From contig NZ_CP073754.1 of NCBI RefSeq assembly GCF_018734325.1, positions 1,798,001 through 1,862,000 on the forward strand: DNA of 64,000 nt, in the 5' to 3' direction. This stretch comes from Methylomonas paludis (GTDB lineage: Bacteria; Pseudomonadota; Gammaproteobacteria; Methylococcales; Methylomonadaceae). The notes under the pieces are model-generated. The model was not told the origin of the DNA, did not search any database, and was given only the letters and a program-made list of their open reading frames with translations. Of the stretch, positions 1-64,000 are shown piece by piece (the stretch's first letter is position 1; every line of letters starts with the position of its first letter). The translations under genes and the position numbers were made by a program.

Positions 1-528
1 GAAACGTAAAATATGATCCCTCCCTGATAAGAGTCACCTTTTTTATGAATGGTGACCCCTATACCCGCAGGGCCTTGTATACCCTGAGTGCCGCGAGGCC
101 CTGCTGGGCCTTGTACGCCTTGAGGGCCACGAGGACCAGCCGGGCCTTGAGAACCTGTTGTAACTGCTTGAGCAGTAGTAATAAATAGCGTTACTAATGC
201 CAGCATTTCAGTGAGTCGCTATTTTTGCGAAAGCTTGTTTAGGGGCATCCCAGCCCCAACAAGCGGCAAAAATTACGCGACCGCTAATGCCTCCGGCGGC
301 CCCGATTCGTCCTCCTCACCTCGTTCCGACCCAACAAGGGGATCGGAACTTCGGCTCCAAGTGACTTGACGGCGTTTCGCGATGCCTTGCAGGTTTTCTC
401 CGCTTCGCTTCGAAAACCCGCCCGGCGCTACGCCTATCGGGGACTAAAAATCTTCGCTCCACTTACGTTCCGCTTCCAAGATTTTCAGCGGAAGCAATTG
501 TTAGTGGTTTTAGAGTTTTGTTTAACAT
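1..528 (-). pseudogene. Collagen-like exported protein, split by 277-bp element, partial at left edge
   Basis: Read on the minus strand, the part next to the window edge encodes Gly-X-Y triplets ([19 protein letters not shown] and onward), then [19 protein letters not shown], a start typical of the domain that follows bacterial collagen-like stalks. A short ORF begins at 206 ([14 protein letters not shown]). Removing the 277-bp element at 208-485 joins it in frame to an ATG at 528, giving MLNKTLKPLTIASAEMLALV followed by TLFITTAQA, a normal Sec signal peptide. The element has therefore inserted inside the signal sequence. The start at 528 has only a weak ribosome binding site. The protein is probably secreted or surface exposed. 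The collagen frame is certain; the joined start is inferred. Whether it is still expressed, for example from the ATG at 206 or after RNA processing, cannot be told. Confidence 0.6.
208..488 (-). mobile_element. 277-bp structured element, copy 1
   Basis: One of four copies (others at 38435-38715, 43734-44014, 47708-47988). It is bounded by TCAG at 208-211 and 485-488, giving a net insertion of exactly 277 bp. The strand given is the direction of the interrupted gene (element reads CTGA-AAATC...CTCACTGA). Strong inverted repeats suggest a folded RNA or ssDNA: 234-263 (CTTGTT, GGGGC / GCCCC, AACAAG), 323-349 (GTTCCGA / TCGGAAC), 392-418 (GGTTTTC / GAAAACC) and 447-485 (AAAATCTT / AAGATTTT). There is no ORF of note. 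The flank on the gene's 5' side is CGCTGA, as in the other copies. It splits the collagen-like gene. Confidence 0.85.
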
Positions 529-758
529 AATCAAACGCTTTTATTTATAAGATGGGGTCTTGACGCAATAATTAGGCACTATGCTTCTTGGGCATTATCC
601 AAGATTATACGGGTAAAGATGCGTAGCGCAAAATGCACTTAATTCCAATTGTCAATAAGCTATTAAAGGCCTTTACTGTGATCTTTATCCCGTTAGGCCC
701 TTACAAAAAGCGATTTTGTGGTCCATATCCAAGCAACTGTAGCCACTGGCCCGGGTGT

Positions 759-1976
759 TTATTGCAATTGCCCAAGTTCCAATCGCCTCAGCTTTGGCGC
801 CAGTTTTGCCGTTGCACCCACCACGATCAAGGTCATTGTGCCGCCAAAAATCACCGAAGGTACCAGCCCCATCAGACGTGCAGCGATGCCGGATTCAAAA
901 GCACCCAACTCATTAGACGAGCCGATAAAGATGCCGCTGATCGCAGAAACCCTGCCGCGCATGGCATCCGGAGTGGCTAGTTGCAAGATAGTGCTGCGCA
1001 ACACCACGGATACACCGTCGAACACGCCTGACAATATCAAGAGTAAACCGGCAAGCCAAAAATTCACAGACAGGGCAAAGCAGATCATGCTAATACCAAA
1101 ACCGGCCACTGCCGCCAGCAACCACTTGCCGGTATGGCGGTGGATGGGATTACGGGCCATATACAGCCCGGTCATCACCGCACCAATGGCCGGAGCAGCG
1201 CGGAGTATGCCCAGTCCTTCCGGGCCGTAATGATAGACATCATGAATGAAAGCCGGCAGCAAAGACACGGCACCGCCAAACAGTACTGCAAACATGTCCA
1301 GAGATTGCGCGCCCAGGATGATTTGATTGCTGAATACAAACCGGAAACCCTGGCCGATACTGGTGGCGATGGATTCGCTGATCTCGGATTTGGGGATTTT
1401 AACGCGTATACTTAGCAATGCAGTGGCCGAACCTAAACATAAGCCAGCCGCCACACCATAGGCCGAGATTTTACCGGCCCAAGCAACCAGTATCCCGCCC
1501 AAGGCCGGCCCTACCACCAAGCCAAACTGAAATACTGAAGTGGCAAATCCCGCTGCTCTTGCATACCGGTCACGGGCTACCACTAAAGCAAACATGGCGC
1601 TGAAGGTGGGGCCAAAAAATGCTCTGGCCAGACCAGTCAAGCCAATAGAGCCATATATCCACCATAAAATATTATCGCCTAGCCAGCCTGCCGAGATGGC
1701 GGCCAGGGTCAGCGCATTACCAAACAGCAGCAGACAGGCCACTACGCCAAACAATCGGCGGGAATAATGATCTATCGCATACCCGGCAAACAAAGCTGAA
1801 CAGAAATAAGCAATCGCCTCGGTCAAACCGATCAGACCCAGGGCCAGTGTGTCATGAGTCAGTTCGTAGATGTGCCAGCCAACTACCGTAGCGATGATCT
1901 GGTAGGCCAATACTATCAGGATACGAAACGATAATAGCTTATAAAAGTTGCCATTCGAGTGGCCGGATATTTGCAT
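759..1976 (-). CDS. MFS transporter
   Basis: This 405-residue protein has about twelve hydrophobic segments across its whole length, the layout of a major facilitator superfamily exporter. It begins MQISGHSNGNFYKLLSFRIL and lacks a cleavable signal. Segments such as GWHIYELTHDTLALGLIGL and the loop DHYSRRLF match the MFS_3/enterobactin-exporter-like branch, where the loop between helices 2 and 3 carries a conserved basic stretch. Substrate is not predictable; members of this branch export siderophores, drugs or other small molecules. It stands alone, on the same strand as the mlaA-like gene but separated from it by 86 bp, and no operator of the type seen elsewhere in the window precedes it. 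Confidence 0.85.
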   Translation of the reverse strand: MQISGHSNGNFYKLLSFRILIVLAYQIIATVVGWHIYELTHDTLALGLIGLTEAIAYFCSALFAGYAIDHYSRRLFGVVACLLLFGNALTLAAISAGWLGDNILWWIYGSIGLTGLARAFFGPTFSAMFALVVARDRYARAAGFATSVFQFGLVVGPALGGILVAWAGKISAYGVAAGLCLGSATALLSIRVKIPKSEISESIATSIGQGFRFVFSNQIILGAQSLDMFAVLFGGAVSLLPAFIHDVYHYGPEGLGILRAAPAIGAVMTGLYMARNPIHRHTGKWLLAAVAGFGISMICFALSVNFWLAGLLLILSGVFDGVSVVLRSTILQLATPDAMRGRVSAISGIFIGSSNELGAFESGIAARLMGLVPSVIFGGTMTLIVVGATAKLAPKLRRLELGQLQ

Positions 1977-2062
1977 ATTTAAAGGTTAAATAAAACGGCA
2001 CGAAGCAGGAAAGCAACTGTCGTGCAAATCAATTGCAGTGTTAGCGCCAACCTATCCGAGCA

Positions 2063-2944
2063 TCAATGCTTTTTCTGAATAGGCAGTACATCAACCGTGG
2101 CTTTTTTCCCGGTGGCTGGAGCACTGTTGGGTGCATTACTTGGCGTTTTATTCAGGGCGCTATCAATGTCGTCGGAACTGAGCGGATCGTCGCTGGTTTC
2201 TTCTTTACCGTCTTCGATCAAATACTGGCGATGCTGCAAATAAGAATTTTTGATAAATTCATAGCGGTTGCCGTTGCTGCCTTCCTCCATCACTTTTTCG
2301 GCAGGAATCAGGTCGGCGCGCTTGCCGGTGGCATTGACCACACCCGCCCCTGTGGAAACCATAGACCCGGTAAAGCCGCCAAAAATAGAAAAATAGGTGA
2401 GTGGATTCATAAACGCATCGCCGATTAAACCGATGGTATCACGTGGATTACTAGGACCCAGTACTGGCAATACCATGTACGGCCCGGATGGAACACCCCA
2501 GACGCCTAAACTTTGGCCAAAATCTTCGTTGTGTTTGGGCAAGTCTAAAGAACTAGCCACATCAAACAGGCCAGCCACACCCACTGTGGAGTTTATTATA
2601 AAGCGACTAACATCCATACCACCATGCAAAAATTTTAATTGTAAAAAATCATTGATACTGACATCGATGTCGTTAATATTGCTGAAAAAATTGCGTACAC
2701 CTGTATCTATGGTGGCGTTGGTAACATTGACATAAGCTTCGGCTACCGGCTTGAAAATGTGTTTGTCCAAACTGTCGTTCACCGACTGGGTGCTCTTATT
2801 CCAGCTTTCCCAAGGATCAGAATTTTTGGTTTGTTTAACCGGCTGGCTGGAGCAGGCACTTAATAATAAAAACGCTGATAAGTTAGCTGCGTACAGGGCG
2901 GGAGTAAAACAGGTTTTTTGCCTAACCATGCCAGATTTAGTCAT
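2063..2944 (-). CDS. mlaA: MlaA/VacJ-family outer-membrane lipoprotein
   Basis: The product is a lipoprotein with a lipobox (LLLSACSS) followed by the conserved MlaA opening DPWESWNKSTQSVNDSLDKH and the segments FFSNINDIDVSINDFLQLKF and FGQSLGVWGVPSGPYMVLPV. MlaA removes phospholipids from the outer leaflet of the outer membrane together with OmpC/F-type porins and passes them to MlaC. The C-terminus (from about residue 225) is an Ala/Pro/Ser-rich tail not needed in the family. An ATG at 2944 is chosen over a TTG at 2965 because it leaves a compact N-region before the hydrophobic core. The rest of the Mla system (mlaBCDEF) is not nearby, which is common for mlaA. Confidence 0.9.
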   Translation of the reverse strand: MTKSGMVRQKTCFTPALYAANLSAFLLLSACSSQPVKQTKNSDPWESWNKSTQSVNDSLDKHIFKPVAEAYVNVTNATIDTGVRNFFSNINDIDVSINDFLQLKFLHGGMDVSRFIINSTVGVAGLFDVASSLDLPKHNEDFGQSLGVWGVPSGPYMVLPVLGPSNPRDTIGLIGDAFMNPLTYFSIFGGFTGSMVSTGAGVVNATGKRADLIPAEKVMEEGSNGNRYEFIKNSYLQHRQYLIEDGKEETSDDPLSSDDIDSALNKTPSNAPNSAPATGKKATVDVLPIQKKH

Positions 2945-3021
2945 GTTGATTGAGTTGGCTCGCAATGCCTTTAAAATTTAGAAATACCCGGTTTAAGCCC
3001 CAGGGCTGGGAAGTGTTACAT

Positions 3022-3086
3022 TAGGAGCCTATCCAATAATAGAAAACCTACCCTCGCTACGGCTTCTATTCTCGGACAAGCTCCTA
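3022..3086. terminator. Long hairpin at the 3' end of mgtA
   Basis: TAGGAGC (3022-3028) pairs with GCTCCTA (3080-3086), and inside it AATAGAA-type and TTCTATT-type arms pair again, giving a long stem-loop that includes the mgtA stop codon. It has no strong T-run, so it is a probable rather than certain terminator; it could also be a dispersed palindromic repeat. Confidence 0.4.
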
Positions 3087-5660
3087 GCTGATGTTAGGAT
3101 GTTTTAACCGGTACCAACGATAAAAACCCATTTTGGCCAGTTCAACAATAGCCAGATAAACCACCACCATAATCGCCAGAATGACATAAAACCGGGCCGG
3201 TGGCGGTACAAAACCGAAATAGGCTCCCACCGGTGTAAAAGGTAGCGCGGCAGCAATGGCCACTATAGTCAACGAGGTCGCCACCAGAATCGGGTGAGCG
3301 CGACTTTTAAACGGATTACCTCGAGTACGGAGGATAAAAATCACCAGAACCTGAGTACACAGCGATTCCACAAACCAACCGGTCTGGAACAGGGTTTCAT
3401 CAGCTTTTAGTACGGTCAGCATAACATAGAAGGTCAAGAAATCGAACACCGAACTGATAGGCCCTATCACCAGCATAAAATTCCGGATAAAATTCATATC
3501 CAGCACTCGGGGGCGGCGCAAGTCTTCGGTATCCACTTTATCCAGTGGAATAGGCACTTCGGACAAATCGTAAAGAATATTGTTGAGCAAAATCTGAGTA
3601 GGCAGCATGGGTAAAAACGGCAGAAATAATGCGGCCCCAGCCATGCTGAACATATTGCCGAAATTTGAGCTGGTACCCATCATGATGTATTTCATGATGT
3701 TGCCGAAGGTGCGCCGGCCTTCCAGTACCCCCTCATACAAGACATTTAAATCCTGATCCAGCAAAATCATGTCGGCAGCTTCCTTGGCCACATCCACCGC
3801 CGAATCCACCGACAGGCCAATATCGGCAGAATGCAGAGAAGGGGCATCATTGATGCCGTCGCCCAGATAGCCTACAACGTGACCACGGGCTTTCAGGGCC
3901 AGAATTACCCGGTCTTTCTGCGAAGGGTTAACCCGGCAAAACAGATTGGCCGTTTCCACCCTGGCGCGTAGAGCGTAATCGTCCATTTGTTCAATTTCTT
4001 TGCCGGTGAGGATACCTTGCACCGGGATATTAAGCTGGGTGCAGACATGCTGGGTAACCAGTTCGCTGTCGCCGGTGACTATTTTGACGCTGACGCCGCT
4101 GTCCTGCAAGGCTGCCAATGCGGCACCGGCACTGGCTTTGGGTGGATCTAGAAAACCGGCAAAACCAGTAAACACCAGCTCTGCTTCGTCACCGATTACT
4201 GCATGAGGATGATCGGCCGGCACTTCCCGCCAGGCAATGCCCAATACCCGAAAGCCCTCGGATTCCAGGGCAATGTGTTGGGCATGAATACGCGCACGGG
4301 CTGTTTTGTCCAATGGCAACGAATTACCTTGATCTTCGTAATGGGTACACAAGGTAATGATTTCTTCAGATGCGCCTTTCACGATCAGCAGCCGGCCATT
4401 GCCTTTGTCCAGTAACACAGAGACCCGGCGACGTTCGAAATCGAAAGGTACTTCGTCAATTTTTTGCCAGGCGCTGATGTCGAAACTGGTATGAGCCAGG
4501 ATAGCTTCATCCAGTGGACTTTTTAAGCCAGATTCGAAAAAACTATTTAAATAAGCCAGTTCCAGCACCCGTGGGCTGGGGTTGCCTTGCGGGTCGATAT
4601 GTTGTTCCAGGTGAATTCTGGCTTCGGTCAAGGTACCGGTTTTGTCGGTACACAGCACATCCATCGAGCCCAGGTTCTGGATGGAAGCCAGCCGTTTGAC
4701 GATGACCCGTTTACGAGCCATGTGGATAGCGCCGCGTGATAGCGTGACAGAAACCACCATCGGTAACAGCTCCGGTGTCAGACCCACTGCCAGCGCTACC
4801 GCAAACATGAATGATTCCAACCAAGGTTTGCCTAACCAGGCATTGACTAGCAAAACAAATAACACCAACAAAATGGTCAAACGCATGATCAGCAAACCGA
4901 ATCGCTGGGTGCCAACTTCAAAAGCGGTGGGTGGAGCGCGGCGAGTCAGGCTGTCGGCAATGGCGCCGATAGCGGTAGTAGCCCCGGTTTTTACTACCCG
5001 CATCCGGGCGCTGCCGCTAATTACAGTAGTACCCATAAATACGGCGTTAGTGGCATCCTGGATATCATCGGCGCTAGCGGCCAGCGAACCCGGATGTTTT
5101 TCCACCGGATAGGATTCGCCAGTCAGCAGAGATTGCTTGATGAATAAGTCACGAGCAATCAATACCAAACCGTCTGCCGGAATCATGTCGCCGGCTGACA
5201 GCGTCACCAGATCGCCGGGTACTACCTGAGTGACTGGAATTTCGATAGATTTACCATCGCGGATTACTGTGGCGCGAATGGAAACCGACTGGCGCAGGCT
5301 TTCAGCGGCTTTGCCGGCGTTGTGTTCCTGCACAAAATCCAGCGTTACACTCAGGATCACCATGACAAAGATGATGACAAAATTAGTCAGTTCGCCGGTT
5401 AATGCCGAGATGGCACTGGCTACCAGCAACAGTAATACCAGCGGGTTTTTAAAGCGGGCCAGAAATTGCAGCAACAGCAGCTGTTTTTTGTGATCGCGTA
5501 ACTGATTGGCGCCAAATTTAGTCAGGCGCTGGGCGGCTTCGTTTTGGCTCAGGCCGTCAGCATCCCCGGCCAGTGCTGCCTGCGCATCGAGCGGACTTAA
5601 CCACCAAGCCGGATTTTGTGGTGTGGGAGGCGCTTTGGCTCGGAAAATCGATTTATTCAT
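3084..5660 (-). CDS. mgtA: Magnesium-translocating P-type ATPase
   Basis: About 858 residues, close to the usual size of MgtA/MgtB (about 900). P-type ATPase marks are all present: the actuator loop LLTGESYPVEK, the phosphorylation site DKTGTLTEARI, and the hinge GDGINDAPSLHSADIG. The N-terminal cation ATPase segment (WWLSPLDAQAALAGD...) and a C-terminal block of membrane helices fit the P3B group, which imports Mg2+ across the inner membrane using ATP. ATG at 5660 is chosen; a GTG at 5678 in the same frame is the alternative and neither has a clear Shine-Dalgarno. A CRP-spaced palindrome lies upstream (5785-5800). No convincing Mg2+ leader peptide was recognised in the 270-bp upstream gap. 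Confidence 0.93.
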   Translation of the reverse strand: MNKSIFRAKAPPTPQNPAWWLSPLDAQAALAGDADGLSQNEAAQRLTKFGANQLRDHKKQLLLLQFLARFKNPLVLLLLVASAISALTGELTNFVIIFVMVILSVTLDFVQEHNAGKAAESLRQSVSIRATVIRDGKSIEIPVTQVVPGDLVTLSAGDMIPADGLVLIARDLFIKQSLLTGESYPVEKHPGSLAASADDIQDATNAVFMGTTVISGSARMRVVKTGATTAIGAIADSLTRRAPPTAFEVGTQRFGLLIMRLTILLVLFVLLVNAWLGKPWLESFMFAVALAVGLTPELLPMVVSVTLSRGAIHMARKRVIVKRLASIQNLGSMDVLCTDKTGTLTEARIHLEQHIDPQGNPSPRVLELAYLNSFFESGLKSPLDEAILAHTSFDISAWQKIDEVPFDFERRRVSVLLDKGNGRLLIVKGASEEIITLCTHYEDQGNSLPLDKTARARIHAQHIALESEGFRVLGIAWREVPADHPHAVIGDEAELVFTGFAGFLDPPKASAGAALAALQDSGVSVKIVTGDSELVTQHVCTQLNIPVQGILTGKEIEQMDDYALRARVETANLFCRVNPSQKDRVILALKARGHVVGYLGDGINDAPSLHSADIGLSVDSAVDVAKEAADMILLDQDLNVLYEGVLEGRRTFGNIMKYIMMGTSSNFGNMFSMAGAALFLPFLPMLPTQILLNNILYDLSEVPIPLDKVDTEDLRRPRVLDMNFIRNFMLVIGPISSVFDFLTFYVMLTVLKADETLFQTGWFVESLCTQVLVIFILRTRGNPFKSRAHPILVATSLTIVAIAAALPFTPVGAYFGFVPPPARFYVILAIMVVVYLAIVELAKMGFYRWYRLKHPNIS

Positions 5661-5784
5661 GGTTGTTTTTGAATTCACTGTGCGGCAATCAGGAAGGTCA
5701 TACGGCCAAGGTCTGATAGTGATTCTTCAACATTAATGCCTTGGCTTTGAATGTTAAATGTTAACGGGGGAATACGATAAGGTC

Positions 5785-5800
5785 TGTACGGCATGACACA
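5785..5800. promoter_or_regulatory. Putative operator upstream of mgtA
   Basis: TGTACG-GCAT-GACACA, 16 bp, a partial match to the window-wide palindrome TGTNCG-N4-CGNACA. It lies about 125 bp before the chosen mgtA start. The left half is exact and the right half degenerate. Confidence 0.4.
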
Positions 5801-5934
5801 TAACATGACCAGCCCTGGTTTTGGACCAGATGACGGTAAAACACAGCAAAACACAGTACAAAAGATTTGTGTTTAACCTATAAAAAATATTAAATATATT
5901 ACATTAGTTATTGTTTTATAGTGAAAAGTTAGAA

Positions 5935-6669
5935 TCAAGCCGCGCTGGCTTTAACTGTGGGTAAATAGGCCAGCAGTCGATCCGATTCGGCTTTGACCAC
6001 TTGGTAACATTCACAGACTCTGTGCTCAATGCCAGGACGATCACTCACCAGAATGTGACCGCGGCTGTATTCGATCAGACCGGCGCGCTGCAGATTTCCA
6101 GCGGCTTCGGTAACGCCCTCCCGGCGCACACCCAGCATATTGGCGATCAATTCCTGAGTCATGTTCAATTTGTTGGAGTCCAGGCGATCCAGACTCAGCA
6201 ACAGCCAGCGGCATAGCTGCTGATCGACGCTATGATGACGGTTGCAGACTGCGGTTTGGGCCATTTGGGTAATCAGGGCCTGAGTGTAACGCAGTAACAG
6301 GTGCAGCATGACGCCGTAGCGGTTAAATTCTCTCATCACCTGCTGGACCTTGATGCGATAGGCATAGCCGGCGCTTTGCACGACGGCCCGGTTGGGCATG
6401 GTGTCGCCGCCCATGAACAGGGCGACACCGATAATGCCGTCATTGCCGACTACGGCGATTTCCGCAGAAGCGCCGTTTTCCAGCACATATAATAGTGAAA
6501 CGATGCAGGTGGTAGGGAAATAGGCATAGCGTAATTGTCCGCCGGATTCGTATACCACCTGGCCCAAAGCCATATCAACCCGTTCCAGAAACGGTAAGAG
6601 TCGGTCAAATTCTGCCGCCGGAAGTGAATCGAGCAGGTGGTTTTTTCTTTGGCTATCAAGATCAGTCAT
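5935..6669 (-). CDS. Crp/Fnr-family transcriptional regulator
   Basis: The 244-residue protein has an N-terminal cyclic-nucleotide-binding-like beta barrel (about 20-130, with LGQVVYESGGQLRYAYFPTT and EIAVVGNDGIIGVALFMGG) and a C-terminal winged helix (about 165-225) with the recognition region MLGVRREGVTEAAGNLQRAG. It lacks the N-terminal cysteines of FNR and does not keep the full cAMP-binding set of CRP, so its signal is unknown. This subgroup is common next to stress and phosphoketolase-type genes in proteobacteria. A candidate operator with CRP spacing sits 87 bp upstream, hinting at autoregulation, and similar sites precede many genes in this window. That this protein binds them is inference. 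Confidence 0.9.
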   Translation of the reverse strand: MTDLDSQRKNHLLDSLPAAEFDRLLPFLERVDMALGQVVYESGGQLRYAYFPTTCIVSLLYVLENGASAEIAVVGNDGIIGVALFMGGDTMPNRAVVQSAGYAYRIKVQQVMREFNRYGVMLHLLLRYTQALITQMAQTAVCNRHHSVDQQLCRWLLLSLDRLDSNKLNMTQELIANMLGVRREGVTEAAGNLQRAGLIEYSRGHILVSDRPGIEHRVCECYQVVKAESDRLLAYLPTVKASAA

Positions 6670-6755
6670 AGTTTTATATATAGAGTTTAATAGTCGGATT
6701 CAATCGATTTAGCTGGGCTGTCAATAAAGTTTAAAAGCTTATCCAACGCCTGCTC

Positions 6756-6771
6756 TGTGCGGTACACCACA
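6756..6771. promoter_or_regulatory. Putative operator upstream of the Crp/Fnr gene
   Basis: TGTGCG-GTAC-ACCACA, left half exact and right half degenerate relative to TGTNCG-N4-CGNACA. It is 87 bp upstream of the regulator's start codon on the minus strand, consistent with autoregulation. Confidence 0.4.
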
Positions 6772-6907
6772 TAAGCTAATGTCATCATATCAGCTTTACC
6801 AATAAGGCAAACTAATTTCATTAAAATACAAGATGTTATTGCTGATTTATCAGTTGAAGAAAGACTGCGGATTAACGCTTATTTGTCGAAACAGCAGGGA
6901 GTTTATA

Positions 6908-6923
6908 TGTGTTGCAGCGTACC
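6908..6923. promoter_or_regulatory. Putative operator upstream of smbP-like gene
   Basis: TGTGTT-GCAG-CGTACC, an imperfect match to the TGTNCG-N4-CGNACA palindrome, 160 bp before the smbP-like start codon. Confidence 0.35.
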
Positions 6924-7082
6924 GATTTAAGGGCAAATTCCTGATAAGGTCGTGCCGAAGTACTGGAAAAACCCAGTCCTTTTTCATAGCTGAACCGGCT
7001 GTGACAAAACCCGCCACGGCCTATGCCTCAATTCGCATAGCCGACGGCCACCATTATTAGAAATATTTAACAGGAAAACCAA

Positions 7083-7400
7083 ATGTCAAACACTAATAAA
7101 ACCAGCTTAGGCTATTATGCCGGCATGGTATTAATGCTGTGCTCATTTACAGCTTTTGCCACAGACAGCCATATTGGCCAGGCTATTAAACACGCTGAAT
7201 CAGCCGCCAATGCTGCCGATGCCAAATCGATCGCTGAACATGCTGAGCTGGCCAAAGCCCATGTTAAAACTGCCAATGAACATCTGGATGCCGGTGCTAA
7301 AAGTCTGGATGAAGCTATAGAACACGGTAAGCTGGGGCATACAGACTTGGCTAAAAAAGCTGCCGAAGCGGCAGTGGTGCATTTGAAAGCGGCACAATAA
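7083..7400 (+). CDS. SmbP-like small metal-binding periplasmic protein
   Basis: The 105-residue product has a Sec signal peptide ending around TAFATDSHIG and then a mature helical part with regularly spaced His, Ala and Lys: HIGQAIKHAESAANAADAKS, followed by repeats of the type AEHAELAKAHVKTANEHLD. This matches SmbP, the small periplasmic metal-binding protein first described in Nitrosomonas, which binds copper and other divalent metals through spaced histidines. A Shine-Dalgarno (AGGAAAACC) precedes the ATG. The gene is monocistronic, convergent with hflC, and followed by a strong bidirectional hairpin. The metal bound here is not known. Confidence 0.8.
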   Translation: MSNTNKTSLGYYAGMVLMLCSFTAFATDSHIGQAIKHAESAANAADAKSIAEHAELAKAHVKTANEHLDAGAKSLDEAIEHGKLGHTDLAKKAAEAAVVHLKAAQ

Positions 7401-7408
7401 TTATGGTT

Positions 7409-7440
7409 TAGCCTCGATGACCCTGGGTTCATCGAGGCTA
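7409..7440. terminator. Bidirectional terminator hairpin
   Basis: TAGCCTCGATGA (7409-7420) and TCATCGAGGCTA (7429-7440) form a perfect 12-bp stem with an 8-nt loop between the convergent smbP-like and hflC genes. The arms resemble the TCGAGGCTA arm of the dispersed REP-like repeats. Confidence 0.65.
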
Positions 7441-7451
7441 TCTTGGGCTAT

Positions 7452-8420
7452 TTAATGGGCTTTGGCTTCAACTCGCTTGAGTAATCCGAACAAATCGCTG
7501 TTGGTAGACAATACCAGCACAGTATCGGCAGTTATAACTTTGCGATATGTCTCCATGCTTTTCAGAAAACGATAAAATTCGCTGGCTTCCGGCCTTTGGG
7601 CATAGGCGGCAGCGTAAATTTCCGTGGCTTTGGCATCAGCTTCACCTTGAATATCCTGTACCTGTTTGTAAGCAGTTGACTCTATCTGGTTAATATCCCT
7701 ATCTTTGTTACCGATAATGCGCGCTGCCGCTCCCTCGCCTTCCGAACGAAACCGCTCAGCAATCTGCAAACGCTCACTAATCATGCGCTGATAGATGCGC
7801 TCCAGTACCTGTTGATTGTAATTGATGCGTTTAAAGCGGACATCCAGCAATTCAATACCAAACTCAGCCAGTTTCGGCACTGCCGCGGTAATCACATCCT
7901 GGGCGATAATATTGCGGCCATCGCGGATAGGCCGCAACACACCGAGCGTGCCTTCGCCGGTGATAGGCCCGGTGAGACTGACATCCTGCAACGGCACCCG
8001 GTTTTTGTCGGTGCGCACCACTTCGATCAGTTCATGCCGGGCAATTGCGGTGCGGGTTTCGCTGCCTAAAATATCTTCCAGCCGGGATTGTGCGCTACGT
8101 TCATCATGCAAACGCAGGTAATAACGCAAAGGATCGGCTATCCGCCAGCGGGCAAAAGTATCAACTTGCACATAGGTGCGATCTTTGGTGGACATTTCCA
8201 CCAAAGGCCCATCCCAGGCCAGATAGCGTTTGTCAAAGCTATTAATCTGCTGGATAAAGGGCAGTTTGAAATGCAGACCGGCGCTGGTGACCGGTTCGCC
8301 CACCGGACTACCGAACTGAGTAATCACGACTTGCTCAGTCTGATTTACTGTATAGCTGGAAAAAACCGCTATTGCCAGTGCCGCGATGAGGGCCAAACCC
8401 GTTTTTTCAAATAAAGTCAT
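7452..8420 (-). CDS. hflC: HflC-like membrane protease modulator
   Basis: The 322-residue protein has one N-terminal membrane helix (about 8-25) followed by an SPFH/band-7 domain: TEQVVITQFGSPVGEPVTSAGLHFKLPFIQ. It has the HflC layout with a long coiled-coil region rich in Glu/Arg (MISERLQIAERFRSEGEGAA) and the closing ADTVLVLSTNSDLFGLL. With HflK it forms a membrane cage around FtsH and tunes its proteolysis. It overlaps hflK by 4 bp (ATGA), so the two are translationally coupled, and a GAGGT ribosome site precedes the ATG. Housekeeping hflKC usually lies next to hflX/hfq; its position here beside stress genes may mean a second, accessory pair. Confidence 0.88.
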   Translation of the reverse strand: MTLFEKTGLALIAALAIAVFSSYTVNQTEQVVITQFGSPVGEPVTSAGLHFKLPFIQQINSFDKRYLAWDGPLVEMSTKDRTYVQVDTFARWRIADPLRYYLRLHDERSAQSRLEDILGSETRTAIARHELIEVVRTDKNRVPLQDVSLTGPITGEGTLGVLRPIRDGRNIIAQDVITAAVPKLAEFGIELLDVRFKRINYNQQVLERIYQRMISERLQIAERFRSEGEGAAARIIGNKDRDINQIESTAYKQVQDIQGEADAKATEIYAAAYAQRPEASEFYRFLKSMETYRKVITADTVLVLSTNSDLFGLLKRVEAKAH

Positions 8421-9403
8421 TTCGCTACCTCAAGTAATTTAGCCGGAACAGCCAGCATGGGCATGATTTGTTGGACGGTATCATCAACAATAATCTGTTG
8501 TTTGGCTTGCGGCAGCACTGCGGCCATGGTTTCCAGATATAGCCGGGTGCGGGTGACATCGGGTGATTTTAAATATTGGGTTAAAACCTGATTAAATGCG
8601 GTCACATCACCTTCGGCTTCGTTAATACGTTTATACCGGTAGCCTTCAGCGGCCCGGATTTTTTGGTCGGCTTCCCCGCGTACCCGTGGTACCGCTTTGT
8701 TATATTCGCCATTGGCCAGATTGATCGAATTTTCCCTATCCTGCTGGGCTCGGTTGACCTCATTAAAAGAGGGTTGTACCGGTTCGGGCGGATTGACGTT
8801 TTTTAATTGCACCTGATTGATACTGATGCCCAGTTGATAACGGCTGGCCAGCTCGGTGAGTCTGAGCAACACCGCTTCTTCTATCTCCTGGCGGCCGATG
8901 GTAATAATTTCATCGACGGTGCGGTCGCCTATGACTTCGCGCATCACGGCTTCAGACAGGTCACGCAAGGTCTGGGCCGGTTGGCGCACGTCAAACAGAT
9001 ATTGTTCAGGATTGCTGATCCGATACTGCACCACCCATTCCACCAGGGCAGAATTAAGATCACCGGTGACCATTGATTTTTCCAGATCCGGCTCTTCACT
9101 GATTTGATCAGGATTGGTAAAACCCGGTGTGGCAAAGCCGAATTCCAGTTTTTGCTGGCGTTTGCTGGGCACGATGATCACGCTGTCTATGCCGAACGGG
9201 GCTTTGGCATGTAAACCTGACGGGACTTTTTCTATGTATTTACCAAATCTCAGCACGATGCCCTCTGATTCTGCCGGAATGGTATAAAAAGCCATCATAA
9301 CGCCGATAAAAAACACTAAAACGGCGATAGTTAATACTAATACCGAGGCTGATAGCGGAAAAGCTGCCGGGATGCGACTTAAAATGATTTTCGGGTCTTT
9401 CAT
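8417..9403 (-). CDS. hflK: HflK-like membrane protease modulator
   Basis: The product has 328 residues from the ATG at 9403, which has a good AGGAG site seven bases upstream; an in-frame TTG at 9424 is less likely. One membrane helix (about 20-45) is followed by a band-7 domain with YTIPAESEGIVLRFGKYIEK and the SPFH signature ending in AEGDVTAFNQVLTQYLKSPD and TRTRLYLETMAAVLPQ, as in HflK. It lacks the Gly-rich N-terminal tail of classic HflK, being shorter than the E. coli protein (about 419). It is first in a two-gene operon with hflC. Confidence 0.88.
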   Translation of the reverse strand: MKDPKIILSRIPAAFPLSASVLVLTIAVLVFFIGVMMAFYTIPAESEGIVLRFGKYIEKVPSGLHAKAPFGIDSVIIVPSKRQQKLEFGFATPGFTNPDQISEEPDLEKSMVTGDLNSALVEWVVQYRISNPEQYLFDVRQPAQTLRDLSEAVMREVIGDRTVDEIITIGRQEIEEAVLLRLTELASRYQLGISINQVQLKNVNPPEPVQPSFNEVNRAQQDRENSINLANGEYNKAVPRVRGEADQKIRAAEGYRYKRINEAEGDVTAFNQVLTQYLKSPDVTRTRLYLETMAAVLPQAKQQIIVDDTVQQIMPMLAVPAKLLEVAK

Positions 9404-9522
9404 AGCTAAGCTCCTGTTTATCAATGGCTATGTTAGCTTTGATAGTTGATTTTGGTGCAAGTGGTATAGGACATTGTTGAATCTCACTGACCCTGCTTTG
9501 ATTTAGGGCTACGCTGCGAAGC

Positions 9523-9712
9523 CCTCGATTCCACTGCGTTACATCGAGGCTACGGGTCGTGATGATGCAGGCTATCGTTGCCCTTTGCGCAGGGTGTTTT
9601 TGCGATGGCTATACACCAAACACCCGCGAAGTTTTGGTGGCTAGCCTGGCGGCGAAGCCACCCTATATGGTGGTCGCTGCGAAGCCCTCGATTCCACTGC
9701 GTTACATCGAGG
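9523..9712. repeat. Two REP-like hairpins flanking a 66-bp repeat
   Basis: REP-like 27-bp hairpins (arms CCTCGAT / ATCGAGG) lie at 9523-9549 and 9686-9712. Between them, 9613-9678 is a 66-bp sequence found again, with few changes, at 20523-20588. It also contains small inverted repeats (CCAAA/TTTGG and GTGGCT/AGCCAC). The region is non-coding; ORFs that cross it are artefacts of the repeats. Confidence 0.75.
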
Positions 9713-9822
9713 CTACGGGTCATGTTAAATAGTCGTTTTTCTAGCTGTAAACGACACAAAACAGCAAATCTGGCCAGCACTGCTGCTGAGCCGCCATTGT
9801 TTGCGTAATCTCCGCCAAAGTC

Positions 9823-9838
9823 TGTTCGATAACGTACA
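9823..9838. promoter_or_regulatory. Putative operator upstream of ackA
   Basis: TGTTCG-ATAA-CGTACA matches all ten fixed positions of TGTNCG-N4-CGNACA. It is 155 bp upstream of the acetate kinase start and about 420 bp upstream of hflK on the other strand. Confidence 0.55.
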
Positions 9839-9992
9839 CAGCGCCGGCATAGAAGGTTGACTGATGTGCGCTACCGTACTGATCTATTCCATATTTGCTT
9901 GTATTGTCTAAAACTGTGCTGAATCCAGCCCTTGGCTGCCGGTCTGCTACTAAAGTTGAGCCTTTCACCATCCAGTCACCCCGAGGTCATTC

Positions 9993-11174
9993 ATGAAACA
10001 GCGTAATCCAGGCATCCTGGCGATAAACGGCGGCTCGTCGAGCATCAAATTTGCCGTGTATGAAAATACTGCCGCTTTGCCGCTGAGAATATACGGCGAG
10101 ATTGTCAATATAGGGCAGAGCGGTACGCATCTGAGTTTTAATGATGATGGCAGCAAACCGGATCGGACTTTAAGTCTGGCCCACACTGATTATGCAGCTG
10201 CAGTCGATTTTTTATTTAACTGGCTGGCAAAACAGCCAGAATTTGCCGATGTGAAGTTGGTCGGGCAGAGGGTAGTGCACGGCATGCAACGCACAGAACC
10301 GGCTTGGGTGACGGCAAGCCTGCTGGATGAGTTAAAGGGCATCATCAGTTTTGCGCCGCAACATCTGCCTCATGAAATTGGCATGATGGAGACGCTGGCG
10401 CTACGCTATCCCAACTTGCCGCAACTGGCCTGTTTCGATACGGCGTTTCATCATGATATGCCTAATGTCGCCAAGTGGCTGGCCATTCCCAGGCGTTATC
10501 AGGCTCTGGGTGTGCAACGTTATGGATTTCAAGGTTTAAGTTACAGTTATTTGTTAAACGCGCTGGGACAGCTGGGTGATCCAGCCGCCACTCAGGGCCG
10601 GGTGATCTTGGCGTATCTGGGCAGCAGCACCAGTCTGGCAGCGGTATTGAACGGCCATAGTATTGATACCAGCATGGGGTTTACGCCGGCTTCCGGCGTG
10701 ATGATGAGTACCTGTTCCGGCGATCTGGACCCTGGGGTAATGACTTATCTGGCCCATAGCGAAAAAATCAGTATCGCGCAATTTAATCAGATGATTAATT
10801 GTGAATCGGGTTTGCTGGGAGTTTCGGAATTAAGCCCGGATATCCGGGATTTGCTGGCTGACCAGGCCACGGATGAGCGGGCCGCAGAGGCCGTGGCGCT
10901 ATATTGTTATCAGGTGAAAAAGTGTATCGGTGGATTGGCTGCGGCTCTGGGCGGTCTGGACACACTGGTGTTCTCTGGCGGTATTGGGACTAATGAGGCG
11001 CAGATTCGGGCTGGAATTTGCCAGGGCTTGGCTTTTCTGGGTATTGAACTGGATTATGCGCGTAATAGCAGATCGGCAGCGCTGCTTTCTGCCGAGCAGA
11101 GTCGGGTTAGAGTACGGGTGATAGCCGCTGACCCCACCTTGAGTATCGCCCGTGCCGTGAGACGCTGCACATGA
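9993..11174 (+). CDS. ackA: Acetate kinase
   Basis: 393 residues, the family's usual length. The N-terminal phosphate-binding motif ILAINGGSSSIKFAVYE, the RVVHGM segment, the catalytic region CFDTAFHH and the C-terminal ATP-binding FSGGIGTNEAQIRAG identify an ASKHA-fold acetate kinase. It converts acetyl phosphate and ADP to acetate and ATP. Because phosphoketolase (21484-23919) makes acetyl phosphate from sugar phosphates, the two together give substrate-level ATP. A CGAGGT ribosome site precedes the ATG at 9993. It heads a probable operon with the YihY-like gene and the aldolase (gaps of 10 and 22 bp), and has the best-matching operator of the window. Confidence 0.93.
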   Translation: MKQRNPGILAINGGSSSIKFAVYENTAALPLRIYGEIVNIGQSGTHLSFNDDGSKPDRTLSLAHTDYAAAVDFLFNWLAKQPEFADVKLVGQRVVHGMQRTEPAWVTASLLDELKGIISFAPQHLPHEIGMMETLALRYPNLPQLACFDTAFHHDMPNVAKWLAIPRRYQALGVQRYGFQGLSYSYLLNALGQLGDPAATQGRVILAYLGSSTSLAAVLNGHSIDTSMGFTPASGVMMSTCSGDLDPGVMTYLAHSEKISIAQFNQMINCESGLLGVSELSPDIRDLLADQATDERAAEAVALYCYQVKKCIGGLAAALGGLDTLVFSGGIGTNEAQIRAGICQGLAFLGIELDYARNSRSAALLSAEQSRVRVRVIAADPTLSIARAVRRCT

Positions 11175-11184
11175 GTAGGTTGCT

Positions 11185-12078
11185 GTGAGCTTGCCGAAGC
11201 ACAAGACCCTGGCCTGGCAATACCTGGCGGCTACCGGCCGCCAGGTATTGCAGTTGACCGCTCAGGCAATTACAAGGTTCCGCCATATCAATGCCATGCA
11301 GACGGCAGGCGCATTTGCCTATTTTGCCCTATTTTCATTATTGCCCTTAATTTTGCTTAGCCTAACCTGTGCTTCTTTGTTTATTGACCGGGAACAGGCG
11401 GCAACCATGCTGATTGCCTATCTGCACAGCTATGTGCCGCTGGATGGCGATATGCGCTCTGATATTTTTAATACGGTCAATGCGGTGGTCAAAGCCCGCG
11501 GCCCGGCCAGCCTGACCGCGATCCTGATGCTGGTGTGGGCAGTCATGCAGTTTTTCAGCACCTTGATTAATGTCACCCGTCAGGCCTGGGATGACAGCAG
11601 TGCTCAATGGTGGCGGTTATCGTTGGAAAGCCTGATCTTTATGGGCATTATGCTGGTGGTGCTGGCGCTGGGTGTAAGTTTGCCGCTGTTGGTGGATGTA
11701 CTGGCGAATTGGCTGCTGACCGATACTGACTGGAATGCCTGGCTTTATCCGCTGCTGGGTGAACTGATTTCAGCACTGCTGGTGTTTGGTAGTTTGAGTT
11801 TGTTTTATCAGCTGGCTCCGGCCCAGCCCACCAAATTTGCTCAGGTGTGGATTGCTGCATTTTGCACCACATTGCTGTTTCATCTGGCCGGCATCTTGTT
11901 TGTGGGTTATCTACGGGTATTTGGCAATTTAAACCCGGTTTATGGCGCCTTTAGTGCGGTAATGGCTTTATTGCTCTGGCTTTATGTGACCGGCTGTATA
12001 TTTATTTTTGGCGCCTGCCTGTGCGCTGCTCCGGCTCAGCGCCGGGCATCGGCCGGCATAGGATCGCCTGTTTATTAA
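11185..12078 (+). CDS. YihY/BrkB-family inner-membrane protein
   Basis: The 297-residue membrane protein has about six hydrophobic segments. The family signature near the N-terminus (AQAITRFRHINAMQTAGAFA, then YFALFSLLPLILLSL) and the later YGAFSAVMALLLWLYVTGCI place it in the YihY/UPF0761 (formerly RNase BN/BrkB) family. Its molecular role is not established in the family. A GTG start at 11185 follows AGGTTG. It lies ten bases after ackA and just before the aldolase, so it is very likely co-transcribed with fermentative genes; a link to export of acids or stress tolerance would be speculation. Confidence 0.85.
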   Translation: MSLPKHKTLAWQYLAATGRQVLQLTAQAITRFRHINAMQTAGAFAYFALFSLLPLILLSLTCASLFIDREQAATMLIAYLHSYVPLDGDMRSDIFNTVNAVVKARGPASLTAILMLVWAVMQFFSTLINVTRQAWDDSSAQWWRLSLESLIFMGIMLVVLALGVSLPLLVDVLANWLLTDTDWNAWLYPLLGELISALLVFGSLSLFYQLAPAQPTKFAQVWIAAFCTTLLFHLAGILFVGYLRVFGNLNPVYGAFSAVMALLLWLYVTGCIFIFGACLCAAPAQRRASAGIGSPVY

Positions 12079-12100
12079 TGAATTGAGGGAGCACCAAATT

Positions 12101-13123
12101 ATGATGCAAATTCTGGCAAATACTGCCCGACTTATGTTAGCCGAAGGCAAAGGCCTGCTGGCGATTGATGAGAGTGTCGCTACCTGCAATAAGCGGTTTG
12201 CAGAATTGGGTATAGACCAAACTGAAACTGCGCGGCAGAACTGGCGCGAGCTGATGATTACCACACCTAATCTGTCTGAATGTATCAGCGGGGTGATTCT
12301 TTACGACGAAACCATCCGCCAGCATCAGCAGAACCATAGTTCTTTTAGTCAAGCCATCAGCACTGCCGGAATGGTGCCCGGCATTAAAGTGGATACCGGC
12401 AGTAAAGCTTTGGCCGGTCATGAGGGCGAACAAGTCAGTGAGGGCCTGGATTGCCTGCGCGAACGCTTGCAGGAATATTCGGCGATGGGCGTGCGCTTCG
12501 CCAAATGGCGGGCGGTAATCACGGTGGGCGAACATCTGCCCAGTCTGGCCGGGATTGATGCCAATGCCCACGCGCTGGCGCGTTATGCGGCATTATGTCA
12601 GGAGGCGGGCCTGGTGCCGGTGGTCGAACCGGAGGTGTTAATGACCGGCAGCCATAGTCTGGCGCAGTGTCAGGCGGTGACGGAAACCGTGTTGCGTTGC
12701 GTGTTCGGGCAATTAGCCCGGCAAGGGGTGGCGCTGGAGGGCATGATACTCAAGGCTAATATGGTGTTGCCGGGTTTAAACTGTGAGCAACAGGCCGGCC
12801 TGATGGAAGTGGCGGAGGCGACTCTAAACTGTTTGTTGCGCACGGTGCCGGCTGCCGTACCGGGCATCGCATTTTTGTCCGGCGGTCAGTCCGCGCAATT
12901 GGCAACCGCACGTTTGCAGGCTATCAGCAGTCTGGCGCCGATCTGTACCCCGTGGTGTTTGACTTTTTCGTTTGCCAGGGCGATTCAGCAACCGGCTTTG
13001 GCCATCTGGGCCGGCCGGCCTGAAAATCGTCTGGCTGCCCAACAGGCTTTGCTGCATCGGGCCAGATGCAATCAGGCGGCACGGCGTCAGGAATATTCGC
13101 CGGTGATGGAGACAGCGGCTTAG
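12101..13123 (+). CDS. Class I fructose-bisphosphate aldolase
   Basis: The product is about 340 residues, starting MMQILANTARLMLAEGKG. It carries the class I (Schiff-base) aldolase signatures LLAIDESVATCNKRFAELGI, GIKVDTGSKAL, the region RFAKWRAVI and the active-site strand MILKANMVLPG, followed by FLSGGQSAQLATARL. It splits fructose-1,6-bisphosphate into dihydroxyacetone phosphate and glyceraldehyde-3-phosphate, or runs in reverse, without a metal ion. The ATG at 12101 with an AGGGAG site is preferred to an upstream TTG. The typical KPNMV motif reads KANMV. Its place behind ackA suggests a role in the same conditional sugar-phosphate route. Confidence 0.92.
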   Translation: MMQILANTARLMLAEGKGLLAIDESVATCNKRFAELGIDQTETARQNWRELMITTPNLSECISGVILYDETIRQHQQNHSSFSQAISTAGMVPGIKVDTGSKALAGHEGEQVSEGLDCLRERLQEYSAMGVRFAKWRAVITVGEHLPSLAGIDANAHALARYAALCQEAGLVPVVEPEVLMTGSHSLAQCQAVTETVLRCVFGQLARQGVALEGMILKANMVLPGLNCEQQAGLMEVAEATLNCLLRTVPAAVPGIAFLSGGQSAQLATARLQAISSLAPICTPWCLTFSFARAIQQPALAIWAGRPENRLAAQQALLHRARCNQAARRQEYSPVMETAA

Positions 13124-13130
13124 ATTTAAG

Positions 13131-13256
13131 GTAATTACTCAGCGTAATATTGCATTATCCTGTTTTGAATAAGTCGTTAGCTGCGAATGATGCGCTGCAC
13201 TGCGTTTAGCACATCCTACATCTGACTGATTTTTGATGGGATATTGGGCTAGTTAC
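13131..13256. repeat. MITE-like repeat with terminal inverted repeats
   Basis: It begins GTAATTACTCAGCGTAA and ends with a degenerate AGTTAC arm, and contains the core GATGCGCTGCACTGCGTTTA shared by copies near 15.2-15.7, 16.2, 41.8, 53.1 and 55.2 kb. It is non-coding and lies between the aldolase and alcohol dehydrogenase genes. Confidence 0.6.
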
Positions 13257-13343
13257 GATTTAACTATCATAAGGCGACTTCGCCTTGTCACAATTAATAG
13301 ACTTCCATAACTATGGGTATGGATATCAATACTGGAGATCATT

Positions 13344-14333
13344 ATGCAGGCGATGGTACTAAACGAGATAGGCACTGCGCTGAAATGGACTGCGTTGCCG
13401 GATCGGCAACCGGGGCCGGGGGAAATCAGGCTTAAGGTAAGTGCTTGCGGGGTGTGCCGTACTGATTTGCATGTGGTGGATGGTGAGTTGCCTGATCCGC
13501 AAACCCCTATCATTCCAGGCCACGAAGTGGTGGGCAGAATTGATGCTATTGGTAGCGGGGTAGAGGGGCTGCAATTGGGTGAGCGGGTAGGGGTACCGTG
13601 GCTGGGGCATAGTTGCGGGGTTTGCTATTATTGCCGGCACCAGCAGGAAAATCTTTGCGATCATCCCTTGTTTAATGGCTACAGCCGGGATGGCGGTTTT
13701 GCCTCGGCGATGATAGTGGATGCCCGGTTTGCTTTTCCTTTGGGAGAGCAGGGCGAGGATGCGGCGCTGGCGCCTTTGCTGTGTGCCGGTTTGATCGGCT
13801 GGCGGGCGCTAACGCTGGCCGGGCCCGGCAAAAACCTGGGCTTGTATGGGTTTGGGGCAGCTGCGCATATTCTGGCGCAAATTGCTCATGGCCAAGGCCG
13901 TTCTGTGTATGCATTTACCCGGCCGGATCAAACTGCCGGCCAGGATTTTGCCCGCAGTTTGGGTGCGGTGTGGGCCGGTAGTTCCGAGCAACTGCCGCCG
14001 GTGGCTTTAGATGCCGCCATCATTTTTGCCCCGGTCGGTGCCTTGGTGCCGCTGGCGCTGAAAGCGGTGCGTAAAGGTGGCCGGGTGGTGTGTGCCGGGA
14101 TACATATGAGTGATATACCCAGCTTTCCTTATGCATTGTTATGGGAAGAGCGACAATTGCTGTCGGTGGCCAATCTTACCCGCCAGGATGGTCTGGATTT
14201 TTTTGCGGCGGTGCAGAATCTGGATATTGTTACGCATATTACGACTTATCCGCTGCAACAAGCCAATCTGGCTTTGGCTGATTTGCGTGCCGGTCGATTT
14301 GAGGGGGCGGCGGTGTTGATTGCGGAGGCTTGA
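13344..14333 (+). CDS. Zinc-dependent alcohol dehydrogenase family protein
   Basis: 329 residues of the medium-chain dehydrogenase family. The catalytic zinc site is seen in SACGVCRTDLHVVDGELP and GHEVVGRID, the structural zinc cluster in GHSCGVCYYCRHQQENLCDH, and the Rossmann nucleotide site in NLGLYGFGAAAHILAQIA. The dinucleotide motif GFGAAA differs slightly from the GxGxxG norm. The family oxidises primary alcohols or reduces aldehydes with NAD(P)(H). A GGAG site precedes the ATG at 13344. It follows the ackA-aldolase cluster, separated by a MITE-like repeat, so it may have its own promoter. Acetaldehyde/ethanol or formaldehyde-related substrates are possible but not determined. Confidence 0.9.
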   Translation: MQAMVLNEIGTALKWTALPDRQPGPGEIRLKVSACGVCRTDLHVVDGELPDPQTPIIPGHEVVGRIDAIGSGVEGLQLGERVGVPWLGHSCGVCYYCRHQQENLCDHPLFNGYSRDGGFASAMIVDARFAFPLGEQGEDAALAPLLCAGLIGWRALTLAGPGKNLGLYGFGAAAHILAQIAHGQGRSVYAFTRPDQTAGQDFARSLGAVWAGSSEQLPPVALDAAIIFAPVGALVPLALKAVRKGGRVVCAGIHMSDIPSFPYALLWEERQLLSVANLTRQDGLDFFAAVQNLDIVTHITTYPLQQANLALADLRAGRFEGAAVLIAEA

Positions 14334-14516
14334 TTGGGGAAAGGTAGAGATGGTGGAGGCGGGGCTATCAGTGTAACCCCGATTTAATGAAGTGAGTGGC
14401 GGATTTTAGCTTCCATCCTTGATTCCGTACTGCTGCATCAAGGTTATGGGGCACATTTTGCAAAAAATTAAATCTGACCCCATTTCAAAAAATTAAACCT
14501 GACTCCATTTTTTGGA

Positions 14517-14828
14517 TTATTTAGGCTCATATTCACTGGCTATGGCTTTTTCGTGGCTCGCTAAAGCTTCGTGTTTGGCTTTTAATACATTATTGCCTTG
14601 ATCGCCATACTGCTTTGCCAAGGAGTTTTCATACACCTCTAAACTCCGGTAATACTCGGCGTGCTTTTTAAGAAAATCAGCATTTGCCTTCACGTCTGTT
14701 TTTGAAGGTGTGGGGCCAATTGGATGACTCGGTTCAGCCAACACTGGCGCTTCAGCAAATAAAGGGGCTGAAGCAAGACCGATACAAACGGCAATAGCTA
14801 TTCTAAAAAAATTTTTAATCATATTCAT
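14517..14828 (-). CDS. Small exported protein, paralogue of the gene at 30681-30956
   Basis: A 103-residue protein with a Sec signal peptide (cleavage near LFAEAPVLA) and a helical, charged mature part: YYRSLEVYENSLAKQYGDQG then VLKAKHEALASHEKAIASEY. The same layout recurs in the protein at 30681-30956, so the two form a small periplasmic family in this genome. No known domain was recognised. A partly matching operator lies 167 bp upstream. The gene is isolated, ringed by repeats. Confidence 0.7.
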   Translation of the reverse strand: MNMIKNFFRIAIAVCIGLASAPLFAEAPVLAEPSHPIGPTPSKTDVKANADFLKKHAEYYRSLEVYENSLAKQYGDQGNNVLKAKHEALASHEKAIASEYEPK

Positions 14829-14994
14829 ACTCTAATTAGTTAATAAAATGTCTAATATCCATTGGCTGCGATATCAGCTTATTAATGTGTTGCAAACCAA
14901 GCCATAGGCTTTTTTGGATATCCACAAGAGGGACAACATATGGTCAAACTAGCTAATCTGCGAGTTTATTATCGCTGCATTTTAAATTATGCTC

Positions 14995-15010
14995 TGTTCG
15001 CTATCACACA
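14995..15010. promoter_or_regulatory. Putative operator upstream of small exported protein gene
   Basis: TGTTCG-CTAT-CACACA, one mismatch to TGTNCG-N4-CGNACA, 167 bp upstream of the start codon at 14828 (minus strand). Confidence 0.4.
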
Positions 15011-15186
15011 TTTGTATCGAATTAATACAGGTTGTTTAAACTATAAGCGTAAGCGGTTAACCAACCATTTATTTGGGCTTGGTTTGGATTAATTGAATTG
15101 TAGAGGCCTTGGTGCCGCCTAACTCTCTTTTTCAAAAGGTGGGAGCAGGTTGGTTGACTTAAGCTGAGGGTATTTTTTTAATATAC

Positions 15187-15687
15187 CAGGTAATTAGTCG
15201 GCGTGAATTTTGCGTAATTTTTTAAATAAGTGGTCAACTTCGAGTGATGCGCTGCACTGCGTTTAGCACATCCTACAAAACACCTGTTTTTTTTATAGAA
15301 AAATTTGAATGGCGAGTTATTATAAAACCGGCATAAACTGTTAAAATATATAGATTTTTTAAACATATCAGGTAATTAATTAGTGTAAATTTTGTGTAAT
15401 TTTTTAAATAAGTAGTCAGCTTCGAGTGATGCGCTGCACTGCGTTTAGCACATCCTACAAACACCTGTTTTTTTATAGAAAAATTTGAATGGCGAGTTAT
15501 TATAAAACTGGTATAAACTGTTAAAATATATAGATTTTTTTAACATATCAGGTAATTAATTAGTGTAAATTTTGCGTAATTTTTTAAATAAGTGGTCAGC
15601 TTCGAGTGATGCGCTGCACTGCGTTTAGCACATCCTACAATTAACTGTTTTTTATGGGAATGCTTGGAGGCTGAATAGTTACCGTTT
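15187..15687. repeat. Tandem array of a 180-bp MITE-like unit, about 2.8 copies
   Basis: CAGGTAATTA recurs at 15187, 15369 and 15549 (periods 182 and 180). Each unit carries the GATGCGCTGCACTGCGTTTA core and an AT-rich tail with a GTTATTATAAAAC motif. The third unit ends with a normal right arm (GCTGAATAGTTAC), so the array looks like local amplification of one MITE-like element. Short ORFs here follow the repeat and are not genes. The rest of 14829-16023 holds one degenerate REP-like hairpin near 15855-15885 and otherwise nothing recognised. Confidence 0.8.
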
Positions 15688-15923
15688 AAGTTGGATTGCG
15701 GGGATGTTAAGCACAATAGAACACTGCTCCTTATTGAGGGCCACCAACTTCATAATGACTAATGGTGTGGGAAAAGTTGAAATGCCCGGATGGTGGATGG
15801 TTACCAGCGTAATCTTGATTAAATGAAGTTAATGCGGGCTTGTTAGCCTACATCCTCGATTCCGCGTTGCTGCATCGAGGCTACGGGGTATTTCTGACCT
15901 CATTTTTACGGGTATGGTCTTAA

Positions 15924-15939
15924 TGTACGCTAACGTACT
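15924..15939. promoter_or_regulatory. Putative operator upstream of the 16024 small gene
   Basis: TGTACG-CTAA-CGTACT, one mismatch to TGTNCG-N4-CGNACA, 85 bp upstream of the ATG at 16024. Confidence 0.5.
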
Positions 15940-16023
15940 GAATTTGCGTCCTATCCATGGTAAATAGTGGTTCGTCGCTGTAAATTCAGCTCATTTTCCA
16001 AATCATTTATTCGGGAATCCGCT

Positions 16024-16200
16024 ATGGTTATAGATCAAATTAAGGGCGTTAATGAAGTATCCTCAGATGAATCGGAGGAAATCAGCGGAGATATATTGAC
16101 CGACTGGGAGGTTGATATAGCCGGAAATGTGTATAGAAGTGGTGATAAAATTCGAGAAAACCTGGCTTATCTTAGCGATGAGTTTAAGGAAAGTAGTTAA
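16024..16200 (+). CDS. Small acidic protein of a three-member local family (W-E/Q-V-D motif)
   Basis: 58 residues from the ATG at 16024; a longer in-frame start at 15967 is less likely because the upstream part is basic and unlike the family. The core DWEVDIAGNVYRSGDKIR resembles TWEVDATGKVLNYAGQFR at 54328-54498 and DWQVDSAGNTSSTGVKL at 53758-53985. No known domain was recognised and there is no signal peptide, so it is probably cytoplasmic. An operator of the common type lies 85 bp upstream, as for its two relatives, which supports it being real and stress-regulated. Function unknown. Confidence 0.65.
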   Translation: MVIDQIKGVNEVSSDESEEISGDILTDWEVDIAGNVYRSGDKIRENLAYLSDEFKESS

Positions 16201-16203
16201 TAC

Positions 16204-16219
16204 TGTACTCAAAAGTACC
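16204..16219. promoter_or_regulatory. Weak operator-like palindrome, separated from its gene by a repeat
   Basis: TGTACT-CAAA-AGTACC has the TGTNC-N6-GNAC spacing but not the inner CG pairs. It is 190 bp upstream of the lipoprotein gene at 16409; without the 132-bp repeat at 16231-16362 the distance would be about 58 bp. Confidence 0.25.
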
Positions 16220-16230
16220 GAAAATCACTT

Positions 16231-16362
16231 GTAATTACTCAGCGTAACATTATTGATCCTTTTCTCGATAAGTATTTGGCTGCGAATGATGCGCTGCACT
16301 GCGCTCAGAAAATCCTACAAATATCTGTTTTTAATCGGTATATTTGGACGCTGAGTCGTTAC
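16231..16362. repeat. MITE-like repeat with clear terminal inverted repeats
   Basis: It starts GTAATTACTCAGCGTAAC and ends ACGCTGAGTCGTTAC, inverted versions of each other, with a GATGCGCTGCACTGCG core. At 132 bp it is one of the best-preserved copies and sits in the upstream region of the 16409 gene. Confidence 0.7.
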
Positions 16363-16408
16363 AATCACTTATACCCTGATTCAATCAGCTCAACCGGAAT
16401 TTATTATC

Positions 16409-16846
16409 ATGCCAAGCGCTTACAAACTAAGGATCTACCGAGCTTTAAATATCATTAGCCTGTTTGCAGCAATAGGATTTTTATTCGCTTGCGCCGAGAT
16501 TGAAAAAAAAGAACAGCTGTTGTCGGCGGCAGGTTTCAGCATTAAATACGCAGATACGCCGGAGAAACTTGATCATCTAAAATTACAGGAACAGCATAAA
16601 ATTGTTCCTTATATCAAAGCAGGAAAAAACTATTTTGTGTATGCGGATAGCTCAGGCTGTGAATGCATGTATGTTGGTGATGATACCGCTTATCAGCAGT
16701 TTAATAATTTAGAGGTAGAAGAGGATATTGCCAACCAACAACGCATAAACGCCGAGATGAATCAGGAGTGGGAAATGGATGGTAGCCGATGGGGACAACC
16801 TTGGGGGAACGGGCCTTGGAATGGTTATGGCTTATATCATTATTGA
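16409..16846 (+). CDS. Predicted lipoprotein, unknown function
   Basis: The 145-residue product has a hydrophobic N-terminus and lipobox-like FLFACAE, so it is likely a lipoprotein. The middle (PEKLDHLKLQEQHKIVPYIK, then AGKNYFVYADSSGCECMYVG) resembles small hypothetical proteins of Gammaproteobacteria with a Cys pair. The C-terminus is Trp/Gly-rich (GSRWGQPWGNGPWNGYGLYH). The last few bases overlap the 3' end of the convergent WD40 gene. No pathway can be named. Confidence 0.6.
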   Translation: MPSAYKLRIYRALNIISLFAAIGFLFACAEIEKKEQLLSAAGFSIKYADTPEKLDHLKLQEQHKIVPYIKAGKNYFVYADSSGCECMYVGDDTAYQQFNNLEVEEDIANQQRINAEMNQEWEMDGSRWGQPWGNGPWNGYGLYHY

Positions 16847-18330
16847 GTTGGCTGCCAGGGAATCACCTGCTTATGCCAAATACCGGCTACCAACTCGGGG
16901 TTCATTCTGCGAGCAAGGGAGCCGCGGCGAGACGCCTCAAACTTTGCAAGGTCATTTAAGCCGTAAAACTCAAATTGTTTGGCGGAGAGCGCGTGGTAAT
17001 AAAGTGCTTTTTCTAAGTCTTTCGGCAATTCTTCACCCAATTCATACCGCTGGGCAAGCGCTGCAAGTGCTTGAGGAATGCCCTTATTAGCCGCATTGTC
17101 CCAAAGCTGCAGGGCAGCCGGACGATCAACTGGAATAGTAAGATGGTCGTCGGGGAGATTAAGCCCATCCCAGAAAAGCTGAGCCAATTCGTTGGCCGCA
17201 GCCAGATTGCCGAGGGTAGCGGCACGCTTGAACAATTCCAGCGCTCGGCTTGGGTTAGCCGGAGTTCCCTGGGCAGCGCCGACTAGTTGCGCAGCAAGCC
17301 TACAAGCAGCCGCATACGATTTTTCACAGGCTTGATCGGCCAGTTGCAAAGCCTCGTCATACTGATTGTCTTGCTTAAGGGCTAATGCCAACTGAAATTG
17401 ATAGCGGATGGTGTGGCTATCTTCAGCAACAGCCTGACGGCAAGCAGGTATCGCCTGTTTCGCCTCAATTTCTTGATATTTGATTTTGCGGAAATTTGGA
17501 TTATCGGTATCGAATGGTTCTGCAGCTAATGCATCGCAGGCATTCTGCCCCGCCATTTCAGCGGTATCCTGCTGACTCAGAAACAACTTGTCACGCTGTT
17601 CCGGACTTAAGACTTCCAACTCTGCGGCGCGCGCATAGTCGATTTGCACCTTAGCCTGAAAGTTTGCCAGATCCCAGAGTCGGATAGTACCATCTCTTGA
17701 CGCCGTCACCAGCTTCTGGGCGTTTTGAGTGAATTCTGCGGCGTTAACCTCAGCTGTATGCCCAGTCAATTCTAAAAGCACTTTACCGGTATCGGCATCC
17801 CAGAGGCGGACTGTATTGTCATCCGAGGCTGTCACTATCCGCTGTCCGTCCCCACTAAACCGCGCCAGATTGAAATTATATTCACGCCCTTTTAGTACTT
17901 GAAGTTCTGCACCATTTTCAGCATTCCAAATCTTTACTTCATTTATTAAAGTTGTGAATATACGTTTACCATCTGCAGTGAATTGGGCAGCGTTTTCATC
18001 ATAACCAACTCCCTCTAACTCAAACAGCTTTAATCCGCTTGCGACGTTCCATAAACGGGCTATGCCATCGGCCGCTATAGTAAGCACACGCGAGCCGTCC
18101 TGATTAAATTTGACGGAATACACAAATTTAGTAATGCGTTGCATGTCGTCAGGTTTTATTTGTGCCAGCATGTCTATCTCGTCACGACCATTCAGAATAT
18201 GCAGTTGCTCGCCACTATCGGCATTCCATAATCTGGCTGTGCCATCCTCAGAGCTTGTAGCGGCAACATGGCCGTCCGAGTTTAATTTTGCCGACACCAG
18301 GACACCAAAATGTCCGTTCAATACCTGCAA
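16840..18330 (-). CDS. C-terminal half of a STAND NTPase: WD40 propeller plus Sel1/TPR repeats
   Basis: 496 codons from an internal ATG, directly in frame with the gene at 18367-19968 but separated from it by a stop codon. Residues 1-215 hold WD40 repeats (SEDGTARLWNADSG, DNTVRLWDADTGKVLLELTG, SRDGTIRLWDLANF). Residues about 290-480 hold TPR/Sel1-like repeats (NPSRALELFKRAATLGNLAA, LEKALYYHALSAKQFE). In the intact form these would be the sensor part of a STAND protein. It lacks a credible start and ribosome binding site of its own, so unless the stop is read through it is probably a pseudogene fragment. Confidence 0.75.
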   Translation of the reverse strand: MQVLNGHFGVLVSAKLNSDGHVAATSSEDGTARLWNADSGEQLHILNGRDEIDMLAQIKPDDMQRITKFVYSVKFNQDGSRVLTIAADGIARLWNVASGLKLFELEGVGYDENAAQFTADGKRIFTTLINEVKIWNAENGAELQVLKGREYNFNLARFSGDGQRIVTASDDNTVRLWDADTGKVLLELTGHTAEVNAAEFTQNAQKLVTASRDGTIRLWDLANFQAKVQIDYARAAELEVLSPEQRDKLFLSQQDTAEMAGQNACDALAAEPFDTDNPNFRKIKYQEIEAKQAIPACRQAVAEDSHTIRYQFQLALALKQDNQYDEALQLADQACEKSYAAACRLAAQLVGAAQGTPANPSRALELFKRAATLGNLAAANELAQLFWDGLNLPDDHLTIPVDRPAALQLWDNAANKGIPQALAALAQRYELGEELPKDLEKALYYHALSAKQFEFYGLNDLAKFEASRRGSLARRMNPELVAGIWHKQVIPWQPTQ

Positions 18331-18366
18331 TTCGGCACCATTATCAGTATCCCAAATCCGGGCAGT

Positions 18367-19968
18367 TTAATCCTCTGAGGCTGTTATCAAACGGTGGCCA
18401 GCGCCGCTAAATGCTATCGATCTGATATAACCGGCATGACTACCTTTCATCACCAGCAACTCAGCCATGGTTTTAGCATTTAGCAGGTGCACAGTATAAT
18501 TAAAGTCAACGATAGCCAGCTTACTCCCATCAGGACTGAATACTGCCTTATATAAAGTAAACTCCAATAACGGGAGTATGCCCGGTTCGGCGGCTGCATC
18601 CTGACGCAATTTTTCGTTAAGCGCGCCCTGTGTTTCGGGTTGAGTTTCAAAAACTAAACCGGCTTCTTGGGCTGGACCTAATATGATTTCACCAATTTCG
18701 GCATCATCCGGCGGTAGTAATAGAAAACGCCCCGGCCCGGCGGTTATACTAACAAGAGCGGGCATTTGTTCCAATAAGGGATAGAAATCGCTACGCATAG
18801 TCGCAATAATTAGTACATCGCCCTTTAAGGCCAATGCTGCCAAGCTAGCGATAAAAGCGTCACGAACCTCGGAATTAATGGTGGTGTCGAATATTTCCTC
18901 AAATTGATCTACCACTAATATTAGTCGCGACACCCAAGGCTCAGCCAGTTGCGCAGCCCTTGAAACAGCTGCTAATCCATCAGAAACTATTACGGCCAAT
19001 TGTGGTGGCGCTGCGTTGATTAACTGACTTAGTGACTGCGCCAGTTCCGGTAGCGCGGTGGAGGCCAGCAAGGCATTATGCAGCGCGGTCATTGGCTCAC
19101 CTTTTGGACGCATGACCACCCAACGTACCAATCCTACATTTGGTAACATGCCCGGCAACATCAAGTCAGGAATAAGGCCGGCTTTTACTAACGATGACTT
19201 ACCCGAACCGGACGCCCCCATCACCATCAGAATCGAGCGTCCTAATTTGATCTGCTGATAAATTGCATCGCGAATATCGTTCCGAATCCGCCGCCGACCG
19301 AAGAATATTTGCGCATGCTCTGTATCAAAGGATTCCAGGCCACGAAAGGGCGACCCTTTATGCCAATGCACGGAATTCAAATCCGCTGGATTGCCTATCC
19401 GCTGCAAAAGCAGCGCCCGTAAATGGGTATAGAGCATTTCTTCAAATTCCGTTGGACCACTAAAGCAGTGACTTGCGGCGCGAAAGTTGCCGTCATCTTT
19501 ATTTACAAACCAGCGGGCGATAAAATCATCGACTAATTTTTTTTGGATATTTCTTTGTTCGGATTCATCTCCAACAATTACCAGACTAGCAGCGGTTTTA
19601 CGATACACCAGGAGTTCCGGCGCACCTTGTTCCTGATTCGCATTGAAAGCATCCTCAAACTCCCACTCAGTGCCGGTAACAACACGTCCGGTTTTGGCGC
19701 CCAAAAAAGTTGGCGCCGGCAAGAAAACCCCAAGTCGCAACCACAGAATAACAATTGCAATATCAGTGGTGTGTGGTGCAGGAATATTGACGGGATTTTG
19801 GAAATGATGATTGGCTTTTAAGGGTTGTCTCTCCCAAAGCACTGGTTCTATCTTACAATAATTCGCTAATTCACGACCCAGTTGCTCTATCACACGGGCC
19901 GCAATCTGGCGTTCCGGCCTTACATCACTGGGTGATGATATAAAAATTTTAATTAGTTGCATTACCAT
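18367..19968 (-). CDS. N-terminal half of a STAND NTPase: DUF4062-like plus NTPase domain
   Basis: 533 residues. Residues 1-130 begin MQLIKIFISSPSDVRPERQI, the opening of DUF4062-type domains found at the N-terminus of signalling and defence proteins. From about residue 205, PFRGLESFDTEHAQIFFGRR and the Walker A GASGSGKSSLVKAG, with Walker B LILVVDQFEEIFD, mark a novel STAND NTPase (nSTAND1). The frame runs on into a first WD40 blade and meets TAA at 18367-18369 (ITASED-stop-TARIWD); one base change from AAA or a similar codon would explain it. STAND proteins of this build sense a ligand and oligomerise; many are anti-phage. Role here unproven. ATG at 19968 (or 19962) follows CCAGAGAAC. Confidence 0.85.
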   Translation of the reverse strand: MVMQLIKIFISSPSDVRPERQIAARVIEQLGRELANYCKIEPVLWERQPLKANHHFQNPVNIPAPHTTDIAIVILWLRLGVFLPAPTFLGAKTGRVVTGTEWEFEDAFNANQEQGAPELLVYRKTAASLVIVGDESEQRNIQKKLVDDFIARWFVNKDDGNFRAASHCFSGPTEFEEMLYTHLRALLLQRIGNPADLNSVHWHKGSPFRGLESFDTEHAQIFFGRRRIRNDIRDAIYQQIKLGRSILMVMGASGSGKSSLVKAGLIPDLMLPGMLPNVGLVRWVVMRPKGEPMTALHNALLASTALPELAQSLSQLINAAPPQLAVIVSDGLAAVSRAAQLAEPWVSRLILVVDQFEEIFDTTINSEVRDAFIASLAALALKGDVLIIATMRSDFYPLLEQMPALVSITAGPGRFLLLPPDDAEIGEIILGPAQEAGLVFETQPETQGALNEKLRQDAAAEPGILPLLEFTLYKAVFSPDGSKLAIVDFNYTVHLLNAKTMAELLVMKGSHAGYIRSIAFSGAGHRLITASED

Positions 19969-20109
19969 GTTCTCTGGAATTTATGGTCAAGGATGAATGG
20001 CAATGCTGGAACAACTATTGCAGCCACTGCATAAACGCATTCAATTCAGAAAACCTCTCTCGGCTATTATTGCCTAAATCCTGAAAATGTAAAATCAGGC
20101 TAATCGTTC

Positions 20110-20700
20110 TTGCAAGCGGGTCGCGATGAGGCTGGCTATGGTTATACGGTTGAGGGTATTGTTGAATTGGGCTGGCTTTGGTTTGATTGAGGCTGCGCGG
20201 TGAATTCCTCGATTCCACTGCGTTGCATCGAGGCTACGGGTGGCGATGATGTAGGTTATGGTTATACGGTGGGCAGGGTTGAATTGGGCTGGCCTTGGTT
20301 TGATTGGGGCTGTGCGGTGAATTCCTCGATTCCACTGCGTTGCATCGAGGCTACGGATGGCGGTGATATTGGTTATGGTAGACCATTGCGTGGCGTGGTT
20401 GAATTGTGCTGATGCTGGTTTGATTGAGGTTGTGCGGTGAATTCCTCGATTCCACTGCGTTGGATCGAGGCTACGGGTGGCGATGATGTAGGCTGTGTTT
20501 GCGGGTGTTTTGCGATAGCTAAACACCAAACACCCGCGAAGTTTTGGTGGCTTGCCTGGCGGCGAAGCCACCCTACATGGTGGTCGCTTTGATTAAGGCC
20601 ATGTTTGCGTTAATGGTTGATTTTGGTTCAGGCGGTGGAGGATGTTGTTGAATTGCGCTGGCTCTGGTTTGATTGAGGCTGTGCGGTGAATTCCTCTACG
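20110..20700. repeat. REP-like hairpin array with about 120-bp spacing
   Basis: CCTCGAT...ATCGAGG hairpins start at 20207, 20323 and 20443, and a truncated unit stands at about 20692. Units also share GGTTTGATTGAGGCTG and GAATTGGGCTGG segments. A copy of the 66-bp repeat (20523-20588; other copy 9613-9678) lies inside. Because the period is near a multiple of three, ORFs up to 158 codons stay open across it, but these are not genes. Confidence 0.8.
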
Positions 20701-20723
20701 GGGCTGACCCCATTTTTTCGCTT

Positions 20724-20739
20724 TGTGCGCTAACAAACA
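20724..20739. promoter_or_regulatory. Putative operator upstream of the phosphoketolase operon
   Basis: TGTGCG-CTAA-CAAACA, one mismatch to TGTNCG-N4-CGNACA, 176 bp before the ATG at 20915 that begins the probable 20915-24509 operon. Confidence 0.45.
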
Positions 20740-20859
20740 GACTGATTTACTGATAAGTTGAATAATCCGCTCTAGATGAAACGGCTGGATGGTTGTTTTG
20801 CCGCTGATGTTGAGTGTAAGTCTTGTTATGCTCATACGTCTTTATCAAACCCGGTGTAA

Positions 20860-20880
20860 CGGCACGGCTTAGTCGTGCCG
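20860..20880 (+). promoter_or_regulatory. Leader hairpin before the 20915 gene
   Basis: CGGCACG (20860-20866) and CGTGCCG (20874-20880) form a perfect 7-bp stem with a 7-nt loop 34 bp before the start codon. No T-run follows, so it is more likely a leader structure than a terminator. Confidence 0.35.
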
Positions 20881-20914
20881 GCTCGGTGATTATTTATTAG
20901 TGGAGTATGTAAAA

Positions 20915-21454
20915 ATGTCTGTGAAAGAAAGTTCAGCTGTTGGCGTGTTTAATACGCATCTTGATGCAGAAAGCGCGGTCAAGGAATTGCAAAAATCCGG
21001 TTACGATATGAAGAAGCTTTCCGTGGTGGGTAAGGATTACCATAGTGAAGAAAATGTGGTCGGTTATTACAACACCGGTGACCGCATGGCGACCTGGGGC
21101 AAGTTTGGTTTGTTCTGGGGCTGGTTGTGGGGCTTGTTGTTTGGTTCGGCATTTTTTCTGATTCCGGGCATCGGCCCGGTGATGGTGGGTGGTCCTTTGG
21201 TGAGCTGGATTCTGGGTGCGCTGGAATTATCGGTGATTACCGGTGGCCTGACTGCTTTTGGTGGGGCGCTGGCCAGTATTGGTATTCCTAAAGATAGCGT
21301 GATTCGCTACGAAACTGCGCTGAAAGCCGATAAATTTGTGCTGATTGTGCACGGTACACTGATGGAAGTTGAAAAAGCCAAAAGTATTTTGTTGTCTAAC
21401 AAAGCCGAAGCAGCTGATGTTCATGAATATGCTACTGCTCACCACGTCATGTAA
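20915..21454 (+). CDS. Membrane protein with stress-protein YflT-like domain
   Basis: 179 residues from the ATG at 20915, which has a GTGGAG site; an in-frame GTG at 20900 lies inside that site. The N-terminal 60 residues (SSAVGVFNTHLDAESAVKEL, QKSGYDMKKLSVVGKDYHSE) resemble the heat-induced YflT/general stress 17M domain. A glycine-rich hydrophobic stretch follows (about 75-125, GLFWGWLWGLLFGSAFFLIP) and the C-terminal part ends with IPKDSVIRYETALKADKFVL. It precedes phosphoketolase by 30 bp and is probably co-transcribed with it. The biochemical role of the family is not known. Confidence 0.8.
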   Translation: MSVKESSAVGVFNTHLDAESAVKELQKSGYDMKKLSVVGKDYHSEENVVGYYNTGDRMATWGKFGLFWGWLWGLLFGSAFFLIPGIGPVMVGGPLVSWILGALELSVITGGLTAFGGALASIGIPKDSVIRYETALKADKFVLIVHGTLMEVEKAKSILLSNKAEAADVHEYATAHHVM

Positions 21455-21483
21455 ATTCCGTATATTACGGATAGGACAGCAAC

Positions 21484-23919
21484 ATGTTTAAGCAAAACGG
21501 GGCCGCTCAGCACCCTATAGCAGAGCTGGGCGGGTCTGCCACAACGCTGAGTCCGCAGGAACTGGATAATATCGATGCATATTGGCGTGCAGCCAATTAT
21601 CTATCGGTAGGGCAGATTTATTTGTTTGATAATCCCTTGCTGAGCCGGCCTTTACAGCTTAGTGATGTCAAACATATGCTGCTGGGTCATTGGGGAACGA
21701 CGCCTGGTCAGAATTTTATTTATGCGCATCTGAACCGGGTGATCAATAAATACGATCTGGACATGATTTATGTGTCCGGCCCTGGCCACGGTGGCCCGGC
21801 GGTGGTTGCCAACACTTATCTGGAAGGCAGTTACAGCGAAATTTATCCTAATATCAGTCAGAACACTGCCGGACTGCAAAAACTGTTTTTACAGTTTTCG
21901 TTTCCCGGCGGTATTCCCAGTCATGCTTCGCCGGAATGTCCGGGTTCGATCCATGAGGGCGGGGAACTGGGGTATTCGCTGAGCCACGCCTTCGGTGCGG
22001 TGTTTGATAATCCGGAGTTGATCGTGGCCTGTGTGGTTGGCGATGGCGAAGCGGAGACCGGACCATTGGCTACGGCCTGGCATGGTAATAAGTTTGTCAA
22101 TCCGGTCAATGATGGCGCGGTACTGCCGATTTTGCATTTGAACGGTTATAAAATTTCCAATCCCACGCTGCTGGCAAGGATCAGCCGGGTGGAATTGGAG
22201 CAATTATTACGCGGCTACGGCTGGACGCCTTATTTTGTGGAGGGCGATGATCCGGTGCTGATGCATGAGGCAATGGCCGCCACTCTGGATCAGGTTATTG
22301 AGCAGATTAAACATATCCAGTTGCAGGCCCGCCAACAGCATGAAGTAAGCCGGCCGCGCTGGCCGATGATAGTGCTGGCTTCCCCCAAGGGTTGGACTGG
22401 CCCTAAAGTTGTGGATGGTCTGCAAATAGAAGGCACTTTTCGCGCTCATCAGGTGCCGCTGTCCGATCCGGCCAAGCATCCTGGTCACTTAAAATTACTG
22501 GAGGACTGGTTGCGCAGCTACCGGCCCGAACAATTGTTCGATGCCCAAGGCCGTTTGAAACCGGAATTGGCTGCCTTGGCGCCAAAAGGCAATCGGCGCA
22601 TGGGCGCCAATCCTCATGCCAATGGCGGCATTTTGCTGCGCGATCTGATCATGCCGGATTTTCGCGATTATGCCGAACAGGTGCCGCAGCCCGGCAGCCC
22701 CGGCGTCGGCGATGTGCATGTATTGGGGCCGTTCCTGCGGGATGTGGCCAAGTTTAATCTGGAACAGCGCAATTTCCGGGTATTCGGCCCGGACGAAACC
22801 TTATCCAATGGTTTGGAAGCCCTGTTTCAGGTCAGCAACCGCCAATGGGATGCGGCGCTGCAGGAAAATGATGAATTTCTGGCGCCGGCTGGGCGGGTGG
22901 TGGATTCCATGCTCAGTGAACATCAATGTGAAGGCTGGCTGGAAGGTTATTTGCTGACTGGTCGGCACGGCATTTTTAATTGTTATGAAGCGTTTATTCA
23001 CATCATTGATTCCATGTTCAATCAGCATGCCAAATGGCTGAAGGTGACGGCTGAGTTACCTTGGCGGCGTAAAATCGCTTCCTTGAATTATCTGTTGGCC
23101 TCGCATGTCTGGCGTCAGGATCATAATGGTTTTACCCATCAGGACCCCGGTTTTATTGACCATGTGGTGAATAAAAAAGCCGAAATTGTCCGGGTCTATC
23201 TGCCGCCGGATGCCAATTGCCTGTTGTCGGTGATGGATCACTGTTTGCGCAGCCGCCATTACGTCAATCTGGTCATTGCCGGTAAACACCCGGCACCGCA
23301 ATGGCTGAGTATGGAAGCGGCAGTGCTGCATTGCACTCAGGGCATCGGTATTTGGGAATGGGCCGGCAATGCCGAAAACCTGGAGGCTGATCTGATCATG
23401 GCCTGCTGCGGTGATGTGCCGACCCTGGAGACTCTGGCGGCGGTAGCGATTTTGCGTGAACATTTGCCGGAGATAAAAATCCGCGTGGTTAATGTGGTTG
23501 ATCTGATGAAGCTGCAACCGCCGCGCGAACATCCGCATGGTTTGCCTGATCAGGATTTTGATGATTTGTTCAGCAAGGACAAACCGGTCATTTTTGCCTT
23601 CCACGCCTACCCCTGGCTGATCCACCGTCTGACTTACCGGCGCACTAATCACGCCAATATCCATGTCCGTGGTTATAAGGAGGAGGGCACTATTACCACG
23701 CCGTTTGATATGACGGTGCTGAACGATTTGGACCGCTTTCATCTGGCCATAGATGCCATAGACCGTTTGCCGCAGACCGGCGGCAAAGGTGTGACGCTGA
23801 AACAGCAGTTACAGAATAAACTGGTGGAACATAAGCAGTATATTGATAAACACGGCACAGACATGCCGGAAATTCGTAACTGGGTATGGACTCAAGCGGT
23901 ATCGGGAGCGACCACATGA
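21484..23919 (+). CDS. xfp: Phosphoketolase (xylulose-5-P/fructose-6-P)
   Basis: 811 residues, the standard length of the family. Thiamine diphosphate binding is seen in [20 protein letters not shown], with the N-terminal signatures [20 protein letters not shown] and [20 protein letters not shown] and the C-terminal [20 protein letters not shown]. The enzyme cleaves xylulose-5-phosphate or fructose-6-phosphate with phosphate to acetyl phosphate plus glyceraldehyde-3-phosphate or erythrose-4-phosphate. With acetate kinase (9993-11174) it yields acetate and ATP without decarboxylation, a known bypass in methanotrophs. An AGGACAGC site precedes the ATG. The stop overlaps the next gene by 4 bp. 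Confidence 0.95.
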
Positions 23920-24509
23920 CCAGTGCGCTGCCTTTACGCTTGTTTTTGATTCGCCACGGTGAAACTGAGTGGAGTGTATCGGGCCGCCACACTGGCCAGA
24001 CCGATATTGCCTTGACCCAAAATGGGGAAAATCAGGCCAGGGAATTGGGTAGCCATCTGCTAGGTATCAAGTTTAATCAGGTACTGACCAGTCCTCTGAA
24101 ACGGGCCAGGCAAACCTGTTCTTTGGTTGATTTACCTAACACGCCGAAGGTGGATGAGGATTTAAGCGAATGTGATTACGGCGACTACGAAGGCCGCCGC
24201 TCCAGCGAAGTCAGCAAAGCCCGACCGGACTGGAGTCTGTTTCGGGATGGTTGTCCGAACGGGGAAACCTCGGAGAATATTCTGGAGCGAGCTGATCGGT
24301 TGATACGGCGCTTGCGTAGTATGCACGGCAATGTTGCGTTATTTTCTCATGGTCAGTTCGGTGCCGCCTTGGGTGTGCGCTGGCTGGATCTGGAATTGAT
24401 TCACGCGCAACATTTTCCTTTGAATACTGCTTCGCTGAGTGTGTTGAGTTTTCATCCGCATCATTTGCAAATACCGATAATTGCGGCCTGGAACGCTGCT
24501 CTGCCTTAG
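23916..24509 (+). CDS. Histidine phosphatase family protein (phosphoglycerate mutase-like)
   Basis: 197 residues from the ATG at 23916, which overlaps the phosphoketolase stop (ATGA), implying translational coupling. The catalytic RHG motif [20 protein letters not shown], the second-site Glu in [12 protein letters not shown], and the closing His in [20 protein letters not shown] define a branch-1 histidine phosphatase. Members include cofactor-dependent phosphoglycerate mutases and fructose-2,6-bisphosphatase or broad sugar-phosphate phosphatases. Lying between phosphoketolase and glucose-6-phosphate isomerase suggests a sugar-phosphate substrate, but the exact activity is open. Confidence 0.88.
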
Positions 24510-24523
24510 CTGGGCCAGCGTGG

Positions 24524-24539
24524 TGTTACGCCAGTTACA
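24524..24539. promoter_or_regulatory. Weak operator-like palindrome upstream of pgi
   Basis: TGTTAC-GCCA-GTTACA is a perfect 6+6 inverted repeat with the same spacing as the window's common operator but without its CG pairs. It lies about 80 bp before pgi. Confidence 0.25.
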
Positions 24540-24616
24540 TAACTGGTGCGGATGGCTAAATCAAGACTGAGGCCTTAGCGGCTAGTCTATCCAATTTAAC
24601 GTTTGTGAGTATCGTC

Positions 24617-26320
24617 ATGAATCAGAGTTTACAAAGACAATTAACCGGTTTTGAAACCCATATCAGTGATCAGGTACCGGCCCCACTGACTCGACGTAAA
24701 ACCTGGCTGGCGCTTGAAAGCCATCATGCCAGAATCAAGGATACTGATTTGCGCACCCTGTTTAGCGATGATCCGCAACGCGGGGAACGCATGCTGCTGG
24801 AAGCGACTGGGATTTATTTTGATTTTTCCAAGCAACGCCTCACTGCTGAAACCGTATTGCTGCTGATGGAATTGGCTCATGAATCCGGTTTGCGTCATCG
24901 TATCAACGCCATGTTTGCGGGCGAAAATATCAATGTGTCTGAACAGCGGCCGGCACTGCATATTGCTTTACGTGCGCCAGCCAGTGCGGTGATTATGGTG
25001 GATGGTGTTGATGTCGTCAATCAGGTACATAAGGTGCTGGATAAAATGACGGATTTTGCGGTTGGCCTGAGGAATGACCTTATCTGCGGCTATACTGGCA
25101 AACCCATTCGCAATATTATCAACATCGGTATCGGCGGTTCGCATCTGGGACCGGCGATGGCCTGTCAGGCTTTGCGCCATTACAGCAAGCGCGATCTGAA
25201 CATTCAGTTTATTGCCAATGTAGATGCCACTCAGTTTTTAGAAACCACTGCCGATCTGAATCCGGAAGAGACTTTGTTTATTATTGTCTCCAAAACCTTT
25301 ACCACTCAGGAAACCATGTTGAATGCCCAGGCCGCCAAAGCCTGGCTGCTGGCAGGTTTAAAAAATCCGCAGGCCCTGGCCTGTCATTTGGTTGGTGTAT
25401 CCGCTCATGCCGGTAATGTGGCTGCGTTCGGCATTGCTCCGGCTTATAGTTTTGAGATTTGGGATTGGGTAGGTGGCCGTTATTCTTTGTGTTCGGCTGT
25501 GGGGCTGGCGGTTATGATAGCCATCGGCCCGACTAATTTCCGTGCCATGCTGGCCGGTTTTCAGCAAATGGATGAACATTTTCGCAGTGCGCCTTTTGAC
25601 TGCAATCTGCCGGTATTGATGGGTTTGCTGGGGATATGGAATCATAATTTCGGTGCGGCCCAGACCGTGGCGGTTTTACCCTATGAGCAGTATTTACAGG
25701 GGTTTCCGGCCTATCTGCAACAACTGTTTATGGAAAGCAACGGCAAAAGCGTGAATAATGCCGGCGAGAAACTGGACTATCAGACCAGCCCTATTTATTG
25801 GGGAGAAGTCGGCACCAATGGCCAGCACTCGTTTTATCAGCTTTTGCATCAGGGTACGCAGTTAATTCCCTGCGACTTTATCGGCTTTGTTGAAGCGCTT
25901 AACCCGCTGGGTAAGCAGCATGAGCTGCTGCTGGCTAATATGTTTGCTCAGTCGGAAGCGCTGGCTTTTGGCAAAACCCACGCCGAAGCAGTGCAGGGCG
26001 GCACGCCGGACTGGCTGGCACCCCATCAGACCTGCCCAGGCAATCAACCTTCCAGCACTTTGTTGCTGGAGCGCTTAAGCCCTGAGGCACTGGGCAAACT
26101 GGTAGCGCTTTATGAACACAGTGTGTTTACTCAGGGGGTGATCTGGGATATTGATTCTTTTGATCAATGGGGTGTGGAATTGGGTAAAGTTTTGGCCGGT
26201 CAAATTGCGCCGGAACTGGAAAATACCCAACGCAGTTCATTGCAACTGGACAGCTCCACTAATAATCTAATCAGTTTGTACCGGCGCAGTCAACAGCTGT
26301 TAGAGACGCACACATTATGA
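24617..26320 (+). CDS. pgi: Glucose-6-phosphate isomerase
   Basis: 567 residues from the ATG at 24617. The family signatures are clear: NIINIGIGGSHLGPAMACQA, FIIVSKTFTTQETMLNAQ, WDWVGGRYSLCSAVGLAVMI, FMESNGKSV and the C-terminal YEHSVFTQGVIWDIDSFDQW with GVELGKVLA. It interconverts glucose-6-phosphate and fructose-6-phosphate in the cytoplasm. In this context it feeds fructose-6-phosphate to phosphoketolase or connects the ribulose monophosphate cycle with glycogen and sugar stores. It follows the phosphatase gene by 107 bp. A GTG at 24605 is an alternative start. Confidence 0.95.
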   Translation: MNQSLQRQLTGFETHISDQVPAPLTRRKTWLALESHHARIKDTDLRTLFSDDPQRGERMLLEATGIYFDFSKQRLTAETVLLLMELAHESGLRHRINAMFAGENINVSEQRPALHIALRAPASAVIMVDGVDVVNQVHKVLDKMTDFAVGLRNDLICGYTGKPIRNIINIGIGGSHLGPAMACQALRHYSKRDLNIQFIANVDATQFLETTADLNPEETLFIIVSKTFTTQETMLNAQAAKAWLLAGLKNPQALACHLVGVSAHAGNVAAFGIAPAYSFEIWDWVGGRYSLCSAVGLAVMIAIGPTNFRAMLAGFQQMDEHFRSAPFDCNLPVLMGLLGIWNHNFGAAQTVAVLPYEQYLQGFPAYLQQLFMESNGKSVNNAGEKLDYQTSPIYWGEVGTNGQHSFYQLLHQGTQLIPCDFIGFVEALNPLGKQHELLLANMFAQSEALAFGKTHAEAVQGGTPDWLAPHQTCPGNQPSSTLLLERLSPEALGKLVALYEHSVFTQGVIWDIDSFDQWGVELGKVLAGQIAPELENTQRSSLQLDSSTNNLISLYRRSQQLLETHTL

Positions 26321-26371
26321 CGCTGGGAAAAACCCGCCGCCACCATCAATTTTTTTTACCAAGAGCACATC

Positions 26372-27295
26372 ATGATCAAGCCTAGTTATAAATTCGCCGT
26401 TAAACCTGTTGTGCTGCTACTGGCCAGCTTACCAATTTGCCTAACCGTGCAGGCCGCGGATAAAACTAAACCTGCAGCGCCGTTAAGCATAGCGGCCCAG
26501 CAAGGCGCTGAACTGAAAAAACAAAAACTGATTGCCGAACACAATCAGCAGATCATAGACGAAGCCAAGCAAGCGGTATTGGGTACCCAACAGGCCTTGC
26601 TGGATTTGGAGAAAAATGATGCGCCCGCTGCGCTGATTATTTTGCAGGAAGTGACCAAACAACTGGACACTATTTTAGTTGCCAATCCCGCTCTGGTGTT
26701 GGTAGCCGCTGACATTGAAGTGGATGTGATTGATTTTGACGGCAATGCCGCAGCCATAGCGGCCAAGGTTAAGCAGGCGGCAAATTTGCTTAATCACGGT
26801 AAATTGCAGGCCGGTCGTATGGTTGCGGATGAATTGGCCAGTGAAATGGATATTACTACTGCGAGTATTCCGTTGACCACTTATCCGGCGATCATCAAAG
26901 ATGCGGTGGTGCAGATTAATGCCGGTAAAGTTAAGGAAGCGGCTCAACTGCTGGAAAACGCACTCAACAGCTTGGTTCAACAAACCGAAATCATTCCGCT
27001 GCCCTTGTTACGCGCTGAAACCTTATTGCTGGAAGCCGCAACCCTGGAACAAAAAACCGATTTAACTAAAGCTGAAAATCGGGATGCGGTGCTTAAATTA
27101 ACGGCTACAGCTAAAGAAAAACTGAAAATTGCCGAGCTGTTGGGTTATGGCAGCAAAGCCGATTATCAACCGTTTTATCAGGTGATTGATAATATTAAAG
27201 ACAGTATTAATACTGAAAAATCGGCGGCTACCTGGGCAAAAATCAAGCTGGCGCTGGCTGAGCTGAAAACCAAGATTACGCCTGCTGCGAAATAA
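26372..27295 (+). CDS. YfdX-family periplasmic protein
   Basis: The 307-residue product has a Sec signal peptide (cleavage near LTVQAADKT) and a long helical part. Segments SIAAQQGAELKKQKLIAEHN, AKQAVLGTQQALLDLEK and AAKVKQAANLLNHGKLQAGR match the YfdX domain, known in enterobacteria under the acid-response regulator EvgA. YfdX-type proteins are linked to stress survival; their biochemical function is not settled. It begins 52 bp after pgi, so it may be the last gene of the phosphoketolase region. Confidence 0.85.
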   Translation: MIKPSYKFAVKPVVLLLASLPICLTVQAADKTKPAAPLSIAAQQGAELKKQKLIAEHNQQIIDEAKQAVLGTQQALLDLEKNDAPAALIILQEVTKQLDTILVANPALVLVAADIEVDVIDFDGNAAAIAAKVKQAANLLNHGKLQAGRMVADELASEMDITTASIPLTTYPAIIKDAVVQINAGKVKEAAQLLENALNSLVQQTEIIPLPLLRAETLLLEAATLEQKTDLTKAENRDAVLKLTATAKEKLKIAELLGYGSKADYQPFYQVIDNIKDSINTEKSAATWAKIKLALAELKTKITPAAK

Positions 27296-27420
27296 AGCTT
27301 TAGGGTTGTCGATAACTTTTGGCGCATTAAAAATCAGTTTCAAGCTAATCAGACAATGATCGGCGAATTTCGACACAAATCCGGCAATCGCTCCAGTTTT
27401 GCCAATGCCAGAAAATTGAT

Positions 27421-27857
27421 AATAAGTTGACGTTGGATTGGCGGAATCAGGCTGGGTTGAATGATAATGAAACCCAGCTTTGCAGCTGAAAAGTTTTGAA
27501 ATTCAAAATCATTTTGGATGTAAAGAAACTTGGCTTTTTCAAGGCATTCGCTGGGTTTCGCGTTGCTCTACCCAGCCTACGGCGCTAACAGCCAGAAGAA
27601 AACGGGGTCTGTCCCCTTTTTAAGGGGTCTGTCCCCTTTTTAATGTCCCCTTTTTTAATAAGCTGACGTTGGATTTGCGGAAGTCGGTTCGGTTGAATGA
27701 TAATGAAACCCAGCTTTGAAGCCGAAAAGTTTTGAATTTCAAAACCATTTTGGATGCAAAGAAACTTGGCTTTTTCAAAGCATCCGCTGGGTTTCGCGTT
27801 GCTCTACCCAGCCTACGGCGCTAACAGCCAGAAGAAAACGTGGTCTGTCCCCTTTTT
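27421..27857. repeat. Direct repeat of about 200 bp, two copies with 236-bp period
   Basis: 27421-27620 and 27657-27857 are near copies. Each contains CCCAGC arms that can form a hairpin (GAAACCCAGC... and GCTGGGTTTC), and each ends GGGGTCTGTCCCC or similar. Short runs of GGTCTGTCCCC are further repeated between them. No gene was recognised in 27296-27946. Confidence 0.75.
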
Positions 27858-27946
27858 GCTCCAATTACAAATAATGAAGTCGCGCCGGGATGTTGCGGAT
27901 ACGCTAGCCAGCCCCGCCCGGTGTTGTCGGGCGGGGCGAGGCTGTA

Positions 27947-28153
27947 TCACACCACTAAGGCGTCTTTGCTGTTTTGCCAGTAGCTGCTTTGCGGTTGGGC
28001 TCGATGCTGATTGGCGGGAACCAGGCATTTGCATTGCAGACAAATGAAATTTCCGGTTGGACCGCCGTAGGCGTATTCGGTGATTAAAGTCGGGTGCCGA
28101 CAAACGCTGTTATTTGGGTTTGTGGTTAAAGACTGTGTGTTTTGCGTATTCAT
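27947..28153 (-). CDS. Small Cys-rich protein, possible zinc ribbon
   Basis: 68 residues from the ATG at 28153, which has an AGGATGGG site; an upstream in-frame ATG at 28186 is less likely. Two Cys/His pairs are visible, VCRHPTLI and FICLQCKCLVP, with a Gly/Tyr stretch between (YAYGGPTGN), consistent with a small zinc ribbon. No signal peptide. No family was recognised. A partly matching operator lies 89 bp upstream, as for several other small genes here. Confidence 0.6.
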   Translation of the reverse strand: MNTQNTQSLTTNPNNSVCRHPTLITEYAYGGPTGNFICLQCKCLVPANQHRAQPQSSYWQNSKDALVV

Positions 28154-28519
28154 ACTTGTTTCCCATCCTGGTTTACGGCACATCAAAGACTGATTAATTC
28201 AGTTGCCGGTCTATAGTATTACCTTAAAATCAGCGTCTGTCAGTACGCTGGGTCACAATTAAAATGGTGGTGCTGAGTATCTGTTTCCAGTCTGGATACA
28301 AAATAATTTAAGTTTTGCATAAGGCTAAATATTCGAATCTTTAAATATAGGGTAATCTCGTATCACAGTGTAATCGAGGAATTGCTAACCGACAACCTTG
28401 ATTTTATATTGCAGCTTCAAGGCGATTCTTAAAGGGGTTGACCGGAAGCATTTGAGTAAGTTTCAATGCAAATACCCAAAGAATGAAAATATTTTCCCGG
28501 TAATGCTAAAGGGTTTGAT
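28154..28519. other. Intergenic region
   Basis: About 365 bp between a start (28153) and a stop (28520), both on the minus strand. Apart from one putative operator near 28242 nothing was recognised; the sequence near 28360-28430 resembles degenerate REP-like hairpins. Confidence 0.5.
28242..28257. promoter_or_regulatory. Putative operator upstream of small Cys-rich gene
   Basis: AGTACG-CTGG-GTCACA, left half one change from TGTNCG and right half degenerate; 89 bp upstream of the ATG at 28153 (minus strand). Confidence 0.3.
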
Positions 28520-29281
28520 TTAGTTTGAGGTGAGGCTAAAGTTTGCGGTCAATGCGGCGTGGTCTGATAACAAGCGCCAGGGTGATGCGGTGAGACCGGC
28601 ACAGTCTATGGGTTTAAGTCCGCGGTAATAGATGCGATCCATCCTGAAAATGGGTAGCCAGACCGGAAAGCTTTGCACATGGCTGCCCTGCATGACCTGA
28701 AACACTTCGCGCAAGCCCAGGCTGTGATGGAACTGCCGATTTGCCTGTTCTGACCAGTCATTAAAATCACCGGCAATTATTAATACCGCATCACGCGGCA
28801 CATGGCTGTTAATACGCCGGCAGAGCATGGCCATTTGCCGGCGGCGCTCTCTGGCCAGCAAACCAAAATGTATACAGATGATATGGACGGGGTTGCTTAG
28901 TCCCGGCAGCTGGATGCTGGCATGCAATACACTGCGGCTGGCCCAGCTGAATGGTGAGACGTTGAGGTTTTCCCAGCTCACAAATGGATATTTACTCAGA
29001 ATTGCATTGCCGTGATGTCCATGTTCGTAAACGGCATTTTTGGCGTAAGCGTGATATGGCCATAGGTCTTTGGCCAGATATTCTATTTGAGAAAGCTCGG
29101 GCCAGCCGGCTATTTGCCGGGCATTTTGCAGGTGCTGGCCTTGAATTTCCTGTAAAAACACCAGGTCGGCATTGACTTTATGCAAGGCTAGTCGAATTTC
29201 GGGCAGCACAAAACTCCGATTGCCGACACTAAAGCCTTTATGCATGTTATAGCTTAATACCGACAGTGCCTGCAGGGTCAT
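28520..29281 (-). CDS. Endonuclease/exonuclease/phosphatase family protein
   Basis: 253 residues from the ATG at 29281, which overlaps the stop of the cardiolipin synthase gene (ATGA). The EEP fold motifs are present: LSVLSYNMHKGF at the start, LVFLQEIQG with the metal-binding Glu, HGHHGNAILSKYPF, VLIIAGDFNDWSE, and the closing LLSDHAALTANFSL with the catalytic Asp-His. Family members are Mg2+-dependent phosphodiesterases acting on DNA, RNA or phospholipid headgroups. Its coupling to a phospholipase D-type synthase suggests a phospholipid role. This pair occurs together in many proteobacteria. Longer in-frame starts up to 29413 would overlap the upstream gene and lie outside the domain. Confidence 0.87.
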   Translation of the reverse strand: MTLQALSVLSYNMHKGFSVGNRSFVLPEIRLALHKVNADLVFLQEIQGQHLQNARQIAGWPELSQIEYLAKDLWPYHAYAKNAVYEHGHHGNAILSKYPFVSWENLNVSPFSWASRSVLHASIQLPGLSNPVHIICIHFGLLARERRRQMAMLCRRINSHVPRDAVLIIAGDFNDWSEQANRQFHHSLGLREVFQVMQGSHVQSFPVWLPIFRMDRIYYRGLKPIDCAGLTASPWRLLSDHAALTANFSLTSN

Positions 29282-30642
29282 AAATAGGGTGATATCAGCC
29301 AGCATAAGCTGTTGCGCAGCCGCACCAGGGGATTGCCGTGATACAAACCGGCCAGACTCAGTTGCGCAGATTGACTGCGGGCCTGACCGATATAGGCCGC
29401 CAGTTCGGTACATAAATTGGTATCAAATACTTCCACCACAATTTCAAAATTAAGTCTAAGACTGCGGGTATCAAAATTGGCTGAGCCGATTTGCGCATAC
29501 TGCTGGTCGACCACGAATAGTTTGGCGTGTGAAAAGGGTGGCTGTTGCAAGGCAATTTTTACCCCACGGCTGAGTAAGGCCGGCAGCCAATGCAGGGTGG
29601 CCCAATCCACGAAGGGCAAATTACTGCGCAAGGGCAGTACCAAGGCTACGTCAACACCGCGCAAGGCAGCGGCCTGCAAGGCTGCCACCAGTTCCGGCGG
29701 GGGGATGAAATAGGGTGTCATAATCAGTACCTGACGTTGAGCCAGACTAATGGCGCCCAATATCATTAATAACAGCTTGTCGGCATCCTCATCCGGACCA
29801 CCGGTTATGACCCGGCAGATGACGCTGCCGTGGGCAGGCATGGGGACTGGGCTGGGTTGTTTTAGGGTTTCGGTGGTGACTAATTGCCAGTCGGTGGTGA
29901 AGATCTCGGTCAATTGGGCTATGACCGGGCCTAATATACAGAAGTGAATATCGGTTAAGCGGCGGCCCTGACTACCGGCTACTTCTCTGCCACCCAGATT
30001 CATGCCGCCGACATAAGCCTGCTTGGCATCGATCAGCAACATTTTGCGATGGTTGCGGCAGTTTAAGGAAACATTGGGCGGGAACAGCCGTGGCGGCAGA
30101 AATTGAGCGGCGGTAACCCCGAGCCGGTTAAGCACGGTGGTGACATGCGGCCAGTCATACCATTCGCCGATACCATCTACCAATACTTTGACACTGACAC
30201 CACGGCCAACCGCCTCAGCCAAGGCATGAACAAAACCCATGCCGACCTGGTCGGTCTGAAAAATATAGGTGGACAGCCAAATTGAATGCCGGGCTTCTGC
30301 GATAGCCTGCAGCATGCGGGGGAAGGCGATTTCGCCGTTGTACAATGGTTCCACACAATTGCCGCCAGCCGGCAGCCACTGGCTTAAGGCATTGCCGATC
30401 AGCGCTTGGGCCGGAAAAATGTCAACATCCGTTTCCGGCGCAACCGGTAAAGGCTGTCGGGATAAATCCTGGGCAATATTAATCCGGGGTTTGACCCGGT
30501 TTATGCCAAACAGCCAGTAGAGCAGGGGGCCACCGAGCGGAAATAGCCAGCATACGGCAATCCAGCTCATGGCGCTACGCGGGTCAGCTTTGCTGAGCAG
30601 GGCATGGACAGCAGCAGTGGCTGCGCTGCCCAGATAAAACAA
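29278..30642 (-). CDS. Cardiolipin synthase (phospholipase D family)
   Basis: 454 residues with two HKD motifs: NHRKMLLIDAKQAYVGGMN (about 205-225) and SHAKLFVVDQQYAQIGSANF (about 375-395). An N-terminal membrane segment of the synthase type precedes them (SAMSWIAVCWLFPLGGPLLY). It joins two phosphatidylglycerols, or phosphatidylglycerol with another headgroup donor, at the inner membrane. The start is a TTG at 30642, because an in-frame stop lies just upstream and the N-terminal helix needs it; no strong ribosome site is visible. It is translationally coupled to the downstream EEP-family gene. Confidence 0.88.
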   Translation of the reverse strand: MFYLGSAATAAVHALLSKADPRSAMSWIAVCWLFPLGGPLLYWLFGINRVKPRINIAQDLSRQPLPVAPETDVDIFPAQALIGNALSQWLPAGGNCVEPLYNGEIAFPRMLQAIAEARHSIWLSTYIFQTDQVGMGFVHALAEAVGRGVSVKVLVDGIGEWYDWPHVTTVLNRLGVTAAQFLPPRLFPPNVSLNCRNHRKMLLIDAKQAYVGGMNLGGREVAGSQGRRLTDIHFCILGPVIAQLTEIFTTDWQLVTTETLKQPSPVPMPAHGSVICRVITGGPDEDADKLLLMILGAISLAQRQVLIMTPYFIPPPELVAALQAAALRGVDVALVLPLRSNLPFVDWATLHWLPALLSRGVKIALQQPPFSHAKLFVVDQQYAQIGSANFDTRSLRLNFEIVVEVFDTNLCTELAAYIGQARSQSAQLSLAGLYHGNPLVRLRNSLCWLISPYL

Positions 30643-30680
30643 GACTAATATGCCATGCTCAGCGCTGAATAACTCAGTGC

Positions 30681-30956
30681 TTATTTGCCGGCCACTGATT
30701 TTTCATAGGCATCTGCCTCAGCGTCATGATGCGCGGCCAGAGCTAAATGTTTGTTTTTTAATTGGGATTTGCCAACGGCCTGCGCTGCGGCCGCCAGTGA
30801 ACGTTCTTTTTTGGCCAGGTCACGGCGGTATTCCACATGGCTTTGCTTTACTTCGGACGCTGAGTTTTGCTCGGCAGCTGCTCCGGCCAATACAGGCGCG
30901 GAAACACTGGTCAGTATTGCAATCAGGGCCAGATGTAGAAATGTGTTTTTTTGCAT
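30681..30956 (-). CDS. Small exported protein, paralogue of the gene at 14517-14828
   Basis: 91 residues with a Sec signal peptide ending near APVLAGAAAEQ. The mature helix YRRDLAKKERSLAAAAQAVG and LKNKHLALAAHHDAEADAYE parallels the 14517-14828 product in length and spacing. Likely periplasmic. No known domain. An operator-like site is 124 bp upstream, shared with the divergent lipoprotein gene at 31216. Confidence 0.68.
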   Translation of the reverse strand: MQKNTFLHLALIAILTSVSAPVLAGAAAEQNSASEVKQSHVEYRRDLAKKERSLAAAAQAVGKSQLKNKHLALAAHHDAEADAYEKSVAGK

Positions 30957-31079
30957 TATATTCTCTCAGATTATTTTTAATGGCAGGCTAAGACCTAAGC
31001 GGGTTAGGCATTAAGTTTTGCTGCCTGGAATGAGTCAAAGGCCTGCTTCTTTATCTTGCCAAGTTTCCGACACTTGTTC

Positions 31080-31095
31080 TGTGCGGCAGCACACT
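31080..31095. promoter_or_regulatory. Putative shared operator between divergent small genes
   Basis: TGTGCG-GCAG-CACACT, left half exact and right half degenerate, almost midway between the divergent starts at 30956 (124 bp) and 31216 (121 bp). Confidence 0.4.
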
Positions 31096-31215
31096 TAAGA
31101 CTCATATTTTCATCATAACATGTAAGGTTATATTGTTAGGATTTAATTGTTTTTGTAACGAGTAGGACTAATATTAGTCATTGAGCTTATGATTAGCTTC
31201 ACTACGAGGTGTACT

Positions 31216-31611
31216 ATGAAAAAATGTGCAATAGGGTTGTTAAATTTTCTGTTAATTAGCGCTTGCGCCAGTAATGATTCACTCATAAAAACCCCAAACC
31301 AGGATCAAGATTTGGGCTATTTTGCCGATGCTACTAAGTGCAGTGCAGCCGCTATGCGCCATGAGACGATTTTGTTACCTAGTCCTACCCTGGCCGGATC
31401 TATTGATATTCCAATGGGTTATGATGCAGATAAGTTCCAGAGCTGTATGACGTACGCGGGGCGACCGGTTGACCGGGGCGATAGTCGTCTGTATTTCCAG
31501 GTTTCAGAGGATTGTCTTAGCGCTGCGCGGAAAGCTGAACATGCGGATTTGGAATATGCCGACTGTATAAAACGTAGTCCTCTGAATGTTGAAGTGATAG
31601 ACAAGGAATAA
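31216..31611 (+). CDS. Predicted lipoprotein with conserved Cys residues
   Basis: 131 residues from the ATG at 31216 (site CGAGGTG); the longer start at 31189 is not needed. The signal peptide ends in a lipobox (LLISACASN). The mature part has spaced cysteines (DATKCSAAAMRHE, FQSCMTYAGRP, SEDCLSAARKAE, YADCIKRSP), probably two disulfides. It resembles small lipoproteins of unknown function and more loosely the lipoprotein at 54729-55118. It shares its upstream region with the small exported protein gene at 30681. Confidence 0.65.
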   Translation: MKKCAIGLLNFLLISACASNDSLIKTPNQDQDLGYFADATKCSAAAMRHETILLPSPTLAGSIDIPMGYDADKFQSCMTYAGRPVDRGDSRLYFQVSEDCLSAARKAEHADLEYADCIKRSPLNVEVIDKE

Positions 31612-31682
31612 ATGCGGGCATGAGGCTATGGATTTGCTGTGGGGGAGATCATCCGTGCCGATTAGCGGGCAGCGAATTATTA

Positions 31683-31698
31683 TGTTCGTTGACGAACA
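31683..31698. promoter_or_regulatory. Putative operator upstream of the 31759 gene
   Basis: TGTTCG-TTGA-CGAACA, a perfect 6+6 inverted repeat and an exact match to TGTNCG-N4-CGNACA. It is 61 bp before the ATG at 31759, the closest of all sites found. Confidence 0.55.
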
Positions 31699-31758
31699 GA
31701 CTTGCTATGCTTTTAAGCCAATAATTCTGCTTAGGCATTAGCTTTTCAGGAGACCGTC

Positions 31759-32160
31759 ATGAACACAAAAGCAGGTATTTGGATAGACCACAGGCAGGCA
31801 TATATCGTATTGATTGGCCCCGGCAGTGAATCACTTAAAAATATAGAGTCGGATATAGAAAAACATGTGCGCTTTTCCAGCCACACTGCCGATATTGACG
31901 GCGCGGCGGACGACCAGCGCGATCATCGCTATACCAGTCATCTGAATGCTTATTATGACAAGGTGATTGCTTTGTTAGGGGATGCCTCTGTTGTGCTGGT
32001 ATTTGGGCCTGGAGAGGCCAAACGTGAATTGGAACAACGCTTGATCAGCAAGGGCGGGGCTAAACGTATTATCGGTATTGAAACGGCTGACAAAATGACT
32101 GAGTCGCAGATTACCACCAAAGTAAGACAGCATTATGATGTACTGTTCCACAGCGTCTGA
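31759..32160 (+). CDS. Conserved hypothetical protein, possible eRF1-like/ribosome-associated fold
   Basis: 133 residues with a good CAGGAG site. The N-terminal AGIWIDHRQAYIVLIG, EKHVRFSSHTADIDG and the central LLGDASVVLVFGPGEAKREL match a widespread family of small proteins found with stress genes in proteobacteria; I recall it as having an eRF1 domain-like or host-attachment-like fold, but this is not certain. Cytoplasmic. It is preceded by the most symmetrical operator in the window. The role is unknown; ribosome protection under stress is a guess. Confidence 0.75.
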   Translation: MNTKAGIWIDHRQAYIVLIGPGSESLKNIESDIEKHVRFSSHTADIDGAADDQRDHRYTSHLNAYYDKVIALLGDASVVLVFGPGEAKRELEQRLISKGGAKRIIGIETADKMTESQITTKVRQHYDVLFHSV

Positions 32161-32244
32161 ACTGCTGGCGGTTCTGGGCAGGATATGGCCGGAACCGGTT
32201 AGCTGCCGCCTGATCCGGCAAGCAGAGCCGCTAGTACTGACAAT

Positions 32245-34521
32245 GTGCTGAATAATCCAGCCAATCTAAGTTTACGTATTTCGGAAAGCCGCTACCGGCG
32301 CTTATTTGAAACAGCTCAGGACGGCATTTTGCTGCTGAATGCCGATACTGCGCAGATTGAGGATGTTAATCCTTATTTAATCCATATGTTGGGTTATAGC
32401 CATTTGGAGTTTTTGGGTAAGAAGTTATGGGAAGTCGGCTCTTTTGCCGACATCAGCCAGAGCAAAGAAATTTTTGCCGCCTTGCAGTTGAGCGGTTATG
32501 TGCGTTATGAAAATTTACCGTTAACAACTAAGACCGGCTTGCGCATCCAGGTTGAGTTTGTATCCAACAGTTATGACTGCGAGGGTATTAAGGTCATCCA
32601 GTGCAATATTCGCGATATTACCGAACGCAAGGCGCTGGATAGCCAAATATTGCGTCACATTCAACTCTATGCCGCGCTCAGCCAGTGTAATAAGGCGATA
32701 GTCCACTGTGTGGATCAGCAACAATTATTTTTGCAGATTTGCCGGGCAGCCGTTGAATACGGCGGGATGAAAACTGCTTTTATCGGTTTGATTGATGCCG
32801 ATACTCAAATATTGCGCATCGCTGCCAGTTTTGGCGAAAGCGCGGCGGAACTTAGCGATATTGAAATTTCAGCCTGCCCGGACAGTCCGTTTGGGCAGGG
32901 GCCGATCGGGATTGCCATCCGGACCCGCACACCGTTCTGGTGTCAGGATTTTGGCCACGATCCGCTCAACATCCCCTGGCTGGAGCGCGGCAAAACGGCG
33001 GGCTGGGCGGCTTCGGCATGCTTGCCCCTGTATCATAATCAGCAGGTGATTGGGGCTTTTGTATTGTATTCCAGCGCCAAGAATTCATTCGATGCGGCTG
33101 CCTGTGATCTGCTGGTGGAAATGGCTACGGATATTAGTTTTGCGCTGGATAATTTAGCCCGTGAAGTGTTGCGCAAACAGGCGGAAGCGGATATTGCTCA
33201 ATTGGCATTTTATGACCCTCTCACTGCCTTGCCTAACCGTCGACTGCTGCACAACCGTTTGCAGCAAACGCTGAATACTGAGTTTGAGCCTGGCAAGCAT
33301 AGCGCCATGTTCATGATTGATCTGGACAATTTTAAAAATCTGAATGACTCCCTGGGCCATAATATCGGCGATTTGTTATTAATAGAAGTTGCCAAGCGTT
33401 TGCAAGCCTGTGTCAGCGCCACGGCTACCGTGGCTAGGTTGGGCGGGGACGAGTTTATTGTTCTGGTATCAGATTTGGATACTCAGTTGGCCACTGCAAC
33501 CAGTCAGGCCGCTGCCATTGGCCATAAAATTTTAGCGGCGATCAGCCAGGTTTATTCTCTGAAAGGCAATGAATATCACGGCTCGACCAGCATTGGCATT
33601 AGTCTGTTTACCAGTGGCAATACGTCTGAAACCGAATTACTCAAACATACAGATACCGCTATGTATCAGGCCAAAAGCGTAGGCGGTAATAATCAGTATT
33701 TTTATAATCCGGCATTGCAGGCGGCATTGGAAATTCGTACCGAATTGGGGCGTGATTTACATAGCGCCATATCTGGCCACCAACTAAGCCTGTATTATCA
33801 GGCGCAGGTTGACAATAAGCGGCAGGTGTTGGGGGCCGAGGTTTTGCTGCGCTGGCAGCATCCGCAACGCGGCTTGATTTCACCATTGCTGTTTATTCCT
33901 TTGACGGAAGAAAAAGGTGTGATTATTGATATCGGCCACTGGGTGCTGGAATCGGCCTGTATGCAACTTAAAGCCTGGGAAGCCGATCCGCGTTTCAGTG
34001 CTTTAAAAATTGCGGTAAATGTTAGTGCCAGGCAGTTTTATCAGGTTGATTTTGTTGAACAAGTGATTTGTATTCTGCGTAATACCGCTGTCGATCCGCA
34101 CAAGCTTAAGTTGGAACTGACCGAAAGTGTGGTGATGGACGATATTGATGGCACTATCGTCAAGATGCACGCGCTGCGGCGCTATGGTGTCAGTTTTTCC
34201 CTGGATGATTTTGGTACCGGTTATTCATCGCTATCTTATTTGACCCAATTACCGGTCGATCAATTAAAAATTGACCAGTCTTTTGTGCATAACATCGGGG
34301 TAAAACACAGTGATGCTATCATCGTGCAAACCATCATCGGTATGGCTGACAATCTGGGCATGGAGGTGCTTGCCGAAGGGGTGGAAACTGAAGCTCAGCG
34401 GCTTTTTTTGGAGCAACACGGCTGCCGACATTATCAGGGCTTTTTGTTTTGCCGACCGGCCCCTATTGCGGAACTTGAGACTTTGGTAATACCGGCACCT
34501 GCAGCTCACATCATTATTTAA
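32245..34521 (+). CDS. PAS-GAF-GGDEF-EAL cyclic-di-GMP protein
   Basis: 758 residues with no membrane segment. Order: PAS (about 10-130, YRRLFETAQDGILLLNADTA), GAF (about 150-295), GGDEF (about 315-485, with intact RLGGDEFIVL and the PLTALPNRRLLHNRLQQ start), EAL (about 500-750, with LELTESVVMDD and FSLDDFGTGYSSLSYL). The EAL motif itself reads EVL (GAEVLLRWQHP), a change seen in some active phosphodiesterases. It may therefore make and break cyclic-di-GMP under control of the PAS/GAF sensors. The GTG at 32245 is the start; a CTG further upstream is possible. The gene follows the 31759 gene by 84 bp with no obvious promoter. Confidence 0.9.
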   Translation: MLNNPANLSLRISESRYRRLFETAQDGILLLNADTAQIEDVNPYLIHMLGYSHLEFLGKKLWEVGSFADISQSKEIFAALQLSGYVRYENLPLTTKTGLRIQVEFVSNSYDCEGIKVIQCNIRDITERKALDSQILRHIQLYAALSQCNKAIVHCVDQQQLFLQICRAAVEYGGMKTAFIGLIDADTQILRIAASFGESAAELSDIEISACPDSPFGQGPIGIAIRTRTPFWCQDFGHDPLNIPWLERGKTAGWAASACLPLYHNQQVIGAFVLYSSAKNSFDAAACDLLVEMATDISFALDNLAREVLRKQAEADIAQLAFYDPLTALPNRRLLHNRLQQTLNTEFEPGKHSAMFMIDLDNFKNLNDSLGHNIGDLLLIEVAKRLQACVSATATVARLGGDEFIVLVSDLDTQLATATSQAAAIGHKILAAISQVYSLKGNEYHGSTSIGISLFTSGNTSETELLKHTDTAMYQAKSVGGNNQYFYNPALQAALEIRTELGRDLHSAISGHQLSLYYQAQVDNKRQVLGAEVLLRWQHPQRGLISPLLFIPLTEEKGVIIDIGHWVLESACMQLKAWEADPRFSALKIAVNVSARQFYQVDFVEQVICILRNTAVDPHKLKLELTESVVMDDIDGTIVKMHALRRYGVSFSLDDFGTGYSSLSYLTQLPVDQLKIDQSFVHNIGVKHSDAIIVQTIIGMADNLGMEVLAEGVETEAQRLFLEQHGCRHYQGFLFCRPAPIAELETLVIPAPAAHIII

Positions 34522-34523
34522 TT

Positions 34524-34692
34524 GTAACTATTCAGCGTAGCCTCGATGGAGCATCGCGGAATTGAGGCGTTATTTAGCAAACGGCTTTGCAGCATCCTGT
34601 CGCATTTTCAGGTAACTCTGCTTCGATGTTCCTCGATTCCACTGCGTTTCATCGAGGCTACGGGGTCTGCTTTTCAATAGGGTGAATAGTTA
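34524..34692. repeat. TIR-bounded repeat carrying a REP-like hairpin
   Basis: Left end GTAACTATTCAGCGTA and right end TGAATAGTTAC are inverted copies, as in the MITE-like family. The interior differs and includes a REP-like hairpin at 34631-34657 and another TCGATG-type palindrome near 34540, as if two repeat types had combined. Confidence 0.6.
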
Positions 34693-34727
34693 CATTTAAT
34701 TTGGCAACATTATTGCTGCAGCCAATA

Positions 34728-34743
34728 TGTGATATAGCGTACA
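34728..34743. promoter_or_regulatory. Putative operator upstream of the 34813 gene
   Basis: TGTGAT-ATAG-CGTACA, right half exact and left half degenerate relative to TGTNCG-N4-CGNACA, 70 bp before the ATG. Confidence 0.4.
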
Positions 34744-34812
34744 GACCCTGCCCAGCTGAACTAATATACTTGTATGGTATCAAACATATTAATAAACAAA
34801 GGCAGGTGTATC

Positions 34813-35178
34813 ATGAACATAAGCGCAACTGGGCATACAGAAGCCGAAAAACTGCAGGGCTTAAAAAAACTGGCAACGACTGTTTACGTTTGTCAGGTAT
34901 TTGCTGTAATGATGATAGGGTTACCATTATTTGTTGGGGTGGCTATTAATTTTTTCAATCGTGATGATGTACAAGGTACTTGGCTGGAATCACATTTTAA
35001 CTGGCAAATTAAAACCGCCTGGGTATCTCTGGCCGGATTTGCTTTAGCCGGGCTTTCTTTTGACTTGGGATTTGGTGTTTATATTTTGCTGGTTACTGTG
35101 GTTTGGCTGATTTACCGCATAGCTATCGGCTGGTATACGCTGAGTGATGATCAAGCTATTAACAATAATATTAATTAA
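34813..35178 (+). CDS. Small membrane protein, DUF4870-like
   Basis: 121 residues from the ATG at 34813 (site GGCAGGTG). Three hydrophobic segments are visible (VYVCQVFAVMMIGLPLFVGV, TAWVSLAGFALAGLSFDLG, YILLVTVVWLIYRIAIGWY). The loop TWLESHFNWQIKTAW resembles small membrane proteins of the DUF4870-like type, in which a short polar motif precedes a helix pair. Function unknown. It has a candidate operator at 70 bp and stands alone. Confidence 0.7.
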   Translation: MNISATGHTEAEKLQGLKKLATTVYVCQVFAVMMIGLPLFVGVAINFFNRDDVQGTWLESHFNWQIKTAWVSLAGFALAGLSFDLGFGVYILLVTVVWLIYRIAIGWYTLSDDQAINNNIN

Positions 35179-35292
35179 GCAATTGTGATTGTTCTGCTTC
35201 AATTTTGGACGGCGCTTTTTTAAGGCTGTTGTGTGATTTGACAAGATGGCTTCGATGCGTTTATCGCGTTTTGGGGGATCATCTGCTGCGAT

Positions 35293-35330
35293 GATCCTCG
35301 ATTTCACTGGGTTGCATCGAGACTACGGGG
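35293..35330. repeat. Degenerate REP-like hairpin
   Basis: CCTCGATTTCACTGGG followed by an ATCGAGAC arm, one change from the usual ATCGAGGC. It sits in the 200-bp gap between the 34813 gene and the VIT1-like gene, which otherwise holds nothing recognised. Confidence 0.5.
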
Positions 35331-35381
35331 TTTGGTTTTTAAAATAATTTAACCTGACCCCATTTTTTTGTAGGTGGCGGT

Positions 35382-36068
35382 TTAGCTGAAATTTGTCAGC
35401 AACCGCCCTACGCCGGCGGTTACCGCCATCGCTATTATCCCCCAAAACATGACTCGTCCGGCACCACGCAGTTGATTGGCCTTACCCAAATAGGCCGACA
35501 GTAAGCCCAATAAACCTAAAAACAGCAGTGATGACCCGGCTAAGCAGGGAATCAGGTGTACTGGTGGCGCTATTGCGCTTACTGTGAGTGGTAAGGCTGC
35601 CCCTAAGGCAAAGCTGGCGGCGGATGCCAGCGCGGCCTGTACCGGACGTGCGCGCAGCACTGTGGAGATACCCAGTTCGTCTCTGGCATGAGCCGCCAGG
35701 GCGTTATGGCGCATTAACTGCCCGGCCACTTGTGCCGCCAGTTTAGGGCTTATTCCACGTCGAACATAGATGGCGGCCAGTTCGCGCTGTTCTGCGGCAG
35801 GATGCTGCTGCAGTTCGGTGCGTTCGCGGTTGAGATCGGCCTGTTCTATATCGGCCTGGGAATGCACCGAGACATATTCACCAGCGGCCATGGACATGGA
35901 TCCTGCCACCAATCCGGCAATGCCGGTCAGCATGATATGGTCTTGACCGGCGCTGGATACTCCGATCAACAGACTGGCGGTAGAGATCAACCCGTCGTTA
36001 GCGCCTAATACCGCGGCCCGCAGCCAGCCGGTACGGTTGATCCGATGCTTTTCCAGGCGGACTGTCAT
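35382..36068 (-). CDS. VIT1/CCC1-family metal transporter
   Basis: 228 residues from the ATG at 36068. The family signature GWLRAAVLGANDGLISTASL and GLVAGSMSMAAGEYVSVHSQ, with the metal-binding region ADIEQADLNRERTEL, and three C-terminal membrane helices identify a Fe2+/Mn2+ transporter of the vacuolar iron transporter type. It lies 41 bp downstream of a three-BON-domain gene on the same strand and is probably in its operon. In bacteria the family has been linked to iron or manganese handling; the ion here is not known. Confidence 0.88.
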   Translation of the reverse strand: MTVRLEKHRINRTGWLRAAVLGANDGLISTASLLIGVSSAGQDHIMLTGIAGLVAGSMSMAAGEYVSVHSQADIEQADLNRERTELQQHPAAEQRELAAIYVRRGISPKLAAQVAGQLMRHNALAAHARDELGISTVLRARPVQAALASAASFALGAALPLTVSAIAPPVHLIPCLAGSSLLFLGLLGLLSAYLGKANQLRGAGRVMFWGIIAMAVTAGVGRLLTNFS

Positions 36069-36109
36069 GCCGCCATTATCTGTATGGCATGGCGCATTTT
36101 CCTTATGGC

Positions 36110-36760
36110 TTATTCTATGGTCATATTGTTTTTTACATGCAATACGCCAGGTGCGCACCAGGCCGAATGGCTGGCCAAATCGCGCTCATAGGAACTATGC
36201 ACAACTCCGCCCAGGGTGACTTCCGAGCCGGATATGTCTACTTTGATATCGCGGGCGTCGTTTCTGGCCCGGCGTTTTAAAGCATCTTCGATATCGGCTT
36301 TGATTAATGTGACCGAGATGCGGGGTTTGAGGTGGATATCATCACTGACGCCTTTGACACCCATCAGATAGCGCACTGCGTCGACGGCGGCACGTTTTTG
36401 ATATTCCCAATCCACCTCACCGGATAAGGTAATCCAGCCGTCCTCTACCATGACTTTAAGCGTGGTTTTGGGTAAATCCGTGGTCCACAGCAATACGTTT
36501 TCTACTGTCCGGGCAATATCGGCATCACTGCGGTTGTTAAATCCAGACAGTTTTACTGCAATTTCTACGGCCAGGCCTTGGACACCATAGACACGCTGAG
36601 CGGCATGCTCTGCATTACATTTTTCGGCATAACTGCCCACATATCCACTTAAAGTGACAATTCCGTCTTTAACCTCGACGCCGATATCAGTTGGATTTAC
36701 GGATGGCTCCCAGTTTAATTCGGCAATAACATCTTTTTGTATTTCTAAATCAGTTTTCAT
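36110..36760 (-). CDS. Protein with three BON domains
   Basis: 216 residues without a clear signal peptide. Three BON domains in a row are seen by their repeated core: GVEVKDGIVTLSGYVGSYAE (about 27-46), KVMVEDGWITLSGEVDWEYQ (about 102-121) and KVDISGSEVTLGGVVHSSYE (about 173-192). BON domains bind phospholipid surfaces or ligands and occur in osmotically induced proteins such as OsmY. It is upstream of the VIT1-like gene. The promoter region has been cut by an IS4-type insertion about 100 bp upstream, so expression may have changed. Confidence 0.88.
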   Translation of the reverse strand: MKTDLEIQKDVIAELNWEPSVNPTDIGVEVKDGIVTLSGYVGSYAEKCNAEHAAQRVYGVQGLAVEIAVKLSGFNNRSDADIARTVENVLLWTTDLPKTTLKVMVEDGWITLSGEVDWEYQKRAAVDAVRYLMGVKGVSDDIHLKPRISVTLIKADIEDALKRRARNDARDIKVDISGSEVTLGGVVHSSYERDLASHSAWCAPGVLHVKNNMTIE

Positions 36761-36787
36761 AGTAGTTTTCCATTTGATTATTTAAAA

Positions 36788-36822
36788 CTAAAAAAAAGCC
36801 TTTCCTATTTTTGAAAAGGCTT
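36788..36822 (-). terminator. Rho-independent terminator (minus strand)
   Basis: On the minus strand AAGCCTTT (36822-36815) and AAAGGCTT (36803-36796) form an 8-bp stem, followed by a run of seven or more T. It lies about 28 bp upstream of the BON gene, so it would end transcripts coming from the direction of the IS element or act as a leader attenuator. Confidence 0.6.
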
Positions 36823-36861
36823 ACACTAACCGAGAGGTTTATTGTTTTTAAAACGCTCGAC

Positions 36862-38120
36862 CTCTGTACACGACAAAACGCGCCACTTAAATTCTGAGGG
36901 TTATTTTCCCAGACCGACTTCGGTCATAATCGATCATAGTCGGCGGACATAAAAACAAAATCCAGAATCGAAGCATCTCATCAGCCGATTTAACCGTTTT
37001 CAACAAAAAGTTATTCAGCTCGTCTAGCCCATAACGAAACAAGCTACATTCCGGGCGACCGTGTTGTTTGATGGTTAACGGCTTAACGGCTCGATGTTTC
37101 CATTCCCCGACTTTATGGGCCCAGCAAAAAGCAATGGCTTGGAGCGCCATGACTTTCTTAATCCGATAATACCGGGTCAGCCGGGTCTCTTCTAAATGGA
37201 AGCCGCGCCCTTTCAAGCATTGGAACAGGTTTTCAATTTGCCAGCGCTGGCCGTAAACTTGAATCGCCTGAGCCAAGCGCTGGTTACTGGCCAACACTAA
37301 TAGCTCGTTGGTCTCTAATTTTAAGGCGTTCAACCAAACCCACTGATCGCCAATGCGCTGTCTTTTCCTCAGTACGCGCTGCTCGCCCGCCTTTAAATCC
37401 CGGAATAGGGCTTGAACGGGCTTTCCGGCGTGGCGGCGATTGGTCAGTAACTGATTGTCTTTCATCCGAATCAAATACGGAATGGTATGGTCTGTTAACC
37501 ATTGCCACCACTGATCGCCAATAAACTCCCGGTCAGCCAATACGCCTTGAATGCCATGCCGACCAAACTGCCGGATGAAGCGTTGCAATAAGGCGATTCG
37601 TTCACGCTGATTGGAGTTACCCTGCTTATTCAACACCAACCAGTACACCGGCACCGCCATGCCTTTATAAGCAATCGCCAGGGTGAGGATATTCAGATTG
37701 GCCTTTCCCCATTTCCAGTTAGTGCGATCCAGAGTCAAATAATACGACTGGCCCTTAAAATCAAACAACTGCATGATCAGATGCGCCACGGCGTCATAAT
37801 CAAAAACAACGGTTTGAAAAAAACGCTGAAGCCGCCTGTACCGGGACTTTAAGGTCGCCTGTCCACCAAAATTCACCGCTAATTGCGTTAAATTCATGTG
37901 CCTGGATTGGATTAACGCCAGTAACAGACCGATAAAACAATCTAAACGGCGCTTGCTCCAAGACACATGGTCTTTTAAAATCGCTCTAAGCCCATCGTTT
38001 AAGTCCATGTTCACCCCCTTTTTTACTCATTAGAGAGTGAAACAGATTTGCGATGGGCTTTCAAGTCATAAGCTTAGATCATCTTCTTTAGCCGGTTTTT
38101 AGGTTTTGTCGTGTACAGAG
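36862..38120 (-). mobile_element. Complete IS4-type insertion sequence, 1259 bp
   Basis: Perfect 18-bp terminal inverted repeats: CTCTGTACACGACAAAAC at 36862-36879 and its complement at 38103-38120. A 9-bp direct repeat, ACGCTCGAC, flanks it at 36853-36861 and 38121-38129, the expected target duplication. One transposase gene fills it. The intact ends and target copies indicate recent insertion. Confidence 0.92.
36887..38014 (-). CDS. IS4-family transposase
   Basis: 375 residues. DDE catalytic residues are placed by YLTLDRTNWKWGKANLN (first Asp), GIQGVLADREFIGDQWWQWL (second Asp) and the Y-R-E-K block YGQRWQIENLFQCLKGRGFH (Glu), the hallmark of the IS4 family. The length is typical and the frame is intact, so the enzyme may be active. 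It is not likely to mobilise the 277-bp element, which has different ends and no 9-bp target duplication. Confidence 0.92.
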   Translation of the reverse strand: MNMDLNDGLRAILKDHVSWSKRRLDCFIGLLLALIQSRHMNLTQLAVNFGGQATLKSRYRRLQRFFQTVVFDYDAVAHLIMQLFDFKGQSYYLTLDRTNWKWGKANLNILTLAIAYKGMAVPVYWLVLNKQGNSNQRERIALLQRFIRQFGRHGIQGVLADREFIGDQWWQWLTDHTIPYLIRMKDNQLLTNRRHAGKPVQALFRDLKAGEQRVLRKRQRIGDQWVWLNALKLETNELLVLASNQRLAQAIQVYGQRWQIENLFQCLKGRGFHLEETRLTRYYRIKKVMALQAIAFCWAHKVGEWKHRAVKPLTIKQHGRPECSLFRYGLDELNNFLLKTVKSADEMLRFWILFLCPPTMIDYDRSRSGKITLRI

Positions 38121-38204
38121 ACGCTCGACTATGCAGTACATCTGGTAACACGGCAGAATTTATAATATATAGTTTAAATTATTGAACTAAACTCTTCAGC
38201 CGGA

Positions 38205-38733
38205 TTATTTTTGGCAATTATGCGTTTTGGCATAACCTTTACAGGTTTCAGCTTCATGTTCATTAGCTTGTACAGAGTGACCCTGGGCAATATGGGCATG
38301 ATGTGCTGCACCTTTATGGTCATCACTGGCATGCAGTTTGGCTGCTTCGGTGTGATGTTTGGCTGCTTGCACATGCTGTTCGGCAGCTTGTTCATGATGT
38401 TCCTGTTGTTGAACTTTACCGGCTTGTTCTTTTATCAGTGAGTCGCTATTTTTGCGAAAGCTTGTTTAGGGGCATCCCAGCCCCAACAAGCGGCAAAAAT
38501 TACGCGACCGCTAATGCCTCCGGCGGCCCCGATTCGTCCTCCTCACCTCGTTCCGACCCAACAAGGGGATCGGAACTTCGGCTCCAAGTGACTTGACGGC
38601 GTTTCGCGATGCCTTGCAGGTTTTCTCCGCTTCGCTTCGAAAACCCGCCCGGCGCTACGCCTATCGGGGACTAAAAATCTTCGCTCCACTTACGTTCCGC
38701 TTCCAAGATTTTCAGCGATTGTGGTTGTGACAT
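38205..38733 (-). pseudogene. Small His/Ala-rich protein gene split by the 277-bp element
   Basis: From the ATG at 38733 (GGAAATAAA ribosome site) the frame reads MSQPQS and is then broken by the element at 38435-38715. On the other side the frame continues IKEQAGKVQQQEHHEQAAEQ, HVQAAKHHTEAAKLHAS, GAAHHAHIAQGHSVQANEH and ends ETCKGYAKTHNCQK. Excising exactly 277 bp restores an 83-residue protein in frame (MSQPQSL-IKEQ). The His-rich heptad pattern is typical of small stress- or metal-related proteins seen in Legionella and methylotrophs. An operator-like site is 91 bp upstream. Confidence 0.75.
38435..38715 (-). mobile_element. 277-bp structured element, copy 2
   Basis: TCAG at 38435-38438 and 38712-38715, net 277 bp, apparently identical to copies 1 and 4. 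It splits the His/Ala-rich gene, in the same orientation relative to the gene as copies 1 and 3. The gene-sense 5' flank is TCGCTGA. Confidence 0.88.
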
Positions 38734-38823
38734 TTTATTTCCAAAGTAAATTAACAAAATATTTATCCTGTGGGTTTGTTAACAACCCACTGTTAAATAC
38801 TAAAGGTTTAAATAAGCCATCAC

Positions 38824-38839
38824 TGTTCGTTGCCAAACA
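38824..38839. promoter_or_regulatory. Putative operator upstream of His/Ala-rich gene
   Basis: TGTTCG-TTGC-CAAACA, one mismatch to TGTNCG-N4-CGNACA, 91 bp before the ATG at 38733 (minus strand). Confidence 0.45.
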
Positions 38840-38847
38840 TAAAGCTG

Positions 38848-39228
38848 TTATTCTGGGTTTTCAGTTTGTTGATGGGAGCTAAAATAGTCGGTTATCAGTA
38901 TAATTAAAGGCAGGGCGGTATATATTCTATAGATGAATATCACTGCGCTTATTAGGCTATGCCCGCCTGAGGTTTTAGCTTCCGGGCTGGCTGCGCTATG
39001 CGGGTTGGCGCTGAATGGACAGCTGCGACTGAGTTCGCCCAGCACAAAGCCACAACCGGCTGTGAGTCCCAAGTTGATGGGTGTGATCAGGTGTTGCTTG
39101 CAACTAAACAGCCATCCATTAATCCCTATAGACAAATGCTGTTTTCGATTTAGCAGGCTGCGCTCGGCGTGGGCAATTTTGGCGTTTAATGATAGGGTTT
39201 TACTCCGGTACGGAGTCGGAAATGTCAT
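38848..39228 (-). CDS. YqjK-like small protein
   Basis: 126 residues, basic, with KIAHAERSLLNRKQHLSIGI and a hydrophobic stretch ITPINLGLTAGCGFVLGELS. It comes last in a run BON - DUF883 - YqjE-like - this gene, with its start overlapping the YqjE-like stop region (TAATG). In enterobacteria yqjD-yqjE-yqjK stand in the same order and yqjD is ribosome-associated in stationary phase. The sequence match to YqjK itself is not strong; the order carries the assignment. Confidence 0.6.
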   Translation of the reverse strand: MTFPTPYRSKTLSLNAKIAHAERSLLNRKQHLSIGINGWLFSCKQHLITPINLGLTAGCGFVLGELSRSCPFSANPHSAASPEAKTSGGHSLISAVIFIYRIYTALPLIILITDYFSSHQQTENPE

Positions 39229-39659
39229 TATGATTTTTTTGCTTTGCGCTGTGGTGTGGATTGGGGTTTAAGGCTGCGGCGAAGTGCCGGATAGCTTAGA
39301 TAATGACTTTTGCGTCGGATGATGACGATCAGGATGAGTGCCGCCAGCAGACTCAGGCCTGTTGTGAGTAAAATGGCGCTGCTTAAGGCAAGGCCATTTT
39401 CAAGTAATCCGGCCACCAGTGCCGCCATCAAACCAAACCATATACCATTGAGCATGATAGCCAGCATGATGCCGGCCACTAGCATGGTTATCAGACTGAG
39501 TCCGGCTCGCTGCGTTTCCAGGGCGGCGAGCCGAAAATGATCCAGACTGAGTTCGCGTAACTCCAACCATAAGGCTAAGGCTTTTGCCAACAGCTCGGTT
39601 TCGCTGGCCGCCTGAGGCGGTTCTGCTAATTTTTCCGGCTGCGGCTGGGCTGTATCCAC
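39228..39659 (-). CDS. YqjE/phage-holin-superfamily membrane protein
   Basis: 143 residues. A Gln/Glu-rich N-terminus is followed by LWLELRELSLDHFRLAALET, an amphipathic helix, and two membrane helices (LITMLVAGIMLAIMLNGIWF and LSSAILLTTGLSLLAALILI), then a basic tail. This is the layout of the YqjE/holin superfamily III group. It follows the DUF883 gene by 12 bp. Inner membrane; function not known. Confidence 0.75.
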   Translation of the reverse strand: MDTAQPQPEKLAEPPQAASETELLAKALALWLELRELSLDHFRLAALETQRAGLSLITMLVAGIMLAIMLNGIWFGLMAALVAGLLENGLALSSAILLTTGLSLLAALILIVIIRRKSHYLSYPALRRSLKPQSTPQRKAKKS

Positions 39660-39671
39660 AGGTATTATGGG

Positions 39672-39902
39672 TTAACGACTGGATAAAATACGGCTGAGCA
39701 AAAAACCGGTGGCTACTGCGATACCCAGCGCTGTGGCCGGATTGTCGCGAATGTAAACATGACAGTTTTTCAGCAGTCGTTGTTCGGCGTATTTAAGATG
39801 CGTGGTTTTATCATCCAGAGCATCTGCAGCCTGACTGGTGACTTTTGCCAGGGTATCTACCGCTTCATGAGCAAAATTTGAAGCTTTATCGATGGTTTCC
39901 AT
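39672..39902 (-). CDS. YqjD/ElaB-type DUF883 protein
   Basis: 76 residues: a helical N-part (KASNFAHEAVDTLAKVTSQA) and the C-terminal DUF883 signature YIRDNPATALGIAVATGFLL, which anchors the protein to the inner membrane. In E. coli the relatives YqjD and ElaB associate with ribosomes in stationary phase under RpoS. It precedes the YqjE-like gene and follows a BON lipoprotein gene by 14 bp. Confidence 0.85.
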   Translation of the reverse strand: METIDKASNFAHEAVDTLAKVTSQAADALDDKTTHLKYAEQRLLKNCHVYIRDNPATALGIAVATGFLLSRILSSR

Positions 39903-39916
39903 AATTTTTCCAGTTG

Positions 39917-40231
39917 TTATCTAAGGCGCATATCATTTTTCACTGATTTAACACCAGTGGTTTGCCGGGCGATTTCCACCGCTTTGCTGATATTGGCATT
40001 GGTGCTGACAAAACCGCTTAATTGCACGACGCCTTTGAAAGTTTCAACGTTGATTTGACCGGATTTCAGGTCGGGTTCGTCAAATAATTGGGCTTTAACT
40101 TTGGTGGTGATGACGCTGTCATCCACATATTCGCCGCTACCTTCTGATTTTGGCGATGATGCACAAGCTGTTACTGTTAATAAGGCTAAAGCCAAAGCAA
40201 AGGCGGGAAATACACTAAATATCTGTTTCAT
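39917..40231 (-). CDS. BON-domain lipoprotein
   Basis: 104 residues from the ATG at 40231, preceded by CCGGAG. The lipobox is LLTVTACASS, then one BON domain: VDDSVITTKVKAQLFDEPDL and INVETFKGVVQLSGFVSTNA. This is the small OsmY-like lipoprotein commonly found in stress operons, here heading the YqjD/E/K-like set. A site with one mismatch to the common operator is 100 bp upstream. Confidence 0.85.
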   Translation of the reverse strand: MKQIFSVFPAFALALALLTVTACASSPKSEGSGEYVDDSVITTKVKAQLFDEPDLKSGQINVETFKGVVQLSGFVSTNANISKAVEIARQTTGVKSVKNDMRLR

Positions 40232-40330
40232 AAAAAATCTCCGGTGATTAATAATCTTGATCAAGCTGATTGGGTCATGAATTTGCATCAAAACCTTGAC
40301 AGCACTCTAACAACAAGCATTGCCAGAGTC

Positions 40331-40346
40331 AGTACGCTATCGTACA
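40331..40346. promoter_or_regulatory. Putative operator upstream of BON-yqjD-yqjE-yqjK operon
   Basis: AGTACG-CTAT-CGTACA, one mismatch to TGTNCG-N4-CGNACA, 100 bp before the BON start at 40231 on the minus strand. It sits in the region divergent to ompA. Confidence 0.5.
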
Positions 40347-40443
40347 TAACGAAATATCAATGATATTTGGTCTGAAACTACCGGAATGATCTGGCTATGA
40401 CTATGGCCTGATCGGCCTTTTTTTCTGCTCAGCGCAGTGCTTA

Positions 40444-40459
40444 TGTGTGGTAGCGCACC
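40444..40459. promoter_or_regulatory. Putative operator upstream of ompA-like gene
   Basis: TGTGTG-GTAG-CGCACC, two mismatches to TGTNCG-N4-CGNACA, 123 bp before the ATG at 40582. Confidence 0.35.
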
Positions 40460-40581
40460 GATAAGGCGGCGATTTTGCAGTTAAGGTGGCAATTAGATTT
40501 GGTATAAAAAACCAATTCAAAAATTTAATCCGGCTCTGCTGAACTCCGTGCCCGCTGTTAATTGTCCTCAAGGAAAGAATT

Positions 40582-41607
40582 ATGCTGAAAAAAACTACTC
40601 TGACTATCGCTTCACTGATCGGCGTTAGCTGCTTACCTCAAGTTCAAGCGGCTGAACAAAGCCTGGATAATCGTTGGTATGTAGCCCCTTTTGCTTCTTA
40701 TGTACAAACCGGTGGTGACCGTAATGCTGATAACGGTTGGGGTGGCGGTCTGGGTATCGGTAAAATTATCGATCAACATTTCAATGTGGAACTAAAAGGG
40801 TTCTATGAAGGCTTCGGCGGCAAAAACGGCTCTTGGAGTCTGGCCGGCGGTACTGCTGATTTGCAATACTATTTTATGCGGGAAAAATTCTCGCCTTATG
40901 CGGTGGTTGCCGCCGGCGGTATGAATAGCTGTGTTGGGGGTAATTGCGGGGCTGGTGTGATTGGCGAAGCCGGTCTGGGTTTTACTTATGAGCTGGATGA
41001 CAATTTTCTGTTGCGGAGTGATGTCCGTTATCGGTACAACAATAATTTGAATAACCATGTGCAAACCGGCACTGATCAATTTAATGATATGACGGTTAAT
41101 GTGGGCTTTGTGATTCCGTTTGGTGAGAAACCCAAACAGGTTTCCAGAGCTGAAGTGCGCGTGCAACCGGCTCCGGCTCCGGTTTTGGCTACACCGGCAC
41201 CGGCTGTCGATCCGTGCCATGGCCGACATTACAAAAGCAGTCATGTTGATGCTAATGGCTGCCCGGTAAAAATTGTTCTGAAGGGTGAGCATTTTAAATA
41301 CGACTCTGCTGAATTGCAGCCTCCTGCAAAAGCAATTTTGGATAGTCTGGCCAAAGATCTGATTGCCGATCCGCAAAAAACTGAAGTTGAAGCAAAAGGT
41401 TATGCCAGCAGCGAAGGCGGCGCCAGCTATAATTTACGTTTGTCGGAACGCCGGGCCAAGTCTGTGGTTGAATATCTGAAAGCTAAAGGCGTGACCAATA
41501 AATTGATCGCCAAAGGCTTTGGTATCGCTGATCCGATTGGTGATAATAGTACCGAAGCAGGTAGAGTGGAAAACCGCCGCGTGGAATTGATTTGGATTGA
41601 ACAATAA
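40582..41607 (+). CDS. OmpA-family outer-membrane protein
   Basis: 341 residues. A Sec signal (SLIGVSCLPQVQAAEQ) leads into an eight-strand-type beta barrel (about 25-180, starting RWYVAPFASYVQTGGDRNAD), a Pro/Ala linker (QPAPAPVLATPAPAVDP) and a C-terminal OmpA peptidoglycan-binding domain (about 225-340, KGYASSEGGASYNLRLSERR and GVENRR-type ending AGRVENRRVELIW). It ties the outer membrane to the cell wall. A strong CAAGGAAAG ribosome site precedes the ATG. Surrounding BON and DUF883 genes suggest an envelope stress function. Confidence 0.92.
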   Translation: MLKKTTLTIASLIGVSCLPQVQAAEQSLDNRWYVAPFASYVQTGGDRNADNGWGGGLGIGKIIDQHFNVELKGFYEGFGGKNGSWSLAGGTADLQYYFMREKFSPYAVVAAGGMNSCVGGNCGAGVIGEAGLGFTYELDDNFLLRSDVRYRYNNNLNNHVQTGTDQFNDMTVNVGFVIPFGEKPKQVSRAEVRVQPAPAPVLATPAPAVDPCHGRHYKSSHVDANGCPVKIVLKGEHFKYDSAELQPPAKAILDSLAKDLIADPQKTEVEAKGYASSEGGASYNLRLSERRAKSVVEYLKAKGVTNKLIAKGFGIADPIGDNSTEAGRVENRRVELIWIEQ

Positions 41608-41622
41608 CATCCGCTATTGATG

Positions 41623-41717
41623 TATAAAGTTCTCCTTGCTGGGGAGCTTTATACAGCTTATTTTTATTCATCAGTTCCAGTAAATTTTCTAAAAGTGCCG
41701 CTTTTTTGCAACGGCAC
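41623..41717 (+). terminator. Two hairpins after ompA
   Basis: TATAAAG (41623-41629) with CTTTATA (41647-41653), and GTGCCG (41695-41700) with CGGCAC (41712-41717). The first is 16 bp after the stop codon and is followed by TTTTTATT about ten bases later. A probable terminator region. Confidence 0.55.
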
Positions 41718-41784
41718 CTTCATAGCGACGGCATTTTTAAACAGAACCGCTCGACTCAGCAGCCGACAGATGCCTCAAGCATTT

Positions 41785-41897
41785 CGCAGCCTATTCCAGT
41801 ACCAAATACTTAGCTTTCATTGATGCGCTGCACTCCGTTTAGCACATCCTACATCCTTTTGTTTTTTAAAGTAATACTTGGTCGATGCCTGGTTACA
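41785..41897. repeat. MITE-like repeat, degenerate
   Basis: Contains GATGCGCTGCACTCCGTTTA, one change from the shared core, and a right end GGTTACAA; the left terminal repeat is poorly kept. No gene was recognised between 41717 and 42068. Confidence 0.5.
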
Positions 41898-42068
41898 ATT
41901 TGTTAATCTCAAAGCTGTAGTCTGGCCCATCCTTTCTGCTGTTTGGCTTTAAATTCAAAGTGATTTAAGTCGGTTTGGATAAGCTGGTTTAATTTTTTAC
42001 GGGATCAATAGGTATAATGCTGGTTTGGGCTATACACTTGCCTCCCTATCAATCTGGAGTAAAACATT

Positions 42069-42962
42069 ATGGGATTAAGTAAATATCGTTCTATTTTTTC
42101 TGCCTCGACAGGCCAGGAAAGGATAGAGAATTTTGAAAATTACTGGACTTTTACCCAGCAACACGGGGGGCAGTTATTAGAAGCGGAACAGGACTTGGCG
42201 AAAAAGCGCGCCAGACTGCAGTATTTTAAAGATCATCCGGTTAGATTACGCAAGCCATTGGCTAACCCTGATGCTTTTTACCGCAATTATGTGACGATGA
42301 AAGATGATCCTAAGTCACTCGATCAGTTGACCTTAATGCTGACAGGTATTTACAAATTTGCCAGACATGAGTGGGTTGGCATCAAGGCGGCATGGGATGT
42401 GGTGCCTGATATGGCTAATTCACATAGTGTTGAAGATAAGATCAGCCGGGTGCATTTGGCTGAAGAGTTTTGTCATTGGCGGTTATTTGATGAGATGCTC
42501 AGAACCTGTGGACTGGATCAGGTTAAATGGGAGCCTTTGACCCCTGTTAAGGAATGGATTTATCAGCAGTTTCCGCGTTTGCCGGGCTTTTTGATGGATA
42601 CGCCGGCTTTTGTCACTGAATTGATGGGGGTGACGTATTATTTCCATTTGCATCGCTTATTTGATGATTTGCTGCATGATGAACCGGAAGTGCGTGATCG
42701 TTTAAAAGAGTTACTGGACGAAATTACCATAGACGAGATTGCCCATGTTGGGCAGCGCCGGAATTTTATTGGCCCCATCGGTATCTGGATATCACGACAA
42801 TTGGTTAAGCCTTTTTATACTCTATTTTTTAAGGATATTCCCGAAATTGGCTTGTTATTTGATATCAATAAAATGATAAAACACGGCGAAGCTTTTGATT
42901 TTAATGAAGTACCAGATTATATGGTAGCGCGAACCTGGATACCATCGTACTGCAAGGTATAG
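42069..42962 (+). CDS. Conserved protein, possible ferritin-like diiron fold
   Basis: 297 residues, soluble, mostly helical, preceded by a TGGAG site. No family was recognised with certainty. Two motifs look like a carboxylate-bridged metal site: HLAEEFCHWRLFDEM (E-E-x-x-H) and DEITIDEIAHVGQRRNF (E-x-x-x-x-E-x-x-H type), separated by about 100 residues as in ferritin-like or hydroxylase four-helix bundles. It is neither a known methane monooxygenase subunit nor a bacterioferritin. Monocistronic, between ompA and the ice-binding pseudogene. The diiron reading is inference. Confidence 0.6.
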   Translation: MGLSKYRSIFSASTGQERIENFENYWTFTQQHGGQLLEAEQDLAKKRARLQYFKDHPVRLRKPLANPDAFYRNYVTMKDDPKSLDQLTLMLTGIYKFARHEWVGIKAAWDVVPDMANSHSVEDKISRVHLAEEFCHWRLFDEMLRTCGLDQVKWEPLTPVKEWIYQQFPRLPGFLMDTPAFVTELMGVTYYFHLHRLFDDLLHDEPEVRDRLKELLDEITIDEIAHVGQRRNFIGPIGIWISRQLVKPFYTLFFKDIPEIGLLFDINKMIKHGEAFDFNEVPDYMVARTWIPSYCKV

Positions 42963-43120
42963 TCCTTGATCTACCAACCAGGATCGCCCCGAATATGCAG
43001 CGCTAAAGAAAAATAGTGATTATTTTCAGTCATAAGTACCAGCCGTAAGGTCTCTAAAGTGCCGGTTTTTTCCGCCGGCACGTCGCACATGATGCGGATA
43101 TGTTCGCAAGCATTCAGGTA

Positions 43121-43136
43121 TGTGCGATAGCAAACA
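43121..43136. promoter_or_regulatory. Putative operator upstream of ice-binding gene
   Basis: TGTGCG-ATAG-CAAACA, one mismatch to TGTNCG-N4-CGNACA, 77 bp before the ATG at 43213. A second left half-site (TGTTCG) is at about 43101. Confidence 0.45.
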
Positions 43137-43212
43137 GACATAACCATACTAATTCTATAGTCTTTTTGTGACATCAGCCCGTCGTTGATGCTTAACTTTA
43201 AGGTCTTATTCT

Positions 43213-44415
43213 ATGAAAATATCGAAACGTTTGCTCATATTGCCATTTACGGTTATCGGGGCAATGGCGGCAGCGCCGTTATGGCTACACCTTTGCTGGA
43301 TGCAGATTTGGCAAGTTATGCCGTGTTGGGGGCTTCTACAGTTACCAATATTCCGAATAGCAGCGTAGCCGGCAATGTCGGTGTCTGGTCTAGTGGCGGC
43401 TCAAACGCCATTACTGGTTTTATATCTTCACCAGGCAATAGTAAGACCGATGGCCAAGTTAGCGGTGGTACTGTGCAGGCCGGTACTACCTCGGGTGTTT
43501 CGAATACCATGCAGGCGCAATTGCAACTTACCTCGGCCATCAATAATTTGTCTTCATTAGGTATTGGCACCCTGGAACCTGCTGATCTGGGCGGTTTGAC
43601 TCTAACACCAGGTGTTTATACTGTACCGGCCGGCACCACCAATTTATCCAGCACGCTGATACTGGATGGTCAGGGCAATGCCAATGCTACCTGGGTGTTT
43701 GAATTACCCAGTACGCTGATTACCTCACCTTCGCTGAAAATCTTGGAAGCGGAACGTAAGTGGAGCGAAGATTTTTAGTCCCCGATAGGCGTAGCGCCGG
43801 GCGGGTTTTCGAAGCGAAGTGGAGAAAACCTGCAAGGCATCGCGAAACGCCGTCAAGTCACTTGGAGCCGAAGTTCCGATCCCCTTGTTGGGTCGGAACG
43901 AGGTGAGGAGGACGAATCGGGGCCGCCGGAGGCATTAGCGGTCGCGTAATTTTTGCCGCTTGTTGGGGCTGGGATGCCCCTAAACAAGCTTTCGCAAAAA
44001 TAGCGACTCACTGATCTCATCAGTGCAAATCATCAATACCGGCACTCACGCGGGGGTTTTCTGGAATGTCGGCAGTTCGGCGACCATTGATAACAACACC
44101 ACTTTCTTGGGTAATATCCTCGCTCATACCAGTATTACTTTGAATACCGCCGCCAGCGATGTTTCCGGTCGTTTGTTGGCATCAACCGGTGCCGTTACCC
44201 TAAGTCAAAATATTTTGTCTCAAAGCAATGGCGGCTTGAGCGGAGGTTTAAATGTCTCCAGCTTTGGCAATGTTAGCTTTTTGCCTTTTGCTCCGGTCAC
44301 CAGCGTACCTGAGCTATCTACCTACCTGCTTTTGCTGCTTGGCGCCGCAGTCATTTGGTTGCAATCGGGCAAACCAGTCAAAGTGTCGGGCGATTTTGCC
44401 GAACTTTGCATTTAA
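43213..44415 (+). pseudogene. DUF3494 ice-binding protein with PEP-CTERM-like tail; frameshifted and split by element
   Basis: From the ATG at 43213 a clear signal peptide reads MKISKRLLILPFTVIGAMAA, but the mature part lies in another frame (ATPLLDADLASYAVLGAS, then TVTNIPNSSVAGNVGVWSSG), so one base is missing near 43275. The ice-binding domain is then cut by the 277-bp element at 43734-44014 (ITSPSL then LISSVQIINTGTHAGVFWNV) and continues with NNTTFLGNILAHTSITLN. Removing 277 bp and adding one base gives 308 residues. The C-terminus (VPELSTYLLLLLGAAVIWLQ) is a PEP-CTERM-like sorting signal with PEL for PEP. Such proteins bind ice outside the cell. The frameshift means it is probably dead whatever the element does, unless it is a sequencing error. 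Confidence 0.85.
43734..44014 (+). mobile_element. 277-bp structured element, copy 3
   Basis: CTGA at 43734-43737 and 44011-44014, net 277 bp, inverted relative to the other copies in window coordinates but in the same sense relative to the gene it splits. It differs from them by one base seen (T at 43820). The gene-sense 5' flank is TCGCTGA. Confidence 0.88.
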
Positions 44416-44715
44416 GCGTTACCCTGGCTGCAATCTAAATAACGCATGCTTGGATATTTAGGCCGTCCAGTATTCAGCAGGCGTTGCTTTAAGGGTTAAC
44501 GGCTGAAAGGCAGTTTAACTATCCACAAACTAATAGCAGAAATTGCCGAACCTACTTATTTCACCAACTAAAAGCATCGTCGGTATGTTCGAAACCGCAC
44601 AGACTCTTTCCCACTAAAGGCGCTAAAGTTTTTATTAGCGCCGATTTTTCTCTAGCGGTTGCCTAAAACTGCTTTTGCAGTTGTTATTCCATCCCCCCAA
44701 TTCCAAGGAAGCACC
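44416..44715. other. Intergenic region before BON lipoprotein gene
   Basis: 300 bp without a gene. It holds the operator at 44586-44601 and a GGCGCTAAAG / CTTTAGCG-type inverted repeat around 44620-44645 that could end transcripts from the ice-binding gene. Confidence 0.5.
44586..44601. promoter_or_regulatory. Putative operator upstream of BON-DUF1207 operon
   Basis: TGTTCG-AAAC-CGCACA matches all ten fixed positions of TGTNCG-N4-CGNACA, 115 bp before the ATG at 44716. Confidence 0.55.
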
Positions 44716-45144
44716 ATGAAAATCGTCCAAACCCCACAATCCGTCATGCTGGCCGTGAGTTTAATCAGTGCCGTAGTGGCTTTGACTGCCTGCGAAAAAG
44801 AGGGCACAGCTGAAAAAGCCGGTGCAAAAATCGATCATGCCGCTGAAAAAGCCGGCAACGAACTGGACAAAGCCAAGTTATCAATCAATCAAAAAGCCGA
44901 AACGGCTGATGTTTATATTGATGATTCGGTGATTACCGCTAAAGTCAAGGAAGCCATTCTGGCTGACGCTATTTTGAAAGTCGGCCAAATTGAAGTGACT
45001 ACGGTGAATGGGGTGGTTAAATTATCCGGTAAACTGGCTTCGGCACAACAGGTCAACAAAGCAATTGAGTTGGTCGGCAGCCTGAAAAACGTCAAATCTG
45101 TCACTAACGATTTGAGTTATCCGGCCGACACTACCGGTAAATAA
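44716..45144 (+). CDS. BON-domain lipoprotein
   Basis: 142 residues from the ATG at 44716 (site AAGGAAG). Lipobox VALTACEKE; then a charged helical linker (EKAGAKIDHAAEKAGNELDK) and one BON domain (VYIDDSVITAKVKEAILADA, VTTVNGVVKLSGKLASAQQV). It is of the same type as the BON lipoprotein at 39917-40231. The stop is one base from the next start, so it is co-transcribed with the DUF1207 gene. Confidence 0.85.
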   Translation: MKIVQTPQSVMLAVSLISAVVALTACEKEGTAEKAGAKIDHAAEKAGNELDKAKLSINQKAETADVYIDDSVITAKVKEAILADAILKVGQIEVTTVNGVVKLSGKLASAQQVNKAIELVGSLKNVKSVTNDLSYPADTTGK

Positions 45145-45145
45145 T

Positions 45146-46291
45146 ATGAGTGCCTTACCCTTTCTGCGAGTTGCTGCACTTTTGCTGCCGGTCACTTGTG
45201 TCCAGGCTGTCACCAGTGATGATGCTTATTTGTCCGGTTACGCCACCGGTGTGTTAAATCACGAATTAAGACTGGATTTACCGGCTTTGCAGGTTAACGA
45301 TGGGGTAATCATTTTACCGATGCAAAGTCTGGCGAAAGAAAATCAGACCAGAGCTGCCCACATTTTGGCGGAAATTCCCGGTATCAAAGCGGTCAAACTT
45401 TCGCAATCAGCCGATCAGCAACCTGCCGGCAGCATCACCACGACTACTGCAGCTGCGACGGCTGTGGCCGGAAGCCAGACTAGTAGCTATTCCACGCAAA
45501 CTGAGTTATTACCCACGGGAATATTACCGGTTGGGCTATTGTTTAAGCCTTTGATCGCCGATCCGCGCTGGGCGCATTTTTCTGCTACTTATCGCAATTA
45601 TCAAAGTAATAATTTTGTGGGCCGTGATACGGTATCAGTGAGTTTTGGTGAAACTATTCCTTTTTATCGGGGTAATTTAGGTAAATCCAGTGTGCAATGG
45701 GAAACGGGTATGCAGGCCGGGGTGTTTAGTGACTTTAATATGGATACTGCCTCGCATGATCTGGTTAATACCGATTTTATTGCTTCGGGGTATGGCAGTT
45801 TGCGGGCTGGTCAGTTTTCGCTGTTTGGTCGGCTTTATCATCAAAGCTCGCATGTCGGCGATGAGTTTTTACTCAGTAAGTTAAATACCAACTTTCAGCG
45901 GGTGAATTTAAGTTACGAAGGCAGCGATTTAAAACTGTCTTATGAACTGCCTTATGGGGTGAGGGTTTATGGCGGTGGCGGCGGTATTGTTGATAAGGAT
46001 CCGTCTACTCTTAAAACCTGGTCCAGCCAGTACGGCATGGAGTTTCGCAGTCCTTGGCTGTTGGATTTTGGCGGGATGCGGCCTATTGCGGCGGTGGATA
46101 TCAAAAACTTTCAGCAGAATAACTGGGCTTCCGATTTATCGGCCAGGGCCGGTGTTGAATTTAATAATCGGCAAATCTGGGGCCGCAAACTGCAAATACT
46201 GGCTGAATATTATGATGGTTACACGCCTATCGGTCAGTTTTATAAAGATAAGGTGCAATACCTGGGTTTAGGTGCGCATTTTCACTTCTAA
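45146..46291 (+). CDS. DUF1207-family outer-membrane protein
   Basis: 381 residues with a signal peptide (LRVAALLLPVTCVQAVTS). Residues 25-95 form a short BON-like region (YATGVLNHELRLDLPALQVN). The rest matches DUF1207: LLPTGILPVGLLFKPLIADP, RWAHFSATYRNYQSN, SVSFGETIPFYRG, and alternating hydrophobic strands to the C-terminal FHF, typical of an outer-membrane beta barrel. Having BON-like and DUF1207 parts in one chain, right after a BON lipoprotein, suggests they act together in the envelope. Function unknown. Confidence 0.82.
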   Translation: MSALPFLRVAALLLPVTCVQAVTSDDAYLSGYATGVLNHELRLDLPALQVNDGVIILPMQSLAKENQTRAAHILAEIPGIKAVKLSQSADQQPAGSITTTTAAATAVAGSQTSSYSTQTELLPTGILPVGLLFKPLIADPRWAHFSATYRNYQSNNFVGRDTVSVSFGETIPFYRGNLGKSSVQWETGMQAGVFSDFNMDTASHDLVNTDFIASGYGSLRAGQFSLFGRLYHQSSHVGDEFLLSKLNTNFQRVNLSYEGSDLKLSYELPYGVRVYGGGGGIVDKDPSTLKTWSSQYGMEFRSPWLLDFGGMRPIAAVDIKNFQQNNWASDLSARAGVEFNNRQIWGRKLQILAEYYDGYTPIGQFYKDKVQYLGLGAHFHF

Positions 46292-46330
46292 CAAGCTGAC
46301 TATCCCGGCCTATGTGCCGGGCGGGTATTT

Positions 46331-47305
46331 ATGAACTTTATCATTTTTTTTAGGCTGGTCATTGCCGAATATGATGTCCTGGCTATTAATGAGCATAGCG
46401 GCTTTGTTAGGCTCAGGTCTTATATTGCTGGATTTACTGTGCTGATTTTTATGTTTGTTGGCATGGCAAGTAGTGTCAGGGCGGATGATCAGCCTGAGTT
46501 ATCGGCACTGGTAGTAGGATCGGCCAATCCCGAACATCATGTCGGTAAATTTATTTTTGCTGAATTGGCAACTTCGGATCTGAGCAAAGCCGAACGCTTT
46601 TACGCCGACTTGTTCGGCTGGAGCTTTCGCGAAGTTAACATTGCCGGTAAGCAATATGCCGAAGCTTCAATTGCCGGCCATCCGATAGCCGGATTAGTAC
46701 AAAATAGCCAGCACTTGCCTTCCTGGTTGAGCTTTATTGCAGTTGATGATGTGGAAGCTTACAAAACACAGGCTCTGGCACATGGCGCTAAGCTGTTATC
46801 GGCTCCGCAAACTGTGCCGAAAAGAGGCCAGCAAGCGGTATTTATTGATCCGCAGGGCGCTGTGTTTGCTGTGCTGGCAGCTGACGGCGGTGATCCAGCA
46901 GATCAATTAGCGCTACCTGGGGAGTGGATATGGAGTTCTTTAATCACTGGCGACCCGGAGGGTGCGGCCGCGTTCTACCAAAACCTGTTTGAGTATGAGG
47001 TATTTGAATTGGCTGCCGATCCAGGCACCCAACATTTACTGCTGGCCACTGACAATTATGCCCGAGCCAGTGTTAATTCGCTGCCTGCCGATACCCCCAA
47101 TATGCATGCCCATTGGCTGAATTACATCCGGGTTGATGACGTACCTGGCGCAGTTGCCAAACTGACCAGTTTGGGCGGCAAAGTCCTGATACCACCCAGG
47201 CTGGATCGTCACGGCGGGAAGCTGGCTGTGGTTGCCGATCCGGCGGGTGCGGTATTCGGTATTTTGGAATGGCCGGAGAGCGACAGCAAAGTGGTGAAGC
47301 AATGA
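46331..47305 (+). CDS. VOC-family protein with N-terminal signal sequence
   Basis: 324 residues. A hydrophobic segment near 30-55 (YIAGFTVLIFMFVGMASSVR) looks like an export signal. Two vicinal-oxygen-chelate domains follow: KFIFAELATSDLSKAERFYA (about 72-180) and EWIWSSLITGDPEGAAAFYQ (about 195-310), each with the FYxxLFxW/E pattern. The family includes glyoxalases and dioxygenases, but metal ligands are not clear in either half. It follows the DUF1207 gene after a CCCGGC/GCCGGG hairpin (46304-46321). Confidence 0.82.
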   Translation: MNFIIFFRLVIAEYDVLAINEHSGFVRLRSYIAGFTVLIFMFVGMASSVRADDQPELSALVVGSANPEHHVGKFIFAELATSDLSKAERFYADLFGWSFREVNIAGKQYAEASIAGHPIAGLVQNSQHLPSWLSFIAVDDVEAYKTQALAHGAKLLSAPQTVPKRGQQAVFIDPQGAVFAVLAADGGDPADQLALPGEWIWSSLITGDPEGAAAFYQNLFEYEVFELAADPGTQHLLLATDNYARASVNSLPADTPNMHAHWLNYIRVDDVPGAVAKLTSLGGKVLIPPRLDRHGGKLAVVADPAGAVFGILEWPESDSKVVKQ

Positions 47306-47679
47306 TTAAGCTATACGGATATGTCACTAGGCGCCATCTGGTTATTGGTCTGTTATGTCTGCTGCCAAATGCTTGTGTCGATACCGGCGGCGGTTATGGC
47401 TATGGTTATAATAGCGGTTACGGTAATGCATATTACAATCCTGGCTATAACGGCGTGGGCATTGTCGGCGGCTACCCTGGCGGAAACTGGCGACCCGGCT
47501 ATCAGGTAGGACCGTATCGGGGCGGGCAGGGCGGTGACCATGACCGCAATCATCAACGTGGCGATGCTGGTGGCGGTGGCGAACACGGCTATCGATCTGC
47601 GCCGGCCTCACGGCCTATGCCGTCTATTCCCTCCGGGGGCCATGCTGGCGGCGTTGGCGGCGGTGGGCACGGACGTTAA
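47302..47679 (+). CDS. Gly-rich lipoprotein
   Basis: 125 residues from the ATG at 47302, which overlaps the VOC stop (ATGA). The lipobox is LLPNACVDTGG, followed by Gly/Tyr/Asn-rich repeats (GGYGYGYNSGYGNAYYNPGY) and an Arg/His/Gly tail. It is low complexity without a known domain. It resembles the Gly/His/Tyr-rich exported protein at 60215-60550. Probably periplasmic or surface. Confidence 0.7.
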   Translation: MIKLYGYVTRRHLVIGLLCLLPNACVDTGGGYGYGYNSGYGNAYYNPGYNGVGIVGGYPGGNWRPGYQVGPYRGGQGGDHDRNHQRGDAGGGGEHGYRSAPASRPMPSIPSGGHAGGVGGGGHGR

Positions 47680-47707
47680 AATATTTGGTAGTTATTCGAC
47701 GTGAATT

Positions 47708-47988
47708 TCAGTGAGTCGCTATTTTTGCGAAAGCTTGTTTAGGGGCATCCCAGCCCCAACAAGCGGCAAAAATTACGCGACCGCTAATGCCTCCGGCGGC
47801 CCCGATTCGTCCTCCTCACCTCGTTCCGACCCAACAAGGGGATCGGAACTTCGGCTCCAAGTGACTTGACGGCGTTTCGCGATGCCTTGCAGGTTTTCTC
47901 CGCTTCGCTTCGAAAACCCGCCCGGCGCTACGCCTATCGGGGACTAAAAATCTTCGCTCCACTTACGTTCCGCTTCCAAGATTTTCAG
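47708..47988 (-). mobile_element. 277-bp structured element, copy 4
   Basis: TCAG at 47708-47711 and 47985-47988, net 277 bp, apparently identical to copies 1 and 2. It lies 29 bp after the Gly-rich lipoprotein gene and before a REP-like array. No interrupted gene was found around it. The 5' flank in the element's sense is AACGCTGA. Confidence 0.88.
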
Positions 47989-48039
47989 CGTTGGATGCCC
48001 CTTTTAAAAGGCTATGTTTGGGTTATTGGTTGATTTTGG

Positions 48040-48515
48040 TTGAAGCGGGAGAGGGCATTGGTGAATTGGGCTGGCACTGGTTTGATTGAGGCTGCGCTGC
48101 GAATTCCTCGATTCCACTGCGTTGCATCGAGGCTACGGGGCGCGATGATATTGGTTATGGTTGAACGGCAGAGGGCATGGTTGAATTGGGCTGACGCTGG
48201 TTTGATTGAGGCTGCGCGGTGAATTCCTCGATTCCACTGCGTTGCATCGAGGCTACGGGTGGCGATGATGTTGGTTATGGTTGAACGGCAGAGGGCATTG
48301 GTGAATTGGGCTGGCCCTGGTTTGATTGAGGCTGCGCTGCGAATTCCTCGATTCCACTGCGTTGCATCGAGGCTACGGGGCGCGATGATGTTGGTTATGG
48401 TTGAACGGCAGAGGGCATGGTTGAATTGGGCTGGCCCTGGTTTGATTGAGGCTGCGCTGCGAATTCCTCGATTCCACTGTGTTGCATCGAGGCTAGGGGT
48501 GGCGATGAGGTAGGC
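48040..48515. repeat. REP-like hairpin array with exact 120-bp period, four units
   Basis: CCTCGATTCC starts at 48106, 48226, 48346 and 48466. Each unit holds the CCTCGAT/ATCGAGG hairpin, GGTTTGATTGAGGCTGCGC, a GTTGAACGGCAGAGGGCAT stretch and GAATTGGGCTGG. Units alternate in small differences. A 178-codon ORF on the minus strand and ORFs on the plus strand run through it only because 120 is divisible by three. Confidence 0.85.
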
Positions 48516-48594
48516 TATAGGTGCGTTGGGCAGGGTGTTTTTGACCAAATACCCTTGAAGTTATGGTTTCAAGTATTTGTTATTACTACGGTTG

Positions 48595-50058
48595 TCATTT
48601 AGCTTTTTCCACTGCGGGTTCGGTATTCCAGCCGCCGCCCAATGCGATAAATAACCCGACGGTGTCCTGAAAACGTTGCGCCAGTATTTGTAAATAAGCA
48701 ATTCTGGCTTGCTGATACTGACTGTTGACGCTGAGCACCTGTAGATAATTGACCAGCCCGGCCTGATAATTGGCATTGATAATACCTAAGGCTTCTTCAC
48801 TGGTTTGCAGGGCTTGCTGTTGGGCGGTTTGGATTTGGGCATCATGTTCCAATGCTTTGAGGGTATCGGCGACCTGCTCGAAGGCGCTGATCACTACTTG
48901 ACGATAGCTGCTGAGCGAATGATCATAGGTTTCCAGCGCCGCTTTGCGGTTGTACCATAAGGTTCCACCATGAAACAGGGGCTGGGCGAAATTACCGGCC
49001 ATCGCCCAGATATTGCCGTTATTGACGAACAAATCGGCCAGCGAGGTGTTGTTGTAGCCATAGGAGGCGCTTAAACTGATGGTTGGGAATAATGAGGCGG
49101 TCGCTACGCCGATTTTGGCGCTATCACTGTGCAACTGGGCTTCGGCGGACAGAATATCCGGACGCTGACGTACTAATTCCGAGGGCAAGCTGAGTGGGAT
49201 GTCGGACGGCAAGGTTAATTCACTTAGTTTTAAACTGACCGGTGTCCACTCTGCCGGGGTTTTACCCACCAGGCTGGCCTGCAGATGTTCGGCCTGATTG
49301 AGTTTTTGTTGCAAGGCCGGCAAGCTGGCCTGTATGGCAGATAACTGACTGCGGAGGCTAAGTACGCTGACATAGGGCACGGTGCCTGCTTGAACCTGTA
49401 AAACGGTGATTTCGATCTGCTTATTGAGTATGTCTATCAGTTGTTGGGTGGCTTCGATTTCGGCCTGATAGGCGGCACCGGCAATCACGGTATTGATAAT
49501 GTTACCGGTCAAACTTAGATAGGTGGCCAGTGCGGTATAGTGCTGTATGTCCTGTTGAGCTTCCAGACTTTCTACGCCTCGGCGTTCGCCGCCAAACACA
49601 TCCAAGGTGTAACTGACCGTGGAACTGATGGTGTAGAGATTAAATACGGATGCTTTGGTGGCACTGCCGAATCTGGCCGGTGAGAAGCGTTGGCGAACCG
49701 GGGTAAACCCAATGTCTACCTGAGGAAAAAAGATGCCGTAACCGGCCTGCAGGGTGGCCTGACTTTGGCGTAAATTGGCCTGGGCGGCCTGCAGACTGAG
49801 ATTGTTGGTAATCGCGGCTTTAACTACTTTATCCAGCGCTGCGGATTTAAACAGTTGCCACCAGTCGGCACTGATTTTGCCGCCTTTCTGAAAATGCTGG
49901 GCAATACCGCCAGCGGCCAGGGTATCGGTTTGGTCACCGGTCTGGCTGTATCCGGCCTGTTTGGGCGCTTCCGGTTGCACAAAGTCCGGCCCCAGAGTAC
50001 AGCCGGTCAACAGGGCGAGTAAGGGAACGGCAGGTTTGAGTATCAGGCCGTGTGTCAT
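48595..50058 (-). CDS. TolC/NodT-family outer-membrane efflux lipoprotein
   Basis: 487 residues from the ATG at 50058; longer in-frame starts overlap the adaptor gene. The lipobox is LLALLTGCTLGP, and two OEP repeats follow (first about 90-270 with LDKVVKAAITNNLSLQAAQA, second about 300-480 with LPSELVRQRPDILSAEAQLH). This builds the channel through the outer membrane. It is the last gene of a permease-ATPase-adaptor-channel operon, all on the minus strand. Confidence 0.9.
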   Translation of the reverse strand: MTHGLILKPAVPLLALLTGCTLGPDFVQPEAPKQAGYSQTGDQTDTLAAGGIAQHFQKGGKISADWWQLFKSAALDKVVKAAITNNLSLQAAQANLRQSQATLQAGYGIFFPQVDIGFTPVRQRFSPARFGSATKASVFNLYTISSTVSYTLDVFGGERRGVESLEAQQDIQHYTALATYLSLTGNIINTVIAGAAYQAEIEATQQLIDILNKQIEITVLQVQAGTVPYVSVLSLRSQLSAIQASLPALQQKLNQAEHLQASLVGKTPAEWTPVSLKLSELTLPSDIPLSLPSELVRQRPDILSAEAQLHSDSAKIGVATASLFPTISLSASYGYNNTSLADLFVNNGNIWAMAGNFAQPLFHGGTLWYNRKAALETYDHSLSSYRQVVISAFEQVADTLKALEHDAQIQTAQQQALQTSEEALGIINANYQAGLVNYLQVLSVNSQYQQARIAYLQILAQRFQDTVGLFIALGGGWNTEPAVEKAK

Positions 50059-50074
50059 TGTCTGACTGACGCGT

Positions 50075-51160
50075 TTATTTTTCGCCGACATAGACATCAA
50101 CCAATTGTCCTGGATACACATTTAGATCAGCCGGCTTTTCAATGCGGAACAAGATCGGTAATACCCTGACATCAACCCGTTCGGTTTTTTGATTGGACAG
50201 TTGAATTTTTGGCGAAATATAGGGCTGGATACGCACAAACGCCAGGGGAACGCTGGTGTTGGTACCGCGTATAAACATTTTGGCCTGCATTTTGGCGGTG
50301 GCTGGTAATTTCGGCACCAATATTTCGTCAATATAACATCTGACCGCTAGCTGATCTGCGACGCTACCCATCACCAGCACTGGATGCATATCCTGAGTAT
50401 AAGAACCGTAGACACCCTGGGGAGACAGATAGCTGCCGACAGCTGCGCTGATAGCCAGTATCACGCCATCAGATCTGGCCTTGAGGGTATACTTTTCCAG
50501 TAAGGCGTTGGCCGCCATATAGTTTTGGTACTGGATCTGATACTGTTTCTGCTGGGTTTCAATATCATAATGCCAGGCGCCGGCTTTGGTTAGTTCATAT
50601 TGCCTGGCGGCCAGTTGAAAATTAGCTTCGGCCACTTTTACAGCGTTAAGCTGATTATCCAGGGTATCCCGGCTGACGGACTGCGGATTGAGGGCAAACG
50701 ACATTTTTTGTTTATCCAACTGCACTTGGGCGCTGAGCAAATTGGCTTTTGCAACCAGCATTTGGGCCTTGCTGACTTCTAGGACCTCTTTCCGCGGCTG
50801 GTGTTTGAGTTCTTCCAGCATTACCAGGGCAGCATCAGCTTGCGCCTTTAGTTGCAGGGTAGTCGCTTTTTGGACGCTATCATCCAGGGTCAACAATGGG
50901 GTGCCTTTGCTGACGGCCTGACCTTCCGTAACCAGTATTTGACTAACCACACCGGTCACTTCCGGATAAATATTGATGTTTTCACCGCTATTCTGCAGGC
51001 TTTCCACCATGCCGTTAGCAAAAATGCCCTGGGCATAAGGATTGGGGGCGGGATTAAATACCGGCGGCAGCGGTTTTTTTTCCACCCCGGAGAAATAGGC
51101 GGCTGTTAAGCCAATCGCGACTCCGATACCGGAAAGAATGAAAATAACTTTGTTATTCAT
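50075..51160 (-). CDS. HlyD/DevB-like periplasmic adaptor
   Basis: 361 residues with one N-terminal membrane helix (VIFILSGIGVAIGLTAAYFS). Then a biotinyl-lipoyl-like part (NINIYPEVTGVVSQILVTEG), a coiled-coil hairpin (about 105-205, Gln/Ala/Lys-rich) and the returning LKARSDGVILAISAAVGSYL. It bridges the ABC permease and the outer-membrane factor. The start overlaps the ATPase stop by four bases. The arrangement fits DevB of DevBCA exporters. Confidence 0.9.
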   Translation of the reverse strand: MNNKVIFILSGIGVAIGLTAAYFSGVEKKPLPPVFNPAPNPYAQGIFANGMVESLQNSGENINIYPEVTGVVSQILVTEGQAVSKGTPLLTLDDSVQKATTLQLKAQADAALVMLEELKHQPRKEVLEVSKAQMLVAKANLLSAQVQLDKQKMSFALNPQSVSRDTLDNQLNAVKVAEANFQLAARQYELTKAGAWHYDIETQQKQYQIQYQNYMAANALLEKYTLKARSDGVILAISAAVGSYLSPQGVYGSYTQDMHPVLVMGSVADQLAVRCYIDEILVPKLPATAKMQAKMFIRGTNTSVPLAFVRIQPYISPKIQLSNQKTERVDVRVLPILFRIEKPADLNVYPGQLVDVYVGEK

Positions 51161-51858
51161 GTGGCACTGCTCTGCGTTTCGATGGCGGTTACTTTGCCGT
51201 CTTCCATTTTCATGATGCGATCAGCGAACTCAAAAATGCGGTTGTCATGGGTAACAACCAGCACGCAACGCTTTTCGTTAAGAATTTTGGTTTTGACAAA
51301 GCTCATGATTTTTTTACCGGTATCGCCATCCAGTGAGGCGGTGGGTTCATCAAAAATTAATATATCGGGCTGACTGACCATAGCCCTGGCAATAGCCACC
51401 CGCTGCTGTTCACCACCGCTCAAATTTACCGGCGGCAGTTGGGCGCGATCCGAAAGACCGACAATTTCCAGAAAGCCCATAGCGGTCTGGATGGATTCAT
51501 CCCAATCATGTCGTTTCAAAATCAGTGGAATAGCCACATTTTCGACTGTGCTTAAGCGGGGAAACAGATGATAATCCTGAAATACAAAGCCGATACGGTT
51601 TAAGCGAAAATCGGCTAATTCATCGGTACTGAGACTCCAGATATCGGTGTTATCGATAAAGGCGCTGCCTGAATTTGGCCTGAGTATGCCGGAAATCATG
51701 CTCAGCAGCGTGGTTTTGCCGCTGCCGGATGGACCTACCAGAAAAAAGATTTCGCCAAAATATGCTTCAAAGCTAACCTCATTCACTGCGGTGGTTTTGG
51801 CTTCACCTTCGCCGAACCATTTAACCAGTTGTTTGGCACTGATTGCGGTTTTAGCCAT
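51157..51858 (-). CDS. ABC transporter ATP-binding protein (MacB/DevA-like)
   Basis: 233 residues. Walker A is GPSGSGKTTLLSM, the Q-loop lies in FVFQDYHLFPRL, the signature is NLSGGEQQRVAIARAM, Walker B is DILIFDEPTASLD, and the switch His is in VLVVTHDNRIFE. This is the LolD/MacB/DevA subfamily, which drives export rather than import. It lies 2 bp after the permease gene and overlaps the adaptor gene. Confidence 0.93.
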   Translation of the reverse strand: MAKTAISAKQLVKWFGEGEAKTTAVNEVSFEAYFGEIFFLVGPSGSGKTTLLSMISGILRPNSGSAFIDNTDIWSLSTDELADFRLNRIGFVFQDYHLFPRLSTVENVAIPLILKRHDWDESIQTAMGFLEIVGLSDRAQLPPVNLSGGEQQRVAIARAMVSQPDILIFDEPTASLDGDTGKKIMSFVKTKILNEKRCVLVVTHDNRIFEFADRIMKMEDGKVTAIETQSSAT

Positions 51859-51860
51859 GT

Positions 51861-52997
51861 TCAGCCTCTAAACACATCAAATGGTTCTATCTTCAGCACT
51901 TTGCGTACCCCGATATAACTGGAAAAAATGGCGATGATCAATACCATTAAAAAGGCCAGCCCCAGATTGGTGTAGGTAATGGCGCTGGCATAATTGGGCA
52001 AACGCATTTTGGCTAAATAAATCATTAGAGTACATAAACCAACGCCCAATCCGTAGCCGGTTAGCGCCGTGAATCCGGCCTGAAACACTATCATCAGCAT
52101 CAGCTCATGGCTTTTGGCCCCGATAGCTTTTAAGGCGCCAAATTTATCCAGATTCTCCAGAATAAAGGTGTAAAAGGTTTGCCCGGAAATCGATAAGCCA
52201 ACCACAAAGCTGATGATGGTCATTAATAAAATATTGGTACCCAGACCGGTTTTGTATTTGTAATACGTGGAAATCTTGTCGCGAAACTCGGTATTGGTGA
52301 CGGCCAGATAGCCTAACTTTGCCACCTCCTGCTTGATAAACTCAATGCTGCTGTCATCCTTGGGTTCAACCAGGATGTAAGAGGTAGTAAAGCGAGAAGA
52401 GGGGATATATTGAATAGCCCGATTGTAGGTGGTATATAGCGAGGGGATACCAAATAAACCATTGGCAGCAACCTTGGCTATACCAACTATGACGCCACGG
52501 TTATCATTTAACTCAAACTCAGTACCGATATGCGGGTTTTGCAGTTTTTCGATTTCGGCATCTTTAACCACCAGAAAGCCGTTTTCGGCAAAGATATCCT
52601 CTATATTGCCTTCCAGTAATTCGGGACGGCCCAACAATGATGTATCGTCCAAACCCAGTACCGTTACCGACTGGAAGCTACCGCTACGCAGCTTAAGAGT
52701 CGCACCACCGGAATATAAGGGTACCGCATATTTAACACCGGCAATACTGCGTACCGCATCCTGCACGTAATCCGGCATGGGTATGCTATTGGCGACGGTG
52801 TTGACGGCCGGGTCCATGATCCAGATTTTGGCGCCAATATTAATCACTACCGATGAGGCACTTTGTAACACCCCGGAAAAGATGGAGGTCATCTGTACCA
52901 TTAAAAATACGGCGAAGGTAATGCCGATCAATAATGCGGCAAATTTGCCTTTATCATTTACCAATAGTTTAAAGGCAATCTTAAATAGTCCTTTCAT
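51861..52997 (-). CDS. ABC transporter permease, FtsX-like (DevC-like)
   Basis: 378 residues: one N-terminal helix (FAALLIGITFAVFLMVQMTS), a large periplasmic part (about 45-250, MacB-PCD-like) and three C-terminal helices (GTNILLMTIISFVVGLSISG and on), ending VLKIEPFDVFRG. This matches the DevC permeases that pair with DevA and DevB. First gene of the exporter operon. In cyanobacteria DevBCA exports glycolipids; the substrate here is unknown. No common-type operator was seen upstream. Confidence 0.9.
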   Translation of the reverse strand: MKGLFKIAFKLLVNDKGKFAALLIGITFAVFLMVQMTSIFSGVLQSASSVVINIGAKIWIMDPAVNTVANSIPMPDYVQDAVRSIAGVKYAVPLYSGGATLKLRSGSFQSVTVLGLDDTSLLGRPELLEGNIEDIFAENGFLVVKDAEIEKLQNPHIGTEFELNDNRGVIVGIAKVAANGLFGIPSLYTTYNRAIQYIPSSRFTTSYILVEPKDDSSIEFIKQEVAKLGYLAVTNTEFRDKISTYYKYKTGLGTNILLMTIISFVVGLSISGQTFYTFILENLDKFGALKAIGAKSHELMLMIVFQAGFTALTGYGLGVGLCTLMIYLAKMRLPNYASAITYTNLGLAFLMVLIIAIFSSYIGVRKVLKIEPFDVFRG

Positions 52998-53056
52998 TGC
53001 ATAATTCCTTTAGTTTGGATTCGGAACGGCAAGATGTTGGTTAGTGCGTCAAATTT

Positions 53057-53174
53057 GTAATGACTCAGCGTAACCTTGCTGATCCATTTTTAAAGCCGAG
53101 AATAATGCGCTGCACTGCGTTTAGCATCTACAACTAGCTATTTTTTAAAAAAATACCTGGAAGATGAATAGTTA
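53057..53174. repeat. MITE-like repeat upstream of the exporter operon
   Basis: Left end GTAATGACTCAGCGTAAC, right end GATGAATAGTTAC, core AATGCGCTGCACTGCGTTTA. It lies about 60 bp before the permease start and could carry or disturb its promoter. Confidence 0.65.
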
Positions 53175-53229
53175 CTAAGATTTAATATTAGTTTAGCCTA
53201 TTGCCAATACTTGGCTAAGGCATGGACTG

Positions 53230-53745
53230 TCATAAAACAGTATCTTGTAATACCGAGGATTCCGATTCGGTTATCTTCAGAGGCCGACTGCCATGCCGCA
53301 ACGATTGGGCGTGGCCGGTGACACCAAAGATAAAAAAGACCACCACACCCAGCGCAAAAATACCCGCCTGCGCCATTTGCAGTCCATGCGGAACCGGGTT
53401 AATGCTGAGCAGCAATGCCAACACCACCAGGGAAGGCACCAGACCGAAGACAATAATCATCGCTACCACAAACACTGGTTGTTCGGCACCGGAGGGTTTG
53501 GAGTGAGCGAAACCGGACACAACTTTGATGATAGTTTGGCCAAATAATACGGCTGAGCCAAATGACAATTCCGGAGATTCAATCATGGCAAATAAAGATC
53601 TACCCACGCTGACATCAACAATAGATATCACCACCAACGGCAGGACAATAAACAATAAATCGCCAAATATGGCGTATGTCGCGGCTTTGCGGTGAAATGT
53701 GTTGGCCTGAAAAGGGCTAACTGATAGAATTGGTTCCGAACTCAT
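53230..53745 (-). CDS. Four-helix membrane protein, unknown function
   Basis: 171 residues with four hydrophobic segments (YAIFGDLLFIVLPLVVISIV, LFGQTIIKVVSGF, VVAMIIVFGLVPSLVVLALL, AGIFALGVVVFFIFGVTGHA). No known family recognised. It begins 13 bp after the 53758-53985 small gene and is probably translated from the same message, which starts at the operator near 54153. Inner membrane. Confidence 0.65.
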   Translation of the reverse strand: MSSEPILSVSPFQANTFHRKAATYAIFGDLLFIVLPLVVISIVDVSVGRSLFAMIESPELSFGSAVLFGQTIIKVVSGFAHSKPSGAEQPVFVVAMIIVFGLVPSLVVLALLLSINPVPHGLQMAQAGIFALGVVVFFIFGVTGHAQSLRHGSRPLKITESESSVLQDTVL

Positions 53746-53757
53746 AAGCCGTCCTTA

Positions 53758-53985
53758 TTAGGTTAAACTAGCCAGTAAAGGGTAAGCTGAAAGAGTTGAT
53801 ACAGCTTGCCGCCGAACTGAGCGTTTACTTTTTTGCATTTTTGCTTTGCTATCTGCCGAGCTGCTGTTAAGCTTAACACCGGTAGAGCTGGTATTCCCGG
53901 CACTATCGACCTGCCAGTCCGGTATGATATTACCGCTATCGGCAGGATAGGCGGGATTCAAGTCTGTCATTTCATCTTTACACAT
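53758..53985 (-). CDS. Small protein of the W-E/Q-V-D family
   Basis: 75 residues. The centre DWQVDSAGNTSSTGVKL is close to the motif of the small proteins at 16024-16200 and 54328-54498; the C-terminus is basic then hydrophobic (RRQAVSTLSAYPLLASLT). Divergent from the 54328 gene, with two operator-like sites between them. Function unknown. The shared motif and upstream sites support it as a real gene. Confidence 0.55.
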   Translation of the reverse strand: MCKDEMTDLNPAYPADSGNIIPDWQVDSAGNTSSTGVKLNSSSADSKAKMQKSKRSVRRQAVSTLSAYPLLASLT

Positions 53986-54152
53986 AGCGTTTCCAGATTA
54001 AATTGCTTGGAATTTAGAATCAGTATTCAACGTAAAGCTGGTCGATACGGACAAAGCATTATGCTATGTCTCGAGTCGTCTGAATGCTGAGTAGCAGAGC
54101 TAATGTTTTACATTAAGCAATGACAACCATACCTTTAACAACTTAAATATTC

Positions 54153-54168
54153 AGTACGATAACGTACA
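54153..54168. promoter_or_regulatory. Putative operator between divergent small genes, site 1
   Basis: AGTACG-ATAA-CGTACA, one mismatch to TGTNCG-N4-CGNACA. It is 168 bp from the 53985 start and 160 bp from the 54328 start. Confidence 0.5.
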
Positions 54169-54220
54169 TTGGATAAACCCGGTTTGTACAAGTCTCAGTT
54201 AGCAGACAGCAAACCGACTA

Positions 54221-54236
54221 TGTACGATTCCGAACC
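54221..54236. promoter_or_regulatory. Putative operator between divergent small genes, site 2
   Basis: TGTACG-ATTC-CGAACC, one mismatch to TGTNCG-N4-CGNACA, 92 bp before the 54328 start. Confidence 0.45.
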
Positions 54237-54327
54237 GACTGCCCTGACTTTTGTTTGTATATTCAAACCGGCTGCAGGGAAGATCGTTAGCAGCTAGACG
54301 TACAGCTAAAAATCATAAGGAGTACCC

Positions 54328-54498
54328 ATGAACAAATTACATTTAAAAGATTCTGCTCAAGAAGCCAAAACCAAACCTGTTGCTGAGAAAACATCCAACA
54401 CTTGGGAAGTTGACGCCACTGGCAAAGTCCTGAATTACGCGGGTCAATTTCGCGCCAAAATTGCCGAATTGAGAGAAAATCGACAAACTGCTATCTAA
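54328..54498 (+). CDS. Small protein of the W-E/Q-V-D family
   Basis: 56 residues, preceded by a good AAGGAG site. The motif TWEVDATGKVLNYAGQFR is followed by AKIAELRENRQ, and both parts parallel the 16024 protein (DWEVDIAGNVYRSGDKIR, then ENLAYLSDEF). Cytoplasmic by sequence. Function unknown. Two operator-like sites lie upstream. Confidence 0.65.
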   Translation: MNKLHLKDSAQEAKTKPVAEKTSNTWEVDATGKVLNYAGQFRAKIAELRENRQTAI

Positions 54499-54531
54499 TA
54501 CCCTTTTAATCCTGACTGCATTGCTATACGC

Positions 54532-54568
54532 CACCCGGCTTCAGCGCTGGGGTGCTTAAGGATTTTTT
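54532..54568 (+). terminator. Probable Rho-independent terminator
   Basis: CACCC (54532-54536) pairs with GGGTG (54550-54554) around a GC-rich loop and a T-run follows at about 54563-54568, 34 bp after the 54328 gene. Confidence 0.45.
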
Positions 54569-54728
54569 AGTTTTAGCCCAAGGGTTGGTGCATTGAATGT
54601 ACTAAAGCCCGGTTTCGGCTCAATACCAGGAAATTCAGCCATGTAGCGGCAGAATACCAGTCCTCAGTCCGCCCAAAAAATCTGAGGCATTGCCACAGTT
54701 CGCGGTGCCGCACCGCCAGAGGATTTCT

Positions 54729-55118
54729 ATGTCACAAATCATTCGTTATGGATCAGTATCATTAGTGCTGCTTATCAGCGCTTGTGCCAATGTGCCGTCC
54801 GGCCCCAGTATGACGGTATTGCCGGCCCCCGGCCAAAGTTTTGAACAGTTTAATCATGACGATGGCGTGTGCCGGATAGCTGCGGGCAGGCATTTGAGTG
54901 ATTCCGCTAAAGATACGGCAATAGGTAGCGCAGCGCCGGGGACAACCGATGTTATTCAGCAACGTTATGATGAAGCTTATATACGCTGCATGTATAGCAA
55001 TGACCATCCGGCACCGATTATCGAGCGGACATCTAATATTCCCTACTTACAAAATCAGCCCGTCTATCGTACAGCGCCGGATTCCGGTAAGAGTTCAGGG
55101 GCACCATCTGGTCAGTAA
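54729..55118 (+). CDS. Predicted lipoprotein
   Basis: 129 residues from the ATG at 54729 with an AGAGGA site. Lipobox LLISACANVPSGP; the mature start PSMTVLPAPGQSFEQFNHDD and VCRIAAGRH are typical of a proteobacterial lipoprotein family in which a glycine-zipper segment normally follows; here that segment is absent. The later RYDEAYIRCMYSNDHP keeps the second conserved Cys. Outer membrane or periplasm; function not known. Confidence 0.68.
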   Translation: MSQIIRYGSVSLVLLISACANVPSGPSMTVLPAPGQSFEQFNHDDGVCRIAAGRHLSDSAKDTAIGSAAPGTTDVIQQRYDEAYIRCMYSNDHPAPIIERTSNIPYLQNQPVYRTAPDSGKSSGAPSGQ

Positions 55119-55169
55119 TGGGCAAGGTTTTTGAAACTATCGTGTGACTTAAATTTGGCTGACTTAGCA

Positions 55170-55301
55170 GTGATTACTCAGCATAATGTTGCTGATGCTT
55201 GGCTCAACAAGTCTTTGGCTTCGAAATGATGCGCTGCACTGCGTTCAGCACATCCTACAACTACCCGCATTAATCGGGATATTTGGACGCTGAGTAGATA
55301 C
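55170..55301. repeat. MITE-like repeat
   Basis: Left end GTGATTACTCAGCATAA, right end GACGCTGAGTAGATAC, core GATGCGCTGCACTGCGTT. 132 bp, the same length as the copy at 16231-16362. Confidence 0.7.
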
Positions 55302-55406
55302 AAAAAATTTCCTGGCCATAGCGCTGGATCCCGCTTCCCGGCAGGTATGACAGGATAATTTGTTTCAGCTTGGCTATCCTGCTAATCACGTTAGTAAAGA
55401 TAGCAC

Positions 55407-57434
55407 TCAATCCTGTTTTTCAACAATTGCGCTATCTAAATATGTTGCGAACTTGCGTATGTAGGATGGCCGCAAATGATTATTATCTTTGTAGATGAAT
55501 TGATTATCCTCGGTAAGCACTGGACATCGGTTATCCAAACAGATTTCGCTAGTAGGATTAATAGCTTCCACGCCAATATCTGCCGCCATTTTCGCCATTT
55601 CCGCATTTATAGCGATCACATCGGCAGCTAAATGTATGGTTTTAACGATGGGTTTAATTTTTATTTCGGCCAGCCTGTCGCCACTAATATAATATTTAGG
55701 ATCCAATTCATCACCAAAAGGGTTATCCAGCAATAAATAGACTTTCTTGGTTTTACTGATAGCTTCCAGCAAGTGTTTGAGTTCTAACAATGCCAATTCT
55801 TTACCGCGGCCATTTCTAAAGTTTTCGCGTATGCCATTATTAAGATGATAATAATCAAACTCCTGGTCATTTTTTTTAACCGGCTTGGTCTGGTCGATAA
55901 AATAACAGTTCCAGCAAGCCCCTATTACCACTACTTTTACCTGGCTATTTTCGATAAATTTTAATGCCGAATTGAGGAATTGTGTGCAAAATAAATGTTG
56001 AGCATTGTCTTCAAACACATTGGGAATAGGTGGGCAGCCGGGCGCAATGGCAAAATACACGGAATTATAATTAGTGCTTTTTTGCTTGATTAATTCGTCA
56101 ACCCTAGGAATATATTGTTGTATATGCGAATCACCCAGTAAGAAACTGATGTTTTCGCCACTACTGATTAGGTTAAAGGTTTCATTTTCAAATTTAACCG
56201 ATTTAAGTGCAACCTGTGATTTCGCTTCGCTAATGTCGTTAAAAATCGGCTGTAATTCTTTGGCATTATTTCTTGGCTGGAAGATTCTAAAATAAATGGC
56301 CAATCCTGCCGTTAATTCAATTATGCTGAGAAAAATTAACACCCAAACAATGTTGGTGCTGGACTTGCTGCTGCGTATAGGTTTTTCTAAGAATTTATAG
56401 CTTAACCATGCCAACAAAATAGCGATAGCAACCGCAATTATCCGGGTAGAGTGGACGAATCCACTTGGATTTACTATGCGTAAAAATACCAGGACAGGCC
56501 AATGCCATAAATACAGTGGATAACTGATTAAGCCGAACCAGACCATCACTGGATTGGCTAAGATGTAACGATTTATTAGGACTTTAGGCCCGGCGGAAAT
56601 GCATAAAACTGTTCCTAAAGTCGGCAGCAAGGCCCACCATCCTGGAAAAGCCTGTTCTCTGTTTATCAATAAAAAACCCAGAGCCAGTAGTACTAAACCA
56701 GATATAGAGCGTAAATGCCGGTTAAATAACTTAAGGTGTTGGAAGGTGGCTTTGTTAGAAAAGTTGCTATGATAAGCCCATAAAGAACCGGTTAATAACT
56801 CCCAAAACCGGCAGTAAGGCGCATAAAAAGCAGCTACCGGATTTAAGTGCATCATCAAGATATTCAAGCCGAAACTTAAACCAGCTGTTAATACGCTAAT
56901 CAATAGCAAGTTTAGTTTATTTCGCCAGCTTAACCATAATAGAAACGGCCAAAGGATGTAAAATTGTTCTTCTATGCCTAAAGACCATAGATGCAGCAAA
57001 GGTTTTTGGTCAGATGCTGTATCAAAATAGCCGCTTTCTTGCCATAAAACCAGATTTGAAATATAGGCTATACCGGCTGCGACATGTTTGCCTAGTAGCT
57101 GGAATTCGTCAACTAATAATAAGTACCATCCGGCCACTAAACAACTTAATATTACGAGCAGTAAAACGGGGAATATGCGTTTAATCCTTCGCCGGTAGAA
57201 TTCTGCAAAGCTGAAAGTAGCGTTCTTTAAGTTTTCAAAAATTATGGTTGAGATCAAAAATCCGGATATTACATAGAATATATCCACCCCAATAAATCCG
57301 CCTTTAAATAGTGTTGGAAAGGCGTGATAAGCCACTACCATTAACACCGCAACCGCACGGAGGCCGTCTATATCGGGTCTATATTTTGGATGTGTCAGCT
57401 GTTTTTGTTTAAGAGAATTATTGGCAGTATTCAT
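55407..57434 (-). CDS. Acyltransferase of the OafA/YrhL type with SGNH domain
   Basis: 675 residues. The N-terminal acyltransferase-3 membrane domain (about 15-380) starts YRPDIDGLRAVAVLMVVAYH and has about ten helices, with GVDIFYVISGFLIS and SLGIEEQFYILWPFLLW. The C-terminal part (about 425-665) is an SGNH-like domain: FLLGDSHIQQYIPRVDEL and VVIGACWNCYF. Such enzymes add acetyl or other acyl groups to lipopolysaccharide O-antigen, peptidoglycan or exopolysaccharide in the periplasm. It stands alone, without other polysaccharide genes nearby. Its AT-rich C-terminal half hints at a separate origin. Confidence 0.9.
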   Translation of the reverse strand: MNTANNSLKQKQLTHPKYRPDIDGLRAVAVLMVVAYHAFPTLFKGGFIGVDIFYVISGFLISTIIFENLKNATFSFAEFYRRRIKRIFPVLLLVILSCLVAGWYLLLVDEFQLLGKHVAAGIAYISNLVLWQESGYFDTASDQKPLLHLWSLGIEEQFYILWPFLLWLSWRNKLNLLLISVLTAGLSFGLNILMMHLNPVAAFYAPYCRFWELLTGSLWAYHSNFSNKATFQHLKLFNRHLRSISGLVLLALGFLLINREQAFPGWWALLPTLGTVLCISAGPKVLINRYILANPVMVWFGLISYPLYLWHWPVLVFLRIVNPSGFVHSTRIIAVAIAILLAWLSYKFLEKPIRSSKSSTNIVWVLIFLSIIELTAGLAIYFRIFQPRNNAKELQPIFNDISEAKSQVALKSVKFENETFNLISSGENISFLLGDSHIQQYIPRVDELIKQKSTNYNSVYFAIAPGCPPIPNVFEDNAQHLFCTQFLNSALKFIENSQVKVVVIGACWNCYFIDQTKPVKKNDQEFDYYHLNNGIRENFRNGRGKELALLELKHLLEAISKTKKVYLLLDNPFGDELDPKYYISGDRLAEIKIKPIVKTIHLAADVIAINAEMAKMAADIGVEAINPTSEICLDNRCPVLTEDNQFIYKDNNHLRPSYIRKFATYLDSAIVEKQD

Positions 57435-57545
57435 ATTTGTCTAAAAATCTTACAACTTCCTTATTAGCAAGATAGTTGAGCCATCCACCATCAATGTACT
57501 AAACTGATTTAAACCCTCTGCTCCTAATGTATCAGGAGATGTTCC

Positions 57546-58122
57546 ATGACAATTAATCGTATTCAATTTCAAGCAGGTAGGTCGCTACTCGAATTTTTAA
57601 AGCGCTACTGCACCGGAGACAAATGTGAAGCGGGACTTGAGCAAGCTCGCTGTCCGGGTGGATTCGCTTGTCCTTGTGCGAACATAGAGTGTGTAGCATT
57701 TTCAAGCACGATCCACACAACAGATGCAATGTGTTGCGCTTGCCGACTATAACATCGCTGATTGCCGGTATCATTTTTCAAAAAACCAAATTGCCACTGA
57801 CGACTTGCTTCCTTGCCATCCATCTATCTTATCAGCCAAGCCAAGACCGGTATTTGGCATTGGCCTTGAAGCGCCATCTGGGGGTGAGTTATCACACGGC
57901 TTGGTTATTGGCTCATTGACGCTATCTTCTCAGTGGCGACATTCAGATGGATGACGGCTATTGGCTGGCCAGCGAACCGGTGGCAAAGGCGGTTGAGGCT
58001 GAGAAAACAAGATGCCTTTTTTGCCGTAGTACCAACTGCTGGTGGACAAGCAAATTCTGAAACTGATTGCCATTGAGCAAGCCGCTGATCCAGATGTTTT
58101 GTTGCGAGATCTGGACGCATAA
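57546..58122 (+). pseudogene. IS1595-family transposase remnant
   Basis: Pieces of one transposase occur in different frames. The first is MTINRIQFQAGRSLLEFLKR with a damaged zinc ribbon (CPGGFACPCANIECV). The second is TSLIAGIIFQKTKLPLTTCF and LALKRHLGVSYHTAWLLAH-stop. Further degraded ends include GDIQMDDGYW and ADPDVLLRDLDA-stop. At least two frameshifts and a stop are needed to explain it. No intact terminal repeats were identified. Confidence 0.75.
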
Positions 58123-58221
58123 AAGCTAGCTAATATATTATTAAACAATCAGAATAAAAACAACTTATATATAATAATATATCGCTGTTACAATAATGCG
58201 TCGGTTATATTTTTGCTTTAA

Positions 58222-58774
58222 GGAACCTCTGAAAAACTGACATTTTCAGCATCAGCCACTTGAAAAGTTGATCAAAAATTTGAATATTTGGCCATTTTTG
58301 TATAAAAACAGCCGGATTCACTCCAAAATAAGCCTGTTTCTGGGCCTATTTTCGAATTTCAGACGCAATCAGGCGTCGACGTTCGTAAGCATCCCCGCGC
58401 ATGACATTTTCTAGGCGGATACCGCAAAAACGGCGCAGTGATGCAATCTCATAAAGCGCATCTTCCAGGCCTGGATCGGAATAATTGTAAACAATCTGCG
58501 CCACATGCGCACGCAGTATGGATTCCAGAGGAAAGGGTTTGCGACCGCGACCCTTGCCGAGCGCGTAATACGGGGCAATCACCGCCATCATGGACTGCCA
58601 GGGTAATAATCCGTTGAGTTGATCGAGAAACTTTTCGCGACGGGTGACTTTGCCTTTATGGGCGTATTCGGCATCGGCAAAACTCAGCTGTTGATAGTGA
58701 TCCATGGGCGTTCTCTCGATAACAACTTTGATGGTTATATTATATCGCAGACGGGCAATTAATCAGAGGTTCCC
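58222..58774 (-). mobile_element. IS5-family element, internally deleted
   Basis: Terminal inverted repeats GGAACCTCTGA (58222-58232) and TCAGAGGTTCC (58763-58773) bound about 550 bp, roughly half of a full IS5-type element. Only the first 119 codons of the transposase remain. Target duplication is unclear (TAA on both sides at most). Confidence 0.7.
58346..58705 (-). pseudogene. IS5-family transposase, N-terminal part
   Basis: 119 codons: MDHYQQLSFADAEYAHKGKV, then LLPWQSMMAVIAPYYALGKG and GRGRKPFPLESILRAHVAQI, the conserved N-terminal domain of IS5-type transposases. The frame ends after MRGDAYERRRLIASEIRK, before any DDE residue, so it cannot be catalytic. Confidence 0.85.
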
Positions 58775-58959
58775 TAAACGGGAAGTAATTGTTTTTGTAT
58801 TTTCCTGCCATCCCCTTTTGGTATTCCTATCTTATCTTTTCTGGTGAGGAAGATGCGGTTCGTGCCTCACCACATCCTACGACTGATGGTTGAAGTTGGA
58901 TGTGCCGCATTGATTTAAAACCGTGGTCAAATTTCCTTAATCCTGCTTTTGATAAAGAT

Positions 58960-59465
58960 TACGCTGCGAATTCCTCGATTCCACTGCGTTGCATCGAGGC
59001 TACGGGGGGCTTCGATTGGCGGGTTTTTGTCTTAAATGGCACCCAAAAGCTAGGATGTTGGTATCTCCTATTCATGCGAATATGGCCTTGAAAAGAGGAA
59101 GATTTTTACTAATTTTGCGGAAGAGGGCATTGGTGAATTGGGCTGGCTTTGGTTTGATTAAGGCTGCGCTGCGAATTCCTCGATTCCACTGCGTTGCATC
59201 GAGGCTACGGGTTGCGATGGCGGGCTGTGTTTGGTTAATGGTTGGTGGGGCATGGTTGAATTGCGCTGACGCTGGTTTGATTGAGGCTGTGCGGTGAATT
59301 CCTCGATTCCACTGCGTTGCATCGAGGCTACGGGTTGCGGTGATAGTTGATTTTGGTTGCAGTGAGCATTGTTGAATTGCGCTGACGCTGGTTTGATTGA
59401 GGCTGCGCTGCGAATTCCTCGATTCCACTGCGTTGCATCGAGGCTACGGGGGGCTTCGATTGGCG
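58960..59465. repeat. REP-like hairpin array, four units
   Basis: CCTCGATTCC starts at about 58974, 59178, 59301 and 59417. A longer outer copy (GGGGGGCTTCGATTGGCGGG and on) follows both the first and last units (from about 59005 and 59448), so the array is bracketed by direct repeats. ORFs here are repeat artefacts. The remaining 58780-58960 and 59465-59730 hold no gene. Confidence 0.8.
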
Positions 59466-59631
59466 GGTTTTTGTCTTAAATGGCACCTAAAAGCTAGGGT
59501 GTTAGGTATCTTCTATTCATGCGAAAGTAAATTCATTTTAACTGCCATAGCGCCTATAGCGGGCCTTGAGCCGGGTAGTTGGGTTGAGTTTCCACAATAC
59601 AATTGCCATTCGGTAACAAAACTATCGGCAA

Positions 59632-59647
59632 TGTGCCGTAACGAACA
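59632..59647. promoter_or_regulatory. Putative operator upstream of Spy/CpxP-like gene
   Basis: TGTGCC-GTAA-CGAACA, one mismatch to TGTNCG-N4-CGNACA, 90 bp before the ATG at 59737. Confidence 0.45.
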
Positions 59648-59736
59648 GAATTAATTGCATGTGATACCGATAATGGTTGTGCTTCACTCCGTTGCCATTA
59701 ACCGGCAGCAATACTTGGCATCATTTAGAGGATATC

Positions 59737-60198
59737 ATGATAACTATTAGTAATCGTTACAGTAATACCTGCGTACGTGTGATCACTGCTGCGGCTTTCA
59801 TCGTTAGTATGGGCTTTGTGTCGGGACAGGCATCAGCATCCGGCAGACACCATGAAGAAAAAGTGGAGGTGCGTATTAAGGATATGCACGACAATCTGAG
59901 CATCAATCCTGCTCAGGAAGTTTTATGGGCAAAAGTGGCTGAAACCATGCAGGAAGATGCCAAAGTGATGGATAAACTTACCCAAGCCAGAGCCGATCAT
60001 GCCAAAGATATGACGGCAATCGATGATTTAAAATCCTATGCGGAAATCACTACCGCGCATGCCGATGGTATTAAAAACTTAATTCCAGTATTTTCTGCTT
60101 TGTATGACAGCATGTCGGATGAGCAGAAAAAAGCCGCCGACACTTTATTTCGTCATGTGGATCATAAACATGGCCATAAAAAACCGGCTGACAAATGA
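59737..60198 (+). CDS. Spy/CpxP-like periplasmic protein (LTXXQ-type)
   Basis: 153 residues from the ATG at 59737 (site TAGAGGA). Signal peptide ends near SGQASASGRHHE. The mature helical part (VRIKDMHDNLSINPAQEVLW, AKVAETMQEDAKVMDKLTQA, PVFSALYDSMSDEQKKAADT) has the length and amphipathic pattern of the Spy/CpxP family, periplasmic chaperones or sensors of envelope stress; the last segment fits the LTxxQ repeat loosely (MSDEQKK). Rich in His at both ends, which may bind metals. It is followed by a Gly/His-rich gene 16 bp on. Confidence 0.8.
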   Translation: MITISNRYSNTCVRVITAAAFIVSMGFVSGQASASGRHHEEKVEVRIKDMHDNLSINPAQEVLWAKVAETMQEDAKVMDKLTQARADHAKDMTAIDDLKSYAEITTAHADGIKNLIPVFSALYDSMSDEQKKAADTLFRHVDHKHGHKKPADK

Positions 60199-60214
60199 AA
60201 AAGGCCGTTTATTT

Positions 60215-60550
60215 ATGAACAATTCAATATTGAACTGCAAAGCTGCATCCTGCGGCACGACTAAACTGGCTGTTGCCATCACCTGTATGCTGCTGTTGGG
60301 CGGCTTATCGATCTCCTCAGCCTGGGCGGAACATGGTAATGATCATGGCCGGGGCGGTGGTGGAGAGCACCACGAAGACCATGATCATGGCAACTGGCGT
60401 GGCGGTGGTTATGGTTACGGCAACCATTACGGCTATGGTCAAGGTTATGGCTACGGCTACGCCCAACCGGTTTATGTGCCGCCACCGGTATATGCAGTGC
60501 CGATACAATCGCCTGGCATCAATCTGATAGTACCGCTTAACTTTCGTTAG
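60215..60550 (+). CDS. Gly/His/Tyr-rich exported protein
   Basis: 111 residues from the ATG at 60215. A signal peptide (LAVAITCMLLLGGLSISSAW-A) is followed by a His/Gly-rich part (GNDHGRGGGGEHHEDHDHGN) and Gly/Tyr repeats (YGYGNHYGYGQGYGYGYAQP), ending VPIQSPGINLIVPLNFR. Low complexity, probably periplasmic or outer-membrane attached; the final hydrophobic strand could insert in a membrane. Co-transcribed with the Spy-like gene. Confidence 0.7.
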   Translation: MNNSILNCKAASCGTTKLAVAITCMLLLGGLSISSAWAEHGNDHGRGGGGEHHEDHDHGNWRGGGYGYGNHYGYGQGYGYGYAQPVYVPPPVYAVPIQSPGINLIVPLNFR

Positions 60551-60629
60551 TTTTCCAATATTTGGGCAAATTTTCTGGTTTTTATGGGTTTGTTAACACC
60601 TTTTAACCAGAAAACGGCATAATATTGTT

Positions 60630-61475
60630 ATGAAAACGCCTAAAAGAATAGAACCCTTAATTGAGAACGGTCTGGTTGACGAAGTGCTGCGGTCCTTAAA
60701 AAGCGGTAAGGAAGCCGCAGTCTATGTGGTGCGCTGCGGCACGGAAATTCGCTGCGCCAAAGTCTATAAAGAAGCCGATCAGCGCAGTTTCCGCCAAAGT
60801 GTGCTGTATCAGGAAGGCCGCAAGGTGCGTAACAGCCGCCGGGCCAGAGCGATGGAAAAGGGTAGCCGTTATGGCCGTGAGGCACAGGAATCAGCCTGGC
60901 AAAACGCTGAGGTCACGGCCTTATACCGGCTTACCGATGCCGGGATCAGGGTTCCCAAACCCTATAATTTTATTGATGGGGTGTTATTAATGGAGCTGGT
61001 CACCGATGCCGATGGTCAGCCCGCCCCCCGACTGAATGATGTGCAAATGTCGGCAGAGCAGGCCAGGCAATTTCATGGTTTCCTGATTACCCAGATTGTG
61101 CGCATGCTCTGTGATGGTCTGGTGCATGGTGATTTGTCGGAGTACAACGTCCTGGTGGCCAGTGATGGCCCGGTGATTATTGATTTGCCCCAGGCAGTCG
61201 ATGCTGCCGGCAACAACAATGCTCAAATGATGCTGGAACGTGATGTCGGCAATATGGCCAGCTATTTTGGCCAATTTGCCCCGGAACTGTTATCCAGCCA
61301 TTACGGTAAAGAGATGTGGCATCTGTACCAGCGTGGTGAATTACACCCGGATAGCCAACTCAGCGGTTATTATCAGGAAAGCGCCAGGCCAGCCGATTTA
61401 CGCAGTATTATTCGTGAAATTGACGCAGCCCGTGAAGACAATGAAGCACGGCTGCGCTTTGCCGATCCTCACTAG
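60630..61475 (+). CDS. RIO1-like serine/threonine kinase
   Basis: 281 residues. The RIO kinase core is clear: a Gly/Lys region LKSGKEAAVYVVRCG, AKVYKEADQRSFRQ with the catalytic Lys, the catalytic loop GLVHGDLSEYNVLVAS and the metal-binding DLPQAVD (Asp of the DFG-like motif). It matches the bacterial PA4780-type RIO kinases, about 280-300 residues. Targets in bacteria are unknown. Between the Spy-like pair and the N-ATPase operon; a CCTCAC/GTGAGG hairpin (61467-61493) closes it. Confidence 0.9.
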   Translation: MKTPKRIEPLIENGLVDEVLRSLKSGKEAAVYVVRCGTEIRCAKVYKEADQRSFRQSVLYQEGRKVRNSRRARAMEKGSRYGREAQESAWQNAEVTALYRLTDAGIRVPKPYNFIDGVLLMELVTDADGQPAPRLNDVQMSAEQARQFHGFLITQIVRMLCDGLVHGDLSEYNVLVASDGPVIIDLPQAVDAAGNNNAQMMLERDVGNMASYFGQFAPELLSSHYGKEMWHLYQRGELHPDSQLSGYYQESARPADLRSIIREIDAAREDNEARLRFADPH

Positions 61476-61505
61476 CCTAACAGCCTGGTGAGGTGACGGT
61501 CTTGA

Positions 61506-63331
<1,826 letters not shown>

Positions 63332-63339
<8 letters not shown>

Positions 63340-63670
63340 TAAAGCCGCCAAGCCGCCGGTCAAACCGGATAATCTGGCCGACCAGATCGGCACTAAAGTG
63401 GTACGCAAGCTCAAGGCTCGCCGTCACGGTACTCCCGGCATCTGGTTTGGCATGGGTATGATGGGCCTGATCGGCTGGTCGGTGGCCACCCCAACTTTGT
63501 TGGGTGTTGCGCTGGGCATGTGGCTGGATAAGCATTTTCCCGGCAAACACCCCTGGACGCTGGCGCTGTTAATGGCAGGGCTGGTACTGGGCTGTGTCAA
63601 TGCCTGGATGTGGGTAGCTAAAGAAGACAAGGCTATGCATCAGCAAGACGAGGAAGATAATGATGAATGA
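63332..63670 (+). CDS. atpQ: N-ATPase AtpQ (AtpI-like) membrane protein
   Basis: 112 residues from the ATG at 63332, overlapping the atpC stop. Two membrane helices of AtpI type: GMMGLIGWSVATPTLLGVAL with GMWLDKHFPGKHPWTLALL and AGLVLGCVNAWMWVA. The Lys/Arg N-terminus and Asp/Glu tail flank them. In N-ATPase operons atpQ and atpR follow epsilon; AtpI-like proteins help assemble the c-ring. Confidence 0.85.
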
Positions 63671-63959
63671 TATCCTGATATTAGCATTGGCCTGGCTGGC
63701 AGGCGCAGGCCTGGGCGGGGTGTTTTTTGCCGGTTTATGGTGGACGATCCGCAATGGTCTAAACTGTAAGCATCCGGCGCTATTGTTTCTAGGCAGTTGG
63801 CTGCTGCGCAGTACGTTGGTGGTGGCAGGATTTTATCTGGTCGGTGGCAGCCAATGGCAGCGCTGGTTGTCGTGTTTAGTGGGATTTATCATGGCGCGCC
63901 TGTTGGTTAGCCACCTGACCAATACCAGCAAATCGCAGCAGGTTAAGCATGCATCTTAG
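63660..63959 (+). CDS. atpR: N-ATPase AtpR membrane protein
   Basis: 99 residues, three helices: ILILALAWLAGAGLGGVFFA, LLFLGSWLLRSTLVVAGFYL and WQRWLSCLVGFIMARLLVSH. The GGVFFAGLWWT and WLLRS segments with conserved Arg are the AtpR pattern; AtpR is thought to interact with the c subunit. Starts inside the end of atpQ (11-bp overlap; ATG at 63660 or 63663). Confidence 0.85.
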   Translation: MMNDILILALAWLAGAGLGGVFFAGLWWTIRNGLNCKHPALLFLGSWLLRSTLVVAGFYLVGGSQWQRWLSCLVGFIMARLLVSHLTNTSKSQQVKHAS

Positions 63960-64000
63960 TCCTGATCAAATCATTTACTGGCAATGGGGCGTGGTTAAAC
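63949..64000 (+). CDS. atpB: N-ATPase subunit a, N-terminal fragment
   Basis: The ATG at 63949 overlaps the atpR stop and opens MHLSPDQIIYWQWGVVK, the usual start of N-ATPase subunit a. It runs off the right edge, so only 17 residues are seen. The assignment rests on operon order. Confidence 0.7.
   Translation, partial: MHLSPDQIIYWQWGVVK

Follow-up and report, generated by a model that had tools for sequence, protein, structure and literature searches.

Folded non-autonomous elements of the Methylococcales and a tentative single-strand route for their mobilization

Four copies of a folded, non-coding element of 283 bp are found in the window, that is, in the whole stretch of 64,000 nucleotides of Methylomonas paludis DNA that was analysed. 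Our preferred interpretation, held tentatively, is that they belong to a family of non-autonomous elements of the Methylococcales which may be recognised by their fold and moved in trans by a single-strand enzyme resembling the HUH/Y1 type. On the best reading, the element is identified by its folded strand and not by inverted repeats; no terminal inverted repeats were found in it. Judged by sequence, its route of insertion seems to fit none of the known elements that were compared. The spread of the element is recent: the 3.67-Mb genome contains 23 near-identical full copies (BLAST E values from 3.9e-152 to 4.1e-143, far more than chance would give) together with two decayed pieces, and a 278-base stretch of the 23 copies exists in 4 versions. 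Among 101 genomes of the order Methylococcales, 49 contain relatives. The first-pass annotation of the window had described a mobile, recent, non-autonomous and folded element and had proposed such a BLASTN survey; its description is supported. No title concerning this element was seen among the best-ranked literature results.

The element extends from CGCTGA to CTCACTGA. Copy 1 (positions 208-490, with the CGCTGA end at 490), copy 2 (38435-38717) and copy 4 (47708-47990) have their sense strand on the minus strand, copy 3 (43732-44014) on the plus strand. All four were recovered by sequence comparison and by BLAST against the genome; their flanks are unrelated to one another, and copy 3 differs by one base from the other three, all as initially described. 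The initial length of 277 bp had to be corrected, as that unit omitted the left hexamer. A core RNA model scores 177 bits in copy 1 (at 288-448), copy 2 and copy 4, and 174 bits in copy 3. No ORF of more than 54 aa overlaps copy 1, to which copies 2 to 4 are nearly identical, so that the absence of ORFs claimed for all four was established directly for the first. When the flanks are joined, open frames of 238 aa and 315 aa result for copies 1 and 3, respectively; copy 2 seems, by eye, to break a short reading frame at its start, with the frame open again once the copy is removed. Copy 4 adjoins a cluster of repeats of about 120 bp. The CTGA reported at the ends proved to be the right end in the M. 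paludis genome, while relatives end in CCGA, CCGG, CTTG or CCTG.

Uninterrupted homologues, among the loci compared, were available for 16 of 121 joined flanks, and 11 of these 16 align without a gap around the junction, the best being a 99.6% identical paralogue. Insertion is clean, with neither target duplication nor loss of bases. The hexamer CGCTGA, originally taken for a fixed 5′ target, belongs to the element because it is absent from the empty sites. What did survive of that proposal is a one-sided target rule without duplication. The sole base fixed by this rule, a C at position -4 of the left flank, is found in 115 of 121 pattern-selected copies, a figure that excludes strongly diverged subtypes. 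Selection required a left end that departs from CGCTGAAAATC.TGGAA by at most 2 substitutions, together with either of two patterns at the right end; de-duplication by sequence yielded 122, of which 121 have enough left flank. There is a weak preference for T at -2 and -1 of the left flank, and the right flank carries no signal comparable to the C at -4. In copy 3 the target tetranucleotide lies at 43728-43731, with the C alone fixed. The right end of the element also reads CNNN in 35 of 37 aligned members, the ends of single-copy members being set by analogy; in copy 3 this is the CTGA at 44011-44014. Thus, both junctions obey the rule CNNN^, and these similar sites, one in the left flank and one at the right end, have the appearance of cleavage sites. 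In a control on 80 sites, 18 frames are open upon exact removal, 19 at a shift of +3, 17 at +6 and 10 to 13 at other shifts, which sets the element boundary no more precisely than modulo three. A loop dinucleotide accounts for two of the 14 variable columns among 19 Methylotuvimicrobium buryatense copies; no link between it and the target NNN was seen by eye. Of the copies whose right half was missed by the pattern, 16 loci were inspected; most of them have a diverged right half or reach the end of a contig or locus. Two loci (L215, L227) and the right ends of two others (L203, L247) leave the element early.

Hairpins are predicted at both ends of the element (31 of 41 representatives were kept for this folding). 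In copy 3, the left hairpin P1 (43733-43779) is closed by GCTG/TAGT and is followed by a multibranched core, P2-P5 (43780-43922; CCCCGAT...ATCGGGG), which is defined by covariation (model R1), and by the right terminal hairpin P6 at approximately 43935-44007. Compensatory double changes occur in 23 of 37 core pairs. G-T outnumbers A-C by 46 to 16 in the 35 core pairs with a Watson-Crick consensus and by 29 to 5 in P6, which marks the CGCTGA strand as the folded strand. The alignments hold 37 and 36 of 40 listed representatives, and in the second the starts of two rows (L238, L088) are poorly anchored. Conservation within the element is highest in the core, whereas P6 is swapped between subfamilies, a combination that an enzyme binding the ends does not explain.

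We propose that a trans-acting enzyme would bind the fold of the CGCTGA strand and cut twice, behind the CNNN of the left flank and behind the one that ends the element. The released strand would then be joined to the 3′ side of another CNNN. Such cutting would follow the scheme of HUH/Y1 single-strand transposition, with a cleavage site close to degenerate. The near-identical copies and the few versions of the 278-base stretch, the empty sites, CNNN at both junctions, the end hairpins, the compensatory changes, the G-T marking of one strand and the presence of Y1 genes all argue for this interpretation. IS200/IS605 and REP enzymes are described as choosing their cleavage sites via bases 5′ of hairpins (PMC8266576). 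In the M. paludis genome, the tetranucleotide 5′ of P6 does pair with the terminal CTGA in the predicted fold. Across the family, however, such right-end guide pairing (plain antiparallel scheme) is no commoner than after shuffling, 74 of 148 cells being paired where the shuffles average 79.8; this slightly reduced our confidence in a Y1-like enzyme.

Candidates of the Y1 class in M. paludis are limited to six weak matches, RAYT-like by their size and neighbouring repeats. Four lie beside REP-like repeats unrelated to the element and two have a short repeat or palindrome; none of the six carries the ends of the element. No transposase linked to the element was found. A single element near a Y1 gene (L289) is an insert, and one in another genome (G063, L115) is probably an insertion as well, as it lies where the Y1 match splits in two. 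The lack of an enzyme with matching ends counts against the Y1-like interpretation, as do the absent simple guide pairing at the right end, the missing lagging-strand bias and the single fixed target base as opposed to the 4-5 of known IS200/IS605-type relatives.

Over seven genomes, 48 copies have one orientation relative to replication and 42 the other, eight plasmid matches in one genome (G032) and six matches in another with no dif match (G011) being excluded. A count by hand had given about 34 of 61 over six genomes. Taken alone, one genome (G018) shows 8 versus 1 (p 0.039). The terminus was located by a dif consensus pattern to which 7 of 8 genomes have a match at 3 mismatches. In M. paludis, clustering near the terminus is strong (KS p 2.7e-4): none of the 23 copies lies farther from dif than 0.598 of the half-genome. 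It is weaker in G018 (n=9, p 0.03). Since it is absent in G013 and G046, it is no general rule.

It is unlikely that mobility operates at the RNA level, with a transcribed folded RNA (an RNP or ribozyme) entering DNA by insertion or copying, as a bacterial SINE or a minimal intron would. The strong RNA-type covariation, the G-U pairs on one strand and the conservation of the core would suit this, and an upstream-only target rule without duplication would also suit reverse splicing. However, there are just two RVT_1 matches in the M. paludis genome, one with a retron RT (RT_II-A) as its best match and the other adjoining a bAvd gene, and neither resembles the RT of a group II intron. At gathering thresholds, no Rfam model, intron and ribozyme models included, matches the element in the window; with E values up to 10, positions 150-550 match a frameshift-element model alone, far below its gathering score. 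No sigma-70-like promoter is seen in that interval (0.4 expected by chance), and insertions show no gene-direction bias (23 sense and 25 antisense among 48 frames, from 117 sites). In G011 (L299), two element copies enclose a group II-type RT frame and a stretch that resembles, by eye, a domain-5 motif. We rejected this as an autonomous retroelement and take the locus for a cluster of mobile debris; the first copy seems, by eye, to lie in an IS1595-type gene.

We also give a low probability to a new class of element, with a folded nucleic acid as its mobile form. It would be recognised chiefly by its conserved RNA or ssDNA core of about 140 nt, its right hairpins would be exchangeable and its target rule would fix one base; it might resemble a bacterial SINE or an RNP and would need neither an encoded enzyme of its own nor a known partner. 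Less probable is that the folded strand is acted on by a site-specific recombinase, or by an enzyme of some other class, as in integrons. The absence of duplication, the folded single strand and the single-base rule would be compatible with it, but nothing like the GTT-type crossover site of integrons was seen by eye at the ends.

Mobilization in trans by an IS110/IS1111-type DEDD recombinase, with the RNA of the element serving as bridge or seek RNA, is quite improbable. There are three IS110-type matches in M. paludis, long duplications are lacking, a structured non-coding RNA would suit such a role, and in a relative from G056 (L091) an IS110-type gene sits within a copy of the element. This gene lies between the core halves, though, as an ordinary insertion into the element would. 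Among 30 loci from an IS110 protein search of the 101 genomes, one (L130) is flanked by the element on both sides and is the same place as L091, so that there is no second such case; another (L154) has an element piece at one end. Furthermore, the element is absent from those two of the three M. paludis IS110 loci that were inspected, the one-base target rule does not look guide-like, and the two ends share no dinucleotide core. We rejected IS110 as the mobilizer. Very improbable is an internally deleted ordinary IS (a MITE) with a lost parent and an incidental fold: no parent sharing the element's right end is present in M. paludis, where all 23 exact matches are element copies (one further match has 3 mismatches), but inverted repeats and duplications are lacking and the covarying core in 36 diverged members disfavours it.

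Short bacterial repeats are often dismissed as decayed transposons. The ends and empty sites of the present element are exact, its covariation record is deep and its bursts are recent. Because it is also carried by M. buryatense, a methanotroph with laboratory genetics, what moves it is a directly testable question. An enzyme cutting behind CNNN, with nearly any site acceptable to it, would be interesting in its own right.

With HEARO/omega-RNAs, bridge RNAs and group II introns the element shares a conserved structured RNA tied to mobility, but no Rfam match and no linked nuclease, recombinase or RT was found for it. The initial suggestion of HEARO/omega-RNA is not supported, there being no Rfam HEARO match in the window and no TnpB-type (PF07282) match in the M. 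paludis genome; a group II intron likewise lacks support, with neither an Rfam intron match nor an intron-like RT in that genome. At the loci compared, no IS110 element has ends in common with it. Like Correia and ERIC sequences, it is short, non-coding, dispersed and folded, but most MITEs of this kind are described with terminal inverted repeats, TA ends and target duplications (PMC2229807), none of which it has. Dispersed folded repeats and the presence of Y1-type enzymes recall REP/BIME sequences and their RAYT (TnpAREP) enzymes, one REP enzyme being described as flexible in its choice of cleavage site (PMC8266576). The unit, however, is 283 bp with fixed ends and not a GTAG-headed hairpin next to its RAYT gene, and the RAYT-like genes adjoin other repeats. 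The IS200/IS605 habit originally suggested holds in part. The element differs by its one fixed target base (C at -4) in place of 4-5 nt, by a large covarying core, by the lack of strand bias and of simple right-end guide pairing, and by the absence of a strong tnpA match in M. paludis, where the Y1 genes are weak and RAYT-like. What it has in common with IS200/IS605 elements is the junction logic: insertion 3′ of a site without duplication, similar putative cleavage sites outside the element on the left and inside it on the right, and hairpins near both ends.

The M. paludis genome (3,673,651 bases in one contig, with the window at 1,798,001-1,862,000) contains 23 copies of the element at essentially full identity. 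The four near-identical copies recognised in the first-pass annotation (window positions, as now delimited, 208-490, 38435-38717, 43732-44014 and 47708-47990) belong to this set, and two decayed pieces occur at genome coordinates 1,685,443 and 2,221,875. Read in the CGCTGA sense, a stretch of 278 bases is identical in 19 of the 23 copies; of the others, one has a single substitution, two have another substitution in common, and one is short of a base. All 23 are located in the 60% of the chromosome centred on dif (0.95-3.15 Mb). The element has no terminal inverted repeats and, as checked for the first copy, no ORF of more than 54 aa overlaps it.

To define the boundaries, the stretch from CGCTGA to CTCACTGA (or its counterpart) was excised from 121 sites, the flanks were joined, and uninterrupted homologues were sought among the collected loci. 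Such a homologue was found for 16 sites, and in 11 cases the alignment crosses the junction and is gap-free within 12 columns. The cleanest empty site is that of L014, a copy whose joined flanks are 99.6% identical over 226 columns to a paralogous site of the same genome, followed by the match of L062 to M. fluvii (94% over 236); several other gapless matches are weaker (74-82% identity) or lie in repeats. Five matches are gapped. The match of L196 was rejected as a false one into the element's own locus, that of L011 is gapped from the seventh base of the right flank, and those of L020, L074 and L275 each have a one-base gap a short way to the left of the junction. In two M. buryatense copies (L214 and L244), insertion occurred inside 7-base tandem repeats, the phase of which, judged by eye, is kept across the junction. 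Because uninterrupted homologues align through the junction, sequence comparison shows that the element is 283 bp long in M. paludis, that insertion neither duplicates nor removes target bases, and that CGCTGA is part of the element. The previously proposed 277-bp unit and target hexamer CGCTGA are thus to be replaced, while the absence of a target duplication is borne out.

The left flank has a C at position -4 in 115 of 121 copies from many genomes (22 of 23 in M. paludis alone). C is rare at position -5 (6 of 121), and T is somewhat favoured at -2 and -1; no comparable signal is seen in the right flank. The element itself ends with CTGA in M. paludis, CCGA in G009, G018 and G031, CCGG in G011, G023 and G027, CTTG in G032 and one M. 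buryatense type, and CCTG in G013 (G numbers denote further genomes of the order). Of the 37 aligned members, 35 have C at position -4 of this right end, singleton ends having been placed by analogy. As C occupies -4 in the left flank and in the element's own right end, the rule CNNN^, with the insertion point directly after C plus three bases, holds at both junctions.

The predicted fold starts with an unpaired C and hairpin P1, closed by GCTG/TAGT, a stem that shows no covariation because it is invariant. P2 (CCCCGAT/ATCGGGG) encloses P3-P5. Next come a small hairpin (GCC-GNA-GGC), P6, which is the long hairpin on the right, and a tail ending in CNNN. For 31 representatives, RNAalifold gives -151 for the CGCTGA strand versus -127 for the complement; the single M. 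paludis sequence adopts the same fold (-123.4 kcal/mol, z -4.4; complement -99.7, z -3.4). Compensatory changes on both sides are found in 23 of 37 core pairs (36 sequences). Pairing is possible in 96.0% of core cells; shuffles reach 83.1%, and sliding the partner leaves 45.8% at most, both controls being flattered, the former by the relatedness of the sequences and the latter by derivation of the structure from the same alignment. G-T outnumbers A-C in the 35 core pairs with Watson-Crick consensus (46 versus 16 cells) and in P6 (29 versus 5), and therefore it is the CGCTGA strand on which selection acts. This evidence fits RNA and single-stranded DNA alike and cannot separate them. In the folded M. 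paludis sequence, the terminal tetranucleotide pairs with the one directly after the small hairpin, which would suit a guide; across the 37 members, this pairing is no better than in shuffled sequences.

A DNA search (E <= 0.001; at most seven candidates scored per genome) detected the element in 49 of 101 genomes of the order, M. paludis included, with identities of about 70% to 92% outside M. paludis among the matches listed. A core pattern matched 85 stretches in GTDB genomes. Genus-named records are from Methylomonas, Methylotuvimicrobium, Methylomicrobium, Methylicorpusculum and Methylobacter, and the others are MAGs labelled Methylococcaceae, Gammaproteobacteria or uncultured proteobacterium; distant kin would escape, since the pattern was built from those same lineages. 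M. buryatense 5G has 29 core-pattern matches. Three plasmids from Methylomonas or Methylobacter carry the element, and in G032 8 of 11 matches are on one 289-kb contig, equal in size to plasmid CP157006. Viral contigs gave no element by two patterns, nor did phages by blastn. By eye, members are modular: the core is conserved, the left hairpin varies, and the right hairpin is of at least four kinds. The loop hairpin P4 of the M. fluvii copy L225 seems, again by eye, inverted relative to other copies, like a flipped palindrome. In L228, L257 and L279 (M. buryatense), a common foreign sequence takes the place of the left end; it may be an insertion or a left-end variant.

Among the collected copies only L091, from G056, was seen to have an internal gene, an inserted IS110-family transposase gene (2990-4489) between the core halves. 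The M. paludis genome has three IS110-type matches. It has no match to PF07282 (TnpB-type) and none to PF04986. Its six Y1-type matches, two of them below the Pfam cut-off, are RAYT-like in our reading of size and neighbouring repeats: inspection of all six revealed REP-like repeats at L286-L289 and just a short repeat or palindrome at L118 and L285. The sole element near any of them, L020 beside L289, is inserted into REP-like repeats. By eye, repeats beside the Y1 gene L288 resemble clusters of ~120-bp repeats in the window (20027-20737, 48028-48523 and 58948-59503) with a palindrome of the GTAGCCTCGATGCA... type. When the core model was compared with 92 transposase, RT and TnpB loci, clear matches were restricted to L289, L299, L115, L130 and L154, which appear to be neighbours, inserts or hosts of other elements.

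The two RVT_1 matches of M. paludis bear on the main rival explanation, mobility at the RNA level. One, at 3,236,400-3,241,000, has retron RT_II-A as its best PADLOC match and adjoins an upstream NDT_II-A protein; the other, at 3,429,000-3,433,500 with a bAvd-like gene and a Lcl_C/PEP-CTERM protein, is probably a diversity-generating retroelement. RNA-level mobility accounts better than an HUH/Y1-like process for the conserved core and less well for the absence of a suitable RT.

Orientation shows no bias with respect to replication strand (48 versus 42 in seven genomes, dif being placed by a consensus pattern) or genes (23 versus 25); the GC skew of the M. buryatense loci flips sign near dif and opposite dif, as expected. 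This even strand orientation, the one-base target, the failure of simple guide pairing at the right end and the absence of a matching enzyme weaken the HUH/Y1-like reading, and with it the IS200/IS605-like habit suggested in the first-pass annotation, of which the junction logic and the lack of duplication stand. The data show a non-coding, fold-conserved family that is actively or recently mobile and inserts exactly and without duplication, with CNNN^ at both ends. We infer that an enzyme acting in trans reads the folded strand and cleaves it after CNNN; such cleavage would follow the logic of HUH/Y1 single-strand transposition.
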